Below, one piece after another: positions 1 through 54,033 of a stretch of 54,033 nt of DNA; position 1 is the stretch's first letter, and each line of letters begins with the position of its first letter. The notes under the pieces are model-generated. The model made no database searches. It was not told the DNA's origin and saw only the letters and a list, made by a program, of their open reading frames with translations. The stretch covers positions 579 through 54,611 of the forward strand of contig PXSQ01000020.1 in NCBI GenBank assembly GCA_003022725.1. The letters run 5' to 3'. This stretch comes from Halobacteriales archaeon SW_7_65_23. Lineage in GTDB: Archaea > Halobacteriota > Halobacteria > Halobacteriales > Haloarculaceae. Position numbers and translations under genes: made by a program.

Positions 1-744
1 GTCGAGAACGGTCACGTCGTTCACATCGACAAGCAGACTGGTCGACACACGGTCAGAATGGCTGCCGGCTCGGATTTTGTCCAGCCAGATACTGTGACAG
101 AACTAGAGGACGCATACTGTCGAAAGACGATTTCCTCGAACGATATCCTGGCAGTCCACAATGCCCCAGAAGAAGGATGGGAAGACGATCCGGGATACAA
201 AGAGTGGGGGGTCGCCTGTTACATCGGTAGCCGGATTGAGGTCAGCGACGAGCTCTACGGAACGCTCTGTTTCGTCAACGAGCAGCCCCGCAGGACGGCG
301 TTCACTCAGCCCGAGCGGACGTTCGTCGATCTCATGACGCGGTGGGTGAGCCAGGTGTTCGAGCGCCGGGAGTACGAACGGGAGGTCTCCCGGCAGGAAT
401 CGGCGCTCGACGCGGTCCCGGACGCCGTGTTCGTCCTCGACGACGAGGACCGGTTCGGGCTGGTCAACGACGCGATGGCGAGACTGACGGGCTACTCCCG
501 CGAACGGTTGCTCGGTGCGGACGCCTCGCTCGTGTTCGACCGGGAAACGATCGCGCTCTCTCGGGATCGTGACCGCCACGCCGGCGGCGATGGCAGTGTC
601 GAACCCGCCGAGGTAACCGTCGAGACCGCAGACGGTGAGACAGTCACCTGTGCGGTGATCGGGATCGCCGACCCGGGCCCCTCGGGCCGGCACGGGACAG
701 TAGTCCTCCGGGCGAGCAGCGAACCGGGCCCGGACGGCGAGTGA
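1..744 (+). CDS. GAF-PAS sensor protein, 5' end outside window
   Basis: The frame is open from the first base, so the N-terminus lies to the left; an internal ATG at 58 is probably not the start. The first ~115 visible residues resemble the C-terminal half of a GAF domain (EVSDELYGTLCFV, then QPERTFVDLMTRWVSQ). After a short helical linker comes a PAS domain (SALDAVPDAVFVLDDEDRF, then ARLTGYSRERLLG). The protein stops right after the PAS domain, with no histidine kinase core and no bacterio-opsin-activator type HTH, which often follow this arrangement in haloarchaea. It is probably a cytoplasmic signal-sensing protein, or a truncated member of such a family. Ligand and partner cannot be told from sequence. 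Confidence 0.75.
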   Translation, partial: VENGHVVHIDKQTGRHTVRMAAGSDFVQPDTVTELEDAYCRKTISSNDILAVHNAPEEGWEDDPGYKEWGVACYIGSRIEVSDELYGTLCFVNEQPRRTAFTQPERTFVDLMTRWVSQVFERREYEREVSRQESALDAVPDAVFVLDDEDRFGLVNDAMARLTGYSRERLLGADASLVFDRETIALSRDRDRHAGGDGSVEPAEVTVETADGETVTCAVIGIADPGPSGRHGTVVLRASSEPGPDGE

Positions 745-820
745 TGCGGACGCGAGGCTGGTGACGGGTCTGTCGGGCCGATACCACGCTCACGTCGAGC
801 CGGCCTCGCGGGCCGGAGAA

Positions 821-1252
821 TCAGCCCTCGCCGCGCTCGGCGAGGATCTTCTCGACGATTTCGCCGGAGGAGAGGAGTTCCTCGGCGCTTCGCTCGCGCG
901 CGGACGCTCGCCGGACCTCGCAGTCGATGCCGCGCTCGGCGAGCTGGGACTCGATCGCTTCGGCGTCGTGGTGCTGATCGTAACCGAGGGCGATCACGTC
1001 CGGATCGATCTCCTCGATCGGGACGAAGATGTCCGCGGGGTGACCGAGCCGCGCGTGATCGACCGGATCCAGCGCCGCCACCATCTCGACGCGCTGGGGT
1101 CCGGGGACGACGGGGTCGGGTTTGTGGGTCACGTTCGACTGCCGTGCGACGATCACGTGGAGCGTGTCGCCCATCGACCGGGCGTCCTGCAGGTAGTGGA
1201 CGTGGCCCGGGTGGAGAAGGTCGAACGTCCCCTGTGCGACGACGCGTCTCAT
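821..1252 (-). CDS. ribL: FAD synthase, archaeal RibL type
   Basis: A 143-residue nucleotidyltransferase of the cytidylyltransferase fold. The N-terminus reads [18 protein letters not shown], with the HxGH nucleotide-binding motif (HPGH, residues 14-17). Length and sequence fit archaeal RibL, which joins AMP from ATP to FMN to give FAD. A glycerol-3-phosphate cytidylyltransferase-like activity is the main alternative within this family. The start is the ATG at 1252. A much longer open frame continues upstream on this strand but is the antisense shadow of the RecJ-like gene. The gene is divergent from that gene with 168 bases between them. Confidence 0.9.
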
Positions 1253-1388
1253 CGCTCGTCCCCGGGCCGCGTGCCGAACTGCGCACTGCTCGGGCGGACG
1301 GCTCCCATGTACTGGCGTCGGTTCCGGCCCCTTACAAGGGTTCCGAAGCCGCCATCCGAGCCTGTCGACGCGCAGACGCATATCGAAG

Positions 1389-1397
1389 CTTAAAAAC
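1389..1397 (+). promoter_or_regulatory. TATA-like box of the RecJ-like gene
   Basis: CTTAAAAAC lies about 28 bases before the ATG at 1421. This is the distance expected if transcription starts at or next to the start codon (leaderless mRNA), which is common in haloarchaea. Confidence 0.55.
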
Positions 1398-1420
1398 GGG
1401 CAAGCGTCATACAGGGCGAT

Positions 1421-3340
1421 ATGTCTACACCCAACGGTACCGGGGACGACGGTACCGACCTCGCGGCTGATTCCGATTCGATAGTCTACGACCTCGATCC
1501 GCAGTGCACGCTGGACGACATCGAAACCGGCGAACGCTACCTCGCGACGGTGAACGGCGTCGTCGAGTACGGCGTGTTCGTCGACCTCTCCGAGGAAATT
1601 TCGGGGCTCGTCCACGTCTCCAACCTCGTCGGCAACTACGACGTCGGCGACGACCTTGTCGTCGAACTCGCCGAGGTCCGCGAGGACGGCGACGTGAGCT
1701 TCACCGAAGTACAGATGGCGGAGTACCAGACGGCGTCTGTCGGCCACGGCTCGCGCGTCGACGCGGCTGACCTCGATGGCCACGCCGGGGAGACGGCCCA
1801 CGTCGAGGGGCAGGTCGTCCAGATCAAGCAGACCGGTGGACCGACGATCTTCCAGGTGCGGACCGAGACGGGGGTCCTGCCGGCCGCTGCGTTCGAGGAG
1901 GCCGGCGTCCGAGCCTACCCAGAGGTGGTTCTCGACGACATCGTCCGCGTCACGGGGACAGTCGAGTCCCGGAACGACCACCACCAGCTTGAGATCGACG
2001 AACTCGGCGTCCTGGCCGGACAGGCCCGCGACCGGGTCGAGAGCCGGCTTGACGACGCCCGCGCGGAGCGGATCGAACCGGCCGCCGTCGACCCGCTGGT
2101 CGCCTGGCCGGCGTTCGAGACGCTGCGGGACGACCTGACGGACGTCGCCCGCCGGCTCCGGGAGACCGTCCTGGAAGGCCGGCCGATCCGGATCCGCCAC
2201 CACGCGGACGGCGACGGCCTGTGTGCGAGCGTGCCGCTCCAGTACGCGCTGGAACGGTTCATCACCGACACCTGGGAGGACCCGGACGCGGCACAGCACC
2301 TCCTCAAGCGGCTGCCGAGCAAGGCGCCGTTCTACGAACTCGAGGACGTCACCCGCGATCTGAACTTCGCGCTGGAGAACCGCAAGCGCCACGGCCAGAA
2401 GCTCCCGCTGTTCCTGATGCTGGACAACGGGAGTACCGAGGAAGACACGCCGGCCTACCGGAACCTCGCCCACTACGACGTCCCGATCCTCGTCGTCGAT
2501 CACCACCACCCCGACCCCGAGGCGGTCGAGGGGCTGGTCGAGCAGCACGTCAACCCCTACCTGTACGGGGAGGACTACCGGATCACGACCGGGATGATGT
2601 GCGTCGAGGTCGCCCGGATGATCGACCCGTCGCTCACCGACGAGCTGTCCCACGTCCCCGCAGTGGCGGGGCTGTCGGACCGCTCGGAGGGCGAGGCGAT
2701 GGACCAGTACCTCGCCCTCGCGGACGAGGCGGGGTACGACGAGGCGCGCCTGCTCGACATCGGCGAGGCGCTGGACTACGCCACCTACTGGCTGAAGTAC
2801 AACGCCGGCCGGGAGCTGGTCAACGACCTGCTGTACGTCAACTGCGACGACCGGGGGCGCCACGAGGAGCTGGTCGACCTGCTCGCCGAGCGCGCCGAGC
2901 GCGACGTCGACCACCAGCTCGAGGCGGCAATGCAGCACGTCACCCACGAGGAGCTCGACAACGGTGCCCACCTCTACCGGATCGACGTCGAGAACCACGC
3001 CAAACGGTTCACCTACCCCGCACCCGGGAAGACGACCGGGAAGATCCACGACCGGAAGGTCGAGGAGACGGGCGATCCGGTGATCACGATCGGGTTCGGC
3101 CCGGACTTCGCGGTCCTGCGCTCGGACGGCGTCCGGCTGGACATCCCGGAGATGGTCGCCGAACTCCAGTCGGAGGTGCCAGGCGGCGGCGTCAGCGGCG
3201 GCGGCCACCTCGTCGTCGGCTCGATCAAGTTCGTCGAGGGGATGCGCAAGGCGGTCATCGACGCCCTCGTCGAGAAGATGGCCGACGCCGAGATCGACGA
3301 AGCGCTCGGGAGTTCGGCCGTCCTGCCCGACGAGCCCTGA
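1421..3340 (+). CDS. RecJ-like DHH nuclease with S1 and OB domains
   Basis: A 639-residue protein. An S1-type RNA-binding domain lies at about residues 33-97 ([20 protein letters not shown]). A second OB-fold follows at about 120-197 and a DHH phosphoesterase domain from about 245. DHH motifs are HHADGDG (260-266), LMLDNGS (333-339) and DHHHP (360-364), and a DHHA1-type C-terminus carries GGGVSGGGH near 595. These are the metal-binding and substrate motifs of RecJ-type exonucleases. Archaeal RecJ-like proteins act in DNA replication and repair (GINS-associated nuclease) or as RNA exonucleases. The S1 domain favours RNA or RNA/DNA hybrid substrates here, but that is inference. The stop codon abuts that of the convergent phospholipase-D-fold gene. 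Confidence 0.88.
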
Positions 3341-5005
3341 TCACCGCTCGAACCGGAGCCGCGCGGCGACGAGGATCGCCAGCACCGCCGCCGCGAGGCA
3401 GGCAAGTGCGAGGCCGAGCGGCAGCTGGTGGCCGCTCCCAGGCCGGTTGCTCCCGCCACCGCCAGTCCAGTCCGCGTCGAACACCTCGCCGAAGTACCCT
3501 GCGGCTGCTTCGCCCTCAAGCACCAGCACGACCTCGCGGTTCTCCCGCAGCGAGTTCGCGTTCCAGTTGACGCTGCCGACTGCCACGGTCTCCCCGTCGA
3601 CGAGCAGCCCCTTGGCGTGGATCTTCTCGAAGCGGCCGTCGGGGTCGGCGAGCCGCACCGACAGCGGGAGCTCTCCCGTCTCGGCCTGCTCCTCGAGCCA
3701 CGTCGCAAGCTGCTGGTTCTCCTCGCGGACGTACCACGCGCTCGACAGCAGGATGCGGACTTCGACGCCCCGCTCGGCCGCGTCGAGCGCCGCCTCGAGG
3801 AGCCGGAAGTCGCGGCTCCCGATGCGGACCTGCTTGATCGCGATTGACTTCTCAGCATCCTCCAGGAGCGCGACGAGTTCCTGTTCTGCATTGTCGGGTG
3901 TCACGAGCAGTTTCGTCCGCTGGACGGGGACCGATCGGGCGTCGAAGTTCGAGGGATGCTCCCCATCAGCCGGCTCGTCCTCGACGACGCTCGCGTCCTC
4001 GACGGTGTTCCATGGAATCGCGTCCGCCCAGCCGGCGTCGGCGCGGAAGGTGTCGGCGAGCCCCTCGACAATCGGCTCCTGGTCGGTCAGCACCGCCCAG
4101 CCGCGGCTCGACCGGCCGCCGACGCCGGACGGTTTCCAGTTCTCGGTCGTCACGAGCGCGCGGTCGTCGACGACCGCGTATTTGGCATGGTGAAACCGGT
4201 AGCGCGCCCGCTGGCCGCCGCTGACCCGCACCGGAACCCCTGCCGCTACGAGGTCGTCGAGCGCTGCTGCAGCCCGCTCGGACATGCCGCCGACCGGCGA
4301 GTCCTCGACTAGCACCTCGACGGTGACCCCGCGGCGGTCGGCCGCGAGCAGGGCATCGACGACCCGGCGGGAGCTAAGCGTGTATCCGGCGAGCAGGATC
4401 CGGTCGTCGGCGCTTCGCAACGCCTCGATGGCTCGGTCTGGTTCGTCCGGGAGGACGAACACCTCGACCTCGCCGCTGCCGGCCGTCACGACGGGCCGGT
4501 CGGTCGCGCCGAGCGACCGCCACTGGCCCGTCGTGGCGTTGTAGACCTCCCCCTCGGTGGCGCGATCGAACGACACATCGTCAACTACCGTCCCGTTGTG
4601 GAGTAGCCGGACGTGGTCGCCGCCGTTGGCGAGCTGGAGCCGGTCGGACAGTGGTGCGACGCGCCGATCTGTGACAGCGGCCGTCAAGTTCGGGTGCGTC
4701 GAGAAAGTCACGGATCCACCGCCTGGCGGCGGCCGCGGCGGCGCCTGGTTCTCCCCGGTCGCCAGTGGCACGGTTACCTGGTCGTCGGCGAGTGCGTACT
4801 CCGAGAGGTCGGCGCCAGGAGGCAGCCACAGCCTGACGAACTCCCCCTTGTCCCCGTGTGTCGGGGGATTCGGGTAGACGTCGATGATCCGGGCTTCGTC
4901 GCTGCTGGCCGGCGGCCCTGCACCAGCACCGGCAGTTCCAGCCGGCGCCGCTGCTCCAGCACCGAGACTTGTGACCACCGCGACTGCGACGAGGACCGGG
5001 AGCAC
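3341..5005 (-). CDS. Exported phospholipase-D-fold protein with lamin-tail-like domain
   Basis: 554 residues from a GTG start at 5005. A hydrophobic signal segment occupies residues 1-25. A region at about 35-140 (RIIDVYPNPPTHGDKGEFVRL) resembles the lamin-tail domain of secreted nucleases. Two HKD-type motifs follow: HHAKYAVVDDRALVTTENW and KIHAKGLLVDGETVAVGSVNW, each with H-x-K-x4-D. Two such motifs make one complete PLD active site, so it may hydrolyse phosphodiesters in lipid or nucleic acid. The C-terminus has a membrane segment (LALACLAAAVLAILVAARL) followed by arginines, so the enzyme domain should face outside and be tethered. The substrate is not predictable; extracellular nuclease is a reasonable guess given the lamin-tail domain. 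Confidence 0.8.
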   Translation of the reverse strand: MLPVLVAVAVVTSLGAGAAAPAGTAGAGAGPPASSDEARIIDVYPNPPTHGDKGEFVRLWLPPGADLSEYALADDQVTVPLATGENQAPPRPPPGGGSVTFSTHPNLTAAVTDRRVAPLSDRLQLANGGDHVRLLHNGTVVDDVSFDRATEGEVYNATTGQWRSLGATDRPVVTAGSGEVEVFVLPDEPDRAIEALRSADDRILLAGYTLSSRRVVDALLAADRRGVTVEVLVEDSPVGGMSERAAAALDDLVAAGVPVRVSGGQRARYRFHHAKYAVVDDRALVTTENWKPSGVGGRSSRGWAVLTDQEPIVEGLADTFRADAGWADAIPWNTVEDASVVEDEPADGEHPSNFDARSVPVQRTKLLVTPDNAEQELVALLEDAEKSIAIKQVRIGSRDFRLLEAALDAAERGVEVRILLSSAWYVREENQQLATWLEEQAETGELPLSVRLADPDGRFEKIHAKGLLVDGETVAVGSVNWNANSLRENREVVLVLEGEAAAGYFGEVFDADWTGGGGSNRPGSGHQLPLGLALACLAAAVLAILVAARLRFER

Positions 5006-5028
5006 GCCACGTGCTGGTCCCGTGATCG

Positions 5029-5038
5029 CTTATAAACG
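5029..5038 (-). promoter_or_regulatory. TATA-like box of the phospholipase-D-fold gene
   Basis: Read on the minus strand this is CGTTTATAAG, about 28 bases before the GTG start at 5005. The spacing supports both the chosen start and a nearly leaderless transcript. Confidence 0.55.
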
Positions 5039-5102
5039 TGCGGACTGGCGGCTCGCTATTGGAGCAGAGACGACTCGGCCCGCCACCGAGACGAACAGCC
5101 GC

Positions 5103-5741
5103 TCAATCGAGGGAAACTGTCCGTTCGCACTCCAGACAGACGACAGTCGTGCCGTCGTCGAGTAGCTCGTACCTGTCGCTGTTGAGGCCGACGATCCCGC
5201 GTTCGCGCCAGGCGGCGCCGCAGTGCTCGTAGGGGCAGCGCGCGGGGACGTTCCCGCTGTCTCCGCTTTCCTCGACGACCTCTTCGAGCGTCTCGAGGTC
5301 GTGTCTGAGGTCTTCGTCGTCGCCGAGTTCCTCCTCGAGGTGTTCGAGGTGCCCTGCCAGGTGGGCGTCGGGCGGCTCCTCCTCGATCTCGAAGTCGCGG
5401 TCTCTCGCTCCGCCCTGGCCGCCGAGGAGGGCGCTGTTCCCCGGCAGATCGGAGCCGTCTGGCTCGTCCCGCAGTTCGTCCTCCGACCAGTTGTTTTTCT
5501 CGACCGGCTGGAACTGCGTCTCCGTCGGGTCATCGTCGTCGTCCAGCAGAGTGTTGACCCTGAGAACGGCGACGATGATCGCGGTGAGAACGAGTGGCAG
5601 AACTAGGAGCGTTCGGCGGTCAGAGAGCCCGTTTTCGAGGAGGCTCGCGGCCCCCGGGATCGACAGCAATGGTCGCAGTGCGAACACGCTGATCACGGAG
5701 AGAACCGCGAGAGCACCGAACAGTCGCCGGACAGTTCCCAT
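5103..5741 (-). CDS. Membrane protein with C-terminal zinc-ribbon-like region
   Basis: 212 residues, function unknown. Two hydrophobic segments are at about residues 8-28 and 44-62, separated by a short loop. A run of aspartates and a long acidic cytoplasmic region follow. The last ~55 residues contain CPYEHC and CLEC pairs, typical of a small zinc ribbon, around DRYELLDDGTTVVC. The region between is rich in Glu/Asp and probably helical (EHLEEELGDDEDL). It could be a membrane-anchored adaptor that binds nucleic acid or protein through the zinc ribbon, but this is only a structural guess. An A/T-rich GTTTTAGA lies about 30 bases upstream. Confidence 0.65.
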   Translation of the reverse strand: MGTVRRLFGALAVLSVISVFALRPLLSIPGAASLLENGLSDRRTLLVLPLVLTAIIVAVLRVNTLLDDDDDPTETQFQPVEKNNWSEDELRDEPDGSDLPGNSALLGGQGGARDRDFEIEEEPPDAHLAGHLEHLEEELGDDEDLRHDLETLEEVVEESGDSGNVPARCPYEHCGAAWRERGIVGLNSDRYELLDDGTTVVCLECERTVSLD

Positions 5742-5834
5742 CGTTTTCGTCCGTTCGAGTGCAATGGTCTAAAACTCCCCGTTTGCCGCAGTTGCACGAT
5801 GCAGGCATCCGTGTGAGCGACGACTTCCCGGGAG

Positions 5835-5990
5835 TCAGGGCCGGTCCGGCGGCAGTTCCTCGGGGTGGTTCTCGATCAGTTCGAGGACCGGTTTGACCTC
5901 GTCGAAGCGTGGTCCCCTCGAAATCGTGCCCGTCTCCCGATCCCACTCGACGTCCTGCTCGCCCACCTGCTGTTGGCGGCAAGCATCGTC
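5835..5990 (-). pseudogene. Possible C-terminal gene remnant, unknown family
   Basis: On the minus strand a stretch reads EWDRETGTISRGPRFDEV then KPVLELIENHPEELPPDRP and a stop. It has the acidic composition of a haloarchaeal C-terminus, but there is no start codon or upstream domain. The opposite strand of the same bases reads as a plausible membrane segment (LLAHLLLAASIVLAALGG), so the coding strand is uncertain. The 462 bases between the flanking genes hold only this and the MscS-like remnant. Confidence 0.3.
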
Positions 5991-6031
5991 CTCGCGGCGC
6001 TGGGCGGGTACGTGCTCGCGAGCGGCCGACG

Positions 6032-6178
6032 GTGAACGTCAGCCAGGAGGGCTCGTGGGTGAGACTCCGACTGCGGTATCTCGTCCACCCGCGGCGGGGC
6101 CAGCGCGTTCGCAATCACCTCTACGAGCAGATTCTCGACAGGATGTTGACCGGCGCGATCGGACCTCGAAATGATTAA
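6032..6178 (+). pseudogene. MscS mechanosensitive channel C-terminal remnant
   Basis: The last 49 codons before a stop at 6178 read VNVSQEGSWVRLRLRYLVHP, then RRGQRVRNHLYEQILDRM. This matches the end of the soluble beta domain of small-conductance mechanosensitive channels, where a conserved Trp is followed by LxLRYxV. The membrane helices that should precede it are absent, so this is a truncated remnant. It ends 25 bases before the start of mfnA. Confidence 0.5.
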
Positions 6179-6203
6179 CCGTTTTCACCGTCACTTATTC
6201 CAC

Positions 6204-7262
6204 ATGCAGCAGGCGCAGTCGGCCGAACCGCAGGATTTCGATCGGGTTCTCACCTCGATGTGCACCGAACCCCACCCGCGGGCCCGCGAAGCGGCCGAAC
6301 GATTTCTCGCCACAAACCCCGGCGATCCAGGCACGTACGGGACGGTCGCCGACCTGGAGACGGAAGCCGTCGAGCTACTCGGCGAGATCGCGGGGCTGTC
6401 GGACCCGGCCGGCTACGTCTCCAGCGGCGGAACGGAGTCGAACATCCAGGCGGTTCGGATCGCCCGCAACCGCGCCGACACCGACGAGCCGAACGTCGTT
6501 GCGCCGACGAGCGCCCACTTCAGTTTCCACAAGGCCGCCGAACTCCTCGGAGTGGAACTGCGGACGGCGCCGACCGCCGACCACCGGGCCGGCGTCGCCG
6601 CCATGGCGGAGCTGGTCGACGACGACACCGTTGCCGTGATCGGCGTCGCCGGGTCGACAGAGTACGGCGTCGTCGACCCGATTCCGGCCATCGCCGACCT
6701 CGCGGCCGACGCTGGCGCGCTGTGTCACGTCGACGCCGCCTGGGGCGGGTTCTACCTCCCCTTTACCGGGCACGACTGGCACTTCGGCCACGCGGACATC
6801 GACACGCTGACGATCGATCCACACAAGGCCGGCCGTGCCGCGGTGCCCGCCGGCGGGTTGCTCGCACGCTCGGACTCGTTGTTCGACGACCTCGCCGTGG
6901 ACACCCCCTACCTGGAGTCGACCGCACAGATCACGTTGACGGGTACTCGGAGCGGTGCGGGCGTCGCCAGCGCCGTCGCGGCGATGGACGCGATGTGGCC
7001 CGGCGGCTACCGCGACCAGTACGAGCGGGCGATGGCCAACGCCGAGTGGCTCGCCGACGCCCTCGCCAGCCGGGGCCACGACGTGTTCGGCCCCGAACTC
7101 CCCTTGGTGACCGCCGACCTCTCGGTGCCGATGACCGACGAACTACGCGAGCGCGGCTGGCGCGTCTCGAAAACGGGCTCGGGCGAACTCCGCATCGTCT
7201 GTATGCCCCACGTCACCCGCTCGATGCTCCGCTCCTTTGTCGCCGACCTCGACTGGTACTGA
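6204..7262 (+). CDS. mfnA: L-aspartate/L-tyrosine decarboxylase MfnA
   Basis: A 352-residue PLP-dependent group II decarboxylase. The start is taken as the ATG at 6204, where the family sequence begins ([21 protein letters not shown]). An in-frame ATG at 6171 adds 11 residues and overlaps the upstream remnant. Visible motifs are [22 protein letters not shown] and [16 protein letters not shown], where the Lys is the expected PLP Schiff-base residue. In methanogens the enzyme makes tyramine for methanofuran. Haloarchaea lack methanofuran, and the accepted role there is decarboxylating aspartate to beta-alanine for coenzyme A. The window also encodes a PanE-like ketopantoate reductase, consistent with that pathway. 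Confidence 0.9.
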
Positions 7263-7383
7263 CGCCGATTTCCGTTCGTGCCGTCGTCAGCAACACTGCG
7301 CCGGGCCGCCGGTTTCTGCTGGCGAGACCTTCCAACCTGACGCTTCCGGGACACACAAGTAGTCGCGCTCCAACAGTCGGGGT

Positions 7384-7590
7384 ATGAGCCTGCTCTCGGA
7401 CCTGGTACAGAGCATCATCGACATGCCGGGCGAGTTCGCGGACGTCGCCGCACAGGGCCCCATCGCGGGGGTCCTCCTGCTGATCGGGGCGCTACTGGTT
7501 GTCGTTCCCTCGCTCATTTTCGGCTATCTCACCCTCGGCGTCCTCGTGGACCTCGTTCTCCCCGACCGGGCGGAGATCAGCTACCCCTGA
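7384..7590 (+). CDS. Small two-helix membrane protein
   Basis: 68 residues, function unknown. The N-terminus is amphipathic (LLSDLVQSIIDMPGEFADVA). Two hydrophobic stretches follow, GVLLLIGALLVVVPSLIF and YLTLGVLVDLVL. Codon use matches the neighbours and it overlaps the end of the convergent mer-like gene by 10 bases, so it is likely real rather than a chance frame. Confidence 0.6.
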   Translation: MSLLSDLVQSIIDMPGEFADVAAQGPIAGVLLLIGALLVVVPSLIFGYLTLGVLVDLVLPDRAEISYP

Positions 7591-8579
7591 CACATCAACA
7601 GTCCACGGTCGCCGAGCAGCTCGATCGCGTCCGCGACGTCGGGGCCCAGCGGCGACCCGAACACGATGCTGTCGGCCTCGTCGAGAATCGTCTCGACGCG
7701 GTCGGCCACCGTCCCGGGCGTGCCGGCGAGGCAGAATGCGTCGATCATCGCCGGCGTCACCGCCGCGAACGCCTCGCGGAACTCGCCGGCGCTGATCGCC
7801 TCGCCGATCTCGGCGGCCCGGTCGGCGTCGAGGCCGTGGCGGTCGAGCACTGGATCGGGCGCGCTGCCGGCGATGAACGCTACCGGCGGGCGGGCAGCCT
7901 CCCGGGCGTGCTCGCGGTCGGTGGCGACGCTCACGCTCGCATACGCGGCGAAATCGAACGCGCCGCCGTTGACGCGGTCGTCGCGGTCCGTGGGTCGCTC
8001 GCCGAGTCCCTCGGCGACACGGTCGGCGGCCCAGGCGACGTCCCGCGGATGGGACCCGTTGTAGAGGACGCCGTCGGCGTGTTTGGCCGCCATGCGAGTC
8101 ATGTGCGGGCCCTGCGCGCCGACGTACACCGGGATGGAGCGGGCGTCGTAGTTCAGCCCGGCGTCGTCGGCAGCGAAGGTGCCGTCGTGGTCGACGCGCT
8201 CGCCGTCCCAGAGCCGGCGCGCGACCCGCATGGTCTCGAGGACGCGGCGGAGCGCGCGGCCCTGCTCGAATCCGAGGTTGGAAAGCGTCGCGCGATCGCC
8301 GGGGCCGACGCCGAAGACGCCGCGGCCGCCGGCGAGTTCGTCGATGGTTGCCATCCGCGAGGCGAGCGTCACTGGGTGGGTTTCGTAGGGGTTGGCGACA
8401 CCCGGGCCCAGCAGGAGGTCGTCGGTCGCGTCGGCGATCGCCGCGAGCGTGATGAACTCGTCGCGGTTGTTGTAGTGGTGGCTAACGAACGCCGCATCGA
8501 AGCCCGCCGCCTCGGCACCCGCAGCGTAGTCGGCGATCCGGGACGGCGGTTCCTCCGGCGTAAGTTCGATTCCGATCAT
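7581..8579 (-). CDS. mer: F420-dependent methylenetetrahydromethanopterin reductase-like (LLM family)
   Basis: 332 residues of the luciferase-like F420-dependent oxidoreductase family, beginning MIGIELTPEEPPSRIADYA at the ATG at 8579. Motifs include HHYNNRDEFITLAAIA, VFGVGPGDRATL and PVYVGAQGPHMTRMAA. Overall pattern and length match Mer, which reduces methylene-tetrahydropterin to the methyl form with F420H2. In haloarchaea the homologue is thought to serve one-carbon folate metabolism rather than methanogenesis. Its start overlaps the stop of cofE (ATGA), so the two are translationally coupled, linking an F420-using enzyme to F420 synthesis. Another F420-dependent dehydrogenase activity cannot be excluded. 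Confidence 0.8.
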   Translation of the reverse strand: MIGIELTPEEPPSRIADYAAGAEAAGFDAAFVSHHYNNRDEFITLAAIADATDDLLLGPGVANPYETHPVTLASRMATIDELAGGRGVFGVGPGDRATLSNLGFEQGRALRRVLETMRVARRLWDGERVDHDGTFAADDAGLNYDARSIPVYVGAQGPHMTRMAAKHADGVLYNGSHPRDVAWAADRVAEGLGERPTDRDDRVNGGAFDFAAYASVSVATDREHAREAARPPVAFIAGSAPDPVLDRHGLDADRAAEIGEAISAGEFREAFAAVTPAMIDAFCLAGTPGTVADRVETILDEADSIVFGSPLGPDVADAIELLGDRGLLMCQG

Positions 8580-9346
8580 GTTCCATCCTCCTCTCCGTCC
8601 GCGTCGGACCACTCGTGCAGCGCGGGCCGGATCAGATCGTCCTCGGGTTCGCGGAACAGGTCGTCGCTGCCAGCGAGGTCGCCGAACTCCCAGCCGCGGA
8701 CGACTGCGACGGGCGTCCCGCCGGCGCCCTCGCCGGTGACGAGGTTCGCCGCCGCGGCGAGTTCGTCGACGACGGCCTGGACGGTGACGTCCATCTCGCG
8801 GCCGTCGCGGTCGAGTTCGCCGCGCCAGTCCCGCGCGGCGGGCATCCCGGCCCAGCCGAGCGCGACCCCGCGCTGGCCGTAGCGGAACGGCCGGCCGGAG
8901 GTGTCCGTGACGATCACCCGCGCGCCGAGGCGCTCGTAGAGACGTTCGGCGCTCGCAGTCGGATCCTCGGGCAACAGCAGCAGGTCGGCGTCGGGGACGT
9001 TCGACCGGTCGATGCCCGCGTTGACGGTGACGTGGCCGAAGTGGGTGACCGCGAGCAGCATCGGCTCCTCCAGCAGCAGTTCCTCGCTCTCCTCGAGCAC
9101 CGCCTGGGCGAAGCGGGGATCCTTCCGTTCGCCGGCGAGGTCGCCGATCCGCCGGGCGATCCGCTCGGCGCGCTCGCCGGCCGGGAAGTCCGCGAGGTCG
9201 GCCTGCCTGCCCTCGGATTTCGAGACGATCGTGCTCGCGACGCAGACGACGTCGTCGGGCTGCAGGTCGACCTGCGCCTCGATCAGCGCCGCGAGGTCAT
9301 CGCCGGGCTGGATCTCCGGCAGCCCCTCCACCGCGAAAACGTTCAT
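8576..9346 (-). CDS. cofE: Coenzyme F420-0:L-glutamate ligase
   Basis: 256 residues, matching archaeal CofE, which adds glutamates to F420-0 by GTP-dependent ligation. Seen: a PEIQPGDDLAALI start, VVCVASTIVSKSEGR, HVTVNAGIDRSNVP, VTDTSGRPFRYGQRGVALG and NLVTGEGAGGTPV, all family hallmarks. The start is the ATG at 9346. An AGGAGGT sequence touches that ATG with almost no spacing, so it is unlikely to work as a normal Shine-Dalgarno site. The gene forms a two-gene operon with mer through an ATGA overlap. Confidence 0.92.
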   Translation of the reverse strand: MNVFAVEGLPEIQPGDDLAALIEAQVDLQPDDVVCVASTIVSKSEGRQADLADFPAGERAERIARRIGDLAGERKDPRFAQAVLEESEELLLEEPMLLAVTHFGHVTVNAGIDRSNVPDADLLLLPEDPTASAERLYERLGARVIVTDTSGRPFRYGQRGVALGWAGMPAARDWRGELDRDGREMDVTVQAVVDELAAAANLVTGEGAGGTPVAVVRGWEFGDLAGSDDLFREPEDDLIRPALHEWSDADGEEDGT

Positions 9347-9451
9347 ACCTCCTACTGTGCAGTGCCGGGGCAAAAAGCGACCGGAAGCGTCAGTTTCCCG
9401 CGGTGTTGCGCTATACACCCGGATGTGACTCTGTTACACGTCAGGAGGTGA

Positions 9452-9484
9452 TACTGGTGGCTGTAATTCTTTTACTCACCAGTA
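9452..9484. mobile_element. Family A element, 33-bp short form
   Basis: TACTGGTGGCTGTAA, then 18 bases ending in ACTCACCAGTA. The right flank TCA (9485-9487) is the stop codon of the phosphoesterase gene on the minus strand. The left flank is TGA rather than TCA, so no matching target duplication remains. A near-identical short form is at 34323. Confidence 0.7.
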
Positions 9485-9874
9485 TCACAGCCGATGAACC
9501 GAAACGTCGAGATCACCGTCCTCGACGGACGCGGTGAGCATCGTCGTCTCGCGGGCGGGCTGGGCGCCCGTGACGCTGCCGGGGTTGAGCAGGCGGATGC
9601 CGTCGTGGGTTTTGTCGACCTGTTCGTGGGTGTGGCCGGCGACGCCGACCGCCTTCTCGGCGTCGGCGTGCTCGCGGACGGTGTCGGGATCCATGTTGCC
9701 GTGGACGGCAGTTATCTCCCCCGCCAGGTCGCGCTGGTCGTCGAACGCCCCCTTGGAGTCGAAGTCGCCGGCGTGGATCACGTGATCTGCCTCGCGGATG
9801 CGTTCGGCGAACGCCTCGGGGATCGACTGTGCCCGCGACGGGATGTGCGGGTCGCTGATGATTGCTACTTCCAT
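9485..9874 (-). CDS. YfcE/MJ0936-type phosphoesterase with internal deletion
   Basis: 129 residues from the ATG at 9874. Calcineurin-like metal motifs are present: AIISDPHIP (normally D-x-H), HAGDFDS and VHGNMD, then VAGHTHEQVD and LLNPGSVTG. Family members of this type are about 160-170 residues. Between GNMDP and DTVREHADAEKAVGVAGHTH the segment that normally holds the strand and the His-Gly metal-ligand motif is missing, an in-frame loss of roughly 30-40 residues. The product is therefore probably inactive or altered. The stop codon coincides with the flank of a family A element. It is the first of three neighbouring genes with internal deletions. Confidence 0.7.
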   Translation of the reverse strand: MEVAIISDPHIPSRAQSIPEAFAERIREADHVIHAGDFDSKGAFDDQRDLAGEITAVHGNMDPDTVREHADAEKAVGVAGHTHEQVDKTHDGIRLLNPGSVTGAQPARETTMLTASVEDGDLDVSVHRL

Positions 9875-9912
9875 ACTCTGGAGTCCGACGGCCAGCGTCA
9901 AGAAACTAGTCG

Positions 9913-10011
9913 GTGATCACCTACCGCTGGGTGGAAGGCGAAGACGAGACGGACTTCGGGGCGGTGATCGAGGCTGTCCGGGAGGCGGCCGCCGAGGCGG
10001 CGATCTCGTAG
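9913..10011 (+). pseudogene. Possible C-terminal remnant, unknown family
   Basis: A 32-codon stretch, VITYRWVEGEDETDFG then AVIEAVREAAAEAAIS, and a stop. It has haloarchaeal amino-acid use but no upstream continuation; an in-frame stop lies just before it. It is probably the leftover end of a gene between the phosphoesterase and the GTPase. Confidence 0.25.
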
Positions 10012-10060
10012 CGTCGGAATCGCTTGCGGTATTGGCTGGTCCGCTCGCAGCGGAAACGGC

Positions 10061-11163
10061 TCAGTTGGCAGTACTGACGATCTTGATGACGTCGCCCTCT
10101 TCGAGTTCGTGGTCGTCGCCGATCTTGCGGCCGTCGCGGGCGTCGACGGCGTGGAGGTAGCCGTCGCCGATGTCCGAGTGGACGGCGTAGGCGAGGTCGA
10201 CCGGCGTCGAGCCCTCCCGGAGGAGGTGGGCGTCGGGCAGCATCCGGCCCTGGCTGTCGGTCCAGTGCGGCCACCGTACACCTCGATGACCGTCCGGACT
10301 GCTTCGAGGCCCTCGCGTTGCTCGTCGCTGACGCCGGCGTCGAGGGAGAAGCCGTCGTCGCCGAGGTCGTACTCGACGAGGCCGGCCTCGGCGCCGCGCC
10401 GGAGCGCGAGTTCGCCGTTCGCCGTGGTTGGGACGACGATGTCCGCCGCTTCTTTGAGGCGTTCGACGTTGCCCTCGGGTGCGATGTCGGCCTTGTTGGC
10501 GACGACGACGATCGGTTTAGTGCGCTCGCGGAGGTCGCCGGCGAGCGCGCGGCGGTGCTCGCCCGTCCACTCGCGGGGATCCTCGGGGTAGTCGACGCTG
10601 CGGAGGATGCGGGCAACGTCGAGTTCGGTGGCGCCGACGCCGGTGAGCATCTCGGTGAGGGCGTCGTCGATGTCGAATTCCGGCGAGCGGGACTGGCGTT
10701 CGATCGTCTCCCAGTTGCGCTCGACGATGGAAGCGAGCCAGCGGGTCATCTCCTCCTCGATGAAGTCGACGTCCTCGACGGGGTCGTGCTCGCCGACCTC
10801 GACGGGTTCGCCCTCCTCGTTGGTGGCGCCGGCGGCGTCGACGACGTGCAGGATGGCGTCTGCGTCGGTGAGTTCGTCGAGGAATTGGTTGCCGAGGCCG
10901 CGGCCCTCGTGGGCGCCGGGGACCAGGCCGGCGACGTCGTATAGTTCCAGGGGCACGTAGCGCTTGCCGTCCGCGCAGTTATCGCTGTCACAGCGGCTGT
11001 CGCGGTCCAGACAGGGACAGCGCGTCCGGGCGTAGCTCACGCCCCGGTTGGCGTCGATCGTGGTGAAGGGGTAGTTGCCGACCTCCACGTCGGCCATCGT
11101 AGCCGCGGTGTAGAAGGTGGACTTGCCGGCGTTCGGCTTCCCGGCGAGCGCGAGCGAGATCAT
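10061..11163 (-). pseudogene. Obg/YchF-type GTPase, frameshifted by an internal deletion
   Basis: The start is the ATG at 11163. The N-terminal GTPase domain has a P-loop (AGKPNAGKSTF), switch regions (NYPFTTIDANRG), DVAGLVPGAH and NKAD, plus a cysteine-rich insert (CPCLDRDSRC). The frame runs correctly to VIEVYGG near 10265 and then leaves the family sequence. The family sequence resumes in another frame at [20 protein letters not shown] and continues through a TGS-like domain to a stop at 10061. Family members have roughly 25 more residues at the joint, so a deletion not divisible by three is the best reading. This is a conserved archaeal GTPase, so loss is surprising; sequencing or assembly error is possible. 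Confidence 0.8.
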
Positions 11164-11234
11164 GACTTGGGCTGTGTTTCGCTCCCCGATGAAACATCCT
11201 TTTGGTTTCGGTTTTTGTAGTCGGTGGTTTCTGA

Positions 11235-11339
11235 TACTGGTGGCTGTAATTCTTTTACTCACCAGTCTCTGCTATCTGCGGAGACAGACCCTCTCCGCCT
11301 GGATTCTCAATTCGAGTTTTCACGTACGTGCACCGAGTA
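11235..11339. mobile_element. Family A element with degenerate right end
   Basis: The left TIR TACTGGTGGCTGTAA is intact, and the interior matches the full copy at 26844 (CGGAGACAGACC, GATTCTCAATTCGAG, TTTTCACGTACGT). The right TIR is mutated to GTGCACCGAGTA. It lies upstream of the GTPase gene and touches a half copy of family E. Confidence 0.75.
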
Positions 11340-11343
11340 CCAC

Positions 11344-11373
11344 TATGGCGGTAATAAGTCACGCACGATCGTA
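11344..11373. mobile_element. Family E element, right half only
   Basis: ATGGCGGTAATAAG then TCACGCACGATCGTA, followed by TGA. It matches the right end of the full family E copy at 41646 with one substitution in the TIR. The left half is missing, probably lost when the two adjoining elements rearranged. Confidence 0.6.
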
Positions 11374-11469
11374 TGAGTTGGGGGAGCCGGCTGTTGTTGG
11401 ATTGCTTGTGGCGCTGAAAATCCCCGCCGGCTGGCTAGGAATGGACGTGGTTGCGTCCGCCTGGGCTAC

Positions 11470-11795
11470 AGTCTTGAAAGCCCCCCGTCCGCTCGACCAT
11501 CCGGGTTCCGGAAGACGGTCCTGCTCACTCGCTGCACTCTCACGGCTCGCTCCGCTCGCCATTCGAGCATTCGGAGACCTCGCTTCGCTCGGTCTCCCGC
11601 TCGTTGCGCTTCTCATCCACCGTCAGAGCACGCTCTGACGAGCCCTCGCTCGCTCCGCGCGCGAGGACCTCGCGCAGTACGTGCTCGCGGCCCTCGCTGC
11701 TCACGGGTCGCTTCCGCTCCCCGCTCGCATTCCGAGGGCTCCCTCCGGTCGCCCTCACTGCTCAGGCACGCTCACCAGCGCGGCCTGCTTGGTGA
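11470..11795. repeat. Family D hairpin-rich repeat, half copy
   Basis: It starts with CTTGAAAGCCCCCCGTCCGC and CGACCATCCGGG, the same opening as the elements at 23844 and 28934. It then runs through many short complementary modules such as GCTCGCTCCGCTCGC. The core CCCCTTTCAGTCCCACCC stem and the closing inverted repeat are absent. Together with the elements at 11235-11373 it fills the ~670 bases between the GTPase and the peptidase; no other gene is evident here. Confidence 0.55.
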
Positions 11796-11839
11796 GTAAT
11801 TGTCGAGCGAAAATCCTGGGGAGACAGACCTACCGCCAG

Positions 11840-13056
11840 CTACTCGATGTCGACCCCGCGCTCCTCGGCGCGTTCCTCGATGGTGTGGCGGTCGACGGCC
11901 TCGACGGGGTACTCGTCGGCCGCGAGCCGTGCAGTTCCAGCCGTCAGCAGGACGCCATCAGCCCCGGCACGCCTGCCCGGACGAACGGCCAGTGGTCGCT
12001 GTGGGTTACGAAGTCGTCCTTGACCTCGATCGGTGTGTCGAGGTCCTCCGAGGCTGCCTCGAAGGCGTCCGCAAGGCCGTCGAACCCGTGGACGTCGACC
12101 CCCAGCTCGCGGGAGCCGCCGATGCCGTCGAGGTTCACGACGGCCTTGATCCCGTCGAGGTCGGCCACTCCGACCATGTGCCGGGATCCCCGCAGCCCCA
12201 TCTCCTCGGCGCCGAACGTGACACACCGGACGCCCACTTCCAGGTCGTCCTCCACGGACGCGAGCAGGCGGCCGACCTCAGCAACGAGTGCCGAACCGGC
12301 GCCGTTGTCCTCCGCGCCTTCCGCGATGTCGTGGGCGTCGTAGTGGGCGGTCACCAGCACCTCCTGGTCGGTCTCGGGCCCGATCCGGGCCGAGACGTTC
12401 TGGGACGTGGTCATCTCGTTGCGACAGTCGATGTCCAGCGAGCCTGATACCTCGCCGCGCTCGCAGTACCGGACCAGCCGGTGGCCGAGTTCACGGGAGA
12501 CGCCAGCTGCCGGGATCGGGCCCGGGCCGTCCGCGTCGCTGACGCCGCCGGTCGGCGGGAGACAGCCCTCGACGTGATTCCGGAAGAGAAAGCCGGCCGC
12601 GCCGCGGTCGGCGGCCTCATGGTACTTCTCGCGGCGGTGGAGCCACCGGTCGTAGTCGTCGGGCGTCTTGCTCGACGCGAGCACGAGCGCGCCCTCGACG
12701 TCGGCCTCGTCGAACTCCTCGGGCGTGCCGTGGCCGACGTCGACGATTCCTGTTTCGACCTCGCCCGCTGGCGTCCCGGGGAGGGCAAACAGCTGGTGGG
12801 GATCGCCGTAGTGCTGGTCGTGGTCTGGCAACGAGAGCGTCGTCGCGCCGCGCCACCAGCCCGGAATCTCGAACGACTCCATCGTCACGTCTTGGAGGCT
12901 GGCGCCCTCGAACGCCTCCGCGACGACCTCTGCCGCCGCTTCCTCGCCGTCCTGGCCGGCCATGCGGTTGCCGACGTCGACGAGCGATTCGAGCGTCTCC
13001 CACGCGATGCTGTTCCGGTGGGCGTCGCCGATCACTGCCGCCGGTAGCCTGGGCAT
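11840..13056 (-). pseudogene. M28-family zinc aminopeptidase, frameshifted near the C-terminus
   Basis: From the ATG at 13056 the sequence shows a PA-type insert and then the M28 zinc-binding core: VTAHYDAHDIAEGAEDNGAG (His and bridging Asp), TFGAEEMGLRGS (Glu-Glu) and NLDGIGG. The frame is good to GVPGLMAS near 11950 and then hits a stop at 11944. A family-like ending (LAADEYPVEAVD then RHTIEERAEERGVDIE) follows in another frame to 11840. The segment that should lie between normally carries the last zinc-ligand His (HTHADT in relatives). A deletion of about 100 bases is the simplest reading. The product should be catalytically impaired. Secretion is unlikely, as no signal peptide is seen. 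Confidence 0.75.
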
Positions 13057-13096
13057 GTCCTAACCTCCGGAACCGCCCACCTGAAGCTGTCCGTAG

Positions 13097-13315
13097 CGGC
13101 AATCCAGGTGTCTCGGGGCGCTCGCGACCGGTGCTGTCGCCGCGCTGGCGGGATGTGCTGACGTCGTCCAGCCGATCGCGGATTCGAGCCTTGAGGACGT
13201 CAACGTCACCAGTGACGTCGACGAGCCGGTTACGATCCCCCACCGCGACGCGTCGCTCATCGTCGAGTACAGCCCCGAGGGGTTCGAGATCGGCACCTTT
13301 GAAGAGCGCTCCTGA
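13097..13315 (+). pseudogene. Small lipoprotein gene with damaged 5' end
   Basis: An open frame of about 72 codons reads CLGALATGAVAALAGCADVV, with a clear lipobox (LAGC), then a short acidic mature part ending EYSPEGFEIGTFEERS. There is no start codon in frame; a TAG sits directly upstream. Just before it, CTGAAGCTGTCC could be the remains of Met-Lys-Leu-Ser in a shifted frame. Removing two bases would restore a normal lipoprotein signal. It is therefore either recently broken or mis-sequenced. It is divergent from the peptidase gene. Confidence 0.5.
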
Positions 13316-13320
13316 CCCGG

Positions 13321-14325
13321 TCAGTCCGCGGCGTCACCGTCTTCGGCTGTCGCGGGTTCAGGCCTTTCTTCCTCCTCGTCGGCTTGCGCTGTGGTGTCAT
13401 CCTGCTCGGCGGCCTGGTCGGCGTGATCCGCGGCTGCTTCGACCGCCTCCTCGCTCCCGCCGACGACGGCGTTGTCGATCACGGGCTCTGACACCATCGA
13501 CATCTCCTCGCTGGCGCGGATCGACCCCTCGACCGTCGCCTCGTGGTGCACCTCGACGTAGTCGCCGGAGACGTCGCCCCGGATGTTCGCGTCCGGCCCG
13601 ACGCGGACGGTGCCGCTTTTGGTCGTCACGTTCCCCGTCACTTCAGTGCCCGACCCGACAGTGATCCCCTCGCGGGCCCGGAGACTGCCGAAGATCTCGT
13701 TGTCGCGGCCGACCACGAGCGACTCCGCGCGGACGTTGCCGTGCAGGCGGCAGCCGTCGCCGATCCGACCCGGCGCCGACACCTGCCAGGCGTCGTCGCT
13801 GACGCGACTCCCACGCGGGATCAGCACGGGTTCGTGGTCGCGCTTTTCTCCATCGTCGAGCACGGCCGAGAGCATCTCCTCGGCTTTCTCCTCCTCGCCG
13901 ATCCGCAACAGCTGCGAGAGGTAGACAAAGAGGAACACGATCGTCGGCATCGGGTTCCGGATGACGATCCAGCCGTTGGCCTCGAACCCGTCCTCGATGT
14001 CGACGTCGTCGCCGATGTCGAGGTTGCCGGCGACACGGAGCTCCCCGCCGATCGAGACCCGCTCACCGAGGTACGCGTCCTCGCCGACGAGGACGTTGTC
14101 GGCGACTGAACACCACATGTCGAGCCGGCAGTCGCCCTCGGCCTCGATGTGGCCGCCGAACGTCACCCGCTCGCCGGCGATCACGTTCCGGCCGCGGACG
14201 CCGAACTCGACGGTGCTCTGGCCCCCGACGATCACGTCCCCCTCGGTCACGAGGTCGTGCTCCTCGACGTGGGTCCCCCCGGGAATCACCAGCTCGTCGA
14301 GCGGATCCGAACGAAACGCTGGCAC
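13321..14325 (-). CDS. Bactofilin-like polymer-forming protein
   Basis: 334 residues from a GTG at 14325; a longer frame to 14427 is unlikely because a TATA-like box sits in between. The body is a series of short beta-helix-type repeats (TEGDVIVGGQSTVEFGVRGR, GGHIEAEGDCRL, GNVRAESLVVGRDNEIFGSL, VTGNVTTKSGTVRVGPDANI), as in bactofilin-type and acyltransferase-like beta-helix proteins. One hydrophobic stretch (MPTIVFLFVYLSQLLRI) interrupts the repeats. The C-terminal 60 residues are acidic and Ala-rich, probably disordered. A cytoskeletal or envelope scaffold role is inferred from the fold only. Confidence 0.7.
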   Translation of the reverse strand: MPAFRSDPLDELVIPGGTHVEEHDLVTEGDVIVGGQSTVEFGVRGRNVIAGERVTFGGHIEAEGDCRLDMWCSVADNVLVGEDAYLGERVSIGGELRVAGNLDIGDDVDIEDGFEANGWIVIRNPMPTIVFLFVYLSQLLRIGEEEKAEEMLSAVLDDGEKRDHEPVLIPRGSRVSDDAWQVSAPGRIGDGCRLHGNVRAESLVVGRDNEIFGSLRAREGITVGSGTEVTGNVTTKSGTVRVGPDANIRGDVSGDYVEVHHEATVEGSIRASEEMSMVSEPVIDNAVVGGSEEAVEAAADHADQAAEQDDTTAQADEEEERPEPATAEDGDAAD

Positions 14326-14347
14326 ACTCCATACAGCGTCTTCGGCC

Positions 14348-14359
14348 GTATTAAACCCC
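14348..14359 (-). promoter_or_regulatory. TATA-like box of the bactofilin-like gene
   Basis: On the minus strand this reads GGGGTTTAATAC, about 28 bases before the GTG at 14325. It argues for that start over the upstream in-frame ATG. Confidence 0.5.
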
Positions 14360-14453
14360 AGTGCCGCGTCTGACGGGCGTCTGACGCACGCGGTGCGACG
14401 TTTCGCGAGTCGATCCGGTACATACACCTTGCTCCCAGCCCTGGATCCTGCCG

Positions 14454-15293
14454 ATGACTGCGGAGATCACCGCGGACACGAGAGCCGAGGCGGTCGTGGA
14501 CGCGCTGGGGTTGCTGTACCACGACGGTCTCGATCCCGACGAGTTCATGCTGTTTCCCGAGGATGGCGGGGCGGTCATCGAGGCCAACAGCGACGTGAGC
14601 GACTGGCACCAGACCTACGGCGGGCGGGACGCTTTCGAGTGTCTCGTCCGGACGATCCTCAGCCAGAACACCAGCGACGTCGCGAGCCAACCGGCACACG
14701 AGGCGCTGCTCGACCGCTACGGCGACGAGAGCGAGGGCCACGCTGGCCTCGCCGAGTCGCTCGCGAGCGCCGACCACGGGACGCTGGCCGAGACGATCCG
14801 CTCCGCGGGCCTGTACAACCAGAAAGCCGAGAAGATCATCGGCGCGGCCGAGTGGGTCCTCGAAGAGTACGGCGCCACCGAGGCCTTCGACAAATTCGTC
14901 GCCGACGGCGACCCCGAAGCAGTCAGGGAGACGCTGCTCGGCATCGACGGCGTTGGACCCAAGACGGCCGACTGCGTGCTCCTGTTCTCCGGCGGACGCG
15001 GCGGCGTTTTTCCCGTCGACACCCACGTCCATCGGATTGCCCGCCGGATGGGGCTGGCGCCCCCCGACGCCGACCACGAGGAGGTGCGGGCCCACCTCGA
15101 AGACGACGTGCCCGCCGACAAGTGCGGCTTCGGCCACACTGCGATGATCCAGTTCGGCCGGGAGTACTGCAGCGCCCGCGACCCTGCCTGCCTGGACGAC
15201 CCCGAAGCCTGTCCGCTGGCCGACCTCTGTGATCAGGTCGGGGTCAACACTGTGAGCGGGGCGGTCGTCGATCCCGGCGAGACGGTCGAGTGA
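14454..15293 (+). CDS. nth: Endonuclease III-type DNA glycosylase/AP lyase
   Basis: 279 residues of the HhH-GPD superfamily. Seen: RTILSQNTSDV in the N-terminal helical domain, the helix-hairpin-helix LLGIDGVGPKTADCVL with the expected catalytic Lys, and PVDTHVHRIARRMG with the catalytic Asp. Four cysteines follow (YCSARDPACLDDPEACPLADLC) that should hold a 4Fe-4S cluster. It would remove oxidised pyrimidines and cut at abasic sites in base excision repair. The protein is longer than bacterial Nth, with an N-terminal extension of about 40 residues. A TATA-like box is not obvious. Confidence 0.85.
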   Translation: MTAEITADTRAEAVVDALGLLYHDGLDPDEFMLFPEDGGAVIEANSDVSDWHQTYGGRDAFECLVRTILSQNTSDVASQPAHEALLDRYGDESEGHAGLAESLASADHGTLAETIRSAGLYNQKAEKIIGAAEWVLEEYGATEAFDKFVADGDPEAVRETLLGIDGVGPKTADCVLLFSGGRGGVFPVDTHVHRIARRMGLAPPDADHEEVRAHLEDDVPADKCGFGHTAMIQFGREYCSARDPACLDDPEACPLADLCDQVGVNTVSGAVVDPGETVE

Positions 15294-15350
15294 CTCGCTG
15301 TCCCTCGCCGGACGACACGATCCGCCGTGCGAGCCCCAACGGCAACAGCA

Positions 15351-15388
15351 GATGACAACGAGTAAATGAACCGGGATGACAACGAGTA
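15351..15388 (+). repeat. 14-bp direct repeat before the PGF-CTERM gene
   Basis: GATGACAACGAGTA occurs at 15351-15364 and again at 15375-15388, separated by ten bases. It covers the region just before and across the first possible ATG of the next gene. It could be a regulator site or a chance duplication that created the upstream ATG at 15366. Confidence 0.5.
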
Positions 15389-15401
15389 TGTAGCCACACT
15401 G

Positions 15402-16373
15402 ATGACACGAGAAATCGAACACTCCGGCTCGGGAGGGGCCCCCAGCCCCGACTCCCGCGTTTCGCGCCGGGAGGCGCTCGTGGGGATTGCCGGGTTCGGA
15501 TTCGCCGCTTTTGGTCCCGCAGTGCAGCCGACGACGGCGTCGGACGATCACAGCGTCGCCGTCTCGGTTCGACCGGAGGAACGCTCGGTCGCACCCGAGG
15601 CAACCGAAACGTTCGACGTCGTCGTCGAGGGCCCGACCAACGGGCTCTCGACAGTAGTCGTTGAACTGTCCCTGTCGGATGCCGCCGTGGCGACTGTGAC
15701 GGACGTCGAACTGACCAAGGAATCGATGCTCAGCGAGGTCGAGATCGACGACGGCGTCGTGACGGTCGAGGCCGCGTTGGGGACGAACACCTTCGACCCG
15801 GCGGACGAAATTGTCCCGATAACGTTCACTGTCGAGGCACGTTCCTCCGGGAGTACGGAGATCCGGGTCGAGGAGGCACAGTTCGACGACCTGGACGGCG
15901 AGCCGTACAGTGTCCACCAGACGACGCGCGCTACAGTCCGCGTGGACGACGAAGACGAAAACCAGGATGGAGACGAGGAGCAAGGCGCGGACGAAGAACA
16001 GGACGGAGACGAAGATGGATCAGGGGAAGACGGTGGAAACGAGGAGAGCGCAAGCACTGACGAAGAGGGGAACGACGAACCAGCCGAAAACGGGACAGAC
16101 GGCGACGAAACAGACTCAGACGGGGAGGGAAATACTGACGAAGCGAGTTCGGACGAGGAAGGCAGGAGTGCCGAAGGTGACGGGACAGACGACGGGCAGG
16201 ACGAGAGCGCAGCGGTCAGTGATGACGACGACGGCGAGACGACAGACGACGACGGCGAGACGGCGGACGACGACGGGCCGGGATTCGGTCTTGCGACGGG
16301 CGTCGCCAGTTTCGGGGCACTCGGATACGGGCTGTTGCGACGCGTGTCGCCGACAGCGCACGAAGAGCAGTGA
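15402..16373 (+). CDS. Tat-exported surface protein with PGF-CTERM anchor
   Basis: 323 residues from the ATG at 15402; an ATG at 15366 is also in frame. The N-terminus has a twin-arginine signal (SRREALVGIAGFGFAAFGP). Residues ~45-175 form a cohesin-like beta domain (VRPEERSVAPEATETFDVVV, ATVTDVELTKESMLSEVEID). A very acidic low-complexity linker of about 120 residues follows. The C-terminus GPGFGLATGVASFGALGYGL then LRR matches PGF-CTERM signals, which archaeosortase A removes while attaching a lipid. The protein is thus likely a lipid-anchored cell-surface adhesion or binding protein. Its TGA stop is also the target duplication of a family B element. Confidence 0.8.
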   Translation: MTREIEHSGSGGAPSPDSRVSRREALVGIAGFGFAAFGPAVQPTTASDDHSVAVSVRPEERSVAPEATETFDVVVEGPTNGLSTVVVELSLSDAAVATVTDVELTKESMLSEVEIDDGVVTVEAALGTNTFDPADEIVPITFTVEARSSGSTEIRVEEAQFDDLDGEPYSVHQTTRATVRVDDEDENQDGDEEQGADEEQDGDEDGSGEDGGNEESASTDEEGNDEPAENGTDGDETDSDGEGNTDEASSDEEGRSAEGDGTDDGQDESAAVSDDDDGETTDDDGETADDDGPGFGLATGVASFGALGYGLLRRVSPTAHEEQ

Positions 16374-16481
16374 TATTGTCGAACGTAATTTCGTGGAGTC
16401 ACGCGTTACGTTCAGCCGTTCACCCGTGCGAATACAGCCAGGAGAGTGTCACGATGTGACACAGAATTACGTCCGACAGTA
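16374..16481. mobile_element. Family B element, full length, at a stop codon
   Basis: 108 bp with TIRs TATTGTCGAACGTAA (two changes from consensus) and TTACGTCCGACAGTA. TGA flanks both sides (16371-16373 and 16482-16484), and the left TGA is the stop codon of the PGF-CTERM gene. The interior contains the palindrome TGTCACGATGTGACA. About 180 bases follow before the next gene; I see no feature in them. Confidence 0.85.
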
Positions 16482-16662
16482 TGAGGGACCGGTCGAACTC
16501 GGCGTTCGAGTGGGTGAGAGGTCTCTCGGCGACAGCACGATTGGCCGCGAGCCGTGATCTGCAGTGCGAGCGGAGAGCGAGTATACCTCGTGCAACGCTC
16601 CCGATCATTACACGGGAGGAATCGTCACGAGCGGCGCATGCAACGGTAACCTCGGGCAGCGA

Positions 16663-17538
16663 TCAGACGCTGGGAGAACCGATCTCGTCGGTCGACCCTC
16701 CAGTACTGTTTAGCAGGTCCAAATTTGAGAAAAACCCCGCACAGGCTGCGTTGAACAGCGCAGGATTGTCCTGGTTGACCAGATGGCCTGCGTGGGCAAT
16801 CTCTCGCCAGAACCCGTGACTGACGGTGTCAGCGAGTCGCTCACCCTGACGCTTGACCGGTGGTGCTTCGTGATCGCCGTACAGCACCAGTATCGGCGTC
16901 TGAACGTGCGAGAGATCCGACGGCACGAACTGGTAGAGTGCCTGGAATATCTTCCGATACTCGTCCGGTGACACGTCATCGAGCGCGGTCAGTGCCTGTG
17001 ACTTGACCGCCGGGTCCACGGTCAGCCAGGGTCTCCCGATCGTCGACCGGATCGAGCAAAGCAGCGTCCGGAACGTCGCTGTCGGCCCGATGGTCGACAC
17101 CATCCCGACGATGGCCGGCAACGGTGAGATCAACGGCTTCACTCCCGGTGGGAGGCTGATCGGCGGCATCGACTGGAGCGGCCCGCCGATCACTGCTCCT
17201 CGCGCCCCGTTGGGATGGCTGTCGAGATAGGACTGCACGATCATCCCGCCGATGGAGATGCCACAGAGGATCGGTCGCTCGATGTCGAGGTGGGCCAGCA
17301 GCCGTTCCAGGTCGGCGACGAACAGGTCTATCGAGTACCGCCGCGAATCAGTCGGGCCGGTCTGACCGTGACCGCGGAGGTCGAACGTCACCACTCTGTA
17401 TTCGTCGGCAAACCGGTCAACCTGGGGTCGCCAGGACTCGGCGTTCTGCCAGCCGCCGTGGAGACAGACCAGCGGTGGCCCGTCTCCACGCTCCTCGTAC
17501 CAAAGCGTACCGTTCTCTATCGGAACTGTCGGCATCAC
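16663..17538 (-). CDS. Alpha/beta hydrolase
   Basis: 291 residues. The oxyanion-hole motif LVCLHGGWQNAESW is near residue 25 and the nucleophile elbow GISIGG (Ser) near residue 93. The acidic residue lies in LVLYGDHEAPP and the catalytic His in IAHAGHLVNQDNP. These give a complete catalytic triad. It resembles lactonase- or esterase-type hydrolases of the 3-oxoadipate enol-lactonase group; the substrate is unknown. It lies 80 bases downstream of the methyltransferase on the same strand. The start may be the first ATG (17538) or the next codon, also ATG. Confidence 0.8.
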   Translation of the reverse strand: MMPTVPIENGTLWYEERGDGPPLVCLHGGWQNAESWRPQVDRFADEYRVVTFDLRGHGQTGPTDSRRYSIDLFVADLERLLAHLDIERPILCGISIGGMIVQSYLDSHPNGARGAVIGGPLQSMPPISLPPGVKPLISPLPAIVGMVSTIGPTATFRTLLCSIRSTIGRPWLTVDPAVKSQALTALDDVSPDEYRKIFQALYQFVPSDLSHVQTPILVLYGDHEAPPVKRQGERLADTVSHGFWREIAHAGHLVNQDNPALFNAACAGFFSNLDLLNSTGGSTDEIGSPSV

Positions 17539-17618
17539 GGGAACACAGGGATGCCGTACCCTTGTATCGTCTACCTGCTACTGCAACGACACGACGTCGG
17601 TGTCCTCGATTTCGCCAG

Positions 17619-18260
17619 TCAGACTGGTTTTTGCGCTGTCGTTGCGATCACGAGGTCCGGACTCCACGCGGGGCCCGTGATGAGGTGGCGGTCATCTCGC
17701 CATCCCGCACCCTGGAACAGTCGCGTTGCTTCGTCACGATCGTAGCAGAAAAAGAGCGTCGAATTGATCGTCTCCTGGACGTTCAGAACGGGGTTCAACG
17801 GCGAGAACCGTCGTTGATGAAACCCCATCACGAGAATCGATCCGCCCGGCTTCGTGACGCGAAATGCCTCCTGCAGGACATCCTCCGGCGTCGCCCAGTA
17901 CAGAATCGAGCCGACGGACACGACGCAATCGAAGCTCTCATCCGCGTACGGAAGGCGGTGCCCGTCCGCCTGAACGAACCGGGCATCAGCTAACTCGTCC
18001 TTCTCGGCGGCAGTGTGGAGCTGGTGGGCACTCGGATCGAGTCCGTGCACAGCAGCGACTCGCGGCGGCAGGTGGCTGATCGTCTCACCGGTCCCACAGC
18101 CGATATCGAGAACACGGTCACCGGCGTCGAGTTCGAGCCGTTCGATCCCCTCCCGCTGCAACGACGCTGACCAGAACAGCTCGGAGACGACTGTATCGTA
18201 TCCCGGTGCAATGAATGCAAACCATTGCCGCGCAGCATCGCCGTCCTGTAACAGTCCCAT
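17619..18260 (-). CDS. SAM-dependent methyltransferase, class I
   Basis: 213 residues with a Rossmann-type SAM site: motif I VLDIGCGTGETIS, motif II HGLDPS, a QADGHRLPYADESFDCVV segment and a motif near EAFRVTKPGGSILVMGF. The overall pattern is like UbiE/Methyltransf_11 proteins that methylate small molecules. Substrate unknown. It is on the same strand as the alpha/beta hydrolase and could be co-transcribed with it. Confidence 0.8.
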   Translation of the reverse strand: MGLLQDGDAARQWFAFIAPGYDTVVSELFWSASLQREGIERLELDAGDRVLDIGCGTGETISHLPPRVAAVHGLDPSAHQLHTAAEKDELADARFVQADGHRLPYADESFDCVVSVGSILYWATPEDVLQEAFRVTKPGGSILVMGFHQRRFSPLNPVLNVQETINSTLFFCYDRDEATRLFQGAGWRDDRHLITGPAWSPDLVIATTAQKPV

Positions 18261-18372
18261 ACCACGGTCTTCGGACTGTATCCGAATAATGGTTATCCGA
18301 TCAACAGAAACTGGGATAGAGAGAGATCACGACTGGTATGAATGCGACGGATGAGGCTGAAGGGGGCGCTCA

Positions 18373-18399
18373 TAGTGATTAGACTCACAGTAATCACTA
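18373..18399. mobile_element. Family C element, reduced to its ends
   Basis: TAGTGATTAGACTCACAGTAATCACTA: 27 bp with a family-C-like left end (TAGTGATT) and right end (AATCACTA). Left flank TCA, right flank TCG. It is probably a collapsed copy of the 109-bp elements at 48322 and 53594, or a very short derivative. Confidence 0.55.
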
Positions 18400-18468
18400 T
18401 CGGTCCTGGGGAGAGAGCGGAGGTTCCAAGTCCAACAGTGACAGCATCAGCTCACCGGCCCACGTTTC

Positions 18469-19146
18469 CTACCCAGTCCGGAACGCACGGTCGCCGGCGT
18501 CGCCCAGCCCGGGAACGATGTACCCGTCGTCGTCGAGGTGATCGTCGATACTCACTGTCACCAGTTCGGCGTTGGGCGCTACCTCCGAGACGCGCTCTAA
18601 CCCCGGCGGCGCGCTCACGGCCGAGAGCACGACCAGCGTCTCCGGGTCCGGCGACCCCTCCAGCAGCGTCTCCAGCACGGTCGCCATCGTGCTGCCGGTC
18701 GCGAGCATCGGATCCGCGACGATCACCGTATCCTCGGGCCGGATTTTCGGCAGTTTCACGTACTGCACCGAGATGGGGAAGGTCCCATCGTCGTCCATGC
18801 CGGCCTCCTCGTCGCGGCTGGCGGAGATCACGCCCTGGCGGGCGGCGGGGAACGCCTTCAACAGTCCCTCGACGAACGGCGTCGCAGCCCGCAGGACGTT
18901 CACGATCACGACGTCGTCCAGCCCGGTGACGCGCTGGCCGGTCGTCTCGGTCAGTGGCGTCTGCACCGGCACCGACTCGGTCGTCATCCGCTTGTCGATG
19001 ATCTCGTACCCGCAGACCCGCCCGAGGCGGACCAGGCCCTTCCGGAACGCCACCTGCTCGGTGTCGACGCTCCGCAGGTCGGTCAGGATGTGCTGTGCCA
19101 GCGAGTGTGTGACCACAGAAGCGTTCTCGCGGCGCTCGATCGTCAT
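18469..19146 (-). CDS. upp: Uracil phosphoribosyltransferase
   Basis: 225 residues. It converts uracil and PRPP to UMP in pyrimidine salvage. The PRPP-binding motif is [19 protein letters not shown] and the C-terminal uracil-binding loop is [21 protein letters not shown], both classic for Upp. Length is normal. A TATA-like run, ATCTTAAC on the minus strand, lies about 26 bases before the ATG at 19146. Confidence 0.95.
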
Positions 19147-19169
19147 GTGCGAGCGTTCAGCATCCCGGG

Positions 19170-19455
19170 TTAAGATACTGTCGTATACACGCTGGCACCG
19201 CCAGGACCGACCAGGTCGTCGATGATCCGAAGCGAGCCCACCGTGAGGAACAGCGAGAGTCCGGTCGGAACCGCGAGCAACGGCAGCAGCTCCCCGAGTA
19301 GTTCTGCTCTTTCCGAGATCGCCGTGTCGGCGTCCGTTATTGCTAGCGGGGTCTCGATTCGTGGGTAGCTTTGGGCGGTCGACAACCGTCGGGCACTCCG
19401 ACGGTCGTTCACTCCAGCAGGACGCGTCTGGCGGCCGAAGACGACTCCTGTGAGT
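19170..19455 (-). pseudogene. Possible membrane protein remnant
   Basis: On the minus strand the last ~57 codons before a stop read [20 protein letters not shown] then [20 protein letters not shown] and a short tail. This has one membrane-like segment. The upstream part of the frame runs into a family B element and no start is evident. No family is recognised. It could be the decayed end of a gene, or chance. Confidence 0.25.
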
Positions 19456-19461
19456 ATCTCA

Positions 19462-19556
19462 TACTGTCGGACGTAACTCTGTGTCACATCGTGACACTCT
19501 CCTGGCTGTATTCGCACGGGTGAACGGCTGAACGTGACGCGTGACTCCACGAAATA
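19462..19556. mobile_element. Family B element, right end deleted
   Basis: The left TIR TACTGTCGGACGTAA follows a TCA. The interior matches the other copies up to CTCCACGAAAT, and then the final ~12 bp of the right TIR are missing. Foreign sequence with a small hairpin follows. Confidence 0.8.
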
Positions 19557-19624
19557 ACACCGAGCGGATACCCAAGACGCCACACCCTCACTTCCAGGGC
19601 CGACGGTGCATCAGCAAACCCGCA

Positions 19625-19702
19625 CGTTCACAGCCGGGGGGATCACGCAGGCAGGATTCCCCACGGAGGAATCCTCGCGCTGTCGCGCGGGGAGGAGGTC
19701 AA
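19625..19702 (+). repeat. Right-end remnant of an IS200/IS605-type element
   Basis: Two small hairpins (GGATTCC...GGAATCC, then CGCGCTGTCGCGCG) are followed by GGGGAGGAGGTCAA. The same ending, GGGAGGAGGTCAA, follows a TnpB remnant at 28396. In IS605-family elements such hairpins sit at the right end and form the 3' end of the TnpB guide RNA (omega RNA). No TnpB gene adjoins this copy, so it is a solo end or a miniature derivative. Confidence 0.45.
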
Positions 19703-19717
19703 CGCGACCAGCACCGA

Positions 19718-20551
19718 CTATTCGTCCGACTCGATCCCCGAGTCCGGCGCCCAGTCGGGGAAGCCGTCGAGGTCCGTGGCGGGTCGTGACTCCTCGTAGT
19801 ACCGCGCGTAGACGTTCTCGGCCCACGCGATCGCGTCGGGGTCGTCCGTGTCGACGTAGAGGACTGGCGTCCCCGTCTCCTCGTCGTAGGCCCGCAGGTC
19901 GAGGTGGTCGTCGTAGATCGCCATCCCGAACGTGATGCCATCGTGAACGCGGTACTCGCTGGCGGCGTCGCCCTCCGCGACCTCGCGCTGGCGCTCGGGG
20001 AACTGCTCCATGTTCGCCAGCGCGATCTCCTCGGTGATGATGAACTCCCCGCTCATCCCCGTTCCGATCGCGATGTCGAGCATCTTCTCGACGTACAGGG
20101 GCGGTACGAGCTGGTTGCAGTCGACGATCCGGATCGTGTCCGAGGACCGGAACAGATCCATCGTCCTGTCGGCGAAGGGGTAGGGGTCGCCGGGTTCGGG
20201 GATCGTGACCCGCGCATCCCCGAACAGCGCCACGTCGACCGACACACCGGCCTCGTCGAACGCCGCGACCAGCGGCTGAAGGCGGTAGGCCGTCCGCACC
20301 GTCGCGTCGAAGCTCTCGACCTGCTCGTGGACGATCTCGCCCAGCCGCGTCAGCTCGTACCCGCTGTCGGTCCGCCGGAGCAGCCCGTGGTCGTCGAACG
20401 TTCTGACGATCCGGTGGCACGTCGTCTTCGAGAGGTCGAGTTCCGCCTGGAGCTCCTTGCGGTGATGGGGCTCTTTGGCCAGCGCGTCGAGCACCGGCTT
20501 GCGCTCCACCGCAGTCGTCAGGACGGCCGGGTCGAACTCCGTGGCGGACAT
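19718..20551 (-). CDS. HTH transcriptional regulator, haloarchaeal winged-helix type
   Basis: 277 residues from the ATG at 20551. The N-terminal 75 residues are a winged helix-turn-helix (ALAKEPHHRKELQAELDLS then KTTCHRIVRTFDDHGLL). A C-terminal domain of about 180 residues (TVRTAYRLQPLVAAFDEAGV, DTIRIVDCNQLVPPLYVEKM, GEFIITEEIALANMEQFPER) is like the ligand- or effector-type domain of many haloarchaeal regulators of this kind. Target genes are unknown; it stands alone, divergent from a family A remnant and the reductase gene. Confidence 0.8.
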   Translation of the reverse strand: MSATEFDPAVLTTAVERKPVLDALAKEPHHRKELQAELDLSKTTCHRIVRTFDDHGLLRRTDSGYELTRLGEIVHEQVESFDATVRTAYRLQPLVAAFDEAGVSVDVALFGDARVTIPEPGDPYPFADRTMDLFRSSDTIRIVDCNQLVPPLYVEKMLDIAIGTGMSGEFIITEEIALANMEQFPERQREVAEGDAASEYRVHDGITFGMAIYDDHLDLRAYDEETGTPVLYVDTDDPDAIAWAENVYARYYEESRPATDLDGFPDWAPDSGIESDE

Positions 20552-20603
20552 ACGGCCAACCACCACGTTCCGCAACAAAGGGGTTTTGATCGGATTTCCA
20601 ACA

Positions 20604-20643
20604 ATTCTCAATTCGAGTTTTCACGTACGTACAGCCACTAGTA
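20604..20643. mobile_element. Family A element, right half only
   Basis: It begins ATTCTCAATTCGAGTTTTCA, continues through CGTACGTACAGCCAC, and ends TAGTA followed by TCA. It lies between the HTH gene and the reductase gene, inside their shared promoter region. Confidence 0.75.
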
Positions 20644-20697
20644 TCAGTCGCGAACGCGGCCGGCGGGTATTTTAGCGGGCGCCCCGAACCGGGGGAT

Positions 20698-21750
20698 ATG
20701 ACCCTCCTGCTCTACGGGGCCTACGGCTACACGGGCGAGCTGATCGCTCGCGAGGCAGTGGATCGCGATCTGGACGTGATCGTCGCCGGACGCAACGGGA
20801 CCAAGACCCGCGGCGTCGGGATCCAACTCGGCACCGAGTCGCGGGTGTTCCCCGCCGACGAGGCCGGGTACAACCTCGACGGCGTCGACGCGGCCCTGAA
20901 CTGCGCCGGACCGTTCGTCGAGACGTACGAGCCGTTCGTCGAGGCCTGCCTGGAGACGGGGACCCACTACCTCGATATCACGGGCGAGTTTCGGGTGTTC
21001 GAGGCACTCGCCGAGCGCGACAGGGAGGCCGAGAAGGCCGAGGTGTGCCTGCTCCCCGGCGTCGGGTTCGACGTGGTGCCGACCGACTGCATGGCCGGAC
21101 ACCTCCACGACCGCCTGCAGGGCGCGACCCACCTCCGGCTGGGGTTCGAGGCGCCGACGTCGATGTCCGGCGGCACGGTCGCGTCGGCGATCGAACACGC
21201 CAGCGGCGGCGGGAAAGTCCGGCGAGACGGGGCTATCGAAACCGTTCTGCCGGCCGATGAGGGCCGGACCATCGACTTCGGCAACGGCCCGAAACACGCC
21301 GTCCGGATCCCCTGGGGGGACGTCTCGACGGCGTACTACACGACCGGCATCCCGAACATCGAGGTGTACGCGGCGATGCCCGAGCGGGCGGCCCGGGCGA
21401 TGGAGCTCTCACAGCCCGTCTCGAAGCTCCTCTCGGTCGAGCCGATCAAGCGCGGGCTGCAGGCAGTCGGGCGGCGGCTCGCGTCGGGACCCTCCGAGGA
21501 GGAGCGCGAAAGCGGCCGGACGTACGTCTGGGGGGAGGCCACCGACGGCGAGCGCACGGTGACTTCGCGGCTGGTTACGCCGGAGACGTACGCGCTGACA
21601 GTCGACGCCGCGACGACTGCTGCCGGCCGCCTGGCCGACGAGGACGCCGACCTGACCGGCTACCACACGCCGGCGACCGCCTTCGATCCCGAGTTCGTCC
21701 TCGAACTCGACGATGTTGAAGGGTTCTTCGACGAGGTCGACGAACGCTGA
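20698..21750 (+). CDS. Saccharopine dehydrogenase-like NAD(P)-binding reductase
   Basis: 350 residues. The N-terminal Rossmann fold has GAYGYTGELIAREAV, followed by DAALNCAGPFVETYEP and THYLDITGEFRVF. These are typical of the saccharopine-dehydrogenase-like family that includes the trans-acting enoyl reductases of lipid synthesis. The C-terminal part (GRTYVWGEATDGERTVTSRL, AATTAAGRLA) fits the same group. In haloarchaea a role in lipid or isoprenoid reduction is possible but unproven. Confidence 0.75.
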   Translation: MTLLLYGAYGYTGELIAREAVDRDLDVIVAGRNGTKTRGVGIQLGTESRVFPADEAGYNLDGVDAALNCAGPFVETYEPFVEACLETGTHYLDITGEFRVFEALAERDREAEKAEVCLLPGVGFDVVPTDCMAGHLHDRLQGATHLRLGFEAPTSMSGGTVASAIEHASGGGKVRRDGAIETVLPADEGRTIDFGNGPKHAVRIPWGDVSTAYYTTGIPNIEVYAAMPERAARAMELSQPVSKLLSVEPIKRGLQAVGRRLASGPSEEERESGRTYVWGEATDGERTVTSRLVTPETYALTVDAATTAAGRLADEDADLTGYHTPATAFDPEFVLELDDVEGFFDEVDER

Positions 21751-21774
21751 CCCGGCGTTACAGGAGCGCTCTCG

Positions 21775-21905
21775 CCCGTCAAGAGCCCACAGATCTCGAC
21801 TCGCTCGTTCAGGACACCGACTTCTTCCGATCGCTCGTCGAACACGGCTCGTACGCGATCGCCTCGATCGACGAGAGCAGCGAGCGCCGGTACTCCGGGG
21901 TCTCC
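21775..21905 (+). pseudogene. PAS-domain sensor remnant
   Basis: A short frame reads LDSLVQDTDFFRSLVEHGSY then AIASIDESSERRYSG. It resembles the start of a haloarchaeal PAS domain (DFFRxLVExGSDAIxSID). No start codon, heme or kinase domain follows, and the frame decays within about 40 codons. The remaining ~110 bases to the next gene show nothing recognisable. Confidence 0.5.
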
Positions 21906-22017
21906 TCGTGGCCCTCCTCTCCCGGACGGTGCTACGCGTCAGACTGCTCCGCTCGGCTCGACGCGACCCCCCGCGAGCAGCACCAGGAGTGCTACCATAT
22001 CGCACGGGGGACGTATG

Positions 22018-23763
22018 TCACGACGAGTTGCTGGCCGCCAGCAACGCCCCATGGAGCGGCCCGTTCGACGCGATCAGCGATAGCGGCCCGGTATCGACCC
22101 TCTGCAGGCGGAACGACTCGCCGTCCGCCGTCGTCACCCGGCCGCCAGCCGCCTGAAGGAGACTGCAGCCGCCGGCGACGGTCGCAGGGTGAACGTCCGC
22201 CAGCAAGCAGGCGTCCGCGCGGCCAGCCGCGATGTACGCGAGCGCGAGCGCCGGGCTGCCCAGTCGCCGGATCTCGGGATCTCCGGGGAGCGCCGCAACC
22301 GGGTCCTCGGTCGGCGTTCCTTCGGCGAGGACGGTTGCCTCGTCCAGGGCGGCACAGTCGGTCGTCCCGACGGAGGTCCCGTCGGTGTCCGACTCGATAC
22401 TCCCTCGCGTGACGCCGCCGTCGCGGCCGGCAGCGAGCACCTCGTCGACCGCCGGGGCGGCGACGGCGCCGGCGACCGGTCCGTCGTCGACCAGCGCGAG
22501 CGAGACGGCGTGGTAGGGGTTGCCCCGCCCGAAATTGGCGACCCCGTCCAGTGGCGCGGCCAGCCAGACGAGGTCCTCGCTGGAGTCGGGGGCCTCCCGG
22601 GAGTCGCCGCCATCGGCGTCGACAGCGCGAATCGCCCCGTCGGCCGACTGGACGTCGACCCCGGGGAACGCACGGCCCAGTGTCGCTGCGAGGATCCGCC
22701 CACTGCTCCGGGCAACTTCGGCGGTCTCCGCCGCCGGGTCGGCCTCACCCCGGCGGATCCGGCGAAACGCCGCGTTGACGGTTTCACCAGCGGCACAGAC
22801 CGCCTCGCGCGCGGCGTCGCGCGCTCGGGTCTCGCGTGCCTGCGTCCCGTGTGACGCAGCCGACTGGCCGCCGGTCCGACGCGCGGCCGGACGCGGGGGT
22901 GCCGGGTCGTCGCGTCGGCTGCCCCAGTCGAGTTTCGCCGCCAGCGCGGCGAAGAAGGAGGCGTCGTGGGAGGTCCAGACCAGGTGTGCCGGTTCGTCGG
23001 CGCCGGTGATCGTGAACGTGTCGGCGGCGTCGGCCTCCAGCTCCGGCCGGCCGCCGTCGACGGAGACGCGGACGGGGCTGTCGGCCGCGACCCGGACCTC
23101 GTGGTCGGCGTCGAGCACGACCGGCCGGAACCCCAGGCGGTTGGTATGTAGCCCGACGATCTGGAGCGTCCGGTTGTTCGCGGGATGTTCGAGTGGCCCG
23201 TCCGCCGACAGCGCCATCGCGGTGCTGCCCGTCGGCGTCGCGACGGCGAGGCCGGTGCCCTCGTAGCGCCCGAGGTACTCCCCGCCGGCGGCGACCTCCA
23301 GCTGGCAGACCTTCCGGCCGACGGGATCCTCCGGCATCGGCAGCTCGAACGTCACCTCGTTGATCCCGGTCGTCTCCACCCCAGGGCCGACGACGCGGAG
23401 GCGCTGGCGGTCCGAGACCGACGCCTCGCCGCGGAACATCTCCGACAGCGCCGGCGCCAGGTCGGCGGGGTCGGTCCGTGCGAGAAATCCCAGCGTCCCC
23501 GTGTTGACGCCGAAGAAGGGGATCGACCGCGGCGCGAACGCGCGGACGCCCGCCAGGAACGTTCCGTCGCCGCCGACCGTGATCCCGAGGGTCTTCCCGG
23601 CGATCCAGTCGTCGGGGTCGAGCGGCTCGCCGACCGGCTTGACCGTCAGCGTCGCGTCGTGGGCGTCCATCGCGGCATCGAGCTGGTCGACGGCGTCGTC
23701 GCTCCCCGGCGACGCAAAGCACACCACCCGTTCGGTCGTGACCAGCCGCGACCCGCGCATCAT
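22018..23763 (-). CDS. NAD kinase fused to a degenerate inositol-phosphatase-like domain
   Basis: 581 residues. Residues ~10-282 are an NAD kinase with GGDG at 64-67, GVNTGTLGFL (85-94), INEVTF and TPTGSTAMALSADGP (177-190). It phosphorylates NAD to NADP. After a linker rich in Arg and Pro, residues ~312-575 resemble an inositol monophosphatase fold. The usual metal motif D-P-I/L-D-G-T-x-N-F reads AAPLDGVANF (402-411), losing the first Asp. The acidic pair normally upstream of it is not seen, and the C-terminal Trp-Asp motif reads DVHPATVAGG. In Methanocaldococcus MJ0917 a similar fusion, with the phosphatase domain first, joins NADP phosphatase and NAD kinase. Here the order is reversed and the phosphatase half is probably inactive. 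Confidence 0.85.
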   Translation of the reverse strand: MMRGSRLVTTERVVCFASPGSDDAVDQLDAAMDAHDATLTVKPVGEPLDPDDWIAGKTLGITVGGDGTFLAGVRAFAPRSIPFFGVNTGTLGFLARTDPADLAPALSEMFRGEASVSDRQRLRVVGPGVETTGINEVTFELPMPEDPVGRKVCQLEVAAGGEYLGRYEGTGLAVATPTGSTAMALSADGPLEHPANNRTLQIVGLHTNRLGFRPVVLDADHEVRVAADSPVRVSVDGGRPELEADAADTFTITGADEPAHLVWTSHDASFFAALAAKLDWGSRRDDPAPPRPAARRTGGQSAASHGTQARETRARDAAREAVCAAGETVNAAFRRIRRGEADPAAETAEVARSSGRILAATLGRAFPGVDVQSADGAIRAVDADGGDSREAPDSSEDLVWLAAPLDGVANFGRGNPYHAVSLALVDDGPVAGAVAAPAVDEVLAAGRDGGVTRGSIESDTDGTSVGTTDCAALDEATVLAEGTPTEDPVAALPGDPEIRRLGSPALALAYIAAGRADACLLADVHPATVAGGCSLLQAAGGRVTTADGESFRLQRVDTGPLSLIASNGPLHGALLAASNSS

Positions 23764-23843
23764 CCCTACTGCGGTCCCGACGCCCTAAAGCTGTGTTCCC
23801 CTCGTCCGGAGGAGTAGGCGAATGAGGACTCAACAGCGTGTCG

Positions 23844-24024
23844 AACAGCATGAAAGCCCCCACCCGTTCGACCATCCGGGACTTGCTGCGCTCCTCACTC
23901 ACTGCGTTCGTTGCGGTGCTTGCGTCGTCGGGGTTCGCGGAGCCGGCTGCCCCTTTCAGTCCCACCCGGCCTGGAATTCCACGTCGGGCGGGACTGAAAG
24001 GGGCCACCCGGCTTTCATGCTGTT
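23844..24024. repeat. Family D palindromic element, compact copy
   Basis: Outer perfect 15-bp inverted repeat AACAGCATGAAAGCC / GGCTTTCATGCTGTT (23844-23858, 24010-24024). An inner core stem CCCCTTTCAGTCCCACCC at 23950-23967 pairs with 23986-24003 (one mismatch) around an 18-base loop. The arm contains CGACCATCCGGGA and short complementary modules. The whole 181 bp could fold into one long hairpin. It sits between NAD kinase and the hydrolase, in a 343-base gap with no other feature. Confidence 0.75.
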
Positions 24025-24106
24025 AGAAGAGTCAACAACTGCTTCCTCAAACACCACTCCTAGCGGGGTCGTCGTCCTTTTCTCCCCGGGTAGCCTACCA
24101 CAGACA

Positions 24107-25066
24107 ATGACCGAGGACACCAGGGAGCCAGAATCGCCGGCCGATCCAGACCGGTGGCGCCACGAGACGGCGCGGGTCAACGGCGTCGACCTCCACTACG
24201 TGACGGTCGACCCGGACCCCGACGCGGTCGACCACCCGACCGGCGCGGCGCCGCTGGTCGTCCTGCTGCACGGGTTTCCCTCCTTCTGGTACGCCTGGCG
24301 CCACCAGCTTGACCCGCTTGCCGACGCGGGCTACCGGGTGGTCGCGCCGGACATGCGCGGCTACAACCGATCCTCGTCGCCGTCGGGCGTCGACAGCTAC
24401 CGCCCCGCGGAGCTCGTCGCCGACATCCGGGGGCTGATCGAGCACCGCGGCGCGCCGCAGGCGACGGTCGTCGGCCACGACTGGGGCGGGCTCGTCGCCT
24501 GGGAGACCGCGATCAGCGAGCCCGACGTCGTCGACCGGCTCGCGGTGCTCAACGCGCCACACCCGGCGGCCTACGAGCAAACGGTGCTGCAGTCGCCGAC
24601 ACAGCTCCTGCGCTCGTGGTACATGTTCGCCTTCCAGCTCCCCTGGGTACCCGAACAGCTGCTCAGTGCCGGTGACTACGCCCTGCTCGAACGGGGGTTC
24701 GAGGACGCGGCGACGCCGGAGGCGTTCACCGCAGCCGACGTCGAACGCTACCGGGCGGCGATGGATCGGACGGACTCGCTGTCGGGCCCGATCAACTACT
24801 ACCGGGCGATGGCCCGCGAGACGATCGAAGGGGGCGTCGAGTCGCTGCTGCCGTGGGAGGCCGAGCGCGACCGGACGGTCGAGGCGCCGACGCTCGTGCT
24901 CTGGGGCGAGCAGGACCCGGCGCTTGGGACCGAACTGCTCGGCGGCCTAAAACAGTGGGTGCCGGAGCTTCGGGTCCGTCGGTTCCCCGAGGCCACCCAC
25001 TGGATCCACCTCGACGCCCCCGGGCGTGTGACCGAGGAGTTGCGCTCGTTTCTGCCCCGGGTGTAG
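24107..25066 (+). CDS. Epoxide hydrolase-like alpha/beta hydrolase
   Basis: 319 residues from the ATG at 24107; the frame is open back to 23822 but that part is repeat DNA. Motifs: VVLLHGFPSFWYAWRHQL (HGxP oxyanion motif), GHDWGGLVAWE with the nucleophile Asp typical of epoxide hydrolases and haloalkane dehalogenases, LVLWGEQDPALG and EATHWIHLDAP with the catalytic His. The cap region contains tyrosines (INYYRAMAR), as in epoxide hydrolases. Substrate unknown. Confidence 0.82.
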   Translation: MTEDTREPESPADPDRWRHETARVNGVDLHYVTVDPDPDAVDHPTGAAPLVVLLHGFPSFWYAWRHQLDPLADAGYRVVAPDMRGYNRSSSPSGVDSYRPAELVADIRGLIEHRGAPQATVVGHDWGGLVAWETAISEPDVVDRLAVLNAPHPAAYEQTVLQSPTQLLRSWYMFAFQLPWVPEQLLSAGDYALLERGFEDAATPEAFTAADVERYRAAMDRTDSLSGPINYYRAMARETIEGGVESLLPWEAERDRTVEAPTLVLWGEQDPALGTELLGGLKQWVPELRVRRFPEATHWIHLDAPGRVTEELRSFLPRV

Positions 25067-25090
25067 CTACTCCCACGTCCGGCTGGACGG

Positions 25091-25579
25091 CTACAGCTCG
25101 CGGGCGACCATCTCGCCCCAGTGCTCGAATCCCCAGCGCTCGTAGAACGCCTGCGCCCGGTCGTTCTCGCGGTCGACGTCCAGGACGATGCGGTCCATGG
25201 GGAGGTCCTGCTCGCGGGCGACTGACAGCGCCGCCTCCAGCAGCGCGTCGGCGACGTCGGTCCCCCGCCAGGCCGGCGCGACGTACACCTCGTTGAGTAC
25301 GGCCGCGTCCCAGATGTACGACAGCGACGCCGGCAGGACGAACACGTATCCAACGGGATCACTCTCACCGTCCCGCTCCGCGACCTGGACGGCCCGCTCG
25401 TTCTCCGCGACGCATCGCTCGACCCAGTCCAGGTACTCGCGGCGGTAGGTGTCGTCGAGTTTGGCCTCGTACTTCGTGGCTTTCCCGTCGTCGCCCGTCT
25501 CCGTGCCGAGTCCGAGCTCGAAGCCGCGCTTGAGCGCCCAGAGCGCATCGGCGTCCGATTCGCGGTACGGTCTGATCAC
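25091..25579 (-). CDS. GNAT-family N-acetyltransferase
   Basis: 162 residues, single GNAT domain. Seen: the N-terminal IRPYRESDADALWAL, the beta4 strand with NEVYVAPAWRGTDVADALLE as the acetyl-CoA pyrophosphate loop (here R-G-T-D-V-A rather than the common R/Q-x-x-G-x-G/A), and LDVDRENDRAQAFYERWGF. Substrate unknown. The gene is convergent with the hydrolase, with 24 bases between stops. Confidence 0.8.
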   Translation of the reverse strand: MIRPYRESDADALWALKRGFELGLGTETGDDGKATKYEAKLDDTYRREYLDWVERCVAENERAVQVAERDGESDPVGYVFVLPASLSYIWDAAVLNEVYVAPAWRGTDVADALLEAALSVAREQDLPMDRIVLDVDRENDRAQAFYERWGFEHWGEMVAREL

Positions 25580-25669
25580 ACGCGTCCGTCGGCTTGCGGG
25601 CGAAAATACCTTCGGGGGGCTGCTGTTCGTGCTCTCTCTCGCCGCCGCGCTCGTCTCGCGAGCGTCCTG

Positions 25670-26077
25670 TCACAGCCGCTCGCGCTGGAGTTCGCGGTCG
25701 ATGCTGTCCGTCTCCCGGCTGTCCATCTCGCGTTCGAGCATCCGCTCCATCTCGCGTTCGGTGATCTTCCCGTCGGCGTACTGGCGCTTGATCCGATCGA
25801 CGCGGCTCTCGGGCTCGATCTCGGCCGCCTCGCGGTCGCTGCCGAACGTGCCGGTGGGCGACGGCGACCGCGAGCGAGCTTGGGACGACCTGGACAGCAG
25901 CGTGTAGAGCTTGTACACCCCGTAGCCGGCGGCACCGAGCAGGGCGAGTGTCGCGACGGCGGTCGCGATCGCCCAGATGATCGCAAGCGCCGTGAACACC
26001 GCCGAGACGATGGCGCTCAGGACGACGAACGCGACGACGCCGAACACGAGGTACAGGAGGATCCTTGCGAGGCCCAT
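25670..26077 (-). CDS. Membrane protein with SHOCT domain
   Basis: 135 residues. Two adjacent hydrophobic helices at residues ~5-32 and 34-58 are followed by a Ser/Arg-rich linker. The C-terminal SHOCT motif reads SRVDRIKRQYADGKITEREM. SHOCT modules are short helical oligomerisation elements found at the ends of many membrane proteins. No enzymatic function is suggested. Confidence 0.7.
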   Translation of the reverse strand: MGLARILLYLVFGVVAFVVLSAIVSAVFTALAIIWAIATAVATLALLGAAGYGVYKLYTLLSRSSQARSRSPSPTGTFGSDREAAEIEPESRVDRIKRQYADGKITEREMERMLEREMDSRETDSIDRELQRERL

Positions 26078-26176
26078 ACGTATCCGTTGCCGCGAGCGTG
26101 CAAAAGCGCTACGGCGAGGTGCTGTTCCGCGAACGGTGACGCGGAATCCGCCGCCTGGCGGACGAACGGCAACAGC

Positions 26177-26563
26177 TCATCCAGTCTTGTAGACCCCGCG
26201 GGCGTCTGCGAGCAGCGTGTCGTCCTCGGCGGCGAACACCTCGACGTCGACGGTGCCGACGTCGTCGCCGCAGCGGACCACGTCGGCCTGAGCGTAGATG
26301 TCGCCGGTCGCCGCCGAGAGGTAGTCGATGCGCATGTCGATGGTCGGGACGGGCTGGTCGACCAGCGACACCAGCGCCGCGCCACCGACGGTGTCCGCCA
26401 GCGTGAACGTGACGCCGCCGTGGGCCATCAGCTGATCCTCGTTCCAGGAGAGCTCCTCGCGCATCTCCAGGTGTCCCTCGGCATGCCCGTCGGCGCACTC
26501 GGTGACTTCGATGCCCAGCAGCTGTGCGAACGGCATTCCCTCGAAGAAGGCTTCGACGTCCAT
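26177..26563 (-). CDS. PaaI-type hotdog-fold thioesterase
   Basis: 128 residues. The hotdog-fold thioesterase pattern is present: AHGGVTFTLADTVGGAALVS (the HGG-x6-D motif of PaaI/ComA types) and TIDMRIDYLSAATGDIYAQA. It probably hydrolyses acyl- or aryl-CoA thioesters in the cytoplasm. The N-terminal FAQLLGIEVTECADGHAEG is also typical. Substrate unknown. Confidence 0.82.
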   Translation of the reverse strand: MDVEAFFEGMPFAQLLGIEVTECADGHAEGHLEMREELSWNEDQLMAHGGVTFTLADTVGGAALVSLVDQPVPTIDMRIDYLSAATGDIYAQADVVRCGDDVGTVDVEVFAAEDDTLLADARGVYKTG

Positions 26564-26623
26564 GCTTCACGCATCGGTTAGCTGCCTCATAAACGTGCGC
26601 GATGGGATCGTGGGTGGTGTTCA

Positions 26624-26715
26624 TACTGTCGGACGTAATTTCGTGGAGTCACGCGTCACGTTCAGCCGTTCACCCGTGCGAATACAGCCAGGAGAGTGTC
26701 ACGATGTGACACAGA
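26624..26715. mobile_element. Family B element, right end deleted
   Basis: TCA, then TACTGTCGGACGTAA and the usual interior in the same orientation as the copy at 16374, up to GTGACACAGAG. The last ~15 bp including the right TIR are missing. The sequence then enters the gene fragment next to it. Confidence 0.8.
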
Positions 26716-26844
26716 GCTGTCGTCTCCGCTCGGCGGCTCGCCATCGTACGTCGTGACGAGTCCGACCTGCCGGAGCGCCCGGTACAGGTGTCGGGCCTGC
26801 TCGAACGCGAGGTCCAGCTCCCCGGCGGTCAGCTCCTGGCTCAT
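26716..26844 (-). pseudogene. Gene fragment between two elements
   Basis: On the minus strand an ATG at 26844 opens a frame reading SQELTAGELDLAFEQARHLY then RALRQVGLVTTYDGEPPSGD, which runs into the deleted end of the family B element and stops inside it. The ATG is made by the family A element boundary (GTA joined to TGA). Removing that element joins upstream bases to give GTGAGCCAG, so the original start may have been GTG. The C-terminus is lost. No family is recognised. Confidence 0.4.
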
Positions 26845-26951
26845 ACTGGTGGCTGTAATTCTTTTACTCACCAGTCTCTGCTATCTGCGGAGACAGACCC
26901 GTTCTGCCTGGATTCTCAATTCGAGTTTTCACGTACGTACAGCCACCAGTA
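26844..26951. mobile_element. Family A element, full length
   Basis: 108 bp. Left TIR TACTGGTGGCTGTAA, right end TACAGCCACCAGTA, with TCA on both sides (26841-26843, 26952-26954). The interior includes ACTCACCAGTCTCTGC, GGAGACAGACCCG, GATTCTCAATTCGAG and TTTTCACGTACG. It is the best reference copy for the family. Confidence 0.85.
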
Positions 26952-27001
26952 TCACTCCCCGCGGGGTGAGATTTTTGTGATTCTCTCCGGGATATCGGAC
27001 T

Positions 27002-27961
27002 ATGGAGCCGGACGTACTGGTGGCAGGGGAGTGTCTGGTCGATTTCATCCCCGGTCGCCCGGGGCCCCTGGAGACGGTCGAACAGTTCGACAGGCGCGCG
27101 GGCGGTGCGCCGGCCAACGTCGCGGTGCGGCTGGCCGCGCTCGGGCCCGCGCCGCTGTTGTGGACGCGTCTCGGTACCGGGCCATTCGGGACGTACCTCG
27201 CCGAGACGCTCGACGCGCACGGCATCCCTGAGGAGTTCGTCGTCCGCGACGAGACAGCAAAGACGACGCTGGCGTTCGTCGCCCACGACGAGGATGCCGA
27301 CCGCGCGTTCACGTTCTACCGCGACGGCACCGCAGACACGCGATTCGCGACCGGCGAGGTCCCCGACAGGACGCTCGCGGACGTATCCTGGGTCGTTTTT
27401 GGCGGGGTCTGTCTCGCGACCGAGCCGGCCCGGTCGGCGATGCTCGACCTGGCGGAGCGGGCCCAGGAGCACGACTGTGCGGTCGTGTTCGACCCCAACG
27501 CCCGGCCCGAACTGTGGGACGGCGGGTTCCCCGAGGCGTTCGCCGAGGCGTGCCTGCGCTCGACAGTGGTCAAGGCGACGCCCGAGGATCTGGCGGCCGC
27601 GGGAATCCACGGCACGCCCGGGGAGTTGCTCGACGCGCTCCTCGACCTCGGGCCGACGACCGCGGCGCTGACGCTGGGTGATGAGGGCGCGATGGCGACG
27701 GCGACCGACGACGCGCCGTGGGGCCCGGCGACGGTCCAACACGAGGGGTATGTCGTCGACGTGGTCGACGCGACTGGCGCCGGCGACGCGTTCCTCGCGG
27801 GACTGGTCCGGGGGCTCGCGGACGGCCGGAACCTCGACGGGGCGCTCGCGTTCGCCAATGCGACCGCCGCCGTCGCGACGACGAGCGAGGGTGCGATGAG
27901 CGCCCCAATCGATCGCGACCGCGTCGAGGCGCTAGTCGACGGAGACGACGGCGACGAGTGA
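27002..27961 (+). CDS. PfkB-family sugar kinase
   Basis: 319 residues. It starts VLVAGECLVDFIPG, with the substrate-binding GGAPANVAVRLAALG. The C-terminal signature VVDVVDATGAGDAFLAGLV contains the catalytic Asp in GAGD, and an NATAAVATTSEGAM segment follows. It would phosphorylate a sugar such as fructose or 2-keto-3-deoxygluconate with ATP. Fructokinase or KDG kinase are both possible; the neighbours give no clue. Confidence 0.85.
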   Translation: MEPDVLVAGECLVDFIPGRPGPLETVEQFDRRAGGAPANVAVRLAALGPAPLLWTRLGTGPFGTYLAETLDAHGIPEEFVVRDETAKTTLAFVAHDEDADRAFTFYRDGTADTRFATGEVPDRTLADVSWVVFGGVCLATEPARSAMLDLAERAQEHDCAVVFDPNARPELWDGGFPEAFAEACLRSTVVKATPEDLAAAGIHGTPGELLDALLDLGPTTAALTLGDEGAMATATDDAPWGPATVQHEGYVVDVVDATGAGDAFLAGLVRGLADGRNLDGALAFANATAAVATTSEGAMSAPIDRDRVEALVDGDDGDE

Positions 27962-27984
27962 TCGAGCAGCCGCCGCGTTACTGC

Positions 27985-28324
27985 CGATCGAGCAGACACG
28001 GTACAAGGCCGTCGAGAAGGGGATTCCCGTCGAGACAGTGAATCCGCGCAACACATCGAAGGAGTGCCATGCGTGCGGTGAGGTAGGGTACGCCCGAGAC
28101 AGGCAACGTTCAAGTGTACGAACGACGCTTGCTGGGTGGGCGAGTATCAAGCAGACGTGAACGGGGCGATAAACATCGCAGACCGCTACCTCAGCGGAGA
28201 GAGTCGTTTCAGAGAACACGAGGACAACGATGACTCGGCTGAGGATGGGGGGCGTTTGACCGCCCCACAAGACAGCCAAGCCGATGCTACCCAGCAAGAG
28301 ACGCTTGGGACGTATGCGTCTTGA
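27985..28324 (+). pseudogene. TnpB (IS200/IS605 OrfB) C-terminal remnant
   Basis: The 3' end of a TnpB gene. One frame reads TRYKAVEKGIPVETVNPRNT then SKECHACGEVGYARD. After a frameshift near 28110 the sequence continues in another frame with YQADVNGAINIADRYL and a tail to a stop at 28324. TNPRNTSKECHACG and DVNGAINIA are the zinc-ribbon and RuvC-III regions of this RNA-guided nuclease family. The N-terminal part and other catalytic residues are gone, so it cannot act. It begins directly after the stop of the PfkB gene. Confidence 0.75.
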
Positions 28325-28339
28325 AACCATAGGGCCACG

Positions 28340-28396
28340 CTCGGCCTGAAATCCCGTGGTTGGATTCCCGCGTCTTCAGGCGCGGGAGGAGGTCAA
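28340..28396 (+). repeat. IS605-type right end behind the TnpB remnant
   Basis: A hairpin CCCGCGTCTTCAGGCGCGGG is followed by AGGAGGTCAA at 28396. In active elements of this kind the transcript of this end forms the guide-RNA scaffold and the flanking bases form the guide. Here the nuclease is broken, so it is a fossil end. The rest of the gap to 28510 shows nothing else. Confidence 0.55.
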
Positions 28397-28510
28397 TCCA
28401 GCGAACCGGAGATGTTCCCCATCTCAATCACTCCCGCACCGGCTTCCCTGGCGCGTATCGGGCGGCGAGACCCAAAGCCTAAGCCCACTGGCGTTCTACG
28501 TGGAGACACT

Positions 28511-28885
28511 ATGAGCACCGAAACTGAGGATCAGGATCCGGACGACGAACTCCGCGAGCGTATCACGAACTTCCTGCGCCGCAACTTCCCGCAGATCCAG
28601 ATGCACGGGGGTAGCGCGGCGATCCAGGACCTGGACCGCGAGGAGGGATCGGTGACGATCCAGCTCGGCGGCGCCTGCTCGGGCTGTGGCATCTCGCCGA
28701 TGACGATCCAGGCGATCAAGACCCGCATGACCAAGGAGATCCCCGAGATCGACACCGTCCACGCCTCGACCGGCATGGGCGGCAAGGAAGGGATGGCCGG
28801 CGGCGCCGGCGGCATGAGCCCCTCGTTCCCCGGTGAAACGACCGGCGACGCCGAGGACGACGAAGGCCCCGAAGCTCCGTTCTGA
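28511..28885 (+). CDS. NifU C-terminal-domain iron-sulfur scaffold protein
   Basis: 124 residues from the ATG at 28511. The NifU-like domain at residues ~10-85 contains FPQIQMHGGSAAIQDLD and the cluster-binding GACSGCGISPMTIQ (C-x2-C), then a Gly/Met-rich tail. It would carry or transfer Fe-S clusters to client proteins such as endonuclease III. The acidic N-terminus and loose tail are typical for haloarchaeal copies. Confidence 0.85.
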   Translation: MSTETEDQDPDDELRERITNFLRRNFPQIQMHGGSAAIQDLDREEGSVTIQLGGACSGCGISPMTIQAIKTRMTKEIPEIDTVHASTGMGGKEGMAGGAGGMSPSFPGETTGDAEDDEGPEAPF

Positions 28886-28933
28886 GGTCTCTTCTCTCGC
28901 GTCTTTTTGTATACTCCTCTTGGAGCATCTGCA

Positions 28934-29400
28934 AACAGCAAGAAAGCCCCCGCTCGCTCGACCATCCGGGGCTCTCACGGCTCGCTCCGCTCGCCGTTCG
29001 AGCATTCGGCGGCCTCCCTGCGGTCGGCCGCCCGCTCGCTGCGGTCCTCGGCCGTCGGCCTGCGGTCCTTATTCCGGAAGACGGTCCTGCTCGCTTCGCT
29101 CGCAGGCTGCGTCTTCCGACGTTCGCGCTCACTGTGTTCGCGCTCACCGTCGCCCGGGATGGATCGAGCGAGCGGCCCCTTTCAGTCCCACCCGCGTCGC
29201 TTGGTCAGTCAAGCTACGTTGGGTGGGACTGAAAGGGGCGAGGCTGTCGACGAACCCCGACGAAGCAAGCACTGGACCGAACGAAGTGAGGGAAGCGCGC
29301 AGCGAGTGTTCCGCGAGCGGAGCGAGCGGAACGTCGAAAGACGAGCGCAGCGAGTCTTTCGGAACGCGGGAGTCGACAGCCTCGCCCCTTTCTTGCTGTA
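28934..29400. repeat. Family D palindromic element, long copy
   Basis: 467 bp. Outer 12-bp inverted repeat ACAGCAAGAAAG / CTTTCTTGCTGT (28935-28946, 29388-29399). A central perfect 18-bp stem CCCCTTTCAGTCCCACCC at 29176-29193 pairs with 29221-29238 around a 27-base loop. The arms carry many GCTCGCTCCGCTCGC-type modules on the left and their complements (GCGAGCGGAGCGAGCG) on the right. The element fills nearly the whole 553-base gap between the NifU-like gene and panE. Confidence 0.75.
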
Positions 29401-29438
29401 AATAGCGACAATCGTACCGGACTCGACGAAGCGAAATA

Positions 29439-30332
29439 CTACTCCCGCAGCCCCTGCTCCCGCTCCCAGGCGCGCAGCAGCCCGGCGAGCGTCTCGTTGA
29501 TGGGAACTGCCTCGGCGGCGTGCTCGACGACGTAGCCGTTGATCGCGTCGACCTCCGTCCGTCGGCCCGCCAGCACGTCCTGGTGCATCGAGGAGGTGTT
29601 CGCGGCCGTCGTCTCCGCGACAGCCCGCGTCTGTGCGGCGGCGTCGTCGGGGTCCAGGGCCACGCCTCCCTCGCTCGCTACCCGGGCCGTTTCCCGTGCA
29701 GCCTCGCGGGCGACCCCGCCGGCGGGCCCCTCGACCAGCGCGCCATTGGGCAGGCGGGTGAGCGCGGTCGTCGCGTTGATCCCGGCGTTGACGGCCAGTT
29801 TCTCCCACAGCCGGCGCGGCATGTCCGCATCCACGGCGGCGTCGAGCCCCGCCAACTGGAACGCCTCGCCCACCCGATCGGCGAGGGCGGACGTGCCGCC
29901 GGCCCGCGGGCCGAGGTGGATCTCGCCGACGCCGGTGCACTCGACGGTGCCGGGTTCGGCCAGGCGGGCGCCGTACGTGCAGGTGCCCGCGAGGACGGGA
30001 CAGGCGAGATGGGTTGCGAGCGTTTCCTCGTTGCCCATGCCGTTCTGCAGCGAGAGCGCGCCATCGAGGTTGACGTCCGCGAGGGTGCGTGCCACCGCCT
30101 CCGTGTCGAAGCTCTTGACGGTTACAATGGCGAGGTCGGCCCGGTCGGGTGGTGTGGTGCGCGCCGCCGGCCAGACGTGCTCGTCGAGCGCGCCGGTGAG
30201 CCGGAGGCCGTCGCTGTCGACCGCCGAGACGTGTGGCTCCCGACCCACGAGCGTCACGTCGTGTATGCGCGCGAGCATCCCCCCGATCAGGCTGCCGAGG
30301 CTGCCGGCACCGAACACGCAGACGTCCATCAC
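29439..30332 (-). CDS. panE: 2-dehydropantoate 2-reductase (ketopantoate reductase)
   Basis: 297 residues. The N-terminal Rossmann motif is VCVFGAGSLGSLIGGMLA, with VKSFDTEAVARTL and SLQNGMGNEETLA (the QNG motif of ketopantoate reductases). A C-terminal helical domain has RRLWEKLAVNAGINATTAL, with the catalytic Lys region and Asn. It reduces ketopantoate to pantoate for coenzyme A. A start one codon later is possible. Confidence 0.88.
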   Translation of the reverse strand: MMDVCVFGAGSLGSLIGGMLARIHDVTLVGREPHVSAVDSDGLRLTGALDEHVWPAARTTPPDRADLAIVTVKSFDTEAVARTLADVNLDGALSLQNGMGNEETLATHLACPVLAGTCTYGARLAEPGTVECTGVGEIHLGPRAGGTSALADRVGEAFQLAGLDAAVDADMPRRLWEKLAVNAGINATTALTRLPNGALVEGPAGGVAREAARETARVASEGGVALDPDDAAAQTRAVAETTAANTSSMHQDVLAGRRTEVDAINGYVVEHAAEAVPINETLAGLLRAWEREQGLRE

Positions 30333-30382
30333 TGTCGACTCGGTTCGCCCCGTAGTAATGGGTTTGCCTCGATGGAGTGTTA

Positions 30383-30478
30383 TACTGTCGGACGTAATTT
30401 CGTGGAGTCACGCGTCACGTTCAGCCGTTCACCCGTGCGAATACAGCCAGGAGAGTGTCACGATGTGACACAGAGTTA
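30383..30478. mobile_element. Family B element, right end deleted, supplying a stop codon
   Basis: TACTGTCGGACGTAA and the interior to CACAGAGTTA, then the last ~12 bp are missing and the sequence joins directly to TCGG of the polymerase gene. The element's final TTA (30476-30478) is the TAA stop of the polymerase D small subunit on the minus strand. Confidence 0.8.
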
Positions 30479-32116
30479 TCGGATCGTCAGCTCCAGCGCC
30501 GAGAGGTCGACGATCGGCGCGTAGGCAACGTCAGGGTCGAGGTTGACGCTTTTTTGGAACGCCGTCTGTGACTGCCAGCAACTGGAGTTGATCGTCAGCA
30601 CGTTGTGGTAGGTGCCGTAGCCCAGCTTGTGGACGTGGCCGGTGTGGAACACGTCGGGCACCTCCTCGATCACCAGGTGATCCTCGGGCTCGGGCGCGAT
30701 CCGTGTCCCACCGCCGTACTGCGGGGCGACGTGGCGCTTTTTCAACAGCTGGGCCATCGCGTCGTGGGGCCGCTCGTAGCTGGCGGCGTCCTCGGGCAGT
30801 TCGGCGATCAGTTCGTCCAGCGAGACGCCGTGGTACATCAGCACCGAGACCCCCTCAAGCGTCACCGTCGAGGGGTTCGCCGAGATGCGGGCGTCGTGCG
30901 CGGACATGATCTCGCGGAGCTCCTCGTCGAAGGCGGGCTGGGGTTCGGCGAGCCGGACCGCGTCGTGGTTGCCCGGGATCATCGCGATCTCTATCTCCCC
31001 GGGAACCTGCTTGAGCAGCTCCGCGAACCGCTCGTACTGGTCGTAGATGTCGACGATGTCCAGTTCCTCGTCCTGGTCGGGGTAGACGCCGACGCCCTCG
31101 ACCATGTCGCCGGCGATCAGCAGGTACTCGACCTCGGCGGCCTCCTCGGTGTGGAGCCAGCCCGCGAACCGCTCCCAGGCGTCGGCGCGGAACTCCTGGC
31201 TCCCGACGTGGATGTCCGAGATGAGCGCGGCGCTGACCTCCCGGTCGGCCGTCGATGGCGAGTGGGTCCGCGGCACGTCGGGGAAGTGCAACGCGTCCAC
31301 GAAGAGGATCCCGTCACCGTCGTCATTGTCGTCCGAGAGCGTCCCCTCGACGGCGACCACCTCGTCGTGCAGCATCGTCGGCACCGCCGAGGCGAACTCC
31401 CGGTCTTTCATCACCAGACACGGGAACGTCCCGTTGGTGTCCTCGAGTTCGATCAGCCAGTGCCCGCTGGCCGTCGAGCGGATGTCCGACATCATCCCGA
31501 TGATCGCCGCGTCGCTCCCGCCCGGCATCGACGCGACGGCGTCGGTCGGCCGGTGGTTGACCCGGCCCCGGAGTTTCCCCGCGAGTGTCTCGTAGCGGTC
31601 GCGGAACACGTCGATGAAGTCGCCGTACTCGCCGGTCCCTCTGCTCGAGATGTCGCCGCTGACCTCGATCACCTGCTTGCCCGCGCTCGGGGACCCCGCG
31701 CGCACCGCCCGATCCGGAGAATCACCAGCGGCTGTCTCCGTCGACGCGTTCGTTCCTGCTGCACGCTGTGACCCCTTCGTTTCAACTGGAGATCCGGCCC
31801 CGTCGTCCTGCGATTTTGCGGTGCCGTTTCCAGTTGAAATGGAGGGGTCGTCATTCGGAGCATCCGGCGATCGATCAGGCTGCGGCGAGTCTGTCGGATC
31901 GGCAGTCTGATCAGGGGACAGCGACGGTTTGTCGAGGGCTTCGCGCACGTGACCGGCGGAGAGGACGAGGGCGTCGTCGGGGGCAGTTTCGACTGCACGT
32001 TCGATCGCCCGCGAGGGGTTCGCGGCGCCGGCCAGGAGCGTGACGGCTTCGCGGTCGGCGTTGTACCCCCGGTCGGCGAGTTCGCGGACGATCCGAACGG
32101 TCGACTCGCGTGGCAC
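30476..32116 (-). CDS. polB: DNA polymerase D small subunit (DP1)
   Basis: 546 residues from a GTG at 32116. The small, 3'-5' exonuclease-bearing subunit of the archaeal replicative polymerase PolD. The N-terminal ~90 residues are helical (STVRIVRELADRGYNADREA). A long acidic Ser/Thr/Pro-rich linker spans ~95-180 and an OB domain ~190-310. The phosphoesterase domain shows SDIHVGSQEF, AGDMVEGVG, MIPGNHDAVR, LMYHGVSLDE and VFHTGHVHKLG, giving the metal ligands needed for nuclease activity. The stop codon is provided by the deleted end of a family B element, so the natural C-terminus may have been altered by a few residues. Confidence 0.9.
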   Translation of the reverse strand: MPRESTVRIVRELADRGYNADREAVTLLAGAANPSRAIERAVETAPDDALVLSAGHVREALDKPSLSPDQTADPTDSPQPDRSPDAPNDDPSISTGNGTAKSQDDGAGSPVETKGSQRAAGTNASTETAAGDSPDRAVRAGSPSAGKQVIEVSGDISSRGTGEYGDFIDVFRDRYETLAGKLRGRVNHRPTDAVASMPGGSDAAIIGMMSDIRSTASGHWLIELEDTNGTFPCLVMKDREFASAVPTMLHDEVVAVEGTLSDDNDDGDGILFVDALHFPDVPRTHSPSTADREVSAALISDIHVGSQEFRADAWERFAGWLHTEEAAEVEYLLIAGDMVEGVGVYPDQDEELDIVDIYDQYERFAELLKQVPGEIEIAMIPGNHDAVRLAEPQPAFDEELREIMSAHDARISANPSTVTLEGVSVLMYHGVSLDELIAELPEDAASYERPHDAMAQLLKKRHVAPQYGGGTRIAPEPEDHLVIEEVPDVFHTGHVHKLGYGTYHNVLTINSSCWQSQTAFQKSVNLDPDVAYAPIVDLSALELTIR

Positions 32117-32205
32117 ATCCGTAGATATGCAGTGGGATGCAAAAGGATAACGGACCGTCGTTGATCGTACTGTATCTTCCAATGACGTTGTCCAAACAGG
32201 ATTGA

Positions 32206-32400
32206 TGGGATACGTGAGGACGTCGGCGGCACGAGCAGCGTCGCTTTTGTTCCGGACAGCCGTGGCCAGAGACGTCTCTATCCACGCTGTGTCTCCTGGT
32301 GGACCAGCCGTCAGGTGTCTGCTGGTGTGACAACCGCAGCGAGTCTTCCGGAACAAGCACCACAGGGAGCGAAGCGACCGAGGAGCGCAGCGAGTTCCCC
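32206..32400. repeat. Family D-like repeat debris
   Basis: It contains CGCAGCGAGTCTTCCGGAAC, CACAGGGAGCGAAGCGAC and GAGGAGCGCAGCGAGT, modules like those in the long family D element at 28934. No core stem or outer inverted repeat is present. It occupies the gap between the polymerase D gene and the next gene; no gene is recognised here. Confidence 0.4.
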
Positions 32401-32781
32401 CTACAGTCCGAGCGCCAGATCGACCGCCTCGAACTCCGTGGCGCCGGCCTCAAGCGCCGCCTTCACCGCGAGTTCGTCTTCCATCAGGAAGAAATTGTAG
32501 CCGCGGCGTTCCCAGTGGACCATGGAGTCCCGGAGAATCCCGGCGTGGTCGGTGTACTGTTTCTTGACGACGCAGTACGGTGCCACGTCCTCGACGACCT
32601 CCAGCTCGTAGTAGGCCTCTCGCAGGCGCTCGTGGACGGCATCGAACTCCCCGACCGGCACCTCGAACCGGTAGCTGTCGCCGTCGTAGTACGACTCCAG
32701 GGCCGCGAACAGCGCCTCGTTGTGGAAACCCACGGAGGGCGGAACGCGGGCAGTTACCGGATCGCGCGGGGCCGGAACCAC
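32401..32781 (-). CDS. Conserved-looking haloarchaeal protein, unknown function
   Basis: 126 residues, apparently from a GTG at 32781. It is mixed alpha/beta with no recognised domain. The C-terminal half is well structured (ELEVVEDVAPYCVVKKQYTD then HAGILRDSMVHWERRGYNFF). The N-terminal ~15 residues (VPAPRDPVTARVPPS) look unstructured, so the true start may be a little downstream. It follows the RDD gene by 6 bases and is probably co-transcribed with it. Confidence 0.55.
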   Translation of the reverse strand: MVPAPRDPVTARVPPSVGFHNEALFAALESYYDGDSYRFEVPVGEFDAVHERLREAYYELEVVEDVAPYCVVKKQYTDHAGILRDSMVHWERRGYNFFLMEDELAVKAALEAGATEFEAVDLALGL

Positions 32782-32787
32782 GGGCGC

Positions 32788-33207
32788 TCACCCGTCCCGA
32801 ACCACGAGCGTCCGGCCGACCACGTCACCCAGGCGCTTGCCGTCGCCGCGGAGGAGGATGATCGCGACCGCCACGCCCCAGTAGAGGAGTCCGTCGATCA
32901 GCCGGAGGGCGTTCCGGAGCAGGGAGCCGCGGACCCCGAGCGGGGTGCCGTCGTCGGCGACCACCCGGAGGCCGAGCAGCCGCTTGCCGACGGTCAGGCC
33001 GGTCAGCCACTCCAGCAGGAAGTGATAGACGAACGCGACGCCCATCAGCACGAGGAAGATGGCCTGCCGCGTGTCACCGGGCAAGACGACATCCTCGAAC
33101 GGGACGCCTACGGCGACCGCCGGCGGGACGACCAGCAGGATGACGACGAGCTGGTCGAGCAGGAAGGCGGGCGTGCGGCGGGAGAGTGGCGCTGGCTCCG
33201 GGCCCAT
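32788..33207 (-). CDS. RDD-family membrane protein
   Basis: 139 residues with three hydrophobic segments. The RDD pattern is seen: RTPAFLLDQLVVILLVVPP (Arg then Asp in TM1), LTGLTVGKRLLGLRVV between helices and NALRLIDGLLYWGVAVAIIL. Some RDD proteins work in ion exchange, but this is not established for this type. It probably forms an operon with the short unknown gene behind it. Confidence 0.8.
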   Translation of the reverse strand: MGPEPAPLSRRTPAFLLDQLVVILLVVPPAVAVGVPFEDVVLPGDTRQAIFLVLMGVAFVYHFLLEWLTGLTVGKRLLGLRVVADDGTPLGVRGSLLRNALRLIDGLLYWGVAVAIILLRGDGKRLGDVVGRTLVVRDG

Positions 33208-33316
33208 GTGTCCCGCTTCGGCTCCGGGCCCTTGATGCTATCTCTTGATCCCAGTGACGATCCCCTCCGATCCGGGCGACGGTGGCTCTATACGACCGGC
33301 GCGAGCAAAGCAACGC

Positions 33317-33467
33317 ATGGCACATCTCGATCCGCTGCCCGAGGACGCGACGCCTGAACTGGACGAGGAGTTCAAGACGTTTGAGGAGATCCTGGGCTTG
33401 TCCCGAACAGCCTGCTGACGATGCAGCGCAAGCCCGCCATCGTCGAGGGGTTTGACTACCTCACTCA
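33317..33467 (+). pseudogene. Carboxymuconolactone decarboxylase/AhpD-like remnant
   Basis: The frame from the ATG at 33317 reads AHLDPLPEDATPELDEEF then KTFEEILGL. After a one-base shift near 33395 it continues VPNSLLTMQRKPAIVEGFDY, a typical N-terminus of AhpD/carboxymuconolactone-decarboxylase-type peroxidase proteins. The catalytic Cys pair that should follow is gone. The fragment stops at an A/B composite element. Since rnhB lies on the other side, the gene had been truncated before that insertion. Confidence 0.6.
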
Positions 33468-33590
33468 TACTGGTGGCTGTAATACTGTCGGACGTAACTC
33501 TGTGTCACATCGTGACACTCTCCTGGCTGTATTCGCACGGTTGAACGGCTGAACGTGACGCATGACTCCACGAAATTACAGCCACCAGTA
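33468..33590. mobile_element. Chimeric family A/B element at the rnhB stop codon
   Basis: 123 bp. The outer ends are family A (TACTGGTGGCTGTAA left, TACAGCCACCAGTA right). Inside the left end a family B left TIR starts at 33483 and the B interior runs to CCACGAAAT, where it joins the A right end instead of the B right TIR. TCA flanks both sides (33465-33467, 33591-33593), and the right one is the rnhB stop on the minus strand. It looks like a B-in-A nesting or TIR exchange that later moved as one unit. Confidence 0.8.
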
Positions 33591-34256
33591 TCAGAACTCT
33601 TCCAGGGTAGCCTGATCCAGCGACGCCAGCACGTCCTGACTCGTTTGCCAGGACTGCCGGGCACAGTCAGGGAGTTGCTCCTCTGACTCGACGTAGCGCC
33701 GCAGGAACTGCCGTGTCGTGGGGTCGCTCGGATACCCGCTACCGATATCGCCGTATCCCCGTCCGTCGTAGGACGCAGCGAGGTCGGCGACGTGAGCGTC
33801 CCGGCAGACTTTTGTGATGATACTTGCTGCGCTCACGATCGGGTGTTCGTCGTCGGCGCCGTGCTTCGCCCGCAGGTCGATGTCGGGGTTCACGCGCTCG
33901 CCGACGCGGCGCTCGAACCTGACGGCGTTCGTGTCGGCCGCGTCGAGATAACACGGAAGGCCATCGCGTGGAAGGCCTTCACCTGCGGCCTCCGAGAGCG
34001 TCTCTGCATGGGCTGCGACGGTTAACCCGTTCATATCCGTCTCGGGGTCGTCGATGCGCTCGACTGGAATCTCGGTGACTGCAACGGCGTCCGCCGTTTC
34101 GCGGATCTGTTCGGCGAGCGATTCTCGATGGTCGGCTGACAGCCGCTTCGAGTCCGCGATACCCGCCGGCAGGTCGTCAACGGAGGCACGGACGCAAGCG
34201 GCGAACATCGACCCCAGCACCGGCCCCTTCCCCGCCTCGTCGACCCCGAGTTGCAT
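33591..34256 (-). CDS. rnhB: Ribonuclease HII
   Basis: 221 residues. It starts QLGVDEAGKGPVLGSMFAA with the DEAGKG motif. Later acidic residues are in CYLDAADTNAVRF and AKHGADDEHPIVSAASIITK. It cuts RNA in RNA/DNA hybrids at single ribonucleotides and primers. Its length is standard for archaea. Its stop codon is the duplicated TCA/TGA of the composite element downstream. Confidence 0.92.
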   Translation of the reverse strand: MQLGVDEAGKGPVLGSMFAACVRASVDDLPAGIADSKRLSADHRESLAEQIRETADAVAVTEIPVERIDDPETDMNGLTVAAHAETLSEAAGEGLPRDGLPCYLDAADTNAVRFERRVGERVNPDIDLRAKHGADDEHPIVSAASIITKVCRDAHVADLAASYDGRGYGDIGSGYPSDPTTRQFLRRYVESEEQLPDCARQSWQTSQDVLASLDQATLEEF

Positions 34257-34322
34257 ACCGGACCGATTCGCCTCGGCGGGTATAAAAGACCGGTTTCCAC
34301 CGTCCCTCCGGCCAGTGGCTCA

Positions 34323-34355
34323 TACTGGTGGTTGTAATTCTTTTACTCACCAGTA
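34323..34355. mobile_element. Family A short form at the pus10 stop codon
   Basis: 33 bp: TACTGGTGGTTGTAA, TTCTTTT, ACTCACCAGTA. TCA flanks both sides (34320-34322, 34356-34358); the right TCA is the TGA stop of pus10. It has nearly the same sequence as 9452-9484, so the short form is itself a mobile variant. Confidence 0.75.
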
Positions 34356-35654
34356 TCAGGTGTCGTCGCCGGCTTCATCCCGGAAGTACTCGGGGTCCTC
34401 GAATGGTTCGTCCTCGCCGGTGACCTCGATCACGTCCAGCGCCGTCACCGTCGCCTCCACCCCGAGCAGGCCCGCAAGGCTCGGCTCCGTGCGGCCGTCG
34501 TCGCTGCTGACCAGTTCCTTGACGTAGAGACCGCCCTCCCCGTGGATCTCCAGGGTGGCGTGGCGCTCGTCCTCGAGATCACCCGACGCCTCGTAGACCG
34601 TCCGAACGCGGGTTTTCGCTGCCCTTCGGTGAGAGACGCGCTGAGGCGTCTCCTGCTCAACCGTTGCGCCGTCGAGTTCCCCCAGCGCCTCCTTAAGCGC
34701 TGCTTCGTCGACCGGGGCCGCGAACTCCACGTCCATCCGGTAGGTCTTGCTCGCATCGAGTTCCTTGACGCGCTCAACCATCTCGTGGGTCGCCAAGCGG
34801 AGGCCCTCGACCTCGACGCGGCCCTCAGCGGATTCGTTGATCCGCTCCTGGACGGCGTCGGTGTCGATAGCACGCTTGCGCGGGTCCTCGATCTCGATCA
34901 CGAACGGGCGACCGGTCCCGAGCATGACTGCATCGACGTCCTCCCGCCCCGCTCCGTGGAACGTCCCACCCTCGCCGTTTATTGCCTCCGCGACGATCGG
35001 AACCGTCTCCTCCTCGACGCTGGTGTCGTACCGGTAGCCCGTTCCCTCACAGCCGTCGCAGTGCGAGCCCTGGTCGATCCCAGTCCCGTTGCACTCGCGG
35101 CAGGGCCACTCAGTCTGGGGAATGTCCCGTTTCAGTTTCCGGTAGCGGCCGTAGACGAACGCGGAGTTGACTTGCAGCTCCACCTCGTCGGTCGCCAGAT
35201 CACACAGCACCAGTACGTCCGGGCGCCCGAAGTCAACTGTCGTGGCCGTTTGCTGGCCGAACCGCTTGCCCACCTCGCGGTTGCACTCGCTTTTCAGCAG
35301 TTCGCCCGCCTCGGGGTCGAGACCCGCGTCCTCGCGGAGCAGGCGGTCGTTCTCCTCGAGCAGCGGCGGCACCTTCGTCCCGACCTGGTAGGTGTCGAAC
35401 TCGTAGCCGTGGACCGCCGCCGCGGCCTGATCGGCCCACCAGTCGAACCGCTCGCACTCGTCCTCGCAAACCCAGCACGGATCGTTACGCGGCTCGAAGT
35501 CGGTGTCGTCCTCCAGGGCGACCGCGACCCGCAGACTCCCGCCGCGCTCGTCGTTCGAGAGCCCGAAGCTCCTGTCGGCGACCAGCCGGCCGAGGCAGTT
35601 GTCACAGACGGGCCCCGTCCCGAGCGCCCGGCGGGCGATCGAAAGCACTGTCAT
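34356..35654 (-). CDS. pus10: tRNA pseudouridine synthase Pus10
   Basis: 432 residues from the ATG at 35654. Archaeal Pus10 makes pseudouridine 54 and 55 in tRNA. The N-terminal THUMP-like and zinc part has CDNCLGRL and CWVCEDECERF, then CRECNGTGID and CDGCEGTG. The catalytic region reads FHGAGREDVDAVMLGTGRPF, in which an Asp in GREDVDA is the expected catalytic residue. The C-terminus (EIHGEGGLYVKELVSSDDGR then TEPSLAGLL) is family-typical. A longer frame upstream is a shadow of the GT87 gene. Its stop codon coincides with a family A short form. Confidence 0.92.
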   Translation of the reverse strand: MTVLSIARRALGTGPVCDNCLGRLVADRSFGLSNDERGGSLRVAVALEDDTDFEPRNDPCWVCEDECERFDWWADQAAAAVHGYEFDTYQVGTKVPPLLEENDRLLREDAGLDPEAGELLKSECNREVGKRFGQQTATTVDFGRPDVLVLCDLATDEVELQVNSAFVYGRYRKLKRDIPQTEWPCRECNGTGIDQGSHCDGCEGTGYRYDTSVEEETVPIVAEAINGEGGTFHGAGREDVDAVMLGTGRPFVIEIEDPRKRAIDTDAVQERINESAEGRVEVEGLRLATHEMVERVKELDASKTYRMDVEFAAPVDEAALKEALGELDGATVEQETPQRVSHRRAAKTRVRTVYEASGDLEDERHATLEIHGEGGLYVKELVSSDDGRTEPSLAGLLGVEATVTALDVIEVTGEDEPFEDPEYFRDEAGDDT

Positions 35655-35765
35655 GACAGGAGGATTGCGCCCGCAGGGTAATTCGCTTTCGGAGCGTCGC
35701 CACCGTCTCTGTGACCCGCTTCCGGGTCCGTGAGAGTTTTTACCCGCTCTGCTGTATGAGCGACA

Positions 35766-37082
35766 GTGCGTCCGCGCCTCGACGACGGATCGCTCGCCGA
35801 GTCCACCGGGCGGCCGCTGGTCGCGCGCCGCTACCTGGGCGCCTGGCTCGTATTGCTTCTCCCAGCAGTGATTGGCATCGTCAAGTACTACACGTACCCA
35901 GACCTCGGTCTGTTCACCTGGCGCGTCGGCGAGTCGACGACTGGTGCGTACATGGGGATCAACTTCCACGTGTACCACGTCGCTGCCGAGCGGGCGCTCG
36001 CAGGCCAGCCGTTCTACAGCGTCTCTCCGGACCCGGCAGCACCGTCGTTCGTGTATCTCTACCCGCCGGTCACCGTGGCTGGCTTTCTCCCGTTCGCCGT
36101 CATGGACTGGACGACCGGATACCTGGTCTTCACGGCAATCAGTCTCATCGCTGGCGTGGGTGCGTCGGTGGCTACGGTCCGGTACGTCGAGTCGCTCGGG
36201 ACCCCGCTCGGCTGGGTGGACGTGGCGCTGCTCTGTGCGCTGTTCGTCCTCTCGATCCACGTGACTGCGACTGTCTACTTCGGCAATATCAACCTGCTGC
36301 TCGGGTTCGCCTTCGCCGTCGGGTTGCTCGGACTCCGGCGGAATCGGGAGGTGATCGCCGGGCTCGCGTTCGCCATCGCCGCGCTGTTGAAACTGTTTCC
36401 GGCCCTGATCGGACTCTGGCTGGTGTGCGACCGCCGGTGGCGTGCTGCCGGCGCCGCGATCGGAGCCGGCAGTGCAGGGCTCCTCGCCGGAGTTCTGCTG
36501 TTCGGCGTCGACACGACTGTCCACTTCTTCACGTCGGTCCTCCCCGGTCGGTCCGAGTCGGCAGCGTTTGTTGGTGGCCTGTCCGCAGGGGGATCCTTCT
36601 ACGTCACCGTGCAACGCCCGCTCTCACACCTCATCTGGTCGCTCTGGCCGGACGCACCCTACGCAGTACTGCCTGCGAGCGCGGCGCTGCTCTGTGGCGC
36701 CGTTCTCGCGGTGTTCTACCGGGAGGTCAGTTCGCAGCGCGATCGGCTGTTCGCAGTGTTCGCAACCGTCGTGGTCGCGCTCGTGGCGGTCCCGTCGTTC
36801 AGGCTGTACGCGCCGATTCTGTTTCTCCCGCTGGTGGCACTGCTGTACACCTGGACAGGGGGTCCAGGCAGACGGCTGTTTCTCCTCGGTGCCCTCCTGT
36901 TCTCTGTCGTCGCCAGACCCCGACACGTACTCCGGGCAGCCGAGTACCTCGGCCCCCTCGAGGGCATCGTTGTGAGCATCGGGCGAGTGGTGACCCTGCA
37001 ACTGCTCGCCTACGGACTCATGCTCGGCGCCTGTGCCTGGCACCGTCGCAGCTCCAACGGTCGCCCGTCAGACGCGGGCTGA
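35766..37082 (+). CDS. GT87-type polyprenyl-phosphate-dependent glycosyltransferase
   Basis: 438 residues from a GTG at 35766. An integral membrane protein with about ten hydrophobic helices. The first loop (STTGAYMGINFHVYHVAAER) and YLYPPVTVAGFLPFA are characteristic of the DUF2029/GT87 group related to PimE mannosyltransferases, which use polyprenyl-phosphate sugars on the outer side of the membrane. A role in surface protein or lipid glycosylation is likely; the substrate is unknown. It is divergent from pus10 with 111 bases between them. Confidence 0.8.
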   Translation: MRPRLDDGSLAESTGRPLVARRYLGAWLVLLLPAVIGIVKYYTYPDLGLFTWRVGESTTGAYMGINFHVYHVAAERALAGQPFYSVSPDPAAPSFVYLYPPVTVAGFLPFAVMDWTTGYLVFTAISLIAGVGASVATVRYVESLGTPLGWVDVALLCALFVLSIHVTATVYFGNINLLLGFAFAVGLLGLRRNREVIAGLAFAIAALLKLFPALIGLWLVCDRRWRAAGAAIGAGSAGLLAGVLLFGVDTTVHFFTSVLPGRSESAAFVGGLSAGGSFYVTVQRPLSHLIWSLWPDAPYAVLPASAALLCGAVLAVFYREVSSQRDRLFAVFATVVVALVAVPSFRLYAPILFLPLVALLYTWTGGPGRRLFLLGALLFSVVARPRHVLRAAEYLGPLEGIVVSIGRVVTLQLLAYGLMLGACAWHRRSSNGRPSDAG

Positions 37083-37083
37083 T

Positions 37084-37094
37084 CCTTAAATACG
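37084..37094 (+). promoter_or_regulatory. TATA-like box of the truncated gene
   Basis: CCTTAAATACG, about 38 bases before the ATG at 37126. It is a strong box in front of a gene that is now truncated, so the transcript would continue into the family B element and glmU. Confidence 0.5.
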
Positions 37095-37125
37095 ATGGAC
37101 CCCCTACCACCGTCCACCACGCGAG

Positions 37126-37287
37126 ATGAGCGAAGGGGAACAGAAACTCGTCGACACGGCCGGTGACTACTACTCCGCGCTGTACGTCGACGACGACGTG
37201 ATCCAGGGCGCCGAGCGCAACCGGGCCGACCTGGACCTCTCCCCGACCGAGCGGCGGGTCGTCATGGCCCTGTATTCGCACGGTTGA
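37126..37287 (+). pseudogene. Gene truncated by a family B element
   Basis: From the ATG at 37126 the frame reads SEGEQKLVDTAGDYYSALYV then DDDVIQGAERNRADLDLSPT ERRVVMAL, then enters the family B element and stops after three of its codons. The protein had begun in a normal acidic haloarchaeal way. No family is recognised. The element lacks its left end, so a deletion removed both the rest of this gene and the element's left part. Confidence 0.55.
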
Positions 37288-37333
37288 ACGGCTGAACGTG
37301 ACGCGTGACTCCACGAAATTACGTCCGACAGTA
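37270..37333. mobile_element. Family B element, right half only
   Basis: It starts inside the element at CTGTATTCGCACGG and ends TTACGTCCGACAGTA followed by TGA. The left ~45 bp are missing together with the end of the gene before it. Confidence 0.75.
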
Positions 37334-37383
37334 TGACGAAAGGCGGCCCAAACGTTGAAATCCGGTGACCGATTGGGGTAGAT

Positions 37384-38577
37384 ATGAACGTTCGGACAGC
37401 GGTCGTCCTTGCAGCCGGCGAGGGAACCCGGCTGCGCCCTCTCACCGAGAACCGCCCCAAACCGATGCTCTCCGCGGGGAACCGGCCGATCCTCGAACAC
37501 GTTCTCGACGCGCTGGTCGACGCGGGAATCGAACGGGTCGTCCTCGTCGTGGGGTACAGACGGACGCGCGTTCAGGAACACTTCGGTCCCGATTACCGCG
37601 ACGTTCCGATCGAGTACGTAATCCAGGACAAACAGCTCGGCAGCGGCCACGCGCTCCTCGAGGCGCGGGACGCGACCACCGGGCCGCTCGTCGTGGTCAA
37701 CGGCGACCGCGTCATCGATTCGGGCTCCGTCGAGGAGGTGATCGAGCGGTTCGAATCCGGAGAGGACGAGCCAGTAATGGCCGTCATCGAACGGGAGGAC
37801 GCCCACCGGTACGGCGGCGTCAGGCTGGCCGGCGGCGAGATCACGCGGCTCGTCGAGAAACCCGATCCTGGCGCGTTCAGGCTCATCAACGCGGGCATCT
37901 ACGCCTTCGGGGACGCGATCTTCGACGAAATCGCGGCCACGTCGCGGGAGAGTGGCGAACTCGCGCTGACGGACACCATCGGCCGACTGATGGAGGAGGG
38001 ACGGGTCGCGGGCGTCAAGATCGAAGGGGTTTGGGTCGACGCCACGTATCCGTGGGATCTCCTCGAGGTGACCTCCGAGGTGCTCGCGACTGGCCGTGTG
38101 TCCGAACCGCCCCGCGAGGACGGAGTCTGGGTCGCCGAAAGCGCGGCCGTCCACGCGGACGCCACGCTCCGCCCGCCGGTGGCGATCGGCGCAGACTGCG
38201 TCGTCGGTCCCGGGTCGGTGATCGGGCCCGAAGTCGCGGTCGGCGAAAGCACGACGATCGGGGCGAACGTCACGCTCGAAGGCTCCGTCGTCGACCCGGA
38301 CTCGCGGCTCGATCACGGGTCGACGATCGTCGACGCAGTGTTCGGCCAGGACGTCCATCTGAAAGCTGACGCGACCATCCCCGGCGGCCCCGCCGACGTC
38401 CGCGTCGACCAGGAGGTGTTCGAGGATCAGCGACTCGGGGCAGTACTGGCCGACAGAGTCGGCGTCGGCGGCGGCGTCACGTTCCAGCCGGGCTCTCTCG
38501 TGGGCTCTGGGGCACGGATCGGTGACGGGGCCGTCGTCCGCGGCCACGTCGCCAGCGGCGCGGAGGTGGTGCGCTGA
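37384..38577 (+). CDS. glmU: GlmU-like sugar-1-phosphate nucleotidyltransferase/acetyltransferase
   Basis: 397 residues. The N-terminal nucleotidyltransferase has VVLAAGEGTRLRPLTENRPKP, VVNGDRVID, RYGGVRL and LVEKPDPGAF. A left-handed beta-helix follows with hexapeptide repeats (AIGADCVVGPGSVIGPEVAV). This is the two-domain arrangement of archaeal GlmU/glucose-1-phosphate thymidylyltransferase-type enzymes, which make UDP-N-acetylglucosamine or dTDP-glucose. The 1-base stop/start overlap (TGATG) with glmS strongly favours the hexosamine pathway. Confidence 0.85.
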   Translation: MNVRTAVVLAAGEGTRLRPLTENRPKPMLSAGNRPILEHVLDALVDAGIERVVLVVGYRRTRVQEHFGPDYRDVPIEYVIQDKQLGSGHALLEARDATTGPLVVVNGDRVIDSGSVEEVIERFESGEDEPVMAVIEREDAHRYGGVRLAGGEITRLVEKPDPGAFRLINAGIYAFGDAIFDEIAATSRESGELALTDTIGRLMEEGRVAGVKIEGVWVDATYPWDLLEVTSEVLATGRVSEPPREDGVWVAESAAVHADATLRPPVAIGADCVVGPGSVIGPEVAVGESTTIGANVTLEGSVVDPDSRLDHGSTIVDAVFGQDVHLKADATIPGGPADVRVDQEVFEDQRLGAVLADRVGVGGGVTFQPGSLVGSGARIGDGAVVRGHVASGAEVVR

Positions 38578-40385
38578 TGTGTGGCATCATCGGCTGTGTC
38601 AACCGCGGCGAGCGGACGCTGGAGACGCTGGTCGACGGGCTCGAACGGCTGGAGTACCGCGGGTACGACTCTTCGGGCGTCAGCCTGCTGGGCGAGGAGC
38701 TGTCCGTCACCAAGACTGCCGGCAAGATCGCGGATCTCCGTGCGGCGCTGGAAGAGCGCCCGCTGGACGGCCGGCTCGGCGTCGGCCACACCCGCTGGAG
38801 CACGCACGGGCCGCCGACGGACGAAAATGCCCACCCGCATCTGGACTGCAGCGGGGAGGTGGCAGTCGTCCACAACGGGATCATCGAGAACTACCAGGGC
38901 CTCCGTGACGAACTCGCAGGCGACGGCCACACGTTCACGAGCGACACCGACACCGAGGTCGTCCCTCACCTGATCGAGCGTGCACTCGGCCGTGGTGCCT
39001 CGCCCGAAGCTGCGTTCCGCGACGCCATTGCACAGCTCGAGGGAAGTTACGCCATCGCGGCCGTGGTCGGCGACGAAGAGGCGATCTTCGCGGCCCGCAG
39101 TGACTCGCCGCTGGTGATCGGCGTCGGTAAGGAGTGTGCGGAGGGTGACCGCGAGTATTTCCTGGCGAGCGACGTCCCCGCATTCAGGGAGTACACGGGC
39201 AAGGTCATCTACCTGGATGACGGCGAGTTCGCCCGGCTGGAGTCGGAACTGGCGGTGACTGACAGCGACGGCCAGCCAGTCGAGAAGACCGTCAACACCG
39301 TCGAGTGGGATGCCGAGGAAACCGGCAAGAGCGGGTACGACCATTTCATGCTGAAGGAGATCCACGAGCAGCCACGTGCGCTGCGGCAGTGTCTCAGCGG
39401 TCGCGCAGACGAACTCGCTGGGACAGTGGAGCTCGAGGAGGTCGACGACGTCTCGCCGAGCAGCGTCCATTTCGTCGCGATGGGCACCTCGTACCACGCC
39501 GCGCTCTACGGCGTTCACCTGTTCCAGCAGGCAGGGGTACCGGCACAGGCGTTTCACGCCAGCGAGTACGCGACGGTGACGCCGCCGATCGGCGACGCGC
39601 TCGTGATCGGCATTACCCAGAGCGGCGAGACGGCGGACACGGTGAGCGCGCTCCGGGAGGCCCGGAGTCGCGGCGCGCGAACGCTCGCAGTCACCAACAC
39701 GGTCGGATCGACTGCCGACCGGGAGTGTGACGAAACGCTGTTGATCCAGTCGGGACCGGAGATCGGCGTCGCCGCCTCGAAGACGTTCACGGGCCAGCTC
39801 GCGGCACTGAACTTGCTGACGCTGGCGACTGTCGAGTCGGGCCGCACTCGCCGTGACGTCGTACCCGAGCTCCGGGAGCTCCCTGGGCGGGTCCAGTCGA
39901 TCCTCGACGACTCGAACGCCGAGGAGATCGCAGACGTGTACCACGACTCGCGGTCGTTTTTCTTCATCGGGCGCAGCTACCAGTACCCGGTCGCCCTGGA
40001 GGGAGCGCTGAAGCTCAAGGAGATCAGTTACGAGCACGCCGAGGGGTTCTCCGCAGGCGACCTGAAGCACGGCCCGCTCGCGCTCGTCGACGACGACACG
40101 CCGGTGTTTGCGATGGTAACCGGCGACGACGAGATCGCCCGGAAGACGGTCGGCAACATCAAGGAAGTCGAGGCCCGTGACGCCCCCGTCGTCGCCGTCA
40201 CCGACGGGCAGAGCAACGCCGAGCTGTACGCAGATCACGTGCTTCGCATCCCGGAAGCGATCCCCCGCGCCGCTGCCGTGCTCACGAACGTCCAGCTCCA
40301 GCTCGTCGCCTACCACGTCGCCGACAATCTCGGGCGATCCATCGACAAACCGCGCAACCTCGCAAAGAGCGTCACCGTCGAGTGA
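38577..40385 (+). CDS. glmS: Glutamine--fructose-6-phosphate aminotransferase
   Basis: 602 residues. Met is followed by CGIIGCVNRGERT, so Cys2 is the glutaminase nucleophile after Met removal. The glutaminase half contains GHTRWSTHGPPTDENAHPH. Two SIS sugar-isomerase domains follow, with VAMGTSYHAALYG, ITQSGETADTVSALREA and EGALKLKEISYEHAEGF. It makes glucosamine-6-phosphate from fructose-6-phosphate and glutamine, the first step to UDP-GlcNAc. Its start overlaps the glmU stop. Confidence 0.95.
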   Translation: MCGIIGCVNRGERTLETLVDGLERLEYRGYDSSGVSLLGEELSVTKTAGKIADLRAALEERPLDGRLGVGHTRWSTHGPPTDENAHPHLDCSGEVAVVHNGIIENYQGLRDELAGDGHTFTSDTDTEVVPHLIERALGRGASPEAAFRDAIAQLEGSYAIAAVVGDEEAIFAARSDSPLVIGVGKECAEGDREYFLASDVPAFREYTGKVIYLDDGEFARLESELAVTDSDGQPVEKTVNTVEWDAEETGKSGYDHFMLKEIHEQPRALRQCLSGRADELAGTVELEEVDDVSPSSVHFVAMGTSYHAALYGVHLFQQAGVPAQAFHASEYATVTPPIGDALVIGITQSGETADTVSALREARSRGARTLAVTNTVGSTADRECDETLLIQSGPEIGVAASKTFTGQLAALNLLTLATVESGRTRRDVVPELRELPGRVQSILDDSNAEEIADVYHDSRSFFFIGRSYQYPVALEGALKLKEISYEHAEGFSAGDLKHGPLALVDDDTPVFAMVTGDDEIARKTVGNIKEVEARDAPVVAVTDGQSNAELYADHVLRIPEAIPRAAAVLTNVQLQLVAYHVADNLGRSIDKPRNLAKSVTVE

Positions 40386-40524
40386 CATCCTCCGTACAGT
40401 GCCAGGACAGTCCATCGGCTGTGTCATGGCCCGAACAATGGGATTTGGGACGGCATGGCTTAACGACTGTCGACTTGCCGACCCGCGGCGGTCCAGTGAG
40501 CAGGATGTTCGACGCCACGGCCGC

Positions 40525-41562
40525 TCACTCGGCGAGGCGCTCCCTGGCTGCGGCGACGACAACTGGCAGCGTGATCGTGGCGTCAGCGTACACGGACACG
40601 TTGCGCGCGGCAGCTTCGAGTTTGCCCCAGGAGCGGGCCTCGTCGAGGGAGGCGCCGGAGAGCCCGCCAGTCTGGGGCGGGTCCATCGTCAACTGGACGG
40701 CGTAGTCGTAGGCGTCAGGCGCGACAAGCATCGTCTGGAGCACGTAGTTCTTGGGGACGCCGCCGCCGACCACCATCGCGCCGGCACGGTCGCTTTCGTG
40801 TGCGAGATCGTTCAGCGGCGTCATGTCCGCGAGTGCGTCCAGCGAGAACTCCGAGGTCTGGCTGTACATCCAGGCCTGCAGCCCCAGTACGGAGTCCTGG
40901 ACGGCCGGACAGAACACCGGGACGTCGTTCTCGTACGCCGCGGCGGCGATGCCGGCCGATTCCTCGACTTCCTCGCGTTCGTTGACCTCGCTGTTGGCGC
41001 GTCCGAGTTCCTCGGTGAACCGCTGGATGCTCGCGACACCTTCCGCCTCCAACGGCGGGAACACCTCCTCGCGGAGGTGCGACTCGAACAGCGCGAAGTG
41101 TTCCTGGGGGAGGTAGACGTTATAGATCCGGTCAACACCCTCCTCGCGGAGCTGTTCGTCGTGGTCGCGCCGGGACTCGTCACCCTCGGGGCTGCGACCG
41201 TGGTGGTGTTTGCCGCCGATCGCCTCGATGCTGTCGTGGGTCAGGTTCGCCCCGGTCGTCACGAGCGCGTCGATGTGCCCATCGCGGATGAGGTCTGCGA
41301 CCAGCTCGCGCATCCCTGCCGGCACCATGGCGCCGGCGAGCCCGAAGAAGTTGGTGACGTCGTCGTTCCGCAGCATCTCCGTGTAGATGTCCACCGCCTC
41401 GTGGAGCGTCCGCGCGCCGATGCCGGCCTTGCCGTACTCGGCCACGAGGTCGTCGACGGTCATGTCGCCACCGACGGAGACGTGACCGATCGGATCGTGT
41501 CCGAACTCCTCGCGGTGCGGTGGATGGCCGGTGCCATCGCCGTGCTCGCCCTCGTCAGTCAT
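40525..41562 (-). CDS. dys: Deoxyhypusine synthase
   Basis: 345 residues from the ATG at 41562. It transfers the butylamine part of spermidine (or agmatine in archaea) to a lysine of translation factor aIF5A. Motifs: NFFGLAGAMVPAGMREL, DALVTTGANLTHDSIEAIGG, VPVFCPAVQDSVLGLQAW and VVGGGVPKNYVLQ with the catalytic Lys. The frame is open upstream to 41673, but the added residues run into a family E element. About 140 bases to glmS contain nothing recognised. Confidence 0.92.
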   Translation of the reverse strand: MTDEGEHGDGTGHPPHREEFGHDPIGHVSVGGDMTVDDLVAEYGKAGIGARTLHEAVDIYTEMLRNDDVTNFFGLAGAMVPAGMRELVADLIRDGHIDALVTTGANLTHDSIEAIGGKHHHGRSPEGDESRRDHDEQLREEGVDRIYNVYLPQEHFALFESHLREEVFPPLEAEGVASIQRFTEELGRANSEVNEREEVEESAGIAAAAYENDVPVFCPAVQDSVLGLQAWMYSQTSEFSLDALADMTPLNDLAHESDRAGAMVVGGGVPKNYVLQTMLVAPDAYDYAVQLTMDPPQTGGLSGASLDEARSWGKLEAAARNVSVYADATITLPVVVAAARERLAE

Positions 41563-41645
41563 TGGCGGGTATCCGACAGCGATCCCTATCAGGCCGTCGG
41601 TTGGCGTCGGGCGCACGGCCCGGTTGGCGTCGACCACCAGCCTCA

Positions 41646-41754
41646 TACGGTCGTGCGTGATTATTTTCAGCACCGGGTCCCAATATCGGCGGTTTCGCGG
41701 TCTGAAACGCCCAATGCGTGATTCTATAGCGGTAAAGAGTCACGCACGACCGTA
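41646..41754. mobile_element. Family E element, full length, at a stop codon
   Basis: 109 bp with perfect 15-bp TIRs TACGGTCGTGCGTGA / TCACGCACGACCGTA. TCA on both sides (41643-41645, 41755-41757); the right TCA is the stop codon of the membrane protein gene on the minus strand. The interior has TTATTTTCAGCACC, ATCGGCGGTTTCGC and AGCGGTAAAGAG. It aligns well with the interior of the family C element at 53594 read backwards, although the TIRs differ. Confidence 0.85.
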
Positions 41755-42621
41755 TCAGATGATCGGTTCGGCGTTCTCCCGGATGATGAGGTACGCGGGG
41801 ACGGCTATGACGTTCAGCGCCGGGACCATCGCGAAAAATGCCCAGAACAGCGGTCCGCCGTCCCAGTCCGTTGTCGTCCGGAGGTTCCAGGCATCCATGT
41901 ACACGGAGGCTGGCAGTATCACGAACGTCGACACGAGCCATAGTAGGAGAAACGGCAGCGTCGAGACGAACGACCCGAGGCCGAAGATGCCCGCGAGCGC
42001 GACTAACAGGCTCGGAACCAGGCCCGCGATGATGCCATAGAAGCCGCGTGGATCGCCGCGCGGTTCCTCGTCGGGCAGCACCGGCACGTAGTAGCCGTCC
42101 TCGATCGTCAGGAGGATCGTCTCGCCGTGGATATCCGCAAAGCGGTCCATCGGGATGTCGCGCAACGAGAGCAGCCGCGCCAGCCGCGGATCGGTCCCCT
42201 GATCGGGCCACTCGAAGTAGACGACGACGGTCTCGTTCTCCGCCTCGAACATCGACAGCTGGAGCGCCAGTACCTCCTCGGTGTCGATCTCGGCAGGGTA
42301 GTCGTCAGGGATCTCGCTCGTCGGCACGCGTTCGACAGCGATCGCCTCGCCGCGGCCGCGCATCCCCTCGGCAAGCCCCAGCAGCTCCTGTTCGACCTCG
42401 ACGAACGACTCCGCCGCGTGGTCGAGTTCTTCCTTTTCCGACTCCGCCTGAGCGTCGTCAGTGGTCGGTTCGGCTGCTCCCTCGCCGGCCGCCTCCCCAA
42501 CTGGTTCGGTTCGCTCTGACTCAGCCGCCTCGGCTGGCTCCTCGATCGTCGTCGTCGTTTCGGAGCCACCACTACTGGTCGACTCGGTCCCGTCACCGTC
42601 CGTGTCGTCGTTGCCCGCCAC
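41755..42621 (-). CDS. Haloarchaeal membrane protein with acidic N-terminus
   Basis: 288 residues. The first ~65 are acidic Glu/Thr/Ser-rich and unstructured. A soluble alpha/beta region follows (VEVEQELLGLAEGMRGRGEA, DIHGETILLTIEDGYYVPV). Four hydrophobic segments lie at the C-terminus (GFYGIIAGLVPSLLVALAGI, LPFLLLWLVSTFVILPASVY, PLFWAFFAMVPALNVIAVPA). Function unknown. Its stop codon TGA serves as target duplication of a family E element. Confidence 0.7.
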   Translation of the reverse strand: MAGNDDTDGDGTESTSSGGSETTTTIEEPAEAAESERTEPVGEAAGEGAAEPTTDDAQAESEKEELDHAAESFVEVEQELLGLAEGMRGRGEAIAVERVPTSEIPDDYPAEIDTEEVLALQLSMFEAENETVVVYFEWPDQGTDPRLARLLSLRDIPMDRFADIHGETILLTIEDGYYVPVLPDEEPRGDPRGFYGIIAGLVPSLLVALAGIFGLGSFVSTLPFLLLWLVSTFVILPASVYMDAWNLRTTTDWDGGPLFWAFFAMVPALNVIAVPAYLIIRENAEPII

Positions 42622-42694
42622 AGTTCTACGTGTGGTTCAACGTCCGGACAACTAAACGTATCGCTGCGAGCGCCCAGTGCTCAGGCGTTCCTGA

Positions 42695-42725
42695 TACTGT
42701 CGGACGTAACTCGAATTGAGAATCA
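42695..42725. mobile_element. Hybrid remnant: B left end joined to A interior
   Basis: TGA is followed by TACTGTCGGACGTAA (family B TIR) and then CTCGAATTGAGAATC. The latter is the reverse complement of family A interior GATTCTCAATTCGAG. It ends without a right TIR. It shows recombination between the two families. Confidence 0.65.
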
Positions 42726-42788
42726 ACCACTTCCCCCGTGCCGATACGGGTGCAACGCGTTTACAAGCCGCTGGTGAGAGATTCGAGT

Positions 42789-43382
42789 ATGCTCCTGACG
42801 CTCGAGGGGTTAGACGGGAGCGGGAAGAGTAGCTGTATCGACGCCCTCCGGAACGCGTCGGCGGTCCCCGACGACACCGTATTCACCAGGGAGCCGACGG
42901 AGTCGTGGTACGGCGAGGCAGTCCGTCGTTCGATCGCCGACGATCAGGCGGACCCGCTCGCCGAGCTATTCCTCTACACGGCCGACCACGCAGCGCACCT
43001 CTCGGAGACTGTCCGTCCGGCGCTGGACCGGGGGGATGTCGTCATCTCCGACCGGTACTCGGACTCGCGGTTCGCCTACCAGGGCGCAACGCTCGCCGAC
43101 GCCTACGAGTTTGCCGATCCGCTCGCGTTCGTCAGGGAGATCCACGAACCGTGGACGCGTCCACCGGACGCGACGATCTATCTCGACATCGACCCGGAAA
43201 CCGCCGCCGAGCGCAGCGGCGCGACCAACAAGTTCGAAACAGCGTCCTACCTCGAATCGGTCCGGGAGAACTACGAGCGCCTGATCGATCACGAGCGCGA
43301 GCGGTTCGTCCGGATCGATACCGCCGAACCGCTGGAGGACGTGGCCGCCCAGGTGATCGACGCCGTCGAAACGCTCCTGTGA
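42789..43382 (+). CDS. tmk: Thymidylate kinase
   Basis: 197 residues from the ATG at 42789. The P-loop is [11 protein letters not shown]. The dTMP-binding site includes [15 protein letters not shown], and the lid and base motif is [34 protein letters not shown] closes the fold. It phosphorylates dTMP to dTDP. The length is close to the family norm. Confidence 0.92.
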
Positions 43383-43406
43383 TCCGCACCGACTCCCCGC
43401 GTCTCA

Positions 43407-43437
43407 TACTGGTGGCTGTACGTACGTGAAAACTCGA
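43407..43437. mobile_element. Family A element fragment, reversed
   Basis: TCA then TACTGGTGGCTGTACGTACG and TGAAAACTCGA. This is the reverse complement of the right end of the full copy at 26844. The other end is missing. It lies between tmk and the following minus-strand gene. Confidence 0.7.
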
Positions 43438-43517
43438 AGCAGTGCCGTCGTCTGGCGTCGCAGTCGCTGGGTGGGCAGTATCCGAACGAGCGCAACAACG
43501 GCGCAACTCACCCGAGC

Positions 43518-43886
43518 TCACGAGACGCCGGACTCCAGGTTCTCCAGGAGTTTGCCCACGAACAGCCCGAGGCGGGGCGAGATGTCGTCCTCGCTTGCCG
43601 GTTCTGCAGGCTGTGCAGCGAGCGTCTCGACGAACCGCTCGGAGTGGGTCATCGCGTTGACGATGTCGACGACGTCCACCGTCAGCCCCTCGTCAGAGGT
43701 GTCGAGGTCGGGATGGCGCTGTTTGGCCTCCTCGGAGTAGGTGATCGTCCAGGAGGGGCCGCCGATCGTTGCGAGCACGTCCTCGACGTCACCGACTTCG
43801 AGCCGGCCGTCCGGGATACCGACGTAGATGCTCCCATCCTCGACGTCTGTGCCGTACCGATCCATCGTGTCCCCGTTCGCAGCCAT
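43518..43886 (-). CDS. Haloarchaeal protein of unknown function
   Basis: 122 residues from the ATG at 43886; a second ATG seven codons in is possible. Acidic, no membrane segment. Seen: DVEDGSIYVGIPDGRLEVGD, GGPSWTITYSEEAKQRHPDL and VDIVNAMTHSERFVETLA. The pattern is even and well-coded but no domain is recognised. It lies 60 bases behind the MTH1187-type gene on the same strand and may be co-expressed. Confidence 0.65.
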   Translation of the reverse strand: MAANGDTMDRYGTDVEDGSIYVGIPDGRLEVGDVEDVLATIGGPSWTITYSEEAKQRHPDLDTSDEGLTVDVVDIVNAMTHSERFVETLAAQPAEPASEDDISPRLGLFVGKLLENLESGVS

Positions 43887-43946
43887 CCCCCGTCGGTCTT
43901 TCGCCGTTCGAGGGGGATCGACGGGGACTGGAAAAGAGACGGCGTG

Positions 43947-44264
43947 TTACTCCTTGCGGCGGCTGGTCGCCGGGCGGCCGAGTGCATCCTCGACAGCGTC
44001 GACTTTAGCCTGGGCGGACTCGTCGCTCGTCCGCTTGTCGTCGACTTTCAGGAACGTCCCGACGCGGTCGCCGCCGACGGCCTCGTGTGCCGCTGCAGCC
44101 GCCTCGAACACGACCGCGACGTCGTCGGCTTCGAGGATCGTTCCCATCGGTGTCGTCTCGTACTCCACCGGGAACTCCTCGAGAGCCGCAACGGCTTTCG
44201 CGACTTCGGGCGCCATGCTCCCGTCAGTGGCGGGTGACACCGCCAGGAAGGCTGTTGCTGTCAT
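43947..44264 (-). CDS. MTH1187-type thiamine-binding family protein
   Basis: 105 residues, a ferredoxin-like fold protein of the MTH1187/YkoF-related (UPF0045) family. Seen: ATAFLAVSPATDGSMAPEVA, YETTPMGTILEADDVAVVFE and HEAVGGDRVGTFLKVDDKR. Relatives bind thiamine or its pyrimidine part, so a role in thiamine handling is plausible. The C-terminus is basic (RPATSRRKE), odd for a haloarchaeal protein. Its start is 25 bases from the dioxygenase stop. Confidence 0.8.
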   Translation of the reverse strand: MTATAFLAVSPATDGSMAPEVAKAVAALEEFPVEYETTPMGTILEADDVAVVFEAAAAAHEAVGGDRVGTFLKVDDKRTSDESAQAKVDAVEDALGRPATSRRKE

Positions 44265-44289
44265 CGTCTCCGCTACGTCGCTGGGCCAC

Positions 44290-45240
44290 CTAATTCTGTG
44301 GTTCGGTCGGGTCCTCCAGCCCGAGCGCCGGCAGGCCGGCCTCGATCTCCTCTCGGCGATCCTCGAGCCACTCGGGGAGGACGAGCCGCTCGCCGAGTTC
44401 CGACAGCGGTTCGTCGACTGTGTAGCCCGACTCCCTGGTGGCGAACTCGAAGAGCACGCCCCCGCTGGTCCGGGCGTAGACGGATTCGAACCACTTGCGG
44501 TCGATGATCTCGGTCGGGCGCAGCCCGTAGTCCATCAGGAGTTCACGCCACGCTTCCTGCTCGTCCCCGGTCACCTGGAAGGCGACGTGGTGGACGGTGC
44601 CCGCACCCGGCTGCCCGCGCGTGTCCTCCGGGAGTTCGAGGATGTCCACGACGTACCCCAGCTCGCCCGATGACTCGTACCGGGTTCTGTCCCCTTCGGT
44701 CGCGGTCCGCTCGTACCCCATCGCCTCCAGCAGCGGTGCGGTCGACTCCAGGGAGGCGAGCGACAGCGTCACACCAAAAAAGCCGCGGATCGCGTGCTCG
44801 GCCGGGACGGGTCTCTCGTGGGGGTTCCCCGCTGGCGCGTCCTCGCGGGCGACAAGTTCGAGTTTCGTCCCGTCCGGATCGGTGAACGGGACGACGGTGT
44901 CGCCGATCCGCTCGCGCGGTTCCTCGGCGTCCACTCCCCGGTCGTCGAGGCGATCGACCCAGTAGTCGACAGAATCGCCGGGGATCAGGAACTGCGTCGT
45001 CGAAGCCTGTCCCACGCCGACCTGGCCCTGTCGGGCGTTCGTGTACGGGAAAAACGTCATGCTGGTGCCAGGCGAGCCCTCCCCGTCGGCGTAGAACAGG
45101 TGGTAGACCGAGACATCGTCCTGGTTGACGGTCTGCTTGACGAGGCGCAGTCCCAGCGTCCCCGTGTAGAACTCGTAGTTTCGCCCCGGGTCGCTGCCGA
45201 TCGCTGTGACGTGGTGGATGCCTGGCGTGGGGGTTACCAT
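44290..45240 (-). CDS. VOC-family ring-cleaving dioxygenase-like protein
   Basis: 316 residues with two vicinal-oxygen-chelate modules. Metal ligands are visible: HHVTAIG at the start of module one, and VHHVAFQV then GGVLFEFATRE in module two. The sequence (NYEFYTGTLGLRLVKQTVNQ DDVSVYHLFY) is like the PcpA/LinE-type hydroquinone dioxygenases often annotated in haloarchaea. It would open an aromatic ring with Fe(II), but physiological substrate is unknown. It may be co-transcribed with the two genes behind it. Confidence 0.8.
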   Translation of the reverse strand: MVTPTPGIHHVTAIGSDPGRNYEFYTGTLGLRLVKQTVNQDDVSVYHLFYADGEGSPGTSMTFFPYTNARQGQVGVGQASTTQFLIPGDSVDYWVDRLDDRGVDAEEPRERIGDTVVPFTDPDGTKLELVAREDAPAGNPHERPVPAEHAIRGFFGVTLSLASLESTAPLLEAMGYERTATEGDRTRYESSGELGYVVDILELPEDTRGQPGAGTVHHVAFQVTGDEQEAWRELLMDYGLRPTEIIDRKWFESVYARTSGGVLFEFATRESGYTVDEPLSELGERLVLPEWLEDRREEIEAGLPALGLEDPTEPQN

Positions 45241-45346
45241 AACTCACCTACGTTTCAAAGGTGCATAACTGCTGTGGACTCCCCCGGTCCCGCGGCTTCC
45301 CTCTGTGACTGCTCCGGTCCCAGTCACCCGACCAGTCGCCGACCGG

Positions 45347-46219
45347 TCAGTCGTTCGATTTGCGCTTCTGCTCGGGATGATCCGCGACGAACACGCTCGT
45401 GTTGTCCGGGATGTCGTCAGTCACCCAGGAGTTCGCGCCGATGCTCACGTGATCGCCGACCGCTATCGGTCCGAGCACGTTGCTTCCAGCGCCGATGACG
45501 ACGTGGTCCCCGATGTCCGGATGGCGCTTGTAGTCTTTCGCCAGCATCTTGTCGTCGTCTTCGGCCTCCTCGAAGTGCAGCGCCCCCAACGTGACGTTCT
45601 GGTAGATCCGGGCCCAGTCGCCGACAGTCGCCGTCTCGCCGATGACGACGCCGGTCCCGTGATCGACGAAGAAGTACTCGCCGATCTCCGCGCCGGGATG
45701 GATGTCGATACCCGTCTCAGTCTTCGAGTACTCGGCGAGTTCCCGGGCGTACTCGTACATCTCCTCCTCGTAGAGCGTGTGAGCCACGCGGTGGGTCAGG
45801 ATGGCGTGAAACCCGGGATACGATCGGATGATCTCGCAGTAGCTCTTCGCCGCCGGGTCGCCCTTGTAGGCGGCTTCGACGTCTTTTTTGAGCGCCCGTC
45901 GAATCGATGGCAGCCGATCGAGTGTCCGGTCGACGACGTCAGTCAGGTCCTCCGGAGCCCGATCCGAGTAGGCTGTGATACCCTTGTAGATGGGGACGCC
46001 CAGCTCGGTCAGCCGGGCCCGCGTTTCGTCGGGATCGTCCAGCAACTCAATCGCATTCCAGCAGTTGGGAAACAGGAGCTGTTTAAGCAGTGGCAGTTCG
46101 TCACAGAGGGAGTCACGGCGCGGATACTCCCGCGAGGAGTCCGTCGGGAACGGCGATTCGTCTGTTCGATATGACTCGACGAGTTCGCGGTGGGCGTCGC
46201 CGGTGTACTCGTATCCCAT
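45347..46219 (-). CDS. cysE: Serine O-acetyltransferase, EpsC type
   Basis: 290 residues. The N-terminal helical domain (EYPRRDSLCDELPLLKQLLF, AAYKGDPAAKSYCEIIRSYP) is followed by a left-handed beta-helix with HRVAHTLYEEE, TGIDIHPGAEIGEYFFVDHG and GVVIGETATVGDWARIYQNV. His residues in VDHGTG are catalytic in the family. It makes O-acetylserine for cysteine synthesis. The C-terminal tail (DHPEQKRKSND) is short and basic. Confidence 0.88.
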   Translation of the reverse strand: MGYEYTGDAHRELVESYRTDESPFPTDSSREYPRRDSLCDELPLLKQLLFPNCWNAIELLDDPDETRARLTELGVPIYKGITAYSDRAPEDLTDVVDRTLDRLPSIRRALKKDVEAAYKGDPAAKSYCEIIRSYPGFHAILTHRVAHTLYEEEMYEYARELAEYSKTETGIDIHPGAEIGEYFFVDHGTGVVIGETATVGDWARIYQNVTLGALHFEEAEDDDKMLAKDYKRHPDIGDHVVIGAGSNVLGPIAVGDHVSIGANSWVTDDIPDNTSVFVADHPEQKRKSND

Positions 46220-46285
46220 TCCGTAGTGATTGACGCCGTCGAGTAAAGTGAGTTACTGTCATTCCTCGGCGGTGGCAGCGAGTCG

Positions 46286-46876
46286 TCAGGATTCGTATTC
46301 GAGCCAGAGGTACTTCGTAGCGTAGCTCCGGTAGGGCTCCCAGTTGCGAGCCTTCTCAACCATCTCGTCGCGGCTCATCTCGCCGTACACCGCCACCATC
46401 CCGCGACGCACTCCGAGGTCACCGATCGGGAACACGTCGTCGCGCCCGAGCACGAACAGGAGGTACATGTCGGCAGTCCAGCGGCCGACGCCTCTGATCT
46501 CGGTGAGCGCGTCGATGACTTCCTGCTCGGTAGCATCTGTTAGCCGGTCCGGTGAGATCTCGCCACGCTCGTACGCACTGGCGACGTTTCGGATGTATTC
46601 GGCCTTCTGTCCGCCGACGATGGCCGCCAGTTCGTCCCGGTCTGCGTCCAGCACGGCCGCCGGGGAAATCGGTTCCTCGAATACGGAAAACAGGTCCTCG
46701 CGGATCGACCTGGCAGCGGCGGTGCTGATGCTCTGATTGACGACCGACACCACGAGTTGCTCGAACGGGTGCTCGGCCGGCGTGACACTCACCGGGCCGT
46801 GCGTGGCCACCAGCTCAGCCATCCAGGGATCCGCCTCTAGCACCGTGGCGACGTCTGCGTCCAGTTGCACTGTCAT
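46286..46876 (-). CDS. AlkA-like DNA-3-methyladenine glycosylase
   Basis: 196 residues of the HhH-GPD superfamily. HPFEQLVVSVVNQSISTAAA lies in the N-terminal helices, the helix-hairpin-helix is LTEIRGVGRWTADMYLL, and DVFPIGDLGVRRGMVAVYGE carries the catalytic Asp (IGDLGVR). There are no Fe-S cysteines. It removes alkylated bases such as 3-methyladenine. It is shorter than bacterial AlkA because it lacks the N-terminal domain, which is usual for archaeal AlkA-like enzymes. Confidence 0.85.
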   Translation of the reverse strand: MTVQLDADVATVLEADPWMAELVATHGPVSVTPAEHPFEQLVVSVVNQSISTAAARSIREDLFSVFEEPISPAAVLDADRDELAAIVGGQKAEYIRNVASAYERGEISPDRLTDATEQEVIDALTEIRGVGRWTADMYLLFVLGRDDVFPIGDLGVRRGMVAVYGEMSRDEMVEKARNWEPYRSYATKYLWLEYES

Positions 46877-46994
46877 CGTGGCACTCCATTAGCACCAGGG
46901 GACCGGATACGTTTCGATCCGTGGGCCGCGCTGGCGCCCCGCCGGCCGCGCCGAGTTGGCAAGGCCTAAACCGTCCACCGCCGGAGGAAGAGGT

Positions 46995-48062
46995 ATGCGA
47001 ATCGCCGACCGGTACGCTGTCGAGGGCGGGCGCGAGCGGATGACGGTCGTGCCCGAGACCGTCGACGACCTCTGGCACCTCTCGCACGTGATCGAGCCGG
47101 GCGACCGGGTCGCGGGGGACACGACCCGCCGGATCCAGCGCAACGACGAGCAGCTCCGGGATACCGGCGGCGAGCGCGAGCACATCTGGGCCGAAATCGC
47201 CGTCGAGGACGTCGAGTTCGCCCGCTTCGCCAACCGCCTGCGGGTCGGCGGCGTGATCGAAGACTGCTCCCGGGAGGACCAGCTGGGCCACCACCACACG
47301 CTCAACGTCGAGGAGAACGCCGAAATCGAGATCGAGAAACACTTCAAACCGGACCAGCGCGAGCGCCTTGAGGAGGCTGTCGAAGCGACCGACACGCCCG
47401 ACGTCGCGGTCGCGACCGTCGAGGAGGGGCAGGCCTACGTCCATTCGGTCGCCCAGTACGGCACCGAGGAGCGGGCCTCGATCACCGCCCCCACAGGGAA
47501 AGGCGAGTACGCCCGACCTCGGGCTGAGCTGTTCGAGGAACTCACAGCAGTGCTCGGACGGCTCGACGCAGACGCGATCATCCTCGCCGGGCCGGGGTTC
47601 ACCAAGCGCGATGCGCTCGACTACATCGAGGACAACGCACCCGAACTCGCCGAACGCATCACGACCGTCGACACGAGCAGCGTCGGCGACCGGGGCGTCC
47701 ACGAGGTACTCAAGCGCGGCGCCGTCGAAGACATACAGCAGCAGACCCGTATCGCCGCCGAGTCCGAACTGATCGACGAACTCATGGAGCGAATCGCGGA
47801 GGGTGCGGAGGTGGCGTACGGCCCCGATCAGGTCGCCAAGGCAGCCGACTACGGCGCGATCGAATACCTGCTCGTGCTCGACGAACGCCTCCGGGTCGAG
47901 CGCTCCGGCGACGGCGACTGGGACGTCGACGTCGACGACGTTGTCGAGACTACCGAGCAGAAAGGCGGCGAAGTCACCGTCTTCTCCAGCGAGTTCGACC
48001 CCGGTCAGCAACTGGCGAACCTCGGCGGCATCGCCGCCCTCCTGCGGTACCGCCTGGACTGA
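46995..48062 (+). CDS. pelA: Pelota, mRNA surveillance factor
   Basis: 355 residues from the ATG at 46995. It has the three eRF1-like domains of Pelota: an Sm-like N-domain ([20 protein letters not shown]), a central domain with [23 protein letters not shown] and [20 protein letters not shown], and a C-domain ending [20 protein letters not shown]. With aABCE1 and aEF1alpha it rescues stalled ribosomes. No GGQ motif is present, as expected. Its TGA stop (48060-48062) is the target duplication of a family B element. Confidence 0.93.
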
Positions 48063-48169
48063 TACTGTCGGACGTAACTCTGTGTCACATCGTGACCTCC
48101 CCTGGCTGTATTCGCACGGTTGAACGGCTGAACGTGACGCGTGACTCCATGAAATTACGTCCGACAGTA
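48063..48169. mobile_element. Family B element, full length, at the pelA stop codon
   Basis: 107 bp, perfect 15-bp TIRs TACTGTCGGACGTAA / TTACGTCCGACAGTA. TGA on both sides (48060-48062 and 48170-48172); the left one is the pelA stop. It is the reference copy of family B. Confidence 0.88.
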
Positions 48170-48230
48170 TGAAGACCAAACAGTTCCCAGCACCCAAACC
48201 GTTAATTCCGGCACTGCGGTACGTCAACAC

Positions 48231-48837
48231 ATGACAGTACGGTCGGCAACGGCCGACGACGTCGAGGCGATCAGAACGATCGCACGGGACTCCTGGGAAG
48301 TCGATTACCCGGAGATACTGATAGTGATTGTTGTGATTATTTTTGGAGTCGCATCGCATTCTCGGGAGTTTCACGGGCTGACACCGGCGTCTGATGGGTC
48401 GACAGCGGTAAAGACTCACAACAATCACTATGAGCCGGGAGACGGTCGACGAGGCGGTCGAGGACTGGTACGGAAAAGAGCGGGTCACCGATGCGATTGA
48501 GGACCCGCTGGCGTTCCTGCTCGTCGCCGAACCGGCCGGCAACACGGTCGGTTTCCTCCACGGAGTGCTTGACGGGGAGACCGGCGTGATCCTCCGACTC
48601 TATGTCCATCCAGATCATCGGGGGCAGGGAGTGGGGACAGACCTGTTCGTGGCGATCCGGAGGGAGTTCCTCGACCACGATGTCGACCGGATCAGGGCGA
48701 TGGTCCTCGCAGCGAACGAGCCCGGAAACAGCGTCTATCGACACCTCGGGATGGAGCAGGTCGACAGCGGCGAGACGATCATCGGCGGGGACTCGTTCAC
48801 CGAACACACGTACGAACTCCCGATCGAAACGTCCTGA
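48231..48837 (+). pseudogene. GNAT acetyltransferase split by a family C element
   Basis: The N-terminus from the ATG at 48231 reads TVRSATADDVEAIRTIARDS WEVDYPEIL. The 109-bp element with its 3-bp duplication (112 bp in all) then shifts the frame. The rest resumes as SRETVDEAVEDWYGKERVTD, with the acetyl-CoA motif VHPDHRGQGVGTDLFVA and ANEPGNSVYRHLGM, to a stop at 48837. Removing the element and one TGA copy restores ATACTGAGCCGG, i.e. Ile-Leu-Ser-Arg. The second half has its own ATG, made by the element boundary, and could still be translated, but would lack the first beta strand and helix. Confidence 0.85.
48322..48430. mobile_element. Family C element, full length, inside a gene
   Basis: 109 bp with perfect 15-bp TIRs TAGTGATTGTTGTGA / TCACAACAATCACTA, flanked by TGA on both sides (48319-48321, 48431-48433). 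The interior has TTATTTTTGGAGTCGC and AGCGGTAAAGAC, related to family E. The interrupted reading frame proves the 3-bp duplication. Confidence 0.9.
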
Positions 48838-48880
48838 TCGCGGTGCATCCATACGCAGTCCCCGTCTCTGGCTCTGAAAC

Positions 48881-48890
48881 TAAATAGGAA
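48881..48890 (+). promoter_or_regulatory. TATA-like box of the ABC operon
   Basis: TAAATAGGAA starts about 42 bases before the ATG at 48923; it is the only A/T-rich box in the gap. The distance implies a short leader of roughly 10-15 bases. Confidence 0.45.
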
Positions 48891-48922
48891 CATACAAACC
48901 CCGATCGCTAGTAGCGTCGCCC

Positions 48923-49852
48923 ATGTCAATGATCGAGACACAGGGGTTGACGAAGCGGTACGGGTCAGTTACCGCCGTCGAGAACCTTTCGTTGCGGGTC
49001 GACGAGGGGGAGATCTTCGGCTTTCTGGGGCCAAACGGGGCGGGGAAGTCGACGACGATTAACATGCTGCTCGACTTCGCCAAACCGACCTCGGGGAGTG
49101 CCCGGGTGTTCGGGATGGACTGCCAGGAGAACGGCAAGCAGATCCGGCGGCGGATCGGCGTCCTCCCGGAGGGGTACGACGTTTATGAGCGACTGACCGG
49201 CCGCCAGCACCTGGAGTTCGTCCTCGAGTCGAAAGACGCCAACGAGGACGTCAACGCCCTCCTGAACCGCGTCGGCATCGCCGGCGACGCCGATCGGAAG
49301 GCCGGCGACTACTCGAAGGGGATGAAACAGCGCCTCGTACTGGCGATGGCGCTCGTTGGAGATCCCGACCTGCTGATCCTCGACGAACCCACGACGGGGC
49401 TAGACCCCAACGGCGCCCGGGAGGTCCGCGAGATCATCCAAGAGGAGAACAATCGCGGCACCACTATCTTCTTCTCCAGTCACATCCTGGAGCAGGTCGA
49501 GGCCGTCTGTGATCGCGTGGGGATCCTGCGGGACGGGCAACTGGTTGCCGACGACTCGATCGAGGGCCTGCGCGCCAACGTCGGCGGCGGCGAGACGCTG
49601 GTCGTCGAGGGGCAGGGCTTCACCGACGAGGTCGTCCGGAACGTAGAGGCGATGGACGGAGTCGCAGGCGTACAGGTCCGTGCCGGCGGGTCGGAGCTGG
49701 CGATCAACTGCGAGGAGGGACTCAACAAGTCCGAGGTGCTTGGGCTGATCGAGGACGCCGGCGCGTCGGTCGCCGACTTCTCGACCGAGGAGGCGTCGCT
49801 AGAGGAGCTGTTCGCCTCCTACACGACCGACTACGGGGGTGCGGAGGCATGA
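48923..49852 (+). CDS. ABC transporter ATP-binding protein
   Basis: 309 residues (start at 48923, or the next Met two codons on). Walker A GFLGPNGAGKSTTINML, Q-loop region VLPEGYDVYERL, ABC signature YSKGMKQRLVLAMAL (YSKGM variant), Walker B DLLILDEPTTGLDPNG and SSHILEQVEAV (H-loop). The C-terminal ~90 residues form the extension common in exporters of the NosF/CcmA/NatA type. It pairs with the next gene via an ATGA overlap. Confidence 0.88.
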   Translation: MSMIETQGLTKRYGSVTAVENLSLRVDEGEIFGFLGPNGAGKSTTINMLLDFAKPTSGSARVFGMDCQENGKQIRRRIGVLPEGYDVYERLTGRQHLEFVLESKDANEDVNALLNRVGIAGDADRKAGDYSKGMKQRLVLAMALVGDPDLLILDEPTTGLDPNGAREVREIIQEENNRGTTIFFSSHILEQVEAVCDRVGILRDGQLVADDSIEGLRANVGGGETLVVEGQGFTDEVVRNVEAMDGVAGVQVRAGGSELAINCEEGLNKSEVLGLIEDAGASVADFSTEEASLEELFASYTTDYGGAEA

Positions 49853-50679
49853 GCTGGCAGGCGATCGCCAAGAAGGATCTCCAGGACAGCATCCGCTCGC
49901 GGACGCTGTGGGCGACGATCGGGATCTTCCTGGCGCTGATCCTGCTTTTGTCGTGGCTGTTCACCGACGGATCGGGGGAGGGCACGTTCATCGCGGCTGC
50001 GGGGTTCACGTTCCTCATCGGTGTCCTGTTTTTCATCCCGATGGCCGGTCTACTGCTCAGCGTGAAGTCGATCGTCCGCGAGCGCAACACCGGGACGATC
50101 AACCTGCTGCTCTCGCTGCCGCACACCCGCGGCGAGATGATCGTCGGCAAGTTCGTCGGGCGCTCGGTCGTCATGGTCGTCACCGTCCTGGCCGGCTTTC
50201 TGCCCGCGCTGCTGTACATCTTCGTGCAGGTCGACGAGGCCGGATTCACGCAGCTGCTGACGTTCCTGTTCGCACTGAGCGTGTTCGGCGTCATGTGGGT
50301 CGGCATCGGGATCGGCCTCTCCGCGCTCGTCAACAGCGAAACGCAGGCGACCATCACCGGTGTCGTCATGTTCGCCGTGCTGATCCTGTGGCCGCTGATC
50401 TTCGAACAGGCCGGTATCGAGCTCCCGTCGTTCGCCCAGCGGTTCTGGCTGTTCGTCATCTTCGCCGACCTCTTTTTCCTCCCCGGGAGGATCGCTGACG
50501 GCGATTTCACCTTCCCCTCCGTCGTGGAGTTCGACGAAGTGCTCCTTGAGGAACTGAACGACGTCGCAATCTCCGTCGGGCCGCACCTGCAGATGTGGTT
50601 CGTGGTCGTCCTGGTTGCATTCTGGATCATCCTTCCTATCGGGATCGGCTACTACCGGTTCAGCACGACCGACCTCTGA
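49849..50679 (+). CDS. ABC transporter permease
   Basis: 276 residues with six hydrophobic helices, such as TLWATIGIFLALILLLSWLF, FTFLIGVLFFIPMAGLLLSV and MWFVVVLVAFWIILPIGIGY. The sequence AIAKKDLQDSIRSR and SIVRERNTGTINLLLSLPHT RGEMIVGKF is characteristic of NosY/ABC-2 type permeases. Its ATG overlaps the ATPase stop (ATGA). Together they form a heteromeric exporter or membrane-repair type system; the substrate is unknown. Confidence 0.85.
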   Translation: MSWQAIAKKDLQDSIRSRTLWATIGIFLALILLLSWLFTDGSGEGTFIAAAGFTFLIGVLFFIPMAGLLLSVKSIVRERNTGTINLLLSLPHTRGEMIVGKFVGRSVVMVVTVLAGFLPALLYIFVQVDEAGFTQLLTFLFALSVFGVMWVGIGIGLSALVNSETQATITGVVMFAVLILWPLIFEQAGIELPSFAQRFWLFVIFADLFFLPGRIADGDFTFPSVVEFDEVLLEELNDVAISVGPHLQMWFVVVLVAFWIILPIGIGYYRFSTTDL

Positions 50680-50740
50680 GCGAAAGCGGGTCGGAGCGGA
50701 CTGCACCATGTCGATCGTCACATCGCTGGACAACTGCTAA

Positions 50741-50849
50741 GACTGTCGGACGTAACTCTGTGTCACATCGTGACACTCTCCTGGCTGTATTCGCACGGGT
50801 GAACGGCTGAACGTGACGCGTGACTCCACGAAATTACGTCCGACAGTAT
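50741..50849. mobile_element. Family B element, full length
   Basis: 109 bp. The right TIR TTACGTCCGACAGTA is intact and the left has one change (GACTGTCGGACGTAA). TAA flanks both sides (50738-50740, 50850-50852), so here the duplicated triplet is not TCA/TGA. It lies between the permease and the small VOC gene, in their 196-base gap. Confidence 0.8.
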
Positions 50850-50875
50850 AAGACTGTCGCCCCCGAGGTACCAGT

Positions 50876-51274
50876 ATGGACGTCGTCGACCTCGATCACG
50901 TCGCAATCAGAGTGTCGGACCTCGACCGGGCGCTGTCGTTCTACTACGACCTGCTGGGCATGGAGATCCGCGACCGGGAGCGCTACGAGGCGGAGGAAGT
51001 GCCGTACGTAGCGGTCGTCGCTGGCGGGCGGCACGTCCACCTCGTCCCAACCGACGGGGAGATCGACGTCGGCGGCGAGCACATCTGTTTTCTCCTCCGG
51101 TCCTCTGATGTCGGCTCCCGCAAGGAACTTGAGGGCCTGCTCGACCGGCTCCGCGAGGAGGGCGTCGAGGTCGAGGAGGGGGAGCCGTACAAACGCTACG
51201 GCGCCTACGGCCGCGCCTGGGCCGCCTACGTCCGGGACCCCGACGGCCGGCGCGTCGAACTCAAAATCCACTGA
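50876..51274 (+). CDS. Small VOC/glyoxalase-fold protein
   Basis: 132 residues, one glyoxalase-type module pair: DLDHVAIRVSDLDRALSFYY DLLGMEIRDR, HVHLVPTDGE, HICFLLRSSD and YVRDPDGRRVELKIH. Metal-binding His/Glu positions (H in LDHVA, H in GEHICF, E in RVELK) are present. Function could be lactoylglutathione lyase-like or methylmalonyl-CoA epimerase-like; neither fits clearly. Its TGA stop (51272-51274) is the duplicated triplet of a family F element. Confidence 0.78.
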   Translation: MDVVDLDHVAIRVSDLDRALSFYYDLLGMEIRDRERYEAEEVPYVAVVAGGRHVHLVPTDGEIDVGGEHICFLLRSSDVGSRKELEGLLDRLREEGVEVEEGEPYKRYGAYGRAWAAYVRDPDGRRVELKIH

Positions 51275-51470
51275 TACTGCCGGACGTGACTATGTTACTC
51301 CGAGTGATGCTCATACTGGTGGCTGTGATTCTTTTCCTCACCAGTCGCTGCTCTCTGCGGAGACAGACCCGTTCCGCCTGGATTCTCAATTCGAGTGTTC
51401 ACGTACGTACAGCCACCAGTATCAGATGCTGAGCGCTATCCGGGTGGTAACGGAATCACGTCCGGCAGTA
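51275..51470. mobile_element. Family F element with a family A element nested in it
   Basis: Outer TIRs TACTGCCGGACGTGA / TCACGTCCGGCAGTA with TGA on both sides (51272-51274, 51471-51473); the left TGA is the VOC stop codon. A full family A copy sits inside at 51314-51421. Without the A copy and one TCA, the F element is about 85 bp, with a TGCT-rich centre. It is the only F copy in the window. Confidence 0.8.
51314..51421. mobile_element. Family A element, full length, nested
   Basis: 108 bp, left TIR TACTGGTGGCTGTGA (one change), right end TACAGCCACCAGTA, TCA on both sides (51311-51313, 51422-51424). Its interior matches 26844 with a few substitutions. Confidence 0.85.
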
Positions 51471-51488
51471 TGAGCACGCGCTCTCCAG

Positions 51489-53240
51489 CTACTGTTCCTC
51501 GACGTGCCGGACCGCGCTCGCGATCCCGCGCGAACTCTCGACCATCTCGGGGCCGGACATCCCGGCCCGCCCGACCGCGAACGCCTTCGGGCCCTCGATG
51601 ACGACTTCGTCGCCGGGCCGGATCTCCGGCGACGCCGCGACGACGCCCGGCGCGAGCACGGAGCCGTGTGGGACGAACGCGTCGATCTCGACCCGTTTCG
51701 TCGGGACGTCGCTCTCGACCCACCGGCGCGCGCCGGCCAGCGTCAGCGAGAGCACGCCGTACCCCGGAACGAGCATCGCGAGCTGTTCGCCGTCACCCGA
51801 GAGCGCCCGGAGCTTGGGGTAGACGCTCTCGACCCCCAGGTCGTCGAACAGTTCGTCGCCCGCACCGTCGCCGAACTGGTAGTCCGCAACCGCACGGATC
51901 GTGTTATGCTGGCGCTCCCGCTTCGAGTACTTCAGCTCCTGTGAGAGTGTCGACGCGAGGTTCGCGATCGAATCGCCGGCAGTCGGGTGTTCCTCGACGG
52001 TGTACTCGAAGTCCAGCCCGAGCGACGACTCGACGCGCTCGCAGATCTCGCGATATCCCTCCTCGGGGACGTGTGCGATGATCCTGGAATAGTCGTTCCG
52101 TTCGAGATACGCCTCCAGCACGGTCGCGACGAACTCGATCTCCGTCGCGGACCACCGGCCCGTTACCGCGGTGTCGTACTGCTGTGCCGGGTAGGTGAGT
52201 TCGAGTTCCTGCGGGACGACGCCGATCGGCGAGGTCATCGACACCATGTGGGCGCGGTACTGGATCGCGTCGTGGAACTGCCCGTGGCTCTGTGACTCGC
52301 TGTAGGGTTTACGCGCCGAACACGGCACGAGCACCAGCGGGTTGTCGAACCGGTTGCGGTACCGGCCCGTCACCCGCTCGGCGTAGCGCTGAATCTCCAC
52401 CCGCCGGAGCGTGTCTTCGGAGGTGGCGGTGATCTCCGCTTGCCTGACGATCGGCGTCCGCTGTTCGAGGTAGGCGTACTGCTTGTCGAGACCCCGGAAC
52501 GTCGCAGTCAGCCACTGCTCGTGGCGTGCTTGCCCCTCGACGTAATCCCGGAGACGGCCGTTTCTGATCCGCTCGCGGACGACCCCCAGGGCTGCGCGGA
52601 GGGCGTGTTCGTTGTGCGCGGCGCATTCCTCGCGGCCGAACTCAGCGAGTGGTCGCTGGCAGGCCGGGCAGCCACAGGGCAGTTCCGAGAGATCCGAGAG
52701 AAAGCGCTCGCCGTCGGTCGTGAGGTACTTGCCCTGGGTGCCCTTGACGGCGGCCCTGTCCGCGTCGAACAGGTCCACACCCGCGTATGCGAGCGTCGCC
52801 ACGTTCGCGGGCGTCGCGATGCCGGGCAGGTACAGCGCTGTGTCGGCGGGGATCGCCTCGCGCGTCTCGACGACTGCCGAGACCAGCGCCGCGGCGTGAC
52901 CGTCGAGTTCCTGCGCGTTCGAGAGGACGTAGGCGTCGGTGCCAAGGTCGTCGGCGGTGGCCGGCGAAACGACGGCCGCGCTCGGGAACTCGGCGTCCGG
53001 CGGGTCCGGGGCGAACGCTTCGGTGACCTCCTCGGGGGTCCCGCCCGGGAGCGCCCGGTGGGGCAGGACGGTCAGTTCGTCCTCGGAGCCCTCGGGATCC
53101 TCCCGCGATTCGACCCACTCGCTGCCCGCGTCGGTCAGTACCTCGTCGACCAGCGCCGGCGTGTGGAGGGGCTCGGCCAGGCGGAGTTCGCCCAGCCGCG
53201 CCGCGCTGTCGCGCTCGTGGACCTCGAAGTACTCCGTCAT
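51489..53240 (-). CDS. arcS: Archaeosine synthase ArcS (TgtA2)
   Basis: 583 residues from the ATG at 53240. The N-terminal ~300 residues are TGT-like (EIPADTALYLPGIATPANVA, GVDLFDADRAAVKGTQGKYL, CGCPACQRPLAEF). The middle carries LVLVPCSARKPYSESQSHGQ, the lysine/glutamine-transfer motif PCSxxKPYxxSxSH of ArcS. A C-terminal PUA domain includes YGVLSLTLAGARRWVESDVP and VVIEGPKAFAVGRAGMSGPE. With RaSEA it converts preQ0-modified tRNA position 15 to archaeosine. The catalytic TGT nucleophile Asp is not needed in ArcS. Confidence 0.92.
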   Translation of the reverse strand: MTEYFEVHERDSAARLGELRLAEPLHTPALVDEVLTDAGSEWVESREDPEGSEDELTVLPHRALPGGTPEEVTEAFAPDPPDAEFPSAAVVSPATADDLGTDAYVLSNAQELDGHAAALVSAVVETREAIPADTALYLPGIATPANVATLAYAGVDLFDADRAAVKGTQGKYLTTDGERFLSDLSELPCGCPACQRPLAEFGREECAAHNEHALRAALGVVRERIRNGRLRDYVEGQARHEQWLTATFRGLDKQYAYLEQRTPIVRQAEITATSEDTLRRVEIQRYAERVTGRYRNRFDNPLVLVPCSARKPYSESQSHGQFHDAIQYRAHMVSMTSPIGVVPQELELTYPAQQYDTAVTGRWSATEIEFVATVLEAYLERNDYSRIIAHVPEEGYREICERVESSLGLDFEYTVEEHPTAGDSIANLASTLSQELKYSKRERQHNTIRAVADYQFGDGAGDELFDDLGVESVYPKLRALSGDGEQLAMLVPGYGVLSLTLAGARRWVESDVPTKRVEIDAFVPHGSVLAPGVVAASPEIRPGDEVVIEGPKAFAVGRAGMSGPEMVESSRGIASAVRHVEEQ

Positions 53241-53345
53241 CCCGGCGGTGCACCTCCGCTGGCCTCCTTCGGGGAGCCGCTCCTGTCGTTCATGCAACGT
53301 TCTGGGATGTCACCGGATAACTGTTCGTCGGTTCGCTCCGCATTT

Positions 53346-53594
53346 TCAGTACCTCACAAAGTTCGGTACTGAATCTTCGTTCACATCTATGCCGACAATC
53401 GTGTCTGCGTCACTCTTGGTGGCAACTCTGTGGTGTTCGTGAGTGACAGTGACATGAAGTCGCCACTCGTCGTGCTTATAAACGACTTCAGCGGTCCCAA
53501 CTCGCCATTCGTCATCGCTGAAGGCAGTCCGAAGACGGTCGAAGTGGTCTGGGCTGCCACGAAGCATCCGTTTCGCGTGACAGTCACCATTCAT
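53346..53594 (-). pseudogene. TnpB fragment (RuvC-I region)
   Basis: On the minus strand the frame reads HDEWRLHVTVTHEHHRVATK, then SDADTIVGIDVNEDSVP. This matches the segment of IS1341/TnpB-type proteins up to the RuvC-I Asp (GIDVNED). The protein then stops, and the other nuclease motifs are absent. Its upstream part meets a family C element at 53594. It is a broken TnpB from a different subgroup than the remnant at 27985. Confidence 0.6.
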
Positions 53595-53702
53595 AGTGAT
53601 TGTTGTGACTCTTTACCGCCGGGTATTCGTCAGACGCCAGTTTCGGGCCGTGAAACCGCCGCTATTGCGACATGGTGCCGAAAATACTCACAACAATCAC
53701 TA
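53594..53702. mobile_element. Family C element, full length
   Basis: 109 bp, perfect 15-bp TIRs TAGTGATTGTTGTGA / TCACAACAATCACTA, TCA on both sides (53591-53593, 53703-53705). Read backwards, its interior (GTATTTTCGGCACC, GCGGCGGTTTCACGG, GCGGTAAAGAG) aligns with that of family E at 41646. Confidence 0.88.
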
Positions 53703-53705
53703 TCA

Positions 53706-53837
53706 GAGCGAAGCAGAGATGCTGAGCGTTTCGCTGGACCACGAGATGACCGTCGTTGATGTCCACCGTCAGCAGCCTGCCGGCGGGACCGAGTGAACAA
53801 AATTTCACTAGATCCGACTAGAGAAATATCATTCTCC
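53706..53837. other. Gap with no recognised gene
   Basis: An open frame on the plus strand ends AEMLSVSLDHEMTVVDVHRQ QPAGGTE at 53796, but it has no start outside the family C element and no recognised family. It could be the tail of a lost gene. The rest is A/T-rich promoter-like DNA. Confidence 0.25.
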
Positions 53838-53848
53838 AAATAAATAAG
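53838..53848 (+). promoter_or_regulatory. TATA-like box near the right edge
   Basis: AAATAAATAAG, centred about 34 bases before the ATG at 53877. It is the strongest TATA-like sequence in this part of the window. Confidence 0.55.
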
Positions 53849-53876
53849 TGCGGTTCCTCCATATTCTCACGCGGTT

Positions 53877-54033
53877 ATGTCGAACCAAGACCTGATCGAT
53901 TTCGGCATCTGGCGTGAGATGGACGAAGAACTGGACGGTGCTGTTTATCGCTGGCCAGTGGGGGATTCCCGGTGTCATCTGGATCGGGGAAGGCGCTGGT
54001 TTCACCGTCCTCCTGCCGACCGTCTTCCTGTGG
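53877..54033 (+). CDS. Partial gene at the right edge, possibly frameshifted membrane protein
   Basis: The frame from the ATG at 53877 reads SNQDLIDFGIWREMDEELDG, acidic and haloarchaeal, then AVYRWPVGDSRCHLDRGRRW, which is arginine-rich and less natural. In the +1 frame the same bases from about 53937 read VLFIAGQWGIPGVIWIGEGA then GFTVLLPTVFLW, a good pair of membrane helices. A one-base error near 53935 would join the two good halves. Only about 52 codons are visible, so product and frame are uncertain. Confidence 0.45.
   Translation, partial: MSNQDLIDFGIWREMDEELDGAVYRWPVGDSRCHLDRGRRWFHRPPADRLPV

Follow-up and report, generated by a model that had tools for sequence, protein, structure and literature searches.

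Why do short mobile elements in a relative of Halovenus lie so often with one copy of their target duplication exactly on the stop codon of a gene? The question is raised by a stretch of 54,033 bp (hereafter the window), part of the 2.63-Mb draft genome of an organism rich in MITEs. In the window, ten elements are flanked by two copies of one TNA triplet, and for six of these one copy lies on a stop. The elements, together with one further stop codon that adjoins an element, are:

16371-16484: B-type MITE; TGA duplicates at 16371-16373 and 16482-16484, the left one being the stop of a gene that the original prediction labelled PGF-CTERM
33465-33593: A-ended element with B sequence inside; TCA duplicates at 33465-33467 and 33591-33593, the latter being the stop of rnhB (minus strand)
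34320-34358: 33-bp short form of A; TCA duplicates, that at 34356-34358 being the stop of pus10 (minus strand)
41643-41757: E-type MITE; TCA duplicates, that at 41755-41757 being the stop of a gene (minus strand) labelled membrane protein in the original prediction
48060-48172: B-type MITE; TGA duplicates, that at 48060-48062 being the stop of pelA
51272-51473: F-type MITE; TGA duplicates, that at 51272-51274 being the stop of the VOC gene
51311-51424: A-type element nested in the preceding F-type one; TCA duplicates of its own
48319-48433: D-type MITE; TGA duplicates; off any stop (comparison case, within a gene according to the gene caller)
26841-26954: A-type MITE; TCA duplicates; off any stop (comparison case, within a weakly supported gene call)
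53591-53705: D-type MITE; TCA duplicates; off any stop (comparison case, within a weakly supported gene call)
9485-9487, minus strand: stop of a phosphoesterase gene, adjoining a short A form whose other flank is unmatched

The original prediction, made from the letters alone, named the six coincidences of stop and duplicate, and the ends of the open reading frames agree with it to the base in 6/6 (15366-16373, 46956-48062 and 50876-51274 on the plus strand; 33591-34256, 34356-36614 and 41755-42621 on the minus strand). The end of the phosphoesterase frame (9485-9901, minus strand), put forward as a seventh case with one matching flank, is likewise confirmed. Pfam matches were obtained for RNase HII (rnhB), Pus10, an eRF1-like protein (whose name pelota, pelA, is that of the original prediction) and a glyoxalase/VOC protein, each reaching within 3-21 residues of the protein end; the genes ending at 16371 and 41755 gave no Pfam match. 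The element at 16371-16484 was missed by the element filter and was read directly from the sequence. At 10061-11163 on the minus strand a further gene, presumably GTPase-like, was split into pieces by the gene caller, perhaps through a frameshift or an assembly error.

The elements are MITEs by structure: short, transposase-free, bounded by terminal inverted repeats and present in many copies. As detected they measure 33-308 bp, and 229 with duplicates were called over all sets (176 in the first sets and 53 in later ones); 111 of the 145 measured are 80, 108 or 109 bp long, and 100/145 are 108 or 109 bp. In the window's genome (G000) the family ends begin TACTGGTGG, TACTGTCGG, TAGTGATTG and TACGGTCGTG, with close variants. 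Counts of these patterns over the whole genome gave 230 B-type ends when up to 2 mismatches were allowed (3 with the reversed pattern as control) and 314 A-type ends when up to 1 was allowed (6 with the control). No partner was present for 190 of the 470 ends found, so that many copies are broken. The 33-bp elements, four of which occur in the G000 stretches (window 34320-34358, C17:41771, C27:72977 and C34:23071), with one short form in the related genome G006, consist almost entirely of two ends, and each element has a TNA duplicate of its own; they may be very small mobile units or else products of the use of internal ends.

A search of 824 kb of the window's genome for 3-bp direct repeats around inverted repeats returned TCA 38 times, TGA 32, TAA 7 and TTA 2, and any other triplet at most 7 times. 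The triplet was left unconditioned in the search of the G000 stretches, and all 78 candidates that belong to families have TNA. Across four genomes no family element had a non-TNA triplet, again with none demanded; TNA was demanded in the element search for G002, G014 and the later sets. Since TCA is TGA on the other strand, these represent one target type, mostly TSA. The search for shared bases beyond the triplet, which the original prediction had proposed, found C before it and G after it: C at -1 (or G at +1) is present at 66% of 43 intergenic insertions compared with 23% of the background, and G+C-rich flanks are mildly favoured. The sites are not centred on a palindrome; flank complementarity is in excess only at +-1, and a palindromic target like that of the SMR-A elements of Haloquadratum was thus rejected. 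Predicted folding of the sites is slightly above background (p 0.035 at stops, p 0.0035 at intergenic sites), which we put down to G+C.

Insertions were counted in stretches of six genomes after each detected element and one copy of its triplet had been excised; genes were called on the empty sites and every TNA was listed. The nine sets come from G000, G002 (which carries a Halovenus salina plasmid, same genus), G006, G007, G014 and G027 (another genus), with later-fetched sets for G002, G006 and G007; all stretches were chosen for carrying copies. On an annotated 50-kb stretch of the Halovenus salina plasmid our gene caller recovered 32/38 annotated stops, and 10/42 of its genes were unannotated, the annotation table itself being incomplete. 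Elements longer than about 330 bp or with unequal first bases are missed (that at 16371 is one such), and the 20 stretches of the later G002 set yielded only 9 elements that passed. Sites left out were 3 nested or tandem ones in G000 and 2 in G007 whose triplet was unmapped; those unmapped or near a stretch end in G027 (1), G014 (2) and the later G007 set (2); and 3 insertions shared between genomes, 1 in MITE DNA and 1 shared in a later set. Weaker flank matches in the G006/G007/G027 count were retained. For weighted expectations, the influence of flanks, triplet type and G+C was learned over all genomes, and only insertions farther than 14 bp from every stop were used for this.

It is clear that insertions on stop codons are far in excess of the simulation called for by the original prediction, in which elements land on random non-coding triplets. 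Stops make up 528/6916 of the non-coding target triplets of G000, yet of its 72 non-coding insertions they hold 29, of which 5 belong to the window. The expected number is 5.5 if insertions are uniform over non-coding TNA, 6.1 if TGA/TCA only are used and 11.3 if sites are weighted; 29 was reached in 0/20,000 draws from each of these three null models. Pooled over the nine sets with shared sites removed, 85/191 non-coding insertions lie exactly on a stop codon, where about 17 are expected from uniform insertion and about 39 after weighting by flanks, triplet type and G+C (sums over the sets). Before shared sites were removed, stops and intergenic triplets were hit respectively at 11/169 and 19/1650 in G006, 2/65 and 4/628 in G007, 8/157 and 10/1151 in G027, 9/155 and 4/2325 in G002, and 2/32 and 5/405 in G014; in the later stretches the figures are 14/108 and 13/885 (G006), 6/76 and 9/591 (G007), and 6/124 and 2/1247 (G002). 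Tested one set at a time with weights, the excess reaches significance for G000 and for the two sets each of G002 and G006; it falls short of significance for G014, for each of the G007 sets and for G027, where the stop effect in a separate fit was 1.1. Families A, B, D and E all have insertions on stops. The target motif alone was rejected as an explanation, since the Mantel-Haenszel odds ratio is still 5.7 when stratified by genome and motif and 4.3 by motif and G+C. Sampled stops with both C before and G after the triplet carry an element in 37/138 cases; since the stretches were selected by the presence of copies, the fraction should not be taken as a rate for whole genomes. Coding insertions number 22 over all sets, two of them representing a duplicated plasmid copy, against 41,699 coding triplets.

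The stops predate the insertions wherever a relative was readable. For pelA, in 16 of the 17 other genomes of the genus the aligned codon is a stop and no element is present there (10 TGA, 4 TAG and 2 TAA), the 17th having given no pelA match, and for rnhB the same holds in the two readable relatives. Most relatives could not be aligned to the pus10 stop; in G006 the in-frame TGA is found two codons later and is immediately followed by a different type of element end, TACTGACTGTTGTGAG. In the same relative an E-type end begins around 25 bp past the pelA stop. The pelA and pus10 ends therefore seem to have been hit independently in G006.

The excess at gene ends is real and recurs from genome to genome, but what it singles out is the whole of the gene end and not the stop codon in particular. 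Among sites with at least one key flanking base, the stop is occupied in 83/842 cases, positions 1-14 bp downstream in 15/243 and positions 15-59 bp downstream in 11/880; the first two classes do not differ significantly (p 0.10), whereas the second and third do (p 5.5e-5). With all sites pooled the counts are 85/1411, 16/580 and 16/2135, and the logit model gives folds of 4.4 (3.1-6.3), 3.7 (2.1-6.5) and 1.2 (0.7-2.0), respectively. The stop codon thus does not stand out clearly from the 14 bp that follow it, where insertion is about equally frequent, and the background rate holds from 15 bp on. The limit of about 15 bp was set after the first data had been inspected, and the 0-14 bp reading was formed on the earlier data; the later-fetched stretches agree, though their numbers are small (sites with a key base: stop 25/181, 1-14 bp 4/57, 15-29 bp 2/68, 30-59 bp 0/121). 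Convergent gene pairs, which have no promoters between them, repeat the profile on their own (first four genomes: stop 21/238, 1-14 bp 4/58, 15-59 bp 3/166, gap interior 2/333), and the excess is found in convergent and tandem pairs alike. On the other side of the stop, the last 14 nt of genes hold 2/262, so the zone is one-sided; either purging in gene ends must be strong or the preference is asymmetric.

The preference for the exact TGA stop triplet that the original prediction had allowed for finds no support. With flanks and G+C in the model, the effect of the stop codon inside the 0-14 bp zone is 1.38-fold (95% CI 0.78-2.44), and the zone behind TAG stops, where TAG itself is no possible target, is hit about as often (2/31) as that behind TGA (6/116) or TAA (3/43), although these numbers are small. 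A transposase or partner protein that recognises the TGA stop would place insertions exactly on stops, as 85 of the 191 are, but it is very improbable given that the neighbouring downstream sites are about as hot, TAG stops included. Rather, the dominance of TGA follows from its being the commonest stop, from TGA/TCA being the favoured TNA triplets and from the stop being the commonest target triplet within the zone (1411/1991 sites). The terminator context suggested at the same time fared no better: in three genomes there is no T-rich peak downstream of stops, and no site-centred palindrome extends past the flanking base. In the same three genomes, no step in G+C explains the limit at about 15 bp.

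The main alternative to a preference at insertion is that elements strike C-TNA-G evenly and that selection does the rest, insertions being lost from genes, promoters and 3' control regions so that only the first bases past the stop are truly free. Selection is visible. Coding insertions are rare (7/79 usable sites in G000), operon-like tandem gaps are depleted (0/207 for overlapping gaps and 1/72 for tandem gaps of 1-20 bp), so that selection acts nearby, and flanks, triplet type and G+C by themselves account for a rise in the expected number among the 191 from about 17 to about 39. Furthermore, the two diverged families are more often at stops, which counts against a preference at insertion: D, of the large families the most diverged, has 9/15 there and the small family E 3/4 (mean identity 0.89 for both), compared with 10/45 for A (0.95) and 6/19 for B (0.97), that is 12/19 for D and E against 16/64 for A and B, and three other families are between or low (2/4, 3/10 and 2/6 at identities of 0.95, 0.94 and 0.92). 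This is what a slow filter could give. Within families, however, insertions in the end zone and elsewhere between genes do not differ in age (p 0.50), distance from the family majority being unrelated to place. MITE DNA, supposedly free to receive insertions, also shows a low rate: 7/698 of its sites with one key base and 4/52 with both are hit, compared with 46/704 and 37/138 of stops. The median higher-flank G+C of MITE DNA is 0.61, and stops with values of 0.57-0.64 hold 12/90, against 20/1212 for far sites; avoidance by the elements of their own kind may weaken this control. Divergent gaps, which bear promoters, are not depleted (28/1373), and the interior of convergent gaps is low, as given above. 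Loss of harmful intergenic insertions alone therefore explains the profile poorly, and as a complete account we regard it as possible but rather doubtful; with selection visible but the controls low, a preference at insertion is put somewhat ahead of it.

Two further accounts have less in their favour. Elements might be retained at gene ends because they are useful there, for example as 3' ends of mRNA, as terminators or as insulators between genes. Stops are indeed hit most often where the gap measures 21-60 bp (12/100 for convergent and 9/110 for tandem pairs), and a different element end abuts the pus10 stop in G006, but usefulness offers no obvious reason for the limit at about 15 bp and the elements show no orientation bias (25 in the same direction and 25 opposite), which makes this explanation improbable. 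The same lack of orientation bias led us to reject transcription direction as a determinant. A bias towards strong genes was also rejected, the coding score per codon being equal for hit and other genes (0.384 and 0.381, p 0.91). Alternatively, the pattern could be an artefact of decay, in which intact copies survive best beside an essential gene into which deletions cannot run. Many copies are indeed broken, as the partnerless ends attest, but single ends should then be enriched at stops and are not (22/171 compared with 47/280), so that this idea is left with next to no credibility.

The reading that we prefer, at about even chances of being right, combines purging of coding insertions and a C-TNA-G target with a preference, roughly fourfold and arising at insertion, for the 3' boundaries of genes. 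Several MITE families would be moved by a transposase; the elements duplicate TNA, with C-TNA-G favoured and G+C-rich flanks mildly so, and insertions within genes are rare, as would be expected if they are purged. The roughly fourfold further excess of non-coding insertions 0-14 bp from gene 3' ends, counted from the stop codon, would then be made when the element lands and not by later loss of other insertions. What is sensed may be a putative state of the DNA at gene ends, such as transcription complexes that are open or paused, or stretches that DNA-binding proteins leave free. More tentatively, a prokaryotic DNA transposase may have a general preference for gene 3' boundaries built in, sensing the state of the DNA over about the last 15 bp of gene ends and so finding safe sites throughout the genome without reading particular genes. 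A bias that originates at insertion would mean that a physical mark at gene ends is legible to a transposase, and new insertions would reveal where it lies; one that originates in selection would make the profile a measure of the constraint on each base around archaeal genes, down to the boundary at about 15 bp.

An autonomous partner was sought among 21 end pairs lying 400-3500 bp apart; six were translated and none of these was recognised by eye as a transposase. Matching ends were also absent at 33 PF01609 loci, so no IS5-type transposase with such ends is present there. On the Halovenus salina plasmid a D-type MITE appears to lie in a PF01609 transposase gene (L155 3234-3346 and L156 2953-3065, the stretch occurring twice on the plasmid); the transposase beside these two copies appears to be a gene interrupted by the MITE. 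The IS1031 group of the IS5 family makes a 3-bp TNA duplication (ISfinder) and has this in common with the present elements, but no transposase with matching ends was found in the loci examined here. Harmless insertion just behind a gene is also a property of Tn7, which differs in using one fixed site read by a target protein, whereas the present elements show a general bias over many genes. No title or abstract opening returned by a literature search reported a peak at stop codons or gene ends, which is no proof that such a peak is unpublished.

Prokaryotic MITEs in general are described as short, non-coding, multicopy elements with inverted repeats and a target duplication, mostly intergenic (PMC10969869), and those structural features are common to the elements studied here. 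The same account describes a preference for intergenic regions or 3' UTRs, as distinct from a peak measured in the 15 bp nearest to gene ends, and its main text does not use the words 'stop codon'. The SMR-A elements of Haloquadratum walsbyi resemble the present ones in being around 110 bp long and transposase-free with prominent inverted repeats (PMC3119063). They are described there as making no target duplication and as inserting in palindromes of IS605-type elements and PATEs, unlike the present elements, which duplicate TNA and whose sites have no palindrome past the flanking C/G. In placement there is a likeness to QMITE2 of Coxiella, found mainly in 3' untranslated and intergenic regions (PMC5896051); by that description it is set apart from the present elements by variable duplications of 7-11 nt and by a REP palindrome.
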